Below, one piece after another: positions 1-31,032 of a DNA stretch of 31,032 bases. Position numbers and translations under genes: made by a program. The notes under the pieces were generated by a model. It worked only from the letters and a program-made list of their open reading frames with translations, was not told where the DNA came from and searched no databases. The stretch is from a virus: the IMG/VR virus record IMGVR_UViG_3300024294_000001, positions 1-31,032 of that record; one strand, given 5' to 3'. Each line of letters starts with the position of its first letter. The stretch's first letter is position 1.

Positions 1-127
1 CTATTAGAAATTCTATTGCTTTTGCAGTATCTTACAATATTTGGAAATATGGATTAGATAAAACAAACTTCTATTCTAATGTGATTAACGACAAAGAGTT
101 ATTAGACTTTGAGAGCAAGTTATTAGA
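1..127. repeat. Terminal direct repeat, left copy (circular overlap)
   Basis: Identical base for base to 30906-31032. An exact 127-base end overlap is what de Bruijn assemblers with a largest k of 127 leave on a circular contig, so I read it as an assembly overlap of a circular or circularly permuted molecule, not a biological terminal repeat. The coding frame of the tail-completion gene continues without a break across the join. Confidence 0.95.
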
Positions 128-170
128 GCAGTATCGTAAGTATATTATAGATATTATTAAGGTAGAATAA
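1..170 (+). CDS. Tail-completion-like protein (HK97 gp10-like), C-terminal part
   Basis: This is the 3' end of the gene that starts at 30497. Codons begin at position 3 in this copy and the stop is TAA at 168-170. Joined across the 127-base overlap the product is 192 residues. This part carries the helical, lysine-rich C terminus ending in IIDIIKVE. The function is discussed under the 5' part. Only the small-gene cassette promoter follows, 17 bases downstream, so the late transcript probably runs into it. Confidence 0.85.
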   Translation, partial: IRNSIAFAVSYNIWKYGLDKTNFYSNVINDKELLDFESKLLEQYRKYIIDIIKVE

Positions 171-186
171 AAAAAATAAAATAAAA

Positions 187-219
187 CTTGCATTGTATTA
201 ATATTTTATACTATATTTG
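187..219 (+). promoter_or_regulatory. Bacteroidetes-type promoter of small-gene cassette 1
   Basis: A -7 element TATATTTG lies at 212-219 (consensus TAnnTTTG) and a TTG at 188-190 lies 21 bases upstream, within the spacing reported for Flavobacterium. The start codon of the first cassette gene follows 20 bases later after an A-rich leader (ATAATAACAAACACA). Elements and spacing are read from sequence; activity is inferred. Confidence 0.65.
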
Positions 220-238
220 TATCATAATAACAAACACA

Positions 239-439
239 ATGACAAAACAAGAATTTACATACAGAACAAAAATCGAAAACAAAAAAGTAGTAATGGGTAA
301 GCTACCTTATAATGACATTTACTTTGTAGACATTTACCCAGATTATACTATTCAAACATCAACAAAGTATAAAACAAAAAAAGAAGCAATAAAAAGATTT
401 GACTTAATAAGAAATAGAGTTTCAGATAAAATAATTTAA
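239..439 (+). CDS. Small hypothetical protein, cassette 1 (66 aa)
   Basis: Unrecognised basic protein of 66 residues, beginning MTKQEFTYRTKIENKKVV. The reading frame is open further upstream to 188, but that would start inside the promoter. The ATG at 239, directly after the A-rich leader AATAACAAACACA, is the sensible start. No signal peptide or membrane segment; the C-terminal half (KTKKEAIKRFDLIRNR) looks helical and lysine/arginine-rich. It is the first of two small genes between a dedicated promoter (187-219) and a strong terminator (675-699), inserted between tail genes. It could be a host-takeover or anti-defence protein, by analogy with morons, but nothing in its sequence shows this. 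Confidence 0.7.
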   Translation: MTKQEFTYRTKIENKKVVMGKLPYNDIYFVDIYPDYTIQTSTKYKTKKEAIKRFDLIRNRVSDKII

Positions 440-461
440 AATAACTAAACACAATAACAAA

Positions 462-653
462 ATGAATTACAAAATTACTCACAACACAAAAGAAAGTTTC
501 GATTTAGCATTTATGAGAGTTTGCGAATTATTACGTAAAAAAAATTATAACAAAGCAAATCAAAATGAAATCAATGAATTAAATAAAATGATTTCAAGTG
601 ACTTTAATATAAAAAGATTGTCTGAAATGTATTCAGATTTAATTAAATATTAA
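462..653 (+). CDS. Small hypothetical protein, cassette 1 (63 aa)
   Basis: Unrecognised 63-residue protein, predicted mostly helical and Asn/Lys-rich (KKNYNKANQNEINELNKM). The start follows the leader AACTAAACACAATAACAAA, nearly the same as before the 7212 gene, which supports ATG 462. It lies 22 bases after the 66-aa gene and 21 bases before a terminator stem, so the two form a short operon. No motif suggests a function. Confidence 0.65.
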   Translation: MNYKITHNTKESFDLAFMRVCELLRKKNYNKANQNEINELNKMISSDFNIKRLSEMYSDLIKY

Positions 654-674
654 AACCAAAACCTAAAACAATTA

Positions 675-699
675 AACCTCCAGCAATGGGGGTTTTTTT
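675..699 (+). terminator. Rho-independent terminator of cassette 1
   Basis: Stem AACCTCC (675-681) pairs with GGGGGTT (688-694) around a six-base loop, with one T-G pair, followed by a run of seven T (693-699). It isolates the two-gene cassette from the tail genes that follow. The bases just upstream (655-671) resemble those before the terminator of the second cassette. Confidence 0.85.
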
Positions 700-720
700 A
701 TTACCCTAAATTTATGCGTC

Positions 721-741
721 TATTTTTGTATATATAAATAG
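721..741 (+). promoter_or_regulatory. Putative promoter and start-region motif before tail gene 742
   Basis: TATTTTTG at 721-728 fits TAnnTTTG and is followed by TATATATAAATAG directly before the ATG at 742. I see no matching -33 TTTG. The 18-base block 728-745 recurs at 7842-7859 with one mismatch, before the protease gene, which also follows a cassette terminator. Structural genes downstream of each terminator need restarted transcription, so a phage-specific late signal is plausible. Confidence 0.45.
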
Positions 742-2001
742 ATGGCACTTACAATTCAAGACCAACCGACAACCAATATACCAGAACCGAGTTTTGCTCC
801 TATTGAATATTTAGTCAGTAGTACAGAAACTGCACAGAGTGGATTTAAGGTAATAGCAAGTTTATTTACTGACCCAACTGGAGATAATACAAAGATTGCT
901 ACTTTGCAGTTAAATACTATCCCCTCAGCTACTCAAGTTGTAACAGATATTCAAAATATTATACAATCGTTTGTAAGCAGCGATTATTCTGTATTGGCTG
1001 GAGATACTACTGATATATCTCAAAGTGCCTTAAAAGACTTTAAAATAGCTTTCCAAGAGTATTATAGTGGTGCGTTACAAGGTAGTGCAGTAAGTGGCAA
1101 TACTTTTGATAGTTGGAACTCGTCTCCAAAGTATATTGAGTGGGCTGATTTATCTGGAAGTACAAAAGATTATTATAACTGGAGTATTGAAGATGCTTCT
1201 GCTGAAACCGACAAAGAGTTTCTTAATGGCTTTGAGCAAGAGGCTGAGTGGTTTAATTTAAGTAAGTCTAATAACTTTTTAAAGGTAAGGTCTACACAGA
1301 AATACCAAGCAAGTTGGATTATGAGAGGAGGTCTTACTGACACTTATAAAATCTATTTAAAGACATTAGATAGTACGTTTACAAATATATTGTCAACTAC
1401 AATGACTGCTGCAAATACTGCTGGGTTATATACGCTTGATGTTGGTGCTTCTGAGATTGCTTCGCATAGTTGGGGGACAACTCCAGTAATGACAAACGTA
1501 AAATACTATGCTTTAAGGATATTGAATTTTACTGAGGATGTATGGGCTACAAAAACCATAATGTTTGAAATAGATGATTGTGAGAATACCTATACTGATT
1601 ACGAGCTACATTGGTTAAATAGAAAAGGTGGATATGATAGCTTTACGTTTAGTGGTAAGTCTAATCAGACTACAAGCATAAATAAGAACTTTGCAAAGTA
1701 CAATACTCGTACTATTGGAGCAAGTAGCATCACTCATAATACCTATGCACAACGTAAAAGGGCATTTCATACCTCTCTAAGCGATAATTATACTTTAAAC
1801 AGTAGATTACTAAAGGACTTTGAAGTTGAGGGCTTAGAGGACTTGTTTTCATCTCCAGAGGTTTATTGGAAATACGATGCTAATTTTGTATCGGTAAATG
1901 TAACTGGTAATACTTTTGAACACGCTAAAAGCGAAAATGGTCAAGTATATTCTATGGAGCTACAAATGGAGGTTGATAATAGCGATAAGCGACAATGGTA
2001 A
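742..2001 (+). CDS. Putative tail structural protein (419 aa)
   Basis: Large beta-rich, Ser/Thr/Asn-rich protein with a central aromatic segment (ELHWLNRKGGYDSFTFSGK). I recall similar proteins next to tape-measure genes in Bacteroidetes phages, usually labelled only structural or tail protein. It overlaps the next tail gene by 7 bases and sits two genes before the tape measure, so a distal-tail or baseplate role is most likely. No catalytic motif, signal peptide or membrane segment is visible. The start is ATG 742 after the TATATATAAATAG motif. Tail-tip adaptor is an inference from position and size; tail virion component is fairly secure. Confidence 0.65.
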   Translation: MALTIQDQPTTNIPEPSFAPIEYLVSSTETAQSGFKVIASLFTDPTGDNTKIATLQLNTIPSATQVVTDIQNIIQSFVSSDYSVLAGDTTDISQSALKDFKIAFQEYYSGALQGSAVSGNTFDSWNSSPKYIEWADLSGSTKDYYNWSIEDASAETDKEFLNGFEQEAEWFNLSKSNNFLKVRSTQKYQASWIMRGGLTDTYKIYLKTLDSTFTNILSTTMTAANTAGLYTLDVGASEIASHSWGTTPVMTNVKYYALRILNFTEDVWATKTIMFEIDDCENTYTDYELHWLNRKGGYDSFTFSGKSNQTTSINKNFAKYNTRTIGASSITHNTYAQRKRAFHTSLSDNYTLNSRLLKDFEVEGLEDLFSSPEVYWKYDANFVSVNVTGNTFEHAKSENGQVYSMELQMEVDNSDKRQW

Positions 2002-4982
2002 TAGAGCATATAATAGCTGGGTACTCGATACCACATAACGAGGGTGCAATCCCTTTGACAAAAGAAGCGTATGATGTAAATAACCCACAGAAGCGTTTGA
2101 CGGACTTCTCTAAGACGATTACTATACCAGAGAATAAAGTAGTTAATCAAATCTTTGAACACGCATTTGATGTCAATATAGACCTCCAGACATTTAACCC
2201 TAATCTTAAAACAAGCTACCAGATAATCCAAGACGGAATTACTGCCATAGATGGCTATTGTCAACTAAAAGCTATTAGTAATGTAGATGGATTAATCAAT
2301 TACGAGATACAAGCTACTGGCAAAATAGGAGATTTGTTTGAGAAGATACGAGATAAGTATTTACAAGACTTAGACCTTAGTAGCTTAGACCATAGCTGGA
2401 CAGAAACGAATATAGTCAATAGCTGGACGGCTACAATAGGGCAAGGATATGTATATCCTATGATTGATATTGGGGGTAGGTCAAGATATGATATCTGGAC
2501 AACGAAAGATTTTAAACCCTCAATTTATGTTAAGCAGTATATTGACACGATACTAACTGAGGCTGGATACACTTACGATAGTACATTCCTAAATAGTGAT
2601 TTATTTAAGCGTCTAATTATTCCGTATGGTAGTGGTCAGATACTCTTAGATAATTCGGCTATATTATGCAGAGAGTTTAATGTACAGAGAACAAGCAATC
2701 AAATAGTAGATTGTCAGAGCTTTAGCAATCCAGCAAATAGCGTTAATAGCTTACTTGTTTTTAATGACGATAGTAGCCTTGCTGGGTATGAAAGTAGAGT
2801 TATTGCAGATGGTGGAATAGTAGAGGCTTTATCTTGTGCAGAAGCTGAGTTTGGTTTCTCAGATGACTTCTACAATACTTGTACAAACGAATATAGCTCT
2901 GCTACTGGCAAGTATATTTCTACCGAAAACAACAAGATGTCGTTTCAAGGTATTATTAATTTTGATATTGAGTATAACGAAAGTTTTGATTTAACCACTT
3001 ATTGGATGAACGCTGATATACAAGCTGCTTGGGTAGAATTGTATTTAGTAGAAAAAAATGGAGCAAATTATTCTGTTAAAGAAAAGATTAATCTTTATTT
3101 TACAGATAATGCAATAGCTAATCCTCTGCAAAATGCTCCAGCAACTACAATAATAGCTAATAATACTTCGTCTTTTTCTACTGGTCAAATAGATGTTATT
3201 GCTGGAAGAGAATATTATTTGTCTATTGGCTCAGTAGTTTATAACTCTCTAAGTGTTGCTGGAACAAATGTATATTATACCGACAAAAAGAATTCGTTTG
3301 ATTTTGAATTTATACTAAAGCCAGATTCTACCTTTGGCAGTAATTTACTGGAGACAGAGATAAAAGTAGGCGATACAATAGATACTCGCTTAGTTATACC
3401 TAAAGAAATTAAGCAATCAGATTTACTCAGTAGCATAATTAAAAGATTTAATCTATATATAGATAACGACCCAATAGACAAAAACAAACTAATAATAGAA
3501 ACAAGGGACGGATTCTTGACAGATGAACGAGTTAATTTAGAGCATTTAGTTGATAGGTCTAAGGACTATAAAATAATGCCTTTGGGAGCTTTAGATGCTG
3601 GTAGATTTATATTTAAAGACCAGTTGGACAAAGATAATTTAAACGATACTTATAATAAGGTTAATGATGAGGTTTATGGTCAGTTAATTTTAGATGTGCA
3701 AAATGACTTTTTAAATGCAGATAAAACTATCACAACGATATTCGCTCCAACTCCATTAGAAACATTTTCTGGAGTAAATGATAGGGTATTGTCGTCTATG
3801 AGATTCGTTGATAAGGATAATAACCCAGCACAAGCTACTGCAAAAATAAGATTACTATATTGGGGTGGGCTTTTAGATACTCAAAAAACTTGGTACATAG
3901 ACCCTTTTGGTAGTGGATACACTCAATATCCTTACGCTGGGCATTTAGATAATCCTTACAACCCTACTTTTGATTTAAACTGGTTTGTACCTAAACAACT
4001 ATATTATGATTTCAGTTACGGAAATAAATTTACTTTGTCCTATTCTAATAATAGTGTTTACAATACTTATTGGAAGAAATTTATAGAGGAGATTACAGAC
4101 AAGAATAGTAAGATACTTGAGTGTAATTTAGCTCTAAGACCTTACGACTACAACGAGCTTAATTTTAGAAAGAATTATTATATAGATGGAAGCTACTGGA
4201 GACTGCTTAAAGTAACCGATTTTGATGCAATGGCTGAGGATACTACTAAATGTATGTTTTTAAAGGTAGAGCCAAAAGAAGTATTTATCCCAGAGGTTAA
4301 GCCAGTAAGAGGAGGAATAGATGATTACGCAGACGATACACCAGTACCTATTGGAGACGCTCTTGTATTCCCTAATAACAATAATGGCAAGACTCAAGAT
4401 AGACTACAATTCGGAGATAGCATAAAAGGTGGTACTCGTTCAATAGTTGCAAGTGATTTTATAGAGCAAGGTATTGAGTCAAAAAATAACTTAATAGTAG
4501 GCAGCGATTACGGCAAGGCTTTCGCTGATAATGTTACAATGATTAATAGCCCTTATGTGGAAACTAATAGACCTAACGAGGCTTATATAAACGGATTATT
4601 TGCAGAGAAACTTACAAGCATAGTACTAAATTACGATGTACTTACCAATCTTGAGTTAGAGTTAAACATATTACCACCTTTACCAGATGACGAATTTTAC
4701 GAAGTGACGAGAGGATATGTAAGGTTAGACGGAAACGCTCCAACTGGTGGAACTCACAAGATAGATATAGTAGAGGATGATGCTTCTGCCCACTTATTAG
4801 CTGAGATTCCAAGTGCATTCTTTAATACAGATAACAATACAGACCTATTAGAAATAATACCACATAATACAACCCCTATTCACTTTGGTAGTGGGCTTAA
4901 AATAACGACTAATTCAGCAATGACTTTTGATGCTGGAACTCAATTAATAATAAACTTAGTATATAGAATAATTAAACTATAA
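1995..4982 (+). CDS. Large putative tail/baseplate protein (995 aa)
   Basis: A 995-residue protein, the largest in the window. The N terminus (about residues 1-120, starting MVIEHIIAGYSIPHNEGAIP) is followed by long beta-rich stretches, and the C-terminal 150 residues look like a separate beta domain. Content is rich in Asp, Asn, Tyr and Ser, as in tail-tip hub or minor tail proteins. It overlaps the preceding tail gene by 7 bases and its TAA shares one base with the ATG of the tape measure (TAATG), which implies coupled translation. It probably forms the tail tip or baseplate hub. I see no lysozyme or peptidase motif in it. The family assignment rests on context and size. Confidence 0.65.
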   Translation: MVIEHIIAGYSIPHNEGAIPLTKEAYDVNNPQKRLTDFSKTITIPENKVVNQIFEHAFDVNIDLQTFNPNLKTSYQIIQDGITAIDGYCQLKAISNVDGLINYEIQATGKIGDLFEKIRDKYLQDLDLSSLDHSWTETNIVNSWTATIGQGYVYPMIDIGGRSRYDIWTTKDFKPSIYVKQYIDTILTEAGYTYDSTFLNSDLFKRLIIPYGSGQILLDNSAILCREFNVQRTSNQIVDCQSFSNPANSVNSLLVFNDDSSLAGYESRVIADGGIVEALSCAEAEFGFSDDFYNTCTNEYSSATGKYISTENNKMSFQGIINFDIEYNESFDLTTYWMNADIQAAWVELYLVEKNGANYSVKEKINLYFTDNAIANPLQNAPATTIIANNTSSFSTGQIDVIAGREYYLSIGSVVYNSLSVAGTNVYYTDKKNSFDFEFILKPDSTFGSNLLETEIKVGDTIDTRLVIPKEIKQSDLLSSIIKRFNLYIDNDPIDKNKLIIETRDGFLTDERVNLEHLVDRSKDYKIMPLGALDAGRFIFKDQLDKDNLNDTYNKVNDEVYGQLILDVQNDFLNADKTITTIFAPTPLETFSGVNDRVLSSMRFVDKDNNPAQATAKIRLLYWGGLLDTQKTWYIDPFGSGYTQYPYAGHLDNPYNPTFDLNWFVPKQLYYDFSYGNKFTLSYSNNSVYNTYWKKFIEEITDKNSKILECNLALRPYDYNELNFRKNYYIDGSYWRLLKVTDFDAMAEDTTKCMFLKVEPKEVFIPEVKPVRGGIDDYADDTPVPIGDALVFPNNNNGKTQDRLQFGDSIKGGTRSIVASDFIEQGIESKNNLIVGSDYGKAFADNVTMINSPYVETNRPNEAYINGLFAEKLTSIVLNYDVLTNLELELNILPPLPDDEFYEVTRGYVRLDGNAPTGGTHKIDIVEDDASAHLLAEIPSAFFNTDNNTDLLEIIPHNTTPIHFGSGLKITTNSAMTFDAGTQLIINLVYRIIKL

Positions 4983-7144
4983 TGGCAGATAAGAAGATAG
5001 CATTAGAATTGACCATAGGGCTGCAAGATGCCAATAAGTCTTTAGAGGAGCTGAATGAGCTTTTGAAACAAGCCAAGCAAGAGCTTAATAAAGCTGGTAA
5101 GGGTAAAAAAGAATTTAAGGATTTAGAAAAGGCAGTTAAAAAGACAGAAACTCAAATGGCTAAGTCTAACAAGACTGCTAAAACTTTAAATGGCACTACT
5201 AAGAATTTAAACAAAAACCTAAAAGCTACAAAAGATACTTCTGCTAATTTAGGTGGCACACTAAACGATATGTCTGGGGTTACTGGTGGGCTTGGCAGCA
5301 GATTCAGCTCTTTGCGTGGGGTTATTGGTGGGGTAGTTAAGTCCTTTAAGACGCTTAGAGGTGCGATTTTAGCTACTGGAATTGGTGCTTTGGTACTTGC
5401 ACTTGTAGCATTACAGAAAGCCTTTACAACAAGCGAGGAGGGTCAAAACAAATTTGCCAAATTGATGGGTGTTATAGGTGCAGTAACTGGCAACCTTATA
5501 GACCTATTAGCAGACTTTGGCGAAAAGATAATATCAGTATTTGAAAACCCAAAACAAGCTATAAGCGATTTTGCTAATTTAATTAAAGAGAACATTACTA
5601 ACAGATTTGAGGGGTTAGTAGAGTTAATACCAAAATTAGGAGAGGCAATAACATTAGTATTTAAGGGTAAATTTGCTGAGGCTGGTAAAGTTGCAGTTGA
5701 TGCTGCTGGGAAGGTAACGCTTGGTGTAGAAAATGTAACAGATAAAGTTAAAGATGCCACAGAAGCTACTAAAGATTTTATCAAAGAGCAAGTAAAAGAG
5801 GGTAATCAAGCTGCTAAGGTTGCCGATATGAGGGCAAAGGCTGATATAATAGACAGAAATTTAGTCGTTGAAAGAAGTAAGCTACAAAGTAAGATAGCAC
5901 AACTCAGATTAAAAGCAAGAAAAGAGGATGAATTTTCAGCAGCAGAAAGACGAGAGGCTTTGCTTGAAGCTCAAGAATTAGAGGATACTTTATTAGATAA
6001 AGAAACTGAGGCTTTAGAACTTCGTAAAAACGCACAAATATTAGAGAATACTTTTAGTAGAACAGATAAAGCTAACAAGGACAAAGAGGCAGCAGCAATA
6101 GCAGCAGTTAATAACCAAATAGCAAGACGAGCAAACGTAGCAAGACAACTACAAAGGGAGTTAAATACTATATCTGCCCAACAAAGAGCCGAACAGACAA
6201 AAGCTGATAACGAGGCTAAGGCAGCAGCTAAAGAGAAAGCAGATGCTTTAGAAGCGATTAGACAAGCTGAAATAGTTAGCATAGAGGATAAGAGGAAAGA
6301 GGAGCTAAGGGCTGAGAAAGAGAAATATAAAGAGCTAATAGAACAAGCTGATAAGTATGGTAAAGATACTGCTGATTTAAAGATTGCTCAAGAAACCAGA
6401 CTAAAAGAGATACAAGATAAATTTGATAAAGAGGATGCAGACGCAGCACTTGAAAAGCAAGAGAAAAAAATAGCTGAATTACAATACGAGCAAGAGCAAG
6501 ACGAGGAACAATTTCAGCTAAGAAGAGAGGAGCTTAAAAGGCGACAAGCTCTATTATTAGAAGATAAAACCTTAACAGAAGAGCAGCGTATAGAATTAGA
6601 AAACCAATTTAAAGCTGAGTCTATAAAGATTGATAATGAAGAGGCAGCAAGTAAAGCTCAAAACCTACAAGCTCGTTTACAATTAGCTGGAGAGGTTTTA
6701 GGGTCACTATCTGCTCTTACTACTGCATTTGCTAAAGATGATGAGGAAAGCCAAAAGAGAGCGTTTAAAATTAACAAGGCTATATCTATCGGACAAGCAG
6801 TTATATCTACTGCACAAGGTATAATGGCACAATTATCAGTACCTCAAGACGCTTTGACTGGTGCTAACTTTGTTAAGGCTGGGATAGTTGCTGCTACTGG
6901 TGCAGCTCAGATAGCTACAATATCTAAAACTCAGTTTAAAAGTCCGTCAGCCACTAAGCCAACTACTCCATCTCCACCAGCTTTAGGAGGGAATGGAAAC
7001 GTAGGTACTCAGCCCAGAGGGTTTACAAGCCCAATAATCGAAACTGATATACCGACTACAAAAGTTATAGTTACTGAAACAGATATTAGAAACGTATCTC
7101 GTAACGTAGATGGCGTTTATAGTAGGGCGACAGTAGTGCAATAA
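4982..7144 (+). CDS. Tail tape measure protein (720 aa)
   Basis: Typical tape-measure composition: Ala/Lys/Glu-rich helical repeats over residues 1-90, a hydrophobic region near 123-150 (ATGIGALVLALVALQ), a long charged coiled coil from about 265 to 560, and a second hydrophobic Ala/Gly-rich region near 567-645 before a proline-rich tail. The family sets tail length and passes through the membrane during DNA entry. At about 1.5 angstroms per residue, 720 residues would give a tail near 100 nm, which implies a siphovirus-like long tail; no sheath protein is seen. Start overlaps the stop of the upstream tail gene by one base. Unusually, it lies before the capsid genes and away from its likely chaperone (29786). 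Confidence 0.9.
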   Translation: MADKKIALELTIGLQDANKSLEELNELLKQAKQELNKAGKGKKEFKDLEKAVKKTETQMAKSNKTAKTLNGTTKNLNKNLKATKDTSANLGGTLNDMSGVTGGLGSRFSSLRGVIGGVVKSFKTLRGAILATGIGALVLALVALQKAFTTSEEGQNKFAKLMGVIGAVTGNLIDLLADFGEKIISVFENPKQAISDFANLIKENITNRFEGLVELIPKLGEAITLVFKGKFAEAGKVAVDAAGKVTLGVENVTDKVKDATEATKDFIKEQVKEGNQAAKVADMRAKADIIDRNLVVERSKLQSKIAQLRLKARKEDEFSAAERREALLEAQELEDTLLDKETEALELRKNAQILENTFSRTDKANKDKEAAAIAAVNNQIARRANVARQLQRELNTISAQQRAEQTKADNEAKAAAKEKADALEAIRQAEIVSIEDKRKEELRAEKEKYKELIEQADKYGKDTADLKIAQETRLKEIQDKFDKEDADAALEKQEKKIAELQYEQEQDEEQFQLRREELKRRQALLLEDKTLTEEQRIELENQFKAESIKIDNEEAASKAQNLQARLQLAGEVLGSLSALTTAFAKDDEESQKRAFKINKAISIGQAVISTAQGIMAQLSVPQDALTGANFVKAGIVAATGAAQIATISKTQFKSPSATKPTTPSPPALGGNGNVGTQPRGFTSPIIETDIPTTKVIVTETDIRNVSRNVDGVYSRATVVQ

Positions 7145-7153
7145 AAAAAATAT

Positions 7154-7183
7154 TTTGTAATTAAATAATTGTGTATATATTTG
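7154..7183 (+). promoter_or_regulatory. Strong Bacteroidetes-type promoter of small-gene cassette 2
   Basis: TTTG at 7154-7157 and TATATTTG at 7176-7183 are separated by exactly 18 bases, a full match to the Bacteroidetes consensus. Bases 7168-7198 are identical over 31 bases to the reverse complement of 22290-22320, the promoter of a leftward gene. The leader that follows (ACAATAAACAAACACAATAA) leads directly to ATG 7212. Confidence 0.85.
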
Positions 7184-7211
7184 TAGTACAATAAACAAAC
7201 ACAATAACAAA

Positions 7212-7541
7212 ATGAGCATTACAGAAAAAAATTATTTAGAAAAGTTTGAGGATTTTTTAGGTGAACGCGATGTCTTTCTACAAGTAGTATTAAATAGCAA
7301 AGAGGATTTTTTGGGTAATAGAACCCATAGCGAGGTTTTTGTATATCACCAGAACACGTTTTATGGTAGCTATACATCAGAATTTAAAAATTGTAGAGCT
7401 TTGTTTAGAGAGTTTAAAGAAAGAGTTAACATTGATTTAGATTTAAAAGGTGACATAGATTATAATTATGGGACAATTTATCCTACTATCTTTATTGAAC
7501 ACGAGGGAGAACTATTTGTAAAATTTAACCAATTATTTTAA
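7212..7541 (+). CDS. Hypothetical protein, cassette 2 (109 aa)
   Basis: Unrecognised 109-residue soluble acidic protein, rich in Phe, Tyr and Asp. It has its own consensus promoter and an A-rich leader, and is the first of two genes in a cassette placed between the tape measure and the protease-scaffold gene. With promoter, leader and terminator independent of the late operon it may be expressed early or constitutively, as phage morons are. There is no signal peptide, membrane segment or recognisable catalytic motif, so no function is proposed. Confidence 0.75.
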   Translation: MSITEKNYLEKFEDFLGERDVFLQVVLNSKEDFLGNRTHSEVFVYHQNTFYGSYTSEFKNCRALFREFKERVNIDLDLKGDIDYNYGTIYPTIFIEHEGELFVKFNQLF

Positions 7542-7548
7542 TATCAAA

Positions 7549-7719
7549 ATGAACAACACTGAGAAAATAGAAACAGAACTTTCATTTGCTTTAAGTAAAA
7601 TCAATAACATTGAATATAACGTAAAAGAGGGTATTATAACAGATACGCAATTAATTGTATGTTTAAAATACTTGAGAGAAAGTATAAAATGTGCTAAAAA
7701 TTTTAACGAAGAGAAATGA
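7549..7719 (+). CDS. Small hypothetical protein, cassette 2 (56 aa)
   Basis: A 56-residue ORF starting MNNTEKIETELSFALSKINN, ATG 7549 and TGA 7717-7719, placed 7 bases after the 109-aa gene. Predicted almost entirely helical with two cysteines (one in ...QLIVCLKYL, one in ...SIKCAKNF). It fills the space up to the terminator at 7745, and the leader (TTTTAATATCAAA) is A/T-rich like its neighbours. Similar small helical proteins are common in phages; I cannot assign a role. Confidence 0.6.
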   Translation: MNNTEKIETELSFALSKINNIEYNVKEGIITDTQLIVCLKYLRESIKCAKNFNEEK

Positions 7720-7744
7720 TAAATACCAAAAACCTAAAACAAAC

Positions 7745-7776
7745 AAACCCTTGCAGAAATGTAAGGGTTTTTTTTT
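7745..7776 (+). terminator. Rho-independent terminator of cassette 2
   Basis: An 11-bp stem (AAACCCTTGCA 7745-7755 with TGTAAGGGTTT 7760-7770, one G-T pair) closes a GAAA tetraloop and is followed by an unbroken T run 7768-7776. The upstream bases 7725-7742 match those before terminator 1 apart from one inserted A. Confidence 0.92.
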
Positions 7777-7855
7777 GGACAAATAGTGGACTATATATAA
7801 AAAGGACTATATACTGCAATTTCCTATTTTTAGCTTGTAGGGTATATATAAGTAG
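7777..7855 (+). promoter_or_regulatory. Putative late promoter region with direct repeats, before protease-scaffold gene
   Basis: Seventy-nine noncoding bases. The ten-base word GGACTATATA occurs at 7788-7797 and 7804-7813, 16 bases apart, and GGAC alone also at 7777-7780. TATATATAAGTAG directly precedes ATG 7856, matching the motif before gene 742. As the upstream terminator is strong, transcription of the capsid block should restart here. No standard TAnnTTTG/TTTG pair is visible, which suggests a phage-specific factor or a diverged promoter. Confidence 0.4.
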
Positions 7856-9004
7856 ATGGACTTACCTTTTATCGAATTTAAACTTACTGACGAGGTCGAA
7901 GGACTTCAAGCGATAGCTTTAGTAGATAGACCAGCAATAGGGCTAAACTACCAAGCATTTGCTCCACATAAATTTGAGGTAATTAACGAGGATAAGCGTA
8001 TTGTAATGGGAGCTGCTATGATTCCAGACTTACCTATTTACAGAAGAGACGAGAGAGGCGAATATTACGCTATCTTTAAAAAAGAAACAATCAAAGCACT
8101 TGTACAAAAGCTATTCAAAGAGAATAAGCATAACGTATTTAACGAAGAGCATAACGCTTTTAAGATACTTGATGATGTATATATCTATCAATCCTTTATA
8201 ACTGATGCAGAGTTAGGCATTTCAGCTCCCTCTGGTTTTGAGAATGTAGCAGACGGAACTTGGTTTATCGCTGCTAAAGTAGAGAATGACGAGGCTTGGG
8301 CAAAGGTTAAAGAGGAAGGTATTTTAAAAGGGTTTAGCGTTGAGGGTGTATTTGACTTAGAGCCGTATAAATTTAAAAAGATGAATAAATTAAACTTAGA
8401 GAGTGTTATAAGCACTTTAAAATCTGTATTTTCAGATGCTGAGGTAGAAGAGACTACGGAGGATAACTTCGCAGAAGCTACTTTGGTTGACGGAACTATT
8501 GTAAAATGGGAAGGCGAATTAGCTGACGGAACTGCTTTAGTAGTGGTTATGCCAGAGGGCGAAGTTGCTGCTCCAGATGGTATTCACGAATTATCAGATG
8601 GTACTTTAATTGAAACTGCTGGAGGATTAGTAGTTAATATTGAGGCTGCTGCTGGGCAAGAAAAAGAAGAGGAAGAGGGAGAAATGTATGACAATGAGTT
8701 TAACTCAGAAATGCTTAACGACCTTATTGAAAAAGCTATGGCAAAATATGCTGAGGCTTTTACTGCTTCTTTAGACCTTGTTAAGTCTGAGAATGAAAGC
8801 CTTAAAGCTGAATTAGCTGAGGTTAAGAATGCTAAAGAAGAGTTAAAAAATGAGTTTTCTGCTACACTCAACAAAGTAGGAGAGAATTTAGAAGAGATTG
8901 TTAAGGCTGAGCCATCAACGTCTTCTAAGCCACAAGAATTTAAAGCACTTACCAGAGCTGAGAGAGCTGCTCAAATGGGTGCTATTATAAGAGCAAATAA
9001 ATAA
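7856..9004 (+). CDS. Prohead protease (XkdF-like) fused to scaffold domain (382 aa)
   Basis: The N-terminal half resembles the XkdF-type phage serine protease family: a beta-rich region, histidines at 92 and 99 (NVFNEEHNAF), and a Ser at 161 in GFSVEGVF as likely nucleophile. These proteases cut the scaffold and sometimes the capsid protein during head maturation. Residues about 190-285 contain acidic turns built on repeated DGT (at VDGT, ADGT, SDGT). From about 290 to the end is a charged coiled coil, typical of a scaffold. It sits 15 bases before the major capsid gene, the usual position. The start ATG follows the TATATATAAGTAG motif. Protease class is recognised by pattern; catalytic residues are my reading. 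Confidence 0.8.
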   Translation: MDLPFIEFKLTDEVEGLQAIALVDRPAIGLNYQAFAPHKFEVINEDKRIVMGAAMIPDLPIYRRDERGEYYAIFKKETIKALVQKLFKENKHNVFNEEHNAFKILDDVYIYQSFITDAELGISAPSGFENVADGTWFIAAKVENDEAWAKVKEEGILKGFSVEGVFDLEPYKFKKMNKLNLESVISTLKSVFSDAEVEETTEDNFAEATLVDGTIVKWEGELADGTALVVVMPEGEVAAPDGIHELSDGTLIETAGGLVVNIEAAAGQEKEEEEGEMYDNEFNSEMLNDLIEKAMAKYAEAFTASLDLVKSENESLKAELAEVKNAKEELKNEFSATLNKVGENLEEIVKAEPSTSSKPQEFKALTRAERAAQMGAIIRANK

Positions 9005-9019
9005 ATAGAATAATATATT

Positions 9020-9955
9020 ATGAGTTTTGATGTATCAAGTTTAACGAATTACGTTAACGAACAATCGACAGACCTAATCTCAAGACTATACTTTGAGAAA
9101 ACGTCCAGCGACTACTTCACGCTGCAATCTGGAGTAAAGAAAACTGATGCCTTGCATCTATTAGCAGTTAGTGCTTTCCCTCAAGATGGTTCATCTTGTG
9201 CAGTTAGTGCTTCTGGTGATGTAACTTTTAGCGACAGAAACCTTACAGTAGGTCAAATTACTTACTTCTCTGGGTTTTGTATGAAAGACCTTATCCCTAA
9301 GTACACTCAAATTTTATTGAGAGCTGGAAACGGAGAGACTGAAGAGATGGCTTTCGAAGCTGAGGTTGCTGAGTCTGTAATTAAAACAATTATGGAGCAT
9401 AACGAGGTTGCTGACTGGCAAGGAGATACTGCATCTGCAAATGTTTATGTCAATAGATACGATGGTCTTAACAAGATTATTGACGCTGCTGGTACTGCCG
9501 TAGATGGTAATACTTCAAGTGCTACTGCAATTACTGCTGGTGCATCTGGTAACGTAGACGGATTGATTACTGATATCTGTAATGCTCGACCAGCAAAAGT
9601 TAAGTCAGCTTCTAACCAAGTGTTGTTCGTAGGTCAAGATACTTTCGATAAGTATGTAGATACTTTGAACGCTAAAAACCTATACAATATTGATGCAACT
9701 GATTGGGCTAATTACGAGACTTCAATCGCTGGTAAAAATGTATCTTTAGTAGGTGTAGCTGGATTAGACGGAACAAATAGAATGTTCTTAGGAGTCAAAG
9801 AAAACTTCTTCTTAGGTTTTGATTTACAAAATGACGAGGAAGAGTTTGATTTCTGGTATGACAAGAAAGATGACAAGGTTTACTACCGAGTTAAATTTAA
9901 GAGAGGTTTACAAGTAGCATACCCAGACGAGATAGTAGAATTTACATTAGTATAA
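9020..9955 (+). CDS. Major capsid protein, HK97-fold (311 aa)
   Basis: A 311-residue acidic, beta-rich protein directly after the protease-scaffold gene. It has an N-terminal helix, an extended loop region (GDVTFSDRNLTVGQITYF), a central helical stretch (MAFEAEVAESVIKTIM) and a C-terminal strand region (DDKVYYRVKFKRGLQVAYPD), the arrangement seen in short HK97-fold capsid proteins of Bacteroidetes phages. The gene uses relatively GC-rich, regular codons, as highly expressed capsid genes often do. No long processed N-terminal delta domain is present, which fits a separate scaffold. Confidence 0.88.
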   Translation: MSFDVSSLTNYVNEQSTDLISRLYFEKTSSDYFTLQSGVKKTDALHLLAVSAFPQDGSSCAVSASGDVTFSDRNLTVGQITYFSGFCMKDLIPKYTQILLRAGNGETEEMAFEAEVAESVIKTIMEHNEVADWQGDTASANVYVNRYDGLNKIIDAAGTAVDGNTSSATAITAGASGNVDGLITDICNARPAKVKSASNQVLFVGQDTFDKYVDTLNAKNLYNIDATDWANYETSIAGKNVSLVGVAGLDGTNRMFLGVKENFFLGFDLQNDEEEFDFWYDKKDDKVYYRVKFKRGLQVAYPDEIVEFTLV

Positions 9956-9977
9956 CCCTTTAAAATAGAAAAAAGAT

Positions 9978-10487
9978 ATGTCTTGTAATATTTTAAATGG
10001 CTTTGAGGTAGGGTGTAATGATTCGATTGGAGGTGTAGCAGAATTCTGGATAGCAAATATGCCGACAGACTTTGCTGCTACTAACGATGGAAGTGGAGAA
10101 GTAACTGCTTTGAGTGGTACTGGACTGACTTATCATAAGTTTGAATGTACTAACGCTCAAGGAGCTGCATCTGTAATGAATGATAACCCAACTGTAAATG
10201 ATGCAAATGGAAGTAGCTTCTTTGACCAGACTGCAACGTATATTCTCAATAAAATGGAGAAAGCGAAGCGTAATGAGGTTAAAATGATAGCACGAGCTAA
10301 GATGAGTATAATTATTAAAGATAATAATGGTACTTACTGGCTAATGGGAGAAACTAACGGAGTGAGATTAGTTTCTGGCGACAACGGAACTGGAACTGCT
10401 TTAGGAGATAGAAATGGTTATAGCCTTTCTTTCCAAGCACAAGAGCCAGAGCCTATGCCAATAGTAACTGTAACGTTACCTTTATAA
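9978..10487 (+). CDS. Putative major tail (tube) protein (169 aa)
   Basis: Small beta-rich protein whose start (MSC...VGCNDSIGGVAEFWIAN) has the cysteine and glycine pattern I associate with abundant structural proteins of Bacteroidetes phages, probably the tail tube subunit. Length fits tube proteins (about 150-200 residues), and the dedicated terminator just downstream fits high expression as a unit with the capsid gene. An alternative is a head decoration protein, also common right after the capsid gene. No tail tube candidate is apparent in the tail block at 742-7144, which favours the tube reading. Confidence 0.5.
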   Translation: MSCNILNGFEVGCNDSIGGVAEFWIANMPTDFAATNDGSGEVTALSGTGLTYHKFECTNAQGAASVMNDNPTVNDANGSSFFDQTATYILNKMEKAKRNEVKMIARAKMSIIIKDNNGTYWLMGETNGVRLVSGDNGTGTALGDRNGYSLSFQAQEPEPMPIVTVTLPL

Positions 10488-10516
10488 GAGAATCTAACTC
10501 TAAATAGAAACATCAT

Positions 10517-10548
10517 AGCCCACTTCGTAATAGGGGTGGGCTTTTTTT
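10517..10548 (+). terminator. Rho-independent terminator after capsid/tube genes
   Basis: Stem AGCCCAC (10517-10523) and GTGGGCT (10536-10542) with a 12-base loop, then seven T (10542-10548). It would limit expression of the portal and connector genes compared with the capsid and putative tube genes, a sensible stoichiometric device. Read-through or a weak promoter must serve the next gene. Confidence 0.85.
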
Positions 10549-10559
10549 AAATACCAAAA

Positions 10560-10922
10560 ATGGACATAATAGAAAAAGAATCTACAAATTACGTTTATTG
10601 TAACATCTCAAACGAGGTTGAGAACACTTACTACACAATGTCTATTCAAAGTGCTGAGTATGAAGTAAACGCTACTTTAGCAGCTCCAGCAGAAGTAAAT
10701 AATAGGTATGTAAAGTTTACGTTAATAGAGGGGACGCAAGACCTTCCTAACGCTACAATAGAGCTACCTAATAACGGAGATTATCCGTATAAGATAATAA
10801 ATGCCACTACATTGGGAGGAACAGAGGGGGTAGAAATACACAGAGGCATATTAAGATTGAAACAACCACAAGAAGTCGTATATTCGTACACAGACGAACA
10901 AAATACTTACATATATGAATAA
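10560..10922 (+). CDS. Hypothetical structural-region protein (120 aa)
   Basis: Acidic, beta-rich protein of 120 residues, with no signal peptide or membrane segment. It starts 11 bases after the terminator T run, preceded by AAATACCAAAA, which also occurs after cassette 2 (7721-7731). It overlaps the portal gene by 8 bases, so the two are probably translated together. A small head-completion or portal-associated role is a guess from position only. Confidence 0.65.
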   Translation: MDIIEKESTNYVYCNISNEVENTYYTMSIQSAEYEVNATLAAPAEVNNRYVKFTLIEGTQDLPNATIELPNNGDYPYKIINATTLGGTEGVEIHRGILRLKQPQEVVYSYTDEQNTYIYE

Positions 10923-13362
10923 GTTTCCAATAGTAACGGAGTTTGCTTCACAAGAAGTACCTAAGTTTTTAGAGAAAAAGAATAAGAACATAGTTTGGTT
11001 TGGTGCAGATAATATGTACCCTTACGAGCTAATAGACCTATATAATGATAGTAGCACTCATAACGCTATTGTAAATGGTAAAGTGGGTTATACAATAGGT
11101 AACGGATTAGAGGGCGATGACTTAGAGACTAAAAAATGGCTAAGCCAAGCCAATATAGACCAAGACTGGACTTCTTTAATGAAGAGTTTGTCATTAGATT
11201 ACGAGATATTTAACGGCTATGCTATTGAAGTAATCAAAACTAAAGTAGGCAATCAGTATCATCATATAGACTTTGCAAACATACGTTTAGGATTAGACGG
11301 CTCAATACAATATGCTGATGATTGGATTACTGACAAAGGCACAAAAAACTCTAAGCCAAGTATTCAGTATTTAGAGAGATATAATCCAAGAGATGCAGAA
11401 CAGAAAAGAGGTGTTATTTATCACGTTGATTATAGACCTAATCTTAAATACTATCCTTTGCCAGTTTATGTAGGTTCTTTAGCTGAGATTAAAACAGATG
11501 TACAGATAGGCGATTACTGGCTTAATGAGGTAGAGAATGGCTTTGTAGGTGGTACGTTAATACAACATAATAACGGAGTACCAGAAACCAAAGAAGAGGC
11601 AGAAACTTTTGAGAAATCATTTCAAGAGAAATTCGGTAAAGCTACTGGCACTAAAATAGTACACTTATTTAGCCCAGCTAAAGACAATAGTAGCGAGATT
11701 ACCAGCCTTAATGGTAATGACCTACACGAAAGATATGTAGAAATGTCCAAAAGGGTTAAAGAATCTATCTTTATTGGGCATAGAGTTACTAATCCTATCT
11801 TGTTTGGTGTAAAAGAAGAGGGACAATTAGGAGCAAGAAACGAGCTTGACTTAGCGTATGAGATATTTACTAATACTTATATAGCCGAAAGACAAAATAC
11901 GCTGCTTAGAACTATAAAGAAATTAGCATTTTACGAGATACAAAGAACAGATATTGAGATTATACCTCTTAAACCGATAGACGCTATTGACTTAACTTCT
12001 GATATTATCTTAGCTAACCTTGATAGAGAGGAAATTAGAGAGCTTATTACTGACCAAACTGGGTTAGAACTAAAGGAAGCTATTGAAGAGCCAGTAGGTA
12101 TGTCTGAGGATTGTGGGTGTAATAAGTTTGATGACAACCCTTGTTGGGATGGTTACGAAATGATAGGTATGAAAGTATTAAATGGAGTTTTAGTACCTAA
12201 TTGCGTACCAGAAAAGATGTCTAAAGACCTTGCTAAAATTGTAAAGGACGGCAAACCTTTATTTGATACAATAGAGGAGGCTGAGAGAGTAGCAAAAGAA
12301 ATAGGTTGCGAGGGATATCACGAACACGATATAGACGGAAAGACTTGGTATATGCCTTGCTCATCTCATACAGAGATTAATGACAAGAATTTAGAGGGGT
12401 TTAACCATATAACAAAATTTGATACCTATAACGATTACCCAAAAGCAGCAAGTAGAAACGCACAAACTGCTTTAAATTGGGCTGAGAAAAATGGTTGGGG
12501 AAGTTGTGGTACACCAGTAGGTAAAAAGAGAGCTAATCAACTCGCAAAAGGAGATAATATAAGCCGAGATACGATAGCTCGAATGGCAGCTTTTGAGCGT
12601 CACAGAAAGAACTCAAAGAAAAAACTTGGAGACGGATGTGGTAGATTGATGTGGTTAGCTTGGGGAGGCGATGCTGGTGTAGATTGGGCTAAAAGAAAGC
12701 TAAAGCAGATAGATGCTGGTAAGATGTGTTCTTGTAGTAGCTTTTCTAAAGACGAAAATATAAGCCACTTATTTAAAAACATAGGGGTATTAGAGAAAGA
12801 TTACGAGGTAATAGATAGTTTCAATATTAATTTTGATACAGATGGTAGCCCTATTGAGTTTGCTACTGAGGAACAAAAAACAACGCAAGAAGTATTAAAC
12901 GCTTTAAAGAACAATCCTTTAATGACATCAGTTGAGTTAGCTGCTTTGTTAGGATTAGAATTTGAGGAGCTTATAGGGGCTATAAATGTGCTTAAAACTG
13001 CTGAATTAATTACCATAGAGGGTAGTGCTTTAGGTTTGACAGATGTAGGAGCAAGAATAGCAGATGCAATAGTATTGCCAGAGAGAGAAGTAAAGTATAG
13101 ATATGAGCTTAGACCAGATGCACCAGCTTTATCAGAGGGGGGAAAGTCAAGAGATTTTTGTAAAGATATGATGGGAATGGGGAGATTATGGTCAAAGCAA
13201 GAAATACAGACTGTGTTAGATAATGGTATGAAGTCAAGTGGCATAGCAGATGTTACTAATGTTTGGTTAGCTCGTGGAGGTTGGTATAGACGACCAGATA
13301 CGACTACCTCAGTACCTTATTGCCGACATATATGGAAACAAGTAATAGTTAGAAAAAGATGA
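10915..13362 (+). CDS. Portal protein with long multi-domain C-terminal extension (815 aa)
   Basis: Residues about 1-400 are a portal protein: an N-terminal clip region (NIVWFGADNMYPYELI), a core ending in helices where FIGHRVTNPILFGV and GARNELDLAYEIF are typical of Bacteroidetes phage portals. Portals form the dodecameric DNA channel at one capsid vertex. After residue 400 come a Cys-rich linker (DCGCNKFDDNPCWDGYEMIG), a GCEGYHEH/YMPCSSH segment (about 455-490), a helical domain seen in other phage head proteins (about 501-605; CGTPVG, LMWLAWGGDA), a winged-helix-like domain (about 655-720), and a C-terminal domain (about 725-815) with RYELRPDAP, GGWYRRP and YCRHIWKQ, resembling ends of Mu-F-like head morphogenesis proteins. 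Usual portals are 400-550 residues, so it probably merges portal and minor head functions. Confidence 0.85.
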   Translation: MNKFPIVTEFASQEVPKFLEKKNKNIVWFGADNMYPYELIDLYNDSSTHNAIVNGKVGYTIGNGLEGDDLETKKWLSQANIDQDWTSLMKSLSLDYEIFNGYAIEVIKTKVGNQYHHIDFANIRLGLDGSIQYADDWITDKGTKNSKPSIQYLERYNPRDAEQKRGVIYHVDYRPNLKYYPLPVYVGSLAEIKTDVQIGDYWLNEVENGFVGGTLIQHNNGVPETKEEAETFEKSFQEKFGKATGTKIVHLFSPAKDNSSEITSLNGNDLHERYVEMSKRVKESIFIGHRVTNPILFGVKEEGQLGARNELDLAYEIFTNTYIAERQNTLLRTIKKLAFYEIQRTDIEIIPLKPIDAIDLTSDIILANLDREEIRELITDQTGLELKEAIEEPVGMSEDCGCNKFDDNPCWDGYEMIGMKVLNGVLVPNCVPEKMSKDLAKIVKDGKPLFDTIEEAERVAKEIGCEGYHEHDIDGKTWYMPCSSHTEINDKNLEGFNHITKFDTYNDYPKAASRNAQTALNWAEKNGWGSCGTPVGKKRANQLAKGDNISRDTIARMAAFERHRKNSKKKLGDGCGRLMWLAWGGDAGVDWAKRKLKQIDAGKMCSCSSFSKDENISHLFKNIGVLEKDYEVIDSFNINFDTDGSPIEFATEEQKTTQEVLNALKNNPLMTSVELAALLGLEFEELIGAINVLKTAELITIEGSALGLTDVGARIADAIVLPEREVKYRYELRPDAPALSEGGKSRDFCKDMMGMGRLWSKQEIQTVLDNGMKSSGIADVTNVWLARGGWYRRPDTTTSVPYCRHIWKQVIVRKR

Positions 13363-13862
13363 TATTAATAGTCAGCCCAGCTTTTGTTAAAGAAAATAGC
13401 GTACTGCATTATAATGTAGATGACGGATATTTGAAGCCTTTAATTGATAGTATTCAGAATACTTTTATACGACCAATTTTAGGTAGTGCTTTATTTGACG
13501 AGATACAAACACAAATAAAAAACAACAATGTATCTACGTTAAATGAAACTCTTATTAAGGAGTATATGAGAGATGCTCTTAAATGGGAGGTATGCCATAA
13601 GTATACAAGGATAGGTACATACAAGCTACGCAATAAAGGTGCTGGTACAAAGTCTGGAGATAACTTTACCCCTCTAAGCGAAGGCGAATTAGTAGTAGCT
13701 AAAAACATATATAAAGATAACGCTGATTTTTATAGAAGAAAATTGCAGTTATATTTGAAGGAGAATGAAGATAGCTACCCATTATATAAAACTCCTCCAA
13801 GTGGATTAGATGTAGTACACCCAGAACACGATACTAAATGGAGAAGCCAATTTATACTATAA
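13359..13862 (+). CDS. Putative head-tail connector (167 aa)
   Basis: Starts in the last four bases of the portal gene (ATGA overlap). Its helical N-terminal half (YLKPLIDSIQNTFIRPILG...LFDEI) and later helices (LVVAKNIYKDNADFYRRKLQLYL) fit the small adaptor proteins that dock on the portal, a family I know as DUF6712-like in Bacteroidetes phages. Length and place right after the portal fit the first head-completion protein. Family name is from memory; the connector role is inferred from helical make-up and synteny. Confidence 0.6.
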   Translation: MILIVSPAFVKENSVLHYNVDDGYLKPLIDSIQNTFIRPILGSALFDEIQTQIKNNNVSTLNETLIKEYMRDALKWEVCHKYTRIGTYKLRNKGAGTKSGDNFTPLSEGELVVAKNIYKDNADFYRRKLQLYLKENEDSYPLYKTPPSGLDVVHPEHDTKWRSQFIL

Positions 13863-13886
13863 ATAAGGAAAAGAAATTAGAGAAAT

Positions 13887-14357
13887 ATGTCGAAAAGTTT
13901 GACCATAAAAAACATAAGGACAATAATGGAGGGGATAAAGGCAGAACATCCTCAGATAAACACAATCCTAAAGGGTAATATCTGGGACGTAGATTTAACA
14001 AAAGATGTTACTGGAAGCTACCTTATATACGATGTTGTCAATATTTCTCCTAATGGGTTTAACGGAATAGACTACTCGCTTGATATTTTCTTATGCGATA
14101 ATGTTACAGAGATAAATACAGAGTCAAACGAGGTAAGTGTACAAAATGAGTGTTGCCTAATCGCTCTGGATATAATGAGCATATTTGAGAACTACAATAA
14201 GGCTTCATATGCCGACAAAGATATTGCTTTAGTACTGAATAAGAACTGGAGCATACAACCATTTACCGAAAGATTTGATAGTTTATATAGTGGGGCAGCG
14301 ATTAGTATGTCGCTTAGCTCGGCTTGGGGTTATGCAAGATGTAAAGTACCAGTATGA
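13887..14357 (+). CDS. Putative neck / tail-terminator protein (156 aa)
   Basis: A 156-residue alpha/beta protein. An N-terminal helix (LTIKNIRTIMEGIKAEHP) is followed by alternating strands (YLIYDVVNISP, YSLDIFLCDNV) and a C-terminal strand ending GYARCKVPV. This outline matches small neck or tail-terminator proteins, which cap the tail tube where it meets the head. Position after the connector agrees. The ATG lies after AGAGAAAT, and its stop overlaps the next ATG (ATGA). No sequence motif proves the role. Confidence 0.5.
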   Translation: MSKSLTIKNIRTIMEGIKAEHPQINTILKGNIWDVDLTKDVTGSYLIYDVVNISPNGFNGIDYSLDIFLCDNVTEINTESNEVSVQNECCLIALDIMSIFENYNKASYADKDIALVLNKNWSIQPFTERFDSLYSGAAISMSLSSAWGYARCKVPV

Positions 14358-16117
14358 GCATATTAAGTAAAGCAAGTTTAGTACAAATACCAAGTGGCTA
14401 TGGAGAGGATAAACTCTATTCAGAAGTACCAAATACTGCTGCTGGAGATTTTACGTTTACAAGGGCTTCGAGTGGCACAAGGGTAAACGCTGATGGATAT
14501 ATAGAAGATGTCCCTTGGAACTTGTTAAACTATTCAGAAGAATTAACTGCTGCAAATGGATGGCGACAAACTTTAGGCTTAACAACACAATTAACAACAG
14601 AAACGAATCCTATCGGAGTAGATTCTTGCTATAAAACAATAGCAGATACAAATACAAATTCACATTATACATATTCAACGAATGCCATAGGTAATTTATC
14701 TTACTTTGGTGGGTTTTGTGTGAGTTTTTACGCAAAGCCAAACGGATATAATTGGGTAAGGTATTTTAACAATAACATTCAATTCGGTGTTGATATTAAT
14801 ATTGTTACTGGCGAAATACAAAACAAAAGAGAGGATTCAATAGACACTATTTTAGTCGAAGATGCTCCAAACGGATGGACAAAGGTTAGTCTGCAATTTG
14901 ATAGGTTAATTTCATATTCATACACAATGTTTAAGCCAATGCCGTCAGCACTTGGAACAAATACATTTGCTGGAGATGGTGTTAGTGGTATGTTTTTATG
15001 GGGTATTCAAATATCAAAAGGGCTTAATTTTAAGTCATACATAAAAAGAACTGATGGGTTTGATGTTCCAAGATTAGATTATAGTGGAGGAGCAAGTTGC
15101 CCAACTTTATTGCTTGAACCTCAGAGGACGAACAAATCTAATAATTCAGAAGATTGGACTGCAACTGGATATATAAAAAATAATTGTACGGCTATTGCAA
15201 ACCAAACAACAAGCCCAGACAACAATCAAACTGCTGACCAATTAGATTTTGGAAGTGGTAGTGGGTTTTTCTATGAGGTTGTAACGACGATAACGGCTGC
15301 ATCAACTTATTCAGTATTTGTCAAATACATAGATTATCAATATATTCAAATCATTGGAACTGGAGATGTAGACCATTATGCAAACTTTGACATTCAAAAT
15401 GGTATTGTTGGCAATACTGGAAGTCAATCGACTGCAAGTATCGAGGACTATGGCAACGGTTGGTATAGGTGTATTATTAATTACAATAGTGGAACTTTTG
15501 CTGGTGGTGCGAGACTTTATAAAACAACTTCATTAACTGCTGGGTGGGCTAGTGGTGGTGGAGATGCTGGGAGTTTTTATTTTTGGGGTAACCAAATGGA
15601 AGTGGGAACATTTCATACCTCCTACATACCAACAACTGGAACGAGTGTTACGAGGGTGGGAGATTTATGTGTTGCAACATCTGTGACAGATTTAATTGGT
15701 CAGACTGAAGGAGTTGTTAATTTAAAATTTCAAAAAGAATATACAGATACATATAGAATATTCACTCTTTACGGAACAAATACGAGCAACAGACTTGGAA
15801 TATTCACAATAAATAACAACTTGTATGTTTTTGTTGTAAGTGGAGGAGTGCTACAATTTCAAGTAGTAGTTAAGGCGTCAATGGGTAATGGGACTTTTAA
15901 TATAGCAGTTCAGTACAAACAAAATGATTACAAAATATATGTTAATGGTGTAAGCGAATACACTAACACAAGTGCAAACGTTCCAGTTTCTTTGATAGAT
16001 GTTTTATTCGCACAACTTCCAAATGGTGCATTATCGTTTAATCATAAAATTCATTACCTTTACTTATTTAAGGAAACATTAACAGACACAGAACTTGAAG
16101 AATTAACAACGATATAA
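14354..16117 (+). CDS. Putative receptor-binding / carbohydrate-binding tail protein (587 aa)
   Basis: Three beta-sandwich-like parts can be read. Two related modules (about residues 45-245 and 255-435) each end in a matching pattern: NGW..., then FLWGIQ or FYFWGNQ, then SYIKRT or SYIPTT, then VPRLDY or VTRVGDL. The C terminus (about 440-587) looks like a LamG/concanavalin-like domain (YKIYVNGVSEYTN, IHYLYLFKETLTDTELEEL). Such proteins bind glycans and are placed on tail fibres or head fibres. Neighbours are the neck gene before and a small gene, holin and endolysin after, the usual place for host-recognition genes. Ligand unknown. This and the next gene are where host-range variation would be expected. 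Confidence 0.65.
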   Translation: MSILSKASLVQIPSGYGEDKLYSEVPNTAAGDFTFTRASSGTRVNADGYIEDVPWNLLNYSEELTAANGWRQTLGLTTQLTTETNPIGVDSCYKTIADTNTNSHYTYSTNAIGNLSYFGGFCVSFYAKPNGYNWVRYFNNNIQFGVDINIVTGEIQNKREDSIDTILVEDAPNGWTKVSLQFDRLISYSYTMFKPMPSALGTNTFAGDGVSGMFLWGIQISKGLNFKSYIKRTDGFDVPRLDYSGGASCPTLLLEPQRTNKSNNSEDWTATGYIKNNCTAIANQTTSPDNNQTADQLDFGSGSGFFYEVVTTITAASTYSVFVKYIDYQYIQIIGTGDVDHYANFDIQNGIVGNTGSQSTASIEDYGNGWYRCIINYNSGTFAGGARLYKTTSLTAGWASGGGDAGSFYFWGNQMEVGTFHTSYIPTTGTSVTRVGDLCVATSVTDLIGQTEGVVNLKFQKEYTDTYRIFTLYGTNTSNRLGIFTINNNLYVFVVSGGVLQFQVVVKASMGNGTFNIAVQYKQNDYKIYVNGVSEYTNTSANVPVSLIDVLFAQLPNGALSFNHKIHYLYLFKETLTDTELEELTTI

Positions 16118-16470
16118 TGATATTTAAGAAATACGAATTTACAAACGAGGAAGAATGGTTGACCATTCGAGAAACACTTTACAAAGAAGTTGAGGAAGGC
16201 GAAAAAATATTGATTGCAGAAGTTGCAGCAATTCACGAAATAGGGCATATCTGCTTTGACTACAACGAGGAAGGAGAATGTACTGACCTAAGCACTCACT
16301 ATGCAGTAGATATATTACTCAACGAAGATTTACTGAGATTAAACGAGTTTGAAGTTTACCCTAACCCAGACGGAGTGCATATTTTTGCTGGATGCAGCGA
16401 ACTTTATTTAAAGACATTCTGCGAGGTAAACCCAGAAAGCGATTATTGCAAAAATGAAGATATATCTTAG
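16117..16470 (+). CDS. Hypothetical protein, possible tail-fibre accessory (117 aa)
   Basis: Very acidic 117-residue protein with four cysteines. It starts at the last base of the receptor-binding gene's stop (TAATG) and overlaps the holin gene by 17 bases. Tight coupling to the upstream gene suggests a fibre chaperone or accessory, as acidic small proteins after fibre genes often are. No domain is recognised. The segment AIHEIGHICFD contains an HEIGH string like a zinc-protease motif (HExxH) but lacks other support, so I treat it as coincidence unless homologs keep it. Confidence 0.55.
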   Translation: MIFKKYEFTNEEEWLTIRETLYKEVEEGEKILIAEVAAIHEIGHICFDYNEEGECTDLSTHYAVDILLNEDLLRLNEFEVYPNPDGVHIFAGCSELYLKTFCEVNPESDYCKNEDIS

Positions 16471-16873
16471 TAGCATATTGTATTCAATACTTTTATTCTT
16501 TGCTCCAATAAAGGGCATAATATTACTCGTTGCATTATCTACCATTTTAGATACTGGATTTGGAATATGGAAAGCTAAAAACTTAGGAGAAAAAATATCG
16601 TCTAAAGCATTTAGGACTGGATTAGTGCCAAAGTTAATATCTTATGTCGGTGCAGTAATGATGATTTATGGCTCAGATGTATTTATAATTAACTCGCTTG
16701 TGTCTAATTTAGTTGACGTAGAGTTTATGGCTACAAAGGTTATTGCATTAACGTTAATAATAAACGAAGCGAAGAGTATAGATGAAAGTTTTGAAGCAGT
16801 AAAGGGCTATTCTATGATTGCTAAGATGTTGGAAATTATCAATAATCTAAAAAAAGTTAAAAAACAACTATAA
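16454..16873 (+). CDS. Holin (phage_holin_4-like, 139 aa)
   Basis: Three hydrophobic segments are visible: residues about 5-30 (SILYSILLFFAPIKGIILLV), 55-80 (VPKLISYVGAVMMIYGSDVF) and 85-107. The segment LSTILDTGFGIWKAKNLGEKISSKAFRTG and the end EAKSIDESFEAV are typical of the phage_holin_4 family, which forms the inner-membrane holes that release the endolysin. The charged tail (NNLKKVKKQL) would face the cytoplasm. An M15 peptidase follows one small gene later, giving the expected holin/endolysin pair. Confidence 0.85.
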   Translation: MKIYLSSILYSILLFFAPIKGIILLVALSTILDTGFGIWKAKNLGEKISSKAFRTGLVPKLISYVGAVMMIYGSDVFIINSLVSNLVDVEFMATKVIALTLIINEAKSIDESFEAVKGYSMIAKMLEIINNLKKVKKQL

Positions 16874-17026
16874 TTGAATTACGAGATATACATAACTGGG
16901 CATTATCCACACGATAGATTCGCTTTAGGTTGGGAGTATGTGGGTGCTGATGAAGATTTTAGCTATAATACCTTTACTTTGTATTTCTTAATATTCACAA
17001 TAACTATAAATTATGAAAGAAAATAG
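16874..17026 (+). CDS. Small membrane-type protein in lysis cassette, TTG start (50 aa)
   Basis: TTG at 16874 follows the holin stop with no gap, and the frame runs 50 codons to TAG 17024-17026, overlapping the endolysin gene by 14 bases. The product begins MNYEIYITGHYPHDRFALGW and ends with a hydrophobic stretch (FTLYFLIFTITI) and a charged tail. Exact fit between holin and endolysin, with overlap, argues it is real. I recall similar small proteins near phage endolysins. Role unknown; could assist lysis. There is no ATG in frame upstream. Confidence 0.5.
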   Translation: MNYEIYITGHYPHDRFALGWEYVGADEDFSYNTFTLYFLIFTITINYERK

Positions 17027-17414
17027 TAAACCAAAAAAAGTAAAAAAACCAAGCTCTAAACATTTTAAGTTAGAAGAGTTTGCTTGTAAAGATGGCACAC
17101 CAGTACCAGAGGAATACTATAAGAATGTTCAAGAGTTGATGGATAACTTAGAAGTAATTAGAGAGCATTTCGGAACTTTTGCTATTAAGATAAATAGTGG
17201 TTATAGAACACCAGCATATAACAAATCAGTAGGTGGAGCTAAAAAGAGCCAACATTTAACTGCAAGTGCTGCCGACTTTAGGATGAATATAACTCCAAGA
17301 GTTGTACAAGATGCAGTAGAACAACTACAAAAAGAAGGAAAGATTAAAGAAGGTGGATTAGGTAGATACCCAACTTTCACTCATTACGATATAGGCGAAT
17401 ACAGAAACTGGTAA
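17013..17414 (+). CDS. Endolysin, peptidase M15 family (133 aa)
   Basis: Contains the M15-type zinc peptidase signature: NSGYRTPAYNKSVGG (about 60-75), then SQHLTASAADF with His near 81 and Asp near 88 as zinc ligands, and THYDI near 124-128 giving the last histidine. The family cleaves D-Ala or peptide cross-links in peptidoglycan. A basic N-terminal stretch (KPKKVKKPSSK) has no signal peptide, so release needs the holin. Length 133 is usual for a single-domain M15_3 endolysin. Its TAA shares one base with the next ATG. Confidence 0.88.
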   Translation: MKENSKPKKVKKPSSKHFKLEEFACKDGTPVPEEYYKNVQELMDNLEVIREHFGTFAIKINSGYRTPAYNKSVGGAKKSQHLTASAADFRMNITPRVVQDAVEQLQKEGKIKEGGLGRYPTFTHYDIGEYRNW

Positions 17415-17803
17415 TGTGGAACGAGGAGCGATTATTTAACTGGCTCAAAGAATTTGTGTATTTCGATTTAGTGAAAGCGAAAAACCAAATGAGTCGATGG
17501 GATTGCTACTCACCTAAATTCAAACATCGTATTGAGTTAAAATGTAGACGCAAACACTACCCTACTTTATTAATTGAAAAGAGTAAATATGATGCAATGA
17601 TATTCGAGTCTGGAAAGCATTCAGATATACCTATGTATATCAACTCTACTCCAGAGGGTATTTATTCGTTTGATTTACACCAGATAGAGCCAGAATGGAT
17701 ATTTAAAAGCCTAAGAGCTACTACTCAATTTGCCAATAATAAAAACGTATTAAAGAAAATAGCTTTTTTAGATATTGATAACGCTATAAAATTAGAGCTA
17801 TAA
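17414..17803 (+). CDS. Putative PD-(D/E)XK nuclease (129 aa)
   Basis: The pattern RWDCYSPKFKHRIELKCRRK (Asp 30, Glu 41, Lys 43) followed by a helix with YPTLLIEKSKYDAM is a compact PD-(D/E)XK core like that of Holliday-junction-resolvase or VSR-type nucleases in phages. It is the last rightward gene, joined to the endolysin by a one-base overlap. Possible roles are trimming packaged DNA, degrading host DNA, or branch removal. It meets a leftward gene with its own PD-(D/E)XK pattern (17798-18187) end to end. Confidence 0.6.
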   Translation: MWNEERLFNWLKEFVYFDLVKAKNQMSRWDCYSPKFKHRIELKCRRKHYPTLLIEKSKYDAMIFESGKHSDIPMYINSTPEGIYSFDLHQIEPEWIFKSLRATTQFANNKNVLKKIAFLDIDNAIKLEL

Positions 17804-18187
17804 TATCATTTTTTTGATATTCCAATTTTTACCTATGTCAATTAATACCTCTTTTAGAGGCTTGTTTTTGTAGTCCCATTTTTTATTATAATAATACTTT
17901 TCTAAAGTACATAATCTTAATGGTATATCTAAATCGTCATTATTAAAATTATGCGTTACTTTTAAAACTATACTTTTTTTAGTATGCCAAGAATCACATA
18001 TACGCTCTAATAATAATCTCTGTCCAGTTGGTATTATATTACCTTGTCTTTTTACCTCTATTAGTATTAAGACCTCGTTATCAAACTCCAAAACTGCATC
18101 TATATCAGATGGGTGTATTTTGCCATTCTCAATACCACTAAAATCTATTGATTGTTTTACTTGTTTACTATTTCTAATTAAGCTCAT
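17798..18187 (-). CDS. Putative PD-(D/E)XK nuclease (129 aa)
   Basis: The segment IHPSDIDAVLEFDNEVLILI followed by EVKRQGN gives Asp 28/30, Glu 44 and Lys 46 in the order and spacing of a PD-(D/E)XK active site, within a beta-hairpin setting typical of the fold. Last gene of the leftward operon, starting in the four-base overlap with the spanin-like gene before it. Substrate unknown. With the rightward nuclease at 17414 of exactly the same length it forms a convergent pair, though the two sequences do not look alike outside the motif. Confidence 0.6.
   Translation of the reverse strand: MSLIRNSKQVKQSIDFSGIENGKIHPSDIDAVLEFDNEVLILIEVKRQGNIIPTGQRLLLERICDSWHTKKSIVLKVTHNFNNDDLDIPLRLCTLEKYYYNKKWDYKNKPLKEVLIDIGKNWNIKKMIL
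17802..17821. terminator. Possible bidirectional terminator at the convergence point
   Basis: AATATCA (17802-17808) and TGATATT (17815-17821) form a 7-bp AT-rich stem with a T6 loop exactly where the right and left transcripts meet; the stops of both genes overlap it. Being symmetrical it could serve both strands. The stem is weak and no clean T tail follows, so confidence is low. Confidence 0.35.
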
Positions 18188-18564
18188 AATAACGCTTGTA
18201 ATATTATTACTCCAAGCATAACTAAACCTATCTTTCTATTGCGTTTAATTTTATGCTCTTGTATTTTTGATATAGTCAATAAGTCATTATTATCCTCCTC
18301 AATGCTATTTATATACGTTTTAAGCGAGTTTATATCTTTTTTAGTGTTATCTATTAGCTCTATATATTTAAACTCTTTAGAAAGGCTTATTTTAGATTGA
18401 GCCAATAAACTATCCTTTTGTATTAGCTCCAGATAAATTCTATCCATTTGAGGATAGGTTATGCAAATAAGAGTATCTCCTTTATTATCTGTTAATTCTA
18501 TCTGCGAATAAGCGAATACGCTCAGAGCGAGGCAAAATATGGTAATTACTTGTCTTGCGTTCAT
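18184..18564 (-). CDS. Spanin-like exported protein with C-terminal membrane segment (126 aa)
   Basis: Begins with a signal peptide (NARQVITIFCLALSVFAYSQ, likely cut after the Ser-Gln region), then an acidic helical periplasmic part with coiled-coil pattern (about 35-100), and ends with a membrane segment (residues about 110-126, IGLVMLGVIILQALL). Its first 80 bases lie inside the end of the upstream spanin-like gene in another frame, the arrangement of Rz/Rz1 gene pairs. Unlike a true o-spanin there is no lipobox cysteine, and the C-terminal anchor recalls u-spanins. Role in outer-membrane disruption is inferred from topology and overlap. Confidence 0.55.
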   Translation of the reverse strand: MNARQVITIFCLALSVFAYSQIELTDNKGDTLICITYPQMDRIYLELIQKDSLLAQSKISLSKEFKYIELIDNTKKDINSLKTYINSIEEDNNDLLTISKIQEHKIKRNRKIGLVMLGVIILQALL

Positions 18565-18760
18565 AATATAATTTAATAGTATCTGATTTAAGTTGTAGTG
18601 TATCTATCTCGTTGAGCAATCCGTCAATATCGCTTAACTCTGGTTGTTCGATTATCGCCTCTATTGTTTCCAGTTTATTTCGTTTGGATAATAAGTCTGA
18701 TATTATAACGATTTGAACTATAATGGTAATGATTGCGTAGATTAAAATGTGTTTATTCAT
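18485..18760 (-). CDS. i-spanin-like protein (91 aa)
   Basis: One N-terminal membrane anchor (LIYAIITIIVQIVIISDLL, about residues 5-24) followed by a charged helical region with heptad-like spacing (LETIEAIIEQPELSDIDGLL, IDTLQLKSDTIKLYYER). This is the layout of the inner-membrane spanin subunit Rz. It overlaps the transglycosylase gene by 4 bases and the next spanin-like gene by 80. Spanin function is not shown by sequence identity, only by topology and gene order. Confidence 0.55.
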   Translation of the reverse strand: MNKHILIYAIITIIVQIVIISDLLSKRNKLETIEAIIEQPELSDIDGLLNEIDTLQLKSDTIKLYYERKTSNYHILPRSERIRLFADRINR

Positions 18761-19158
18761 AAATGTTGCTTGACTTTGTGCCAGTATTTAAGTGTTGATT
18801 GTTTTTTATAACCATTCCAACCTCCGTTCCAGTTTCTGGCTAACTTTTCATTGGTTGGGTTAGTTGTGTGTTCTTTAATTACGTTAAACATTTCTATGGA
18901 CTTTACTTTATTCCACCTATCAGTCAACTGATATTTGTTATATCCTAAAAGCCTATTAACCTCTCGGAGCATTATAGGTCTAATTTGTAAGCAACCTACT
19001 GCATTTTCTGAGATATTATGTGCATTTACATCTCCTTTGCTTTCAACGTGTATTATAGCGTCTATTAGGCTTTTAGTCTTAGGAATACTCCTAACTACTC
19101 CCATTGAGGAAGTAGTCAGAAATAAACCAACATTTAACACTATAAAAATTAGCTTCAT
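18757..19158 (-). CDS. Exported SLT-type lytic transglycosylase (133 aa)
   Basis: A signal peptide (residues 1 to about 24, LIFIVLNVGLFLTTSSMG) is followed by a small lysozyme-like domain. The catalytic glutamate lies in IIHVESKGDVNAHNISENAV followed by GCLQIRP, the SLT motif (ES...A.S...A.G..Q). The second half has RNWNGGWNGYKK, the usual C-terminal helix of this fold. It would cut glycan strands in the periplasm. Export by its own signal means no holin is needed. It sits at the head of the spanin-like pair, in the recombination operon and not beside the M15 endolysin, so it may be a second lysis enzyme made on the leftward transcript. Confidence 0.75.
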   Translation of the reverse strand: MKLIFIVLNVGLFLTTSSMGVVRSIPKTKSLIDAIIHVESKGDVNAHNISENAVGCLQIRPIMLREVNRLLGYNKYQLTDRWNKVKSIEMFNVIKEHTTNPTNEKLARNWNGGWNGYKKQSTLKYWHKVKQHL

Positions 19159-19427
19159 TTGTATCCCAATTCTTGTTTAACTTTAGGAGCCAAAACCTCT
19201 TTACGATGTCTCCATTTTTCGCCTCTTAACTCTTCGTTATCTGACTGGACTTTCCTACTGCATCTCATAATAGATTCTATTTCTTTGTAATGCTCTGATA
19301 CAATCATAGCTGACAATACATTAGTGCCGTAAAGGTCTTGCAAGGCTTTTCTTACAAGCTTTTTAGGGTTATCTCTCATTTCTGGGTTTTCTGTCAATAA
19401 TTCTGTGATTTGTTTTTTAATGTTCAT
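19155..19427 (-). CDS. Hypothetical helical protein (90 aa)
   Basis: Basic, all-helical 90-residue protein (KKQITELLTENPEMRDNPKK at the start). Four-base overlaps with both neighbours place it firmly in the leftward operon between the DnaA-domain gene and the transglycosylase. One cysteine; no membrane segment. A role in replication or host control is possible from position, but nothing in the sequence decides it. Confidence 0.65.
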   Translation of the reverse strand: MNIKKQITELLTENPEMRDNPKKLVRKALQDLYGTNVLSAMIVSEHYKEIESIMRCSRKVQSDNEELRGEKWRHRKEVLAPKVKQELGYK

Positions 19428-20023
19428 AAGTTTGTTTTTATAAATTCGTTTAATCTGGTGTAATCTTTCTTAAATTGTTTGTCGTACTGCATTAAGTCAG
19501 CAGCTTGTTGTATTGAGTGTATTACTGTTGAGTGGTCACGACCTCCTAAAGCAGCTCCAATAGTTTTAAGTGAGCTATTCGGCATATTATCTCTTGCGAT
19601 ATAGCAAAACATTTGCCTACATATAACCTTTTCTCTATGCCTTTTAACTCCTTGTATCTCTCTTTGGGGTATATTGTAGTATTTAGATATACAATTTAGC
19701 AACTTATCAAAGGTTAATCTACCCTTTAAGAAACTATCGCTTTGCCATCCTCCCAGCTTTTCAATACCAGCAGCCGAATAATAAGAGGGCTTATCTTGCT
19801 TAGGGTAATATTTATACTTAATATCTCCATCTTCGTCTTGTATGGCAACTTGTTCTATTTGCCCCATTTTAACAAGGTCAGCTATCTTTCTATTTGCATC
19901 TACCATACCGACCTTTCTGCATAACCCTAAGATAGTATTAAGGTGGGTGTAGCCTTTTTTAAGAGTGTTCCTAATAAATAGGTAATCTTGATTTTCTGTT
20001 TTGTAGTGCTTTACTAATTGCAT
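19424..20023 (-). CDS. DnaA-like DNA-binding domain protein (199 aa)
   Basis: The C-terminal half (about residues 105-195) matches domain IV of DnaA: CISKYYNIPQREIQG, REKVICRQMFCYIARD, then GAALGGRDHSTVIHSI, the signature that contacts DnaA boxes. The N-terminal half looks like a winged helix (about 1-70, with ADLVKMGQIEQVAI). There is no AAA+ domain, so it cannot be a full initiator. Likely roles are binding the phage origin, titrating host DnaA boxes or regulating transcription. It lies next to exonuclease and ERF genes, overlapping the exonuclease gene by 10 bases. Confidence 0.8.
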   Translation of the reverse strand: MQLVKHYKTENQDYLFIRNTLKKGYTHLNTILGLCRKVGMVDANRKIADLVKMGQIEQVAIQDEDGDIKYKYYPKQDKPSYYSAAGIEKLGGWQSDSFLKGRLTFDKLLNCISKYYNIPQREIQGVKRHREKVICRQMFCYIARDNMPNSSLKTIGAALGGRDHSTVIHSIQQAADLMQYDKQFKKDYTRLNEFIKTNL

Positions 20024-20619
20024 AATTGTTCTATATATTCTCTTGATTGTTCTACTTTTAATTTCATCTCTTGCATAACCTCCTCATCATATTCTATATC
20101 AAAGGTCTTAATGCGATACTTGCTATTTATTTCTGTATAGTCGTGGCTCTCCTCAAAGGTTAATTCCTCTGGTGTATTCATTAATACATAGACTAATTGA
20201 GCTTTACGTTTACCAGTTAGGTGCATATACGTCTGGAGCTGATAATAATAGTCCTTATTTGGTATGCCATTATAGAATAGAGGAAAGCTAAAGCAGTCCC
20301 AGCTTGATTTTATATCTATAATCTTATCCTCAAGTATAACATCTGGAGTACCACAGAAATATTCATCCTCAAAATACTCCTCGTTTTTCTCAGCGAATAA
20401 CCAGCCCTTCTCAGCAGAGGCATAATTAATCGCATCATCCTCAACTTCATTGCCTTTGGTTAGGTATTTAGATTGGATGTTTTTACGCACTCCGTATATC
20501 TGCTCCTTTGTCCACTCCTCTAAATATGATTTAGTAGTTTTAGACAATACCTCGCTTTTTGAACGAGGCTTTGTCATCAGCTTACCACTACTGGAAGCTC
20601 TTGCTTTAAATAATTTCAT
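20014..20619 (-). CDS. PD-(D/E)XK exonuclease, recombination type (201 aa)
   Basis: The core FCGTPDVI...IIDIKSSWD gives Asp 93, Asp 102 and Lys 104, with QLQTYMHLTG downstream as the helix conserved in lambda-exonuclease/RecB-like phage nucleases, and a glutamate near 58-60 (GNEVEDD). Such enzymes resect double-stranded ends to give 3' overhangs for the annealing protein. The ERF gene overlaps its start by 4 bases, so the two form the classic exonuclease/annealase pair. Length 201 fits small members of the family. Confidence 0.82.
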   Translation of the reverse strand: MKLFKARASSSGKLMTKPRSKSEVLSKTTKSYLEEWTKEQIYGVRKNIQSKYLTKGNEVEDDAINYASAEKGWLFAEKNEEYFEDEYFCGTPDVILEDKIIDIKSSWDCFSFPLFYNGIPNKDYYYQLQTYMHLTGKRKAQLVYVLMNTPEELTFEESHDYTEINSKYRIKTFDIEYDEEVMQEMKLKVEQSREYIEQLCN

Positions 20620-21110
20620 TTGAATGGATATAATTCTGCGTTAATTCTACTAATTGAATAGTGCTTTTTTAGCTCCGTAAGGGTTACTCCTTTGTCTACT
20701 GCTGCACTCCAAATCTTATCGTCTTTGTTTACCCATTGTTTCTGGCTCTTTGTGGCTTGACTGGCTGAATTAGCATCATCGTCCTCAGCTTGTAACCCTA
20801 AAAGAGATTGTAGGGTATATCTTCGGTAGTAGGTTATGGCACTTCCGAGCTTCTGTGGGTCATCCATTTGAGGTAATACTATTGAACTGGTAACGCTTTC
20901 TCCAGATTCTGTATCAATAACCTCAGAAAACACTTCGCCTTTTATAATTGGTTGGAGTAATAGCAGTCCATTCTTTTGCAGTAATGGTTCAACGTGCTTT
21001 AGTAGCGAGTTGATATCAAAATACTTTGATTTAAAGAATGGGTTTGTTGAGTCTTTAGAGATAGCTCCTATCTCTTTTTTGACCTCGTTTAGTTTTGTGT
21101 ATAAATTCAT
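20616..21110 (-). CDS. erf: ERF-family single-strand annealing protein (164 aa)
   Basis: Matches the ERF family: KLNEVKKEIGAISKDSTNPF, FDINSLLKHVEPLLQKNGL, and the SAITYYRRYTLQSLLGL signature with DDDAN after it. ERF proteins anneal complementary single strands in phage recombination and genome circularisation. Residues from about 125 are a separate Lys/Ser-rich tail with a short helical region. Works with the exonuclease downstream. The start lies only four bases after a TATATTTG element, so the mRNA may be nearly leaderless. Confidence 0.9.
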   Translation of the reverse strand: MNLYTKLNEVKKEIGAISKDSTNPFFKSKYFDINSLLKHVEPLLQKNGLLLLQPIIKGEVFSEVIDTESGESVTSSIVLPQMDDPQKLGSAITYYRRYTLQSLLGLQAEDDDANSASQATKSQKQWVNKDDKIWSAAVDKGVTLTELKKHYSISRINAELYPFK

Positions 21111-21114
21111 ATTA

Positions 21115-21122
21115 CAAATATA
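21115..21122 (-). promoter_or_regulatory. Putative -7 element of the erf operon
   Basis: On the minus strand TATATTTG is followed by TAAT and then the ATG of erf, a spacing of four bases. No clear TTTG is seen 17-23 bases upstream, so the promoter is either weak, activator-dependent or a chance match. The RusA gene shows the same arrangement (TATTTTTG-TGAT-ATG). Confidence 0.4.
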
Positions 21123-21216
21123 ATTAAAATGTTCTTATAATGTTTATTTAGTTAAATTTTTTCTTATTAATGTTGTCCTTTGTTTTGTGTAACAATAGTT
21201 TTATTGTTTTTATTAT

Positions 21217-21242
21217 AAAGCCCTCAAGACCAAGAGGGCTTT
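21217..21242 (-). terminator. Stem-loop terminator between small-gene block and erf operon
   Basis: A perfect 9-bp stem, AAAGCCCTC (21217-21225) with GAGGGCTTT (21234-21242), and an 8-base loop. It lies five bases past the stop of the leftward 84-aa gene, so it should end that transcript; on that strand the tail is only CTTTATAATA. The T-rich side faces the plus strand (TTTTCTTTT), so it may also stop antisense transcription. Confidence 0.65.
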
Positions 21243-21247
21243 TTCTT

Positions 21248-21502
21248 TTATAATTGTCTTAGTTCTTGATAATAGTCTAATAGTGAGTAGTGCATTTCTT
21301 TAGCGTTATTTACTGCTATTCGCATCAAGTCGGTAACGCAGTTTTGATTATTCAGATTAACCTTTCTTTTGCCCTCTATAACGCTATTTAAAGTATGTAT
21401 AGATATTTGGTGTTTACTGGCTACTGATTTACGCTGCTCTACGCTTGTGCAAGACTTTAAAATGTCTTTTAACTCTTGGGATATTGTTTTTGTATATTTC
21501 AT
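21248..21502 (-). CDS. Putative helix-turn-helix protein (84 aa)
   Basis: The segment RKSVASKHQISIHTLNSVIE followed by GKRKV reads as a helix-turn-helix with a basic end, similar to small phage regulators; the rest is helical. It is the last gene of the upper leftward block, overlaps its neighbour by 4 bases and is followed by a terminator. It might regulate the divergent early promoters. It is the only regulator candidate in the leftward genes, but does not look like a complete repressor with a dimerisation domain. Confidence 0.5.
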   Translation of the reverse strand: MKYTKTISQELKDILKSCTSVEQRKSVASKHQISIHTLNSVIEGKRKVNLNNQNCVTDLMRIAVNNAKEMHYSLLDYYQELRQL

Positions 21503-21774
21503 AATAGGTTTTTAAAATCGTTATTAATGTTATTATCTGATTTAACTGAGTCGTTAAAATTATTAATAGACTTTGTAAGATATTGGTACTTTAATATCTC
21601 GTCTAACTTGTTAATTAAAGCATCAATCATATTAGCCTTGTTATCGCACATTAGACTGATTGACTTGTCGTCTTCATTGTCTCCAGCCCATTCGATTGAC
21701 TTTTGCTCCATTAGGTGTTTCTCTTTTCTTAGAATGCTTCTGATTTCCCAGATTTCGTTTTTTGTTAAATTCAT
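21499..21774 (-). CDS. Hypothetical helical protein (91 aa)
   Basis: The open frame extends up to 21870, but the upstream part overlaps another real gene in a different frame, and the ATG at 21774 (product starting MNLTKNEIWEIRSILRKEKH) overlaps that gene's stop as ATGA. I therefore start here. The product is helical with an acidic centre (WAGDNEDDKS), then Asn-rich. No function recognised. Confidence 0.6.
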   Translation of the reverse strand: MNLTKNEIWEIRSILRKEKHLMEQKSIEWAGDNEDDKSISLMCDNKANMIDALINKLDEILKYQYLTKSINNFNDSVKSDNNINNDFKNLL

Positions 21775-21920
21775 TTTCTTATTTTTATGTATGTTAATTC
21801 TAAGGCTGCAAATAATCCAATAAGGAATAATATAGATGCTGCTCTTGGCTCTTCTACTGCACAACACCATAACGATAATGGCATAAATGCTGATAATAAT
21901 TTTAAAATTGGTTCTTTCAT
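21771..21920 (-). CDS. Small membrane protein (49 aa)
   Basis: Starts at ATG 21918-21920 after the leader AATAACACAAAACAAT, and ends with TGA at 21771-21773, overlapping the next start as ATGA. The product begins MKEPILKLLSAFMPLSLWCC and contains one or two hydrophobic stretches separated by EEPRA (second, ASILFLIGLFAALELTYI), so it is probably a two-pass inner-membrane protein. The shared leader style and tight overlap support it as real. Role unknown; superinfection or lysis control are possibilities. Confidence 0.5.
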   Translation of the reverse strand: MKEPILKLLSAFMPLSLWCCAVEEPRAASILFLIGLFAALELTYIKIRK

Positions 21921-21947
21921 ATTGTTTTGTGTTATTGTTTAATTTTA

Positions 21948-22274
21948 TTATTTACTTTTAATTAGTCTAATAATATCTCTCGCATACCAACAAGTATTAT
22001 AAGAGTAATAAGTATCACAAGAGTTAGCTCGTAAGTTAATCTCTGGAATACGTAGCTCGTAGCCAGTGTAATTTTTAGTACCTCCAGAAGTAGTGTAAGT
22101 TAAGCTATTTGGTCTCCACTTAGTCTCACTCCATTCTTGTAATTTATGCTCAATATTAAGGTCAGTCAAAAGTTTAGAAATTGACTTCAAAGATGGCATT
22201 CTACCACCTTTGCTATAAATGTCTGACTTCTTTAGTAAAGAATTATAAGTTTTGTTGTTTGTTAAATTTGTCAT
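21948..22274 (-). CDS. Hypothetical protein (108 aa)
   Basis: Basic protein of 108 residues with a helical first half (SLKSISKLLTDLNIEHKLQE) and a Tyr/Thr-rich second half (YTTSGGTKNYTGYELRIPE). It is headed by a full consensus promoter whose core is identical over 31 bases to that of cassette 2, and by an A-rich leader. That suggests strong early expression. I think I have seen similar proteins in flavobacterial phages, without known function. Confidence 0.65.
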   Translation of the reverse strand: MTNLTNNKTYNSLLKKSDIYSKGGRMPSLKSISKLLTDLNIEHKLQEWSETKWRPNSLTYTTSGGTKNYTGYELRIPEINLRANSCDTYYSYNTCWYARDIIRLIKSK

Positions 22275-22304
22275 TTTTGTTTGTGTTAATTGTTTATTGT
22301 ACTA

Positions 22305-22334
22305 CAAATATATACACAATGTTTACAATACAAA
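22305..22334 (-). promoter_or_regulatory. Bacteroidetes-type promoter of leftward small-gene block
   Basis: On the minus strand TTTG (22334-22331), 18 bases, then TATATTTG (22312-22305). Bases 22290-22320 are the exact reverse complement of 7168-7198, including the -7 element and the start-site region. Upstream of the identical block the sequences differ, but both keep TTTG at the same distance, which is strong evidence of function. Confidence 0.85.
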
Positions 22335-22341
22335 ACTTTTT

Positions 22342-22668
22342 TTAAAAAATTTTTATTTTAACTGAATCCTCTAAACCTTTATTGCTTGTAATCAGTATGC
22401 TCTTTACTATCTTGTAGCTATCATTCTCAAAGATTATATCCTCAATCATCTTAACCATAGCCACGCAATTAGAAGCATCCAATGCTCTTGATTTAAATGT
22501 AAAATGGTATTCTGTGTTATAAGTATTTGTCTTTGGCAACGTTTTATTGAACTGGCTTTTTACGATTAGCGTATAATTATCTTTTATTTTCTTACGTTTA
22601 GTCCAATGCATACCAGCATACCACTTATTTAACGAAATTTTAGGTAGGTCTTTTAATATTATTTCCAT
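22342..22668 (-). CDS. rusA: RusA-like Holliday junction resolvase (108 aa)
   Basis: Fits the small RusA family: SLNKWYAGMHWTKRKKIKDN at the N terminus, and the acidic metal-binding stretch ALDASNCVAMVKMIEDIIFE, in which Asp-x-x-Asn and Glu-Asp would hold magnesium. RusA dimers resolve branched DNA in recombination and before packaging. Length 108 is usual. First leftward gene at the divergent region; it ends 8 bases before the -33 element of the next promoter, so that promoter gives separate control of what follows. Confidence 0.78.
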   Translation of the reverse strand: MEIILKDLPKISLNKWYAGMHWTKRKKIKDNYTLIVKSQFNKTLPKTNTYNTEYHFTFKSRALDASNCVAMVKMIEDIIFENDSYKIVKSILITSNKGLEDSVKIKIF

Positions 22669-22735
22669 ATCACAAAAATATATTTTTTTTTATATGTATT
22701 AATTTTTAATATTTGTAGCCACAAAACAAATTTAT
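22669..22735. promoter_or_regulatory. Divergent, AT-rich control region between rusA and the replication operon
   Basis: Sixty-seven very AT-rich bases between divergent genes. On the minus strand TATTTTTG (22680-22673) lies four bases before the rusA ATG. On the plus strand TAATATTTG (22707-22715) is close to TAnnTTTG with one extra spacer base, 20 bases before ATG 22736. No good -33 TTTG is visible on either side. The AT-rich tract is also a candidate for early melting in replication. Confidence 0.4.
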
Positions 22736-23419
22736 ATGAAAGAAACATTTTATTTCAGCCACGATTATACCTCAAGGGCTGATGAGAAAATTAAAGAGCT
22801 GATTTATCAGACTGGTATGGAAGGCTATGGAATCTACTGGTCAATTATTGAAGACTTGTACCAAAACAATAACCTATTAAAGTGCGATTATGCTCGTATA
22901 AGTTACGACTATCATTGCTCAAGTGATTTAGTTGAAAAAGTTATAGAAAGTTTTAATTTATTTAAGATAAAAAATGATACTTTTAGTAGTATTTCTATTC
23001 AAAAAAGATTAGAACTTAGGGAGTCTAAGTCATTGAAAGCTAAGCAATCAGCAGAAAAAAGATGGGGTAGCAATGCGAACGCATCCAAGTCGCATAACAG
23101 TCGCAATGCTATAAAGGAAAGGAAAGGAAAGGAAATTAAAATAGATATAGATAGCAGTAAACTGCTAAGTGTGTTTAATTCTATTTTAGGAAAGAAAGCC
23201 AGAGTTATACCAGAAAAAGCTAAGAAACAAATAAAAGCAAGATTAAAAGAGGGTTATACTAAAGAGGATATAGTAAATGCTTTACACAACGCATCTAAAG
23301 ACCAACACCACTTAGATACTAATTATAAATATCTGACATTAGAGTTTATTACTCGCTCAGATAAGTTAGAAAGATTTGTTAATATGGGGGACTATAAAAT
23401 AAAAACTCAAATATTATGA
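22736..23419 (+). CDS. DUF4373-type replication initiator / helicase-loader protein (227 aa)
   Basis: The N terminus (YFSHDYTSRADEKIKELIYQ, EGYGIYWSIIEDLYQ) matches the DUF4373 or Lin1244/Lin1753-like domain, a winged-helix fold in phage replisome organisers. Residues about 145-225 (FNSILGKKARVIPEKAKKQI, YLTLEFITRSDKLERFVN) match the conserved phage C-terminal domain often paired with it. A charged linker (about 105-140) holds KERKGKEIK, encoded by a pentanucleotide repeat. It probably binds the phage origin and loads the helicase encoded right after it (4-base overlap). Phage origins often lie within such genes. Confidence 0.82.
   Translation: MKETFYFSHDYTSRADEKIKELIYQTGMEGYGIYWSIIEDLYQNNNLLKCDYARISYDYHCSSDLVEKVIESFNLFKIKNDTFSSISIQKRLELRESKSLKAKQSAEKRWGSNANASKSHNSRNAIKERKGKEIKIDIDSSKLLSVFNSILGKKARVIPEKAKKQIKARLKEGYTKEDIVNALHNASKDQHHLDTNYKYLTLEFITRSDKLERFVNMGDYKIKTQIL
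23113..23135 (+). repeat. AAAGG pentanucleotide repeat inside the initiator gene
   Basis: Four full AAAGG units plus AAA (4.6 copies). It codes for the charged linker (KERKGKE) of the replication protein. As units are five bases, gain or loss of one changes the frame, whereas changes of three units keep it. Could be a slippage-prone switch, an iteron-like site or only low-complexity linker coding. Confidence 0.85.
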
Positions 23420-24330
23420 TAAAATCTAACGGAGAAATATTAGAGCAATTATATCACTTGCATAAAAACGGAATACCAGAGGGAAGTAAAGTAGGTTTAA
23501 ACGCTTTTGACGAACAACTAACATTTGTTAAGGGAGGTTGTACAGATATTACTGGATATCCTTTTTTCGGTAAGTCTTTATTTTTAAAGGAGATAATGAT
23601 GGGCTTAACGCTTAACCAAAATTGGAGACATTGCGTTTATATGCCAGATGATGGAAGCGATACAGAGGTAATATCAAACCTACTACATAAAATGACTGGC
23701 AAAACATTTGAGAAAGGTTATCCTAATACAATTACTGAGAAAGAAATAAGCAAATACTCAAGCCAATTACTTGATAAATTTAAATTTATATCAGCAGAGC
23801 ATAGCATTGAGCCAGAGGCTTTTTGGAATTACGCTAAGGAGAATGATTGTAACTCAGCAGTAATTGATAGCTGGAATTATTTAGCTCACAAAGGAGAACC
23901 AACTAAGCCAGAGTATTTACGCAAGATATTATCTATTAGAAATAGGTTTATGGAAGTAAATAAGATGCATTCTTTTATAATTATACACCCAAAGAATCCA
24001 GACCCTAAACAAGTAAAAGATGGAAGTGTAAAAAAGCCAAGCGTTTACGATTTAATGGGTGGCTCTGAATGGAATAACAATGGTAGAAATATAATCGTAG
24101 TACATAAAAACTCAAAGGATAATTTTGAGCCTTATAAAATTACAATAGATAAAGTAAAGCCTAAACACTACGGACAACTTGGCGAGGTATTACTTAATAT
24201 GGATTGGGCTAAACAACGCTTTTATGAGTTTGACCCAGTCTATAATAAAAAGACCTATGCTTATGGCAATGAAGAGAAGATAACCGACCCAATAAAACCA
24301 ATAACACACAACACAAATGACCCCTTTTAA
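23416..24330 (+). CDS. DnaB/Twinkle-like replicative helicase, RecA-fold (304 aa)
   Basis: Walker A is GYPFFGKS (residues 47-54), close to the GYPGxGKS of phage primase-helicases. A Walker-B-like strand is SAVIDSWNYL, followed by SFIIIHPKN and VYDLMGGSEWNNNGRNIIVV, which matches the DnaB/gp4 motif with a conserved Gly-Ser and a histidine nearby. At 304 residues it is only the helicase domain; no primase domain is fused and I see no separate primase. It follows the loader gene with a 4-base overlap. The protein ends in THNTNDPF, an acidic-Pro-Phe end like SSB tails. Confidence 0.82.
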   Translation: MIKSNGEILEQLYHLHKNGIPEGSKVGLNAFDEQLTFVKGGCTDITGYPFFGKSLFLKEIMMGLTLNQNWRHCVYMPDDGSDTEVISNLLHKMTGKTFEKGYPNTITEKEISKYSSQLLDKFKFISAEHSIEPEAFWNYAKENDCNSAVIDSWNYLAHKGEPTKPEYLRKILSIRNRFMEVNKMHSFIIIHPKNPDPKQVKDGSVKKPSVYDLMGGSEWNNNGRNIIVVHKNSKDNFEPYKITIDKVKPKHYGQLGEVLLNMDWAKQRFYEFDPVYNKKTYAYGNEEKITDPIKPITHNTNDPF

Positions 24331-24592
24331 CGATAGTAAAATAATACAAGAAGCAAGGCAAGTAATATCCAGCATAGAATTAAAGCTAATGAAGCAACAA
24401 CCAAATCAGAATAAACAAAATAGCGTAGATAAGCTCAATAGTCTTATGCACTATACTTGTTATTTAGAGAAGCAGAATAACGAATTTTATGATAAGTTTA
24501 CAAATCAATTACAGAGGATTAAAATGCTTGAAAATCACATAGATAATCTGCAAAACAAAATTAATGTTGATAAAAATATTAGGGAATTATGA
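24317..24592 (+). CDS. Hypothetical coiled-coil protein (91 aa)
   Basis: Overlaps the end of the helicase gene by 14 bases and the next gene by 4. Composition is Gln/Asn/Lys-rich, and residues about 45-88 (LEKQNNEFYDKFTNQLQRIK, then MLENHIDNLQNKI) show leucine/isoleucine heptads, so a dimeric coiled coil is likely. No catalytic motif. Preceded by the A-rich leader AATAACACACAACACAA. Position suggests a replication accessory. Confidence 0.6.
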   Translation: MTPFNDSKIIQEARQVISSIELKLMKQQPNQNKQNSVDKLNSLMHYTCYLEKQNNEFYDKFTNQLQRIKMLENHIDNLQNKINVDKNIREL

Positions 24593-24897
24593 ACAATTTG
24601 TATAGACTTGCATACAATATGAACCACTACTATACGTCAGACGATGAACGAGTAGCTAAAAGCGTCATAGATAGGAGGATACACGAAGCAAAGGCAAACG
24701 CTCTAAGCGAACAATTTTGGGAGTACGGATATAACTTTTGTAGCGACTGCTTAAAATCTAATGGAGTACGTTTAGATTGCTCACACAACATTTCGGTAGA
24801 TGAAGCTCAAAAAACAAGGCGAACAGAACTGGCTTGGGATGTAAATAATATTAAAGTAAGATGCAGAGAATGCCATCAAAAACACGATAATTTATGA
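24589..24897 (+). CDS. HNH-like zinc-finger protein, possible endonuclease (102 aa)
   Basis: Two Cys pairs, CSDC (51-54) and CREC (92-95), frame DCSHNIS (His 66) and end in CREC-HQKHD (His 96, 99), with VNNI between (Asn 86/87). This is the zinc-binding beta-beta-alpha layout of HNH endonucleases, with His 66, Asn 86/87 and His 96/99 as the H-N-H residues. The N-terminal 45 residues are helical. It could be a homing-type or packaging-linked nuclease, or only a nucleic-acid-binding zinc protein. It lies directly before the Mom-like gene with a 4-base overlap. Confidence 0.6.
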   Translation: MNNLYRLAYNMNHYYTSDDERVAKSVIDRRIHEAKANALSEQFWEYGYNFCSDCLKSNGVRLDCSHNISVDEAQKTRRTELAWDVNNIKVRCRECHQKHDNL

Positions 24898-25583
24898 GCA
24901 TCAAAAATAAATATAAGGTTAAAATAATAGACAAGTCAGATACTAAAGAGTGGTTAATTAAAAAACACTATTTAAAAAGGATGACAAGTTTTACGTTTGC
25001 TTTTGGTTTATATTTTAATTTTGAGTTAGTCGGAGTTTGTACTTTTGGTAATGCTATTCCTTTACAAATGAAAAAGTCTATTTGTGGTCAAAAATATATG
25101 GGATTGGTTTATGAGTTAAATAGACTAATAACTAATGATAATTTAGATAAAAATGCAGAGTCTTTTTTTGTATCTTCTTGTTTAAAGCTATTGCCAAAAC
25201 CCACCATAGTTGTTTCTTATGCCGATAAATCATTCGGACATAATGGTTATATATACCAAGCAACTAATTTTTATTTTACTGGCGAGAGTCACACACAAAA
25301 AGATTGGAAACTAAAAGGCAGAGAACATATACATAGCAGAACTTTGATGGATGAATTTGCTTATCAAGAAAATAGAATTGAAAAATTAAAACAAAAATAT
25401 GGGGATGATTTATATCAAGTAGAAAGACCTCCAAAAAACAGATATGTTTATTTCTGTGGGTCAAAAAAACAAAAAAAAGAATTATTCAATAATAAATTAT
25501 TTAATACAAAGCCATATCCAAAGGGAGATAATGTTTATTATGATACAAGTCATAAAACATCATATCAACGAAAACTAATATGA
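24894..25583 (+). CDS. Mom-like DNA adenine modification protein, GNAT fold (229 aa)
   Basis: Residues 108-127, VSYADKSFGHNGYIYQATNF, followed by YFTG, are the signature of the phage Mu Mom family, as are FELVGVCTFG near 43-52 and YELNRLI near 73-79. Length is close to Mu Mom (about 230). Mom uses a GNAT-like fold to turn adenine in DNA into a carbamoylmethyl-type base that blocks many restriction enzymes. The C-terminal 60 residues are basic and Tyr-rich (KNRYVYFCGSKKQKKELF). It sits in an operon with an HNH-like and an Nmad1-like gene. In Mu, Mom expression needs Dam methylation at GATC sites; here I saw no GATC at all, so control must differ. Confidence 0.8.
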   Translation: MSIKNKYKVKIIDKSDTKEWLIKKHYLKRMTSFTFAFGLYFNFELVGVCTFGNAIPLQMKKSICGQKYMGLVYELNRLITNDNLDKNAESFFVSSCLKLLPKPTIVVSYADKSFGHNGYIYQATNFYFTGESHTQKDWKLKGREHIHSRTLMDEFAYQENRIEKLKQKYGDDLYQVERPPKNRYVYFCGSKKQKKELFNNKLFNTKPYPKGDNVYYDTSHKTSYQRKLI

Positions 25584-25765
25584 AAGGATTATACCAAGTA
25601 ACTGCAATGAGAGCAAAGAAGATAATTAGCGAAGAGGTCTATGGTAATATAGCTGAAAAAAATACGCTATTTAATCGCTTAATGACAAGGCATAAAATAC
25701 CACATAGCAGAAGGCACGAATGGAAACTACAAGAAGTAAAATTAAATAAAGAAATAAATGACTAA
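25580..25765 (+). CDS. Small basic hypothetical protein (61 aa)
   Basis: Sixty-one residues, strongly basic (many Lys, Arg, His), overlapping the Mom-like gene by 4 bases and the next by 8. The C-terminal part (LMTRHKIPHSRRHEWKLQEV) could bind nucleic acid. In Mu a small zinc protein (Com) activates mom translation and precedes it; this one follows the gene and has no cysteines, so it is not Com. Confidence 0.6.
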   Translation: MKGLYQVTAMRAKKIISEEVYGNIAEKNTLFNRLMTRHKIPHSRRHEWKLQEVKLNKEIND

Positions 25766-26060
25766 AAAAGAACAGATGGCACATTTCGGTTATATGACTG
25801 GAGAGATGAGAAAGACATTATTTAGCAAGGGCGATGACTATGCAAATAAGGATAGATTATCTAACTTTAAATTAGCTGGAACTATTGCTGGTGGAGATGC
25901 CAGAACAAACTGCCTAAACTTAATCGCTACCAAAGTTGCAAGATTAGGAGTATTGATTAACTCAGACCAAGAGCCTAACAACGAGAGTATAGAGGATAGC
26001 ATTTTGGACTTAGCTAATTATTCCGTACTTTTGTCAATGATAATAAACGAAAATAAATAA
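25758..26060 (+). CDS. Nmad1/DUF1599-like protein (100 aa)
   Basis: Pattern MRKTLFSKGDDYANKDRLSN with LAGTIAGGDARTNCLNLIAT, then KVARLGVLI and EDSILDLANYSVLL, fits the DUF1599 family, which has been named nucleotide modification associated domain 1 because it occurs with DNA-base-modifying genes in phages. The acidic and basic residues around KGDDY and EDSILDLANY resemble small helical nucleotide hydrolases. It is two genes after the Mom-like protein, which agrees with a nucleotide or base modification role. The biochemical activity is unproven; family membership is fairly secure. Confidence 0.72.
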   Translation: MTKKEQMAHFGYMTGEMRKTLFSKGDDYANKDRLSNFKLAGTIAGGDARTNCLNLIATKVARLGVLINSDQEPNNESIEDSILDLANYSVLLSMIINENK

Positions 26061-26061
26061 A

Positions 26062-26316
26062 ATGGAAAAACAAGAAAAAACTTTCGCAGACGGATTTATG
26101 TTTAAAATGAATCCTAATTCACCAGAATGGGTTATTGGTGGTCTTAGCTTAAAAGCTGATGACGCTATTGCCTTTATTCAAAAACACCAAGACAAAGGAT
26201 GGGTCAATCTTAAAATTAATATTGGAAAGAGTGGAAAGCCATACGTTGAGCTTGATACTTGGAAGCCAGAACCAAAGAAGGAAATGGCTACCTCAGAGGA
26301 AAGCCTACCCTTTTGA
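26062..26316 (+). CDS. Small protein with SSB-like acidic C-terminal tail (84 aa)
   Basis: A compact beta-rich body (FADGFMFKMNPNSPEWVIGG, GWVNLKINIGKSGKPYVELD) is followed by a flexible linker (KPEPKKEMATS) and ends EESLPF. Bacterial SSB proteins end in an acidic stretch plus Pro-Phe that docks recombination and replication partners. The size, replication-region location and tail make a single-stranded DNA-binding protein a reasonable guess; no OB-fold is proven. Begins two bases after the Nmad1-like gene stop. The TGA overlaps the TTG start of the next gene. Confidence 0.6.
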   Translation: MEKQEKTFADGFMFKMNPNSPEWVIGGLSLKADDAIAFIQKHQDKGWVNLKINIGKSGKPYVELDTWKPEPKKEMATSEESLPF

Positions 26317-27665
26317 AATTAGAACAGATATATTTTGATGATAGCATACGAGATTATGCTCTTAAACTTACTGGCAATAAGCTGGAAGCAGAGGAGCTAA
26401 TCTCTACTGCGTTTGAAATATGTTTGACTAAGCCTCCTATTGAAAACCTTAAAGGCTATTTTGCAATGGTTATGCGTAACCAATATCTAAAGAAATGCAA
26501 GAAGCAAGACCCTTATTTTGACAACGAAAACTCAGAGCATCCAGAAGTTGAGCAAGTGCTTGATAGGATGAATCATTACTACGCTAATATTCTAAGAGCT
26601 ATTTCTAACGGAGAAACCTTAACCCAAATACACAAGGGTGCGTCTATTGGTTATAGAACGCTTAGAGATGACTATACGAAAGCTAAAAAACAATTTAAGA
26701 TAATGTACGAGAATAAGATTAAGATAGCAGTTATTATAAGAGGTATTAACGGAGTTAGTTACCATAGATTATTAATGCCATTTGCTAAGATGCAGAGAGA
26801 TTATGGTATTGAGGTAGTAGTATTGCTGAATAAGGATGATGAGTTTTTTAATAACTTAGAAGGAATTACTCACGTTGTATACAATAGGAATATATCTGGG
26901 CTATTGCAGCCAGAGGAAACATTCCTTAAGCTAAGAGCAAAAGGAATTAAAGTTATCTGCGATATAGATGATTACTGGGTATTACCTAAAGGACACCCAA
27001 TGCGATACTATTACCAAAAAAGCAACCTCGATAAATGTATTGTTAAGAATCTAAAGTTAGCTGACCAGATATGGACTACAACTTCTATACTGGCTGATAA
27101 GGTAAGACCATACAATAAAAATATAGTAGTAATTAAGAACGCTTTAGACCCAACAGAAAAACAATATGCTTACGATGATTTAAGTCTTAATTTTGATACG
27201 TTCTTTTATTCTGGTGGTACTACTCATTTAAAAGATTTAAAGCTATTAGGGAACGCTTTTGACGATAGTAAGCTATTAATTAAAGCTCCAAGATTACCAA
27301 AGCGAATGAAGGCTATAAAAAAACAGATAAGCGATATACAGAGTTATGCTGATGACTATAAACATTGTGGTATTTGCGTTATACCTCTGCAAGATAATCT
27401 ATTTAATAACTGCAAATCTGAGTTAAAAATGATTGAAGCTGGACACTTTGCAAAGCCAGTAATGGTATCGGCAGTAGAGCCTTATACTTTGCTCTCAACA
27501 AATAAAAATAGCTTAAAGGTATATAATAATGAATGGTCTAATGCAATAAAGAAGATAAAAGGTAACCACACAATGCAAGTAGATTTAGGCTTAAAGCTAA
27601 AAGAGGACATAACAATTAAACACGATATAACAAAAGAGAACGAAAAACGCTTACAATCATTATGA
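26313..27665 (+). CDS. Sigma-factor-like domain fused to GT-B glycosyltransferase (450 aa)
   Basis: I start at TTG 26313, which overlaps the previous TGA as TTGA; the ATG at 26259 in the same frame would add 18 residues that only shadow the upstream gene. Residues about 10-65 look like ECF sigma region 2 (RDYALKLTGNKLEAEELIST, NLKGYFAMVMRNQYLKKCKK). Residues 85-128 look like a region-4 helix-turn-helix (ISNGETLTQIHKGASIGYRT). From about 131 a GT4-like glycosyltransferase begins (KIAVIIRGINGVSYHRLL; VICDIDDYWVLPKGHPM; NNCKSELKMIEAGHFAKPV). An in-frame ATG at 26703 could give the enzyme alone. Phage enzymes of this type may glycosylate DNA, virion proteins or host surface; substrate unknown. 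Confidence 0.72.
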   Translation: MKLEQIYFDDSIRDYALKLTGNKLEAEELISTAFEICLTKPPIENLKGYFAMVMRNQYLKKCKKQDPYFDNENSEHPEVEQVLDRMNHYYANILRAISNGETLTQIHKGASIGYRTLRDDYTKAKKQFKIMYENKIKIAVIIRGINGVSYHRLLMPFAKMQRDYGIEVVVLLNKDDEFFNNLEGITHVVYNRNISGLLQPEETFLKLRAKGIKVICDIDDYWVLPKGHPMRYYYQKSNLDKCIVKNLKLADQIWTTTSILADKVRPYNKNIVVIKNALDPTEKQYAYDDLSLNFDTFFYSGGTTHLKDLKLLGNAFDDSKLLIKAPRLPKRMKAIKKQISDIQSYADDYKHCGICVIPLQDNLFNNCKSELKMIEAGHFAKPVMVSAVEPYTLLSTNKNSLKVYNNEWSNAIKKIKGNHTMQVDLGLKLKEDITIKHDITKENEKRLQSL

Positions 27666-27847
27666 GTGAGGAATTAGAAACAAGAATACGAGCTATCTAT
27701 AATATGAAAGGTGGCAGACTTGACCCAAGTTTATATAATGAATTTATTGAGCTATGCCAAGAGAACTTTAGATATAGACCAGATGTAAGTTGTGGTAAGT
27801 GCATCTATAAACACGTTGTTAAATTATATGATAAATACTTTAAATGA
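27662..27847 (+). CDS. Small hypothetical protein (61 aa)
   Basis: Overlaps both neighbours by 4 bases. Mostly helical with a CGKCIYKH motif near residues 44-51. Related 60-residue proteins with this C-x-x-C and the ending HVVKLYDKYF are, to my recollection, frequent just before terminase or ParB-like genes in flavobacterial phages. Function unknown; too few ligands for a complete zinc site in one chain. Confidence 0.62.
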   Translation: MSEELETRIRAIYNMKGGRLDPSLYNEFIELCQENFRYRPDVSCGKCIYKHVVKLYDKYFK

Positions 27848-28281
27848 AAGTAACAGATATTAAAAGCAATCCTAATAACCCTCGTATAATAAAAGACGAG
27901 AAATTTGAGAAGTTAAAAAAGTCTATTAAGGAGTTTCCTAAAATGATGGCTTTACGACCTATGATAATTAACCAAGACAATATAGTCTTAGGAGGTAATA
28001 TGCGTTTAAAGGCATTAAAAGAATTAGGATATACTGAGCTGCCAGATGAGTGGATTAAAAGGGCTGAGGACTTAACAGATGAAGAGGCAAGAAGATTTAT
28101 TATAGCAGATAACGTAGGCTTTGGAGAACACGACTGGGATATATTGGCTAATGAGTGGGATGTAAATGAATTATCAGATTGGGGTTTAGAGGGATTTCCG
28201 TTTAATGCAGATGAATCAGAAGAGCCAATTAAAGAAGATAGGCAAATAGAAATATGTGATAAATGTGGTAGAGAAATATGA
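27844..28281 (+). CDS. ParB/Srx-like domain protein (145 aa)
   Basis: Residues 1 to about 115 match the ParB N-terminal (ParB/sulfiredoxin) fold as found in phages: ITDIKSNPNNPR-like start (VTDIKSNPNNPRIIKDEKF), LRPMIINQDNIVLGGNMRLK with the GGNxR motif, then FIIADNVGFGEHDWDILANE. The ParB-type pocket binds CTP or other nucleotides and some phage members act as nucleases. In many phages this domain is joined to a DNA methyltransferase; here it ends with a short CDKCGREI tail, so the enzyme part is absent. It immediately precedes terS (4-base overlap), suggesting a link to packaging or host-DNA control. Confidence 0.72.
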   Translation: MKVTDIKSNPNNPRIIKDEKFEKLKKSIKEFPKMMALRPMIINQDNIVLGGNMRLKALKELGYTELPDEWIKRAEDLTDEEARRFIIADNVGFGEHDWDILANEWDVNELSDWGLEGFPFNADESEEPIKEDRQIEICDKCGREI

Positions 28282-28658
28282 GTACAAAAAATGACATACA
28301 AAAGGCTGCAATGATAGAAGCTTTAGAGAAGTCTTTAGGGATAGTTACCTCTGCTTGTAAGTCAGTTGGAATAAGTAGGAATACACATTACACTTGGCTA
28401 AAGCAAGACGATATATATAAAGAAGCAGTAGAGGATATAGAAAATATAGCTTTAGACTTTGCAGAAAGCCAACTGCATAAGCAGATTAAGGATGGCAATA
28501 CTACTGGAACTATATTTTACCTAAAGACCAAAGGTAAGAAACGAGGGTATATAGAACGTACTGAGGTGCAGCAAGAGACAACCTATAAGAGCTTAGACAT
28601 AAACATTATAGATACTGGAGTGCCATTAGCGTCTAATGAGAAAGATATAGTTGATTAG
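28278..28658 (+). CDS. terS: Terminase small subunit (126 aa)
   Basis: N-terminal helix-turn-helix (AAMIEALEKSLGIVTSACKS, VGISRNTHYTWLKQDD) that should bind the packaging site, then helices (DIENIALDFAESQLHKQIKD) for oligomer formation and a TIFYLKTKGKKRGYIER motif seen in many small terminases. Its stop overlaps the TTG start of the large subunit by 8 bases. Together they start DNA packaging. Confidence 0.85.
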   Translation: MSTKNDIQKAAMIEALEKSLGIVTSACKSVGISRNTHYTWLKQDDIYKEAVEDIENIALDFAESQLHKQIKDGNTTGTIFYLKTKGKKRGYIERTEVQQETTYKSLDINIIDTGVPLASNEKDIVD

Positions 28659-29808
28659 TACCTCTACTTTATATCGCCAAAATTATACCTCTGCTGCTGA
28701 TGTGGTAGTTAATCAAGGTGGTACATCCTCTGGTAAGACCTATGCTATTTTGCAAGTATTATTTAGTAAGGCTATAAACGAGGTTTGCACTATAACGATA
28801 GTAGGTCAAGATATACCTAATTTAAAGGTAGGAGCTTTGAGGGATGCTATTGACATACATAATGGCGATGAGGCTATAAAACAACAAGTAACATTTTACA
28901 ATAGGAGTGATAGAGTGTTTAGTTTCCTTAATGGCTCTATAATGGAGTTTAATTCCTACGATAATGACCAAGATGCAAAGAGTGGTAAGCGTGACTATCT
29001 ATTCGTAAATGAAGCAAACGGAATACCTTACAACATTTATGAGCAATTAAGCCTTAGAACTCGTAAGCAAGTCTATATAGATTACAACCCAGATACGAGC
29101 TTTTGGGTACACGATAAAGTAATACCAATACCCAGCACAGAATTAATAATATCAGACCATAGGCATAACCCTTTCTTAAGCGAGAAGATAAGAGAGAAGA
29201 TAGAGGCTCTTAAAAGCAAAGATTTAGACCTATGGAAAGTATATGCCAGAGGTATTACTGGGCGAATAGAGGGGCTTATATTTAAGAAGTGGTATGTATT
29301 GAATGAGGGGTTTGAAGATAAAAAGATAATAGGGTACGGAATAGATTTTGGTTTTAGTAATGACCCTACAACGCTGATTGAGGTGCGTATGCAAGACGGA
29401 GAATTATACGTTAAGGAGTTGATATATGAAACTGGCTTAACTAATCAAGATATAAGCAGTAGAATGGATGCTTTAAACGTAAGCAGAGGAGCTTTAATAG
29501 TAGCAGATAGTGCCGAGCCAAAGAGTATAGAGGAGCTAAGGCGATTAAGGTGGACAATAGATGGAGTAAAAAAGGGCAAAGATAGTGTTATGTTTGGCAT
29601 TAATCTTTTGAAAGGTTATGCAATTAACGTACATTCGTCAAGTAAGAATTTAATAAAAGAGCTTGAACAATATAAATGGAAAGTAAATAAAAACGGAGAT
29701 AGCCTTAACGTACCTATTGATGAATATAACCACGCTATTGACGCTCTAAGATATTTAATAATGCACAAATTTAGTAAGAAAGGATATGGACAGTATACAG
29801 TTTTATGA
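28651..29808 (+). CDS. terL: Terminase large subunit (385 aa)
   Basis: ATPase: Walker A GGTSSGKT (residues 23-30), Walker-B-like strand DYLFVNEANGI, and LRTRKQVYIDYNPD as the coupling region. Nuclease: GYGIDFGFSNDPTTLIEV, LIVADSAEPKSIEELR and NHAIDALRY, giving the three acidic metal ligands of the RNase-H-like domain. It translocates DNA into the prohead and cuts it. TTG 28651 is used as start because the upstream overlap and the distance to the Walker A are normal. At 385 residues it is compact but has both domains. Pac or cos type cannot be told from sequence here. Confidence 0.93.
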   Translation: MISTSTLYRQNYTSAADVVVNQGGTSSGKTYAILQVLFSKAINEVCTITIVGQDIPNLKVGALRDAIDIHNGDEAIKQQVTFYNRSDRVFSFLNGSIMEFNSYDNDQDAKSGKRDYLFVNEANGIPYNIYEQLSLRTRKQVYIDYNPDTSFWVHDKVIPIPSTELIISDHRHNPFLSEKIREKIEALKSKDLDLWKVYARGITGRIEGLIFKKWYVLNEGFEDKKIIGYGIDFGFSNDPTTLIEVRMQDGELYVKELIYETGLTNQDISSRMDALNVSRGALIVADSAEPKSIEELRRLRWTIDGVKKGKDSVMFGINLLKGYAINVHSSSKNLIKELEQYKWKVNKNGDSLNVPIDEYNHAIDALRYLIMHKFSKKGYGQYTVL

Positions 29809-30382
29809 TATTACAGTAGGGCAATATCAGCTACTTAACAATATAGACAAAGACCTAACGGAAATTGAACAGAATATTTACGCAGTAGCAGCAATTAAGA
29901 ATATAACCTATGACGAAGCCAGTAAGATTAAGCTATCTGAGTTTAATGATATGGTTAAAGATATAGGCAAAATCAACCTAAATAAGCTGGAGCAAAAAAA
30001 GGTTAATAATAAAATCTTTTTAAATGGCGAGGAATACCACGTTGAGCATAGACCAGATAGGCTAACAAGTGGTCAGCTATTAGACATACTTAATATAAGG
30101 GCAAACCATCAAGGCGAGAGCATACAAGTAATGGACTTGCTTATAGCTGCATTAAGTAGGCAAAAAGGCAAGAAGTATAGCGAGGATAATTTAACGCTTA
30201 CAGAGAGAGCTAAATATTGCCGAGATGTAAAAGTAACAGATGTATGGAATGTCTTTGTTTTTTTTTGGAATCTCTGGAACGGCTACTTAAAAAATTCAGA
30301 GGATTATTTACAAAAGTGGACGGAGAACTCAGTCAAGATGGCGAGGGAGATTTTGGACAACGATGGGGACTCTTCAGCGTGA
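29786..30382 (+). CDS. Tail assembly chaperone, short form (G-like, 198 aa)
   Basis: Mostly helical acidic protein (ITVGQYQLLNNIDKDLTEIE; LTSGQLLDILNIRAN) with the usual length of a G-type tail assembly chaperone, which coats the tape measure during tail assembly. It ends at 30382 in the zero frame. At 30259-30265 a T7 slip site in the zero frame permits a -1 shift into an open frame that adds about 80 residues (see next entries). It overlaps terL by 23 bases. The 30217 open frame has no sensible start of its own. Confidence 0.65.
   Translation: MDSIQFYDITVGQYQLLNNIDKDLTEIEQNIYAVAAIKNITYDEASKIKLSEFNDMVKDIGKINLNKLEQKKVNNKIFLNGEEYHVEHRPDRLTSGQLLDILNIRANHQGESIQVMDLLIAALSRQKGKKYSEDNLTLTERAKYCRDVKVTDVWNVFVFFWNLWNGYLKNSEDYLQKWTENSVKMAREILDNDGDSSA
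30259..30265 (+). promoter_or_regulatory. Predicted -1 ribosomal frameshift site (T TTT TTT)
   Basis: Within a run of nine T (30258-30266) the zero-frame reading is GTT TTT TTT TGG, so the heptamer T TTT TTT is in the correct phase for a -1 slip. After the slip the next codon is TTG at 30265-30267. The resulting frame stays open to 30507. The downstream 20-60 bases are GC-richer but I see no obvious pseudoknot. Confidence 0.7.
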
Positions 30383-30507
30383 TAAAAGCTATGGCAGATT
30401 TACACAACATAAGTATTAACGAGGCAACTAAATTAGGAGCTATTGAGTTTCTGAACTGGTGGGCTTATATGGTAGAGAAACAAGATTACGAGAAAAATGC
30501 AAGATAA
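30265..30507 (+). CDS. Tail assembly chaperone, frameshift extension (T part of GT-like)
   Basis: Reached by -1 slippage: zero-frame residues 1-160 are followed by 80 residues beginning LESLERLLKKFRGLF and ending WWAYMVEKQDYEKNAR, giving a 240-residue fusion. The extension is helical with aromatic residues (INEATKLGAIEFLNWWAYM), the composition of the T domain of lambda gpGT, which recruits the tube protein. The only upstream ATG in this frame (30217) would give a Cys-rich non-sense-like N terminus that overlaps the coding part of G, so independent initiation is unlikely. Its end overlaps the tail-completion gene by 11 bases. Confidence 0.65.
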   Translation: MESLERLLKKFRGLFTKVDGELSQDGEGDFGQRWGLFSVIKAMADLHNISINEATKLGAIEFLNWWAYMVEKQDYEKNAR

Positions 30508-31032
30508 GAGATTAATAGGAATGCTGAACCAATATTGGCAGAAAATAGTTGATGATTTAGTAAAGTCCTTATATGATGTTGGTAGGGTAGCAAGTGGAGC
30601 TACTGCTCAAAGTATAGCTGATGGGAATACAAACCCAATAACAATAACTTCTAACGGATTTAGAATACAAATAGCAATGCCAACTTATTACCAGTTTATT
30701 GATGAGGGTGTAAGTGGAGCTGAAAAAAATAAAGGTATAAGCCGTTTTAGCTACAAAAGTCCATTCTCTTGGAAAAATGCTCCTCCTATATCAGCCGTTA
30801 GAAAGTTTATGTTAAATAGAGGTATTAGTAAATTTTCAGATATAAAAGCTAAAAGAAGTTACACTCGAAAAAATACAAAGTCTGGTAAACGTAGAGATGC
30901 AGAGGCTATTAGAAATTCTATTGCTTTTGCAGTATCTTACAATATTTGGAAATATGGATTAGATAAAACAAACTTCTATTCTAATGTGATTAACGACAAA
31001 GAGTTATTAGACTTTGAGAGCAAGTTATTAGA
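30497..31032 (+). CDS. Tail-completion-like protein (HK97 gp10-like), 5' part, runs off the end
   Basis: Starts ATG 30497 within the end of the chaperone extension. Beginning MQDKRLIGMLNQYWQKIVDD, it has an N-terminal helix, then GATAQSIADGNTNPITITSN and FRIQIAMPTYYQFIDEGV, a pattern I recognise in HK97 gp10/neck-type tail completion proteins. A basic segment (AKRSYTRKNTKSGKRRDAEA) follows and the remaining C terminus is at 1-170. The full product is 192 residues. It probably joins the tail tube to the neck. The window ends inside the gene because the circle was opened there, not because it is broken. Confidence 0.72.
   Translation, partial: MQDKRLIGMLNQYWQKIVDDLVKSLYDVGRVASGATAQSIADGNTNPITITSNGFRIQIAMPTYYQFIDEGVSGAEKNKGISRFSYKSPFSWKNAPPISAVRKFMLNRGISKFSDIKAKRSYTRKNTKSGKRRDAEAIRNSIAFAVSYNIWKYGLDKTNFYSNVINDKELLDFESKLL
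30906..31032. repeat. Terminal direct repeat, right copy (circular overlap)
   Basis: Exact copy of 1-127. Removing one copy gives a circle of 30,905 bp in which the tail-completion gene is intact and every gene on the plus strand from 22736 to 17803 is in one direction. Confidence 0.95.

Follow-up and report, generated by a model that had tools for sequence, protein, structure and literature searches.

Phages are well known to avoid single restriction sites or a few of them, and the record analysed here raises the question of what could empty a viral genome of many short words at once. A sequence-only reading of IMG/VR virus record IMGVR_UViG_3300024294_000001 (31,032 bases, analysed over its full length and hereafter referred to as the window) had reported a total absence of GATC, CATG, GGCC, CCGG and GCGC, and had read it as restriction avoidance brought about by synonymous-site selection. 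The ends of the record carry identical 127-base direct terminal repeats (positions 1–127 and 30906–31032, both on the forward strand), from which it looks complete and either circular or terminally redundant.

Words missing from the window

A machine count over positions 1–31032 returned zero copies of each of the five words, against base-composition expectations of 94.7 (GATC), 94.7 (CATG) and 24.6 (each of GGCC, CCGG and GCGC), which agree with the earlier estimates of about 90–100 and, for the GC-only words, about 25. Under a second-order Markov formula (trimers over dimers) the expectations were 63, 57, 24, 4.8 and 19, respectively. These five proved to be part of a list of at least a dozen, from which the asymmetric words had been missed: CAGG (Markov expectation 61), CCTG (48), CCGC/GCGG, CCCG/CGGG, ACAGC/GCTGT, GCNNGC, GGNCC and CCNGG are likewise absent, CGCG occurs once (7266–7269), and the sole CTAG (15549–15552; Markov expectation 98) lies within an open reading frame (14354–16117) that is very divergent among relatives. 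Five other four-base palindromes are kept, namely AGCT (188 copies), GTAC (74), ACGT (54), TGCA (128) and TCGA (25). The sequence-only reading had correctly listed AGCT, GTAC, TCGA and ACGT as present, yet TCGA stands at about half its codon-null expectation (25 versus 53.7, with 0 of 500 shuffles as low). The mild depletions of TCGA, GTGA and ACNGT have no clear enzyme reading.

Using the elimination threshold given in a phage survey (Rusinov et al. 2018, PMC6286503; observed/expected below 0.1, expected above 15), with a Markov formula that is our own and not the survey's, GATC, CATG, CTAG, GGCC, GCGC and CAGG/CCTG are eliminated, and CCGG misses the threshold through its Markov expectation of 4.8, although the codon null gives 0 versus 9.9. 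The eliminated words are predominantly palindromic, as in restriction-site avoidance, comprising six of the 15 scorable 4-bp palindromes and three of the 120 other 4-mers (p = 4.6e-5). The 38 6-bp palindromes still allowed are also reduced (289 observed versus 448 expected, a ratio of 0.65), with other 6-mers at 1.006.

The absence exceeds what the encoded proteins impose. In a codon-shuffled null preserving the proteins of 45 coding sequences (29,859 nt, 500 shuffles), the expected counts were 59.4 for GATC, 40.0 for CATG, 15.5 for GGCC, 9.9 for CCGG and 22.2 for GCGC, all against zero observed, and no shuffle was as low as the window for any of 11 words (GATC, CATG, CTAG, GGCC, CCGG, GCGC, CAGG, GCGG, CGGG, ACAGC and GCNNGC). 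Neither of the two outcomes named beforehand as contrary to avoidance, more than a handful of GATC, CATG or GGCC sites or a codon null itself near zero for these words, was therefore encountered. Codon choice follows the same line: Asp is GAC before C in 45 of 45 cases and His is CAC before G in 24 of 24, both as claimed, and the further claim that His is CAT elsewhere describes a tendency only (85 CAT and 46 CAC among 131). Two of the cited His examples (12319–12327 and 30038–30040) were located as given, and the third, placed at 24886–24888, is off by one codon (CAC at 24883–24885).

A conditional codon-swap null in which words were taken greedily in turn passed 16 words, the leading ones observed 0 or 1 times against expectations of about 15–96, and the list trailing off to GGAAAA (2 versus 21); the weak words at its tail may be context effects. 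In a benchmark by codon-conditional counting, 17 kb of coding sequence gave 13 such words in the window and 0–8 in each of 12 sequences from outside the family. Part of the list could thus reflect general context bias, leaving only the palindromes, CAGG and a few others as marks of enzymes, a reading that we consider somewhat unlikely. Mild depletions such as those of GTGA (50 versus 112) and TCGA (23 versus 52 in the comparison with related contigs) are unlikely enzyme targets, and the same benchmark yields words such as AAAAA in T7. The near-zero counts of the leading words argue against this reading, as does the fact that, for most of them, at least one relative has a count close to or exceeding expectation (GCGC reaches 11 versus 21 at best).

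Avoided sets across related contigs

Relatives were sought with the large terminase subunit (28651–29808, forward strand), which also served for tree building, and with a virion structural protein that is probably the major capsid protein (9020–9955, forward strand; phrog_1623, 1.5e-8), the latter giving no match in the phage collection. In the terminase tree the window was joined by 57 of 80 loci; the 23 left out were chiefly short contigs or loci whose terminase match was partial. Word counts were compared across 43 contigs of the family (7.8–33 kb, window included), hand-picked from loci L005–L084 and L104–L183.

The avoided set varies by lineage across these contigs. For 12 words in the 43 contigs, 222 of 408 scorable cells lay at or below 0.15 of expectation, 129 at or above 0.5 and 57 in between (108 were unscored), while the four control palindromes AGCT, GTAC, TGCA and ACGT were avoided in none of the 43 contigs and exceeded 0.5 of expectation in 172 of 172 cells. 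An artefact of sequencing, library preparation or assembly, such as a restriction-based library, might be entertained for an IMG/VR virus record, and we regard it as vanishingly improbable: loci within a single metagenome (3300025098) have different sets (GGCC occurs 74 times in L032 and 0 times in L023), five contigs from five metagenomes (L030, L031, L032, L034 and L069) share one set, and long intact open reading frames span the record.

Codon alignments with 16 relatives, over genes at least 75% identical, showed that the homologous sites differ mostly without amino-acid change. Against L006, which is 93.1% identical to the window over 22.6 kb, control palindromes are largely kept (AGCT at 123 of 164 sites, GTAC at 43 of 54, TGCA at 63 of 77); avoided words present in relatives are never kept (against L032, GGCC at 0 of 47 sites and CTAG at 0 of 52), partly by construction, as the window has almost none. 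The claim of selection at synonymous sites draws support from the codon null, the palindrome enrichment, the lineage dependence of the sets and the Mom match described below.

Mutational bias, in which deamination of methylated cytosines erodes the words in the absence of selection, would bring about a similar loss; it is suggested by the C or G in most words, by the modification genes of relatives and, in a comparison whose sites are not independent because the relatives share ancestry and whose direction of change is not polarised, by the dominance or frequency of C>T or G>A for some words (67 of 94 for CAGG relative to L030-type contigs, 80 of 141 changes for GGCC). In the same comparison, however, only 10 of 113 CCCG changes are of this type (103 are transversions), the background share among synonymous changes at C or G being 71%, and CCCG of relatives corresponds to CCAG in the window at 102 of 122 sites. 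For CAGG, the comparison with L046 and L057 shows an A to T difference (CTGG at 32 of 43 sites). The commonest counterpart of GATC is GACC (12 of 41), with a C gained, and exact zeros are not expected from bias. We judge this explanation very unlikely.

Matches among genomes are more remote. A scan of genome contigs returned one relative, a Chitinophaga locus whose terminase is 57% identical, and terminase matches (E ≤ 1e-60) were found in 16 of 395 Bacteroidia genomes, seven of them at 56–58% identity, which is too distant for naming a host. These seven loci, at most candidate prophages and six of them only 4.1 kb long, have no eliminated 4-mer except GTCA in L284.

Modification genes in two variable slots

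The Mom-like modification gene already recognised in the sequence-only reading was confirmed at 24894–25583 (forward strand), its predicted product matching PF25680 over residues 7–210 of 229 (8.1e-40; 137.1 bits versus a cut-off of 27.1; profile positions 2–202 of 202) and phrog_1384 (7.7e-56). Members of the Mom family have adenine modification activity. The gene occupies a first variable slot, between an HNH endonuclease-like gene and ORF 25580, which holds other genes in relatives. Like phage Mu, the window encodes a Mom-family protein (PF25680, with activity predicted here); unlike Mu, it carries the gene in a slot filled differently by relatives, in a genome that also lacks many sites.

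The adjoining HNH gene (24589–24897, forward strand; phrog_144, 1.3e-4, without a Pfam match) is conserved in the family, and its presence could suggest self-protection, with the phage's own nuclease cutting host DNA at the avoided words. Relatives in which the HNH protein was observed carry it at 78–98% identity but avoid different sets of words, and one 102-aa protein would be unlikely to read a dozen words; we find this account extremely improbable.

A second variable slot opens with a 145-aa product consisting of a putative ParB-like N-terminal domain alone (27844–28281, forward strand; ParB_N at 24.5 bits, below the 26.3 cut-off; phrog_498, 9.3e-27, profile positions 38–168 of 633) and closes with the small terminase subunit (28278–28658, forward strand), named from its position only. 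The homologous open reading frame spans 391–421 aa in L006, L046, L057, L065 and L075, and these records have N6_N4 methyltransferase matches. Across relatives, the variable slots contain a methyltransferase, a TET/JBP-like dioxygenase or a TET-associated glycosyltransferase. Searches with Mom, N6_N4 and C5-methyltransferase families covered 29 relatives and the window; PF00145 had no match in these 30 records, several of them fragmentary, and the TET-like genes therefore lack a PF00145 C5-methyltransferase companion in the examined records. A link between the modification gene in a slot and the words kept by that relative was sought by eye, in small numbers, and not found.

Asymmetric words and the restriction explanation

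In mRNA sense, both orientations of the asymmetric words are absent: CAGG (0 versus 64 expected) and CCTG (0 versus 30), ACAGC (0 versus 24) and GCTGT (0 versus 17), CCGC (0 versus 12) and GCGG (0 versus 28), CCCG (0 versus 6) and CGGG (0 versus 17). This speaks against an RNA-level pressure in which a host endoribonuclease purges such words from messages, an idea that the asymmetry of CAGG, ACAGC, CCGC and CCCG and the rarity of avoidance outside orthodox Type II sites in the survey (PMC6286503) might otherwise favour, and which we hold to be exceedingly unlikely. On the evidence set out above, we rejected four rivals: cytosine deamination, an artefact of the library, cleavage at the RNA level and protection of the phage from its own nuclease.

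The flanks of CAGG also differ between lineages. The window and L009 avoid it with any flank; L025, L026 and, on very small numbers, L080 avoid DCAGG and retain CCAGG; L046, L057 and L166 avoid RCAGG and retain TCAGG. CCGC is a Type II site; for CAGG, ACAGC and CCCG we know of no classical enzyme that could be named. We tentatively suggest that the asymmetric words may form a lineage-variable class on one core, recognised in marine Bacteroidota by restriction enzymes not yet described, or by some other defence that reads DNA, acting at single asymmetric sites with base-by-base change of specificity, and that the whole set might be a readable passport of host defences, exchanged piecewise by recombination.

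For the window and its family as a whole, the explanation that we consider very probable is prolonged purifying selection exerted by numerous restriction enzymes of the hosts, acting on double-stranded DNA, with the set following the host range of each lineage and the modification slots providing a second layer. An unmodified site would carry a chance of cutting on entry; mutations destroying sites, mostly silent at the protein level, would be favoured until none were left, and new sites would be weeded out. The targets would be mostly classical Type II sites, palindromic and 4 bp long, with an asymmetric minority (CAGG, CCGC, CCCG and ACAGC), and the hosts presumably Bacteroidota with many such systems. 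Because relatives have different sets, the avoided set probably tracks lineage host range and shifts with host change or module recombination. Site removal would be one layer of anti-restriction, and modification genes in the pair of variable slots (Mom here) another. Against this explanation, the avoided words were read from phage sequence alone, and the matching host enzymes are predicted.

The survey (PMC6286503) reports avoidance as strongest in non-temperate dsDNA phages; the complete loss of short Type II sites is shared by the window. In the survey almost only orthodox Type II sites are affected, avoidance being rare or absent for Types I, IIG and III, and CAGG, ACAGC and CCCG therefore fit the restriction explanation less well. 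The window and its family depart from the phages covered there in the simultaneous loss of about a dozen words, some of them asymmetric, in having sets that differ between lineages and in carrying modification genes. The survey also puts avoidance in five hydroxymethylating coliphages at only 2.4% of sites, from which one would not predict a family that combines modification genes with strong avoidance.

Among individual phages, GATC is eliminated in T7 and in a 40-kb stretch of Staphylococcus phage K, as in the window, and GGCC and CGCG in phi29; eliminated 4-bp palindromes number 1, 1 and 2 in T7, K and phi29, 3 in FpV9 and 6 in the window, which is high but not isolated, a T7-like contig (L253) having 4 of 16 eliminated. 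For related Flavobacteriaceae, motifs were drawn from the literature. A precedent for hosts with many such systems is Flavobacterium psychrophilum, a restriction-modification-dense species whose strains average about 10 methyltransferases (PMC11837570), with CGCG reported for one strain and CCGG and CCNGG for most. The cultured phage FpV9 avoids CGCG (0 versus 33) and, which counts against the restriction explanation, avoids neither CCGG (137 versus 71) nor CCNGG (33 versus 30). As in the window, CTAG and CATG are gone or nearly so (none and one copy in FpV9, respectively); unlike the window it keeps CCGG, GGCC and GCGC, and its terminase is 38% identical. No earlier description of comparable multi-word sets from related phages was recognised within a limited coverage of the literature, which is weak evidence of novelty.

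What is unusual here is how many words have gone at once, the inclusion of asymmetric words whose flanks are specific to a lineage (CAGG, DCAGG, RCAGG) and the lineage barcodes. Because close relatives miss different word sets, the missing words probably record the bacterial defences that each lineage has survived. About a dozen lost words, several of them asymmetric, in sets differing between close lineages amount to a natural experiment, which could allow host restriction repertoires to be read from the sequences of uncultivated phages, predict undescribed specificities (CAGG, DCAGG, RCAGG and ACAGC), trace host shifts and recombination, and address the extent to which, inside a single family, removing sites and modifying DNA can replace one another.

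Counts of missing words in the window

The sequence-only reading had claimed, from a count by eye, a complete absence of GATC, CATG, GGCC, CCGG and GCGC, and a direct count over the 31,032 bases returned zero for each of them. CTAG occurs once, and CAGG, CCTG, GCGG, CCGC, CGGG, CCCG, ACAGC/GCTGT, GCNNGC, GGNCC and CCNGG are also missing. When synonymous codons were shuffled 500 times among the 45 CDSs (29,859 nt), preserving proteins and codon usage, the mean counts were 59 for GATC, 40 for CATG, 87 for CTAG, 15.5 for GGCC, 9.9 for CCGG, 22 for GCGC, 93 for CAGG, 40 for GCGG, 22 for CGGG, 42 for ACAGC and 29 for GCNNGC, and for each of these 11 words none of the 500 shuffles came down to the observed count. 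The codon signature is exact: His is encoded by CAC in 24/24 codons preceding G, and Asp by GAC in 45/45 codons preceding C. AGCT, TGCA, GTAC and ACGT lie inside the null range, and TCGA (25 observed vs 54), ACNGT (14 vs 50) and GANTC (37 vs 61) are reduced, not eliminated. Expected counts come from a null without codon-pair context, under which the high-expectation words at zero are safe and weak words are not.

A greedy test, in which words were chosen in turn under synonymous-codon swaps with already found words forbidden, successively selected 16 words: CAGG, CTAG, GATC, ACAGC, CCGC, CATG, GCNNGC, GCGC, CACTG, CCCG, CCGG, CTATAG, ACCGT, GGAAAA, GGCC and GNGCNC. It is uncertain whether CTATAG, ACCGT, GGAAAA and GNGCNC are genuinely avoided; a variant ranking on depletion instead of absence also chose the mild words GTGA and AATTG. 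Dimeric restriction enzymes predict a bias towards palindromes, and eliminated 4-mers comprise 6/15 scorable palindromes vs 3/120 other words (p 4.6e-5). With 11 words banned from the null, the 38 scorable 6-bp palindromes total 289 observed vs 448 expected, and non-palindromic 6-mers stand at 1.006 of expectation.

The asymmetric words are missing in both orientations in the mRNA sense (CAGG 0 vs 64 expected, CCTG 0 vs 30; ACAGC and GCTGT likewise), and the pressure against them therefore acts on DNA. Flanks of CAGG vary by lineage. The window has no CAGG and its relative L009 has one; DCAGG is absent in both orientations from L025 (expected 39 and 18) and L080 (51 and 18) and falls to 7 vs ~67 in L026, with CCAGG/CCTGG at 7 vs 4, 2 vs 4 and 11 vs 5, respectively. 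RCAGG, over both orientations, is reduced in L046 (2 vs ~56), L057 (6 vs ~43) and L166 (4 vs ~44), where TCAGG exceeds expectation (53 vs 37, 52 vs 37 and 41 vs 27). We know of no enzyme with exactly CAGG, DCAGG or RCAGG-type specificity. CCAG/CTGG (0 vs 49) and GATC (0 vs 34) are missing from L195, a Flavobacterium-phage-like contig outside the family; avoidance of asymmetric 4-bp words is thus not confined to it.

Avoided sets across the family

The window carries a 127-base direct terminal repeat, and its products include a terminase, a probable capsid protein, a Mom-family protein and proteins for recombination and replication. A Shine-Dalgarno-like word precedes only 1/34 starts examined, a rarity that fits a Bacteroidota host. 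The best terminase match in phage records is a faecal contig (49%), with Flavobacterium psychrophilum phage terminases at 38% among the matches listed; the capsid protein had no match in the phage records searched. IMG/VR queries with terminase and capsid each returned at least 80 loci, and gene order is kept among the inspected contigs.

Twelve words were scored in 43 contigs, window included, leaving unscored the 108 cells with expectation below 10. Of 408 scorable cells, 222 stood at no more than 0.15 of codon-null expectation, 129 at 0.5 or above and 57 between (e.g. GATC 18 vs 39 in L025; CCGC 21 vs 51 in L006), and the control palindromes AGCT, GTAC, TGCA and ACGT exceeded 0.5 in 172/172 cells. 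Among 19 contigs with a length of 15 kb or more, 17 different patterns occur, some differing only by unscored or intermediate words; CATG is close to expectation in three of the 43 (L152, L158, L160).

On a terminase protein tree of the window and 57 relatives, with 6/46 inner branches at support of at least 95, ten words switch state 1-5 times. CATG is avoided in 57 rows and partial in one; the numbers of avoided and present rows are 31 and 18 for CTAG, 31 and 22 for CAGG, and 27 and 21 for GCNNGC. For CCGG no row is scored present, 25 are avoided and the other 33 are partial or unscored. AGCT, GTAC and TTAA are present in 58/58 rows and TGCA in 57/58. The window is the sole row with all 12 words scored avoided; L005 and L007 show nothing contradicting the full set, with some words too rare for scoring, and the whole contigs L012 and L110 miss it only because CCGG is too rare.

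GGCC runs about threefold above the codon null in the group L030, L031, L032, L034 and L069 (79 vs 27 in L032; 77 vs 27 in L069), and this excess persists with the other avoided words forbidden. A library or assembly artefact was rejected, since loci of a single metagenome, 3300025098, disagree (GGCC 74 in L032, 0 in L023) and one avoided set is common to these five contigs from five metagenomes. Seven Bacteroidia genomes (L184, L280-L285) carry terminases 56-58% identical to that of the window; except for GTCA in L284, no 4-mer is eliminated in these loci.

Site differences and divergent modules

Codon-aligned with 16 relatives over genes of 75% or higher identity, the window keeps none of the relatives' aligned copies of 14 avoided words, which partly follows from absence itself; retention of control palindromes is proportional to identity (e.g. 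AGCT 123/164 vs L006). Against four L030-type relatives of common ancestry, the residues encoded around the site match for GGCC in 100/133 cases, CTAG in 105/153, CAGG in 81/95, CCGC in 95/113 and CCCG in 108/122. The differences, which are unpolarised, fall at several positions and include both transitions and transversions, C>T or G>A being frequent for CAGG (67/94) and GGCC (80/141) and rare for CCCG (10/113).

Residual sites crowd in divergent ORFs. Of the 49 in L006, genes with 85% or more identity to the window contribute 9 over 23,424 nt and the remaining ORFs 40 over 8,349 nt; the corresponding figures for L009 are 7 over 24,393 nt and 10 over 7,032 nt. Divergent modules (LamG-like ORFs and one tail ORF) thus carry a different set, and may have been acquired from donors with other hosts or incompletely purged.

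Modification genes and known avoidance

Two variable slots hold modification genes. In the first, between the HNH gene (24589-24897) and ORF 25580, the window carries Mom (24894-25583), L009 and L026 carry a PAPS-reductase-like gene, and L025 and L034 show a methyltransferase match, which in L034 lies at the end of the contig. The L006 record has no gene in this slot, and its methyltransferase match is interrupted by two stops. In the second, from the ParB-like gene (27844-28281) to the terminase, L012 and L014 carry a TET-associated glycosyltransferase, L015 a TET/JBP-like gene, L009 one of each (its glycosyltransferase scoring 24.2, below the Pfam cut-off of 27.5) and L025 Mom. Mom occurs in 3/30 records and N6_N4 methyltransferase above cut-off in 7/30. 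The ParB-like ORF is a stand-alone domain of 145 aa in the window, with the same size in L030, L032, L034 and L069, and reaches 391-421 aa in L006, L046, L057, L065 and L075, apparently as a ParB-methyltransferase fusion.

TET/JBP-like dioxygenase genes of the family lie at L087:14625-15419 and L091:3176-4054; no C5-methyltransferase (PF00145) was found in the 30 records searched, and the host might supply the 5-methylcytosine substrate. PAPS-reductase-like genes in or near the slots (L100:820-1986, L087:10334-11083, L093:12888-13637) could, speculatively, serve sulphur-based DNA modification. The C-terminal two thirds of window ORF 26259-27665 match phage glycosyltransferase family phrog_7162 (2.6e-45, residues 160-466).

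R-M-dense Flavobacterium hosts exist, as F. psychrophilum is reported to carry ~10 methyltransferases per strain with strain-specific variation (PMC11837570); for a sea-ice Polaribacter MAG, five R-M operons are described, with de novo detection of CCWGG and CCGG and a homology-based assignment of GGCC (PMC12570018). In the survey of Rusinov et al. (2018; PMC6286503), elimination affects 7.1% of site-phage pairs for orthodox Type II systems and <0.5% for other system types, and is more common in non-temperate phages. In a small benchmark on 17 kb of CDS each, with word lists that contain low-complexity words such as AAAAA, 13 avoided words were counted in the window, compared with 3-10 in 15 other members of the family and 0-8 in 12 sequences from outside it (T7 5, KHP30 5, FpV9 8, phi29 5, phage K 3, a Chitinophaga locus 0, Flavobacterium-phage-like contigs 8, 1 and 0, T7-like contigs 3, 3 and 2). 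Eliminated 4-bp palindromes number 6 in the window, 1-6 in compared family members and 0-4 in ten non-family sequences. The benchmark counts and the survey together indicate that this kind of avoidance is already known; its breadth, its asymmetric words and its lineage-specific sets make the present case an unusual variant of it.
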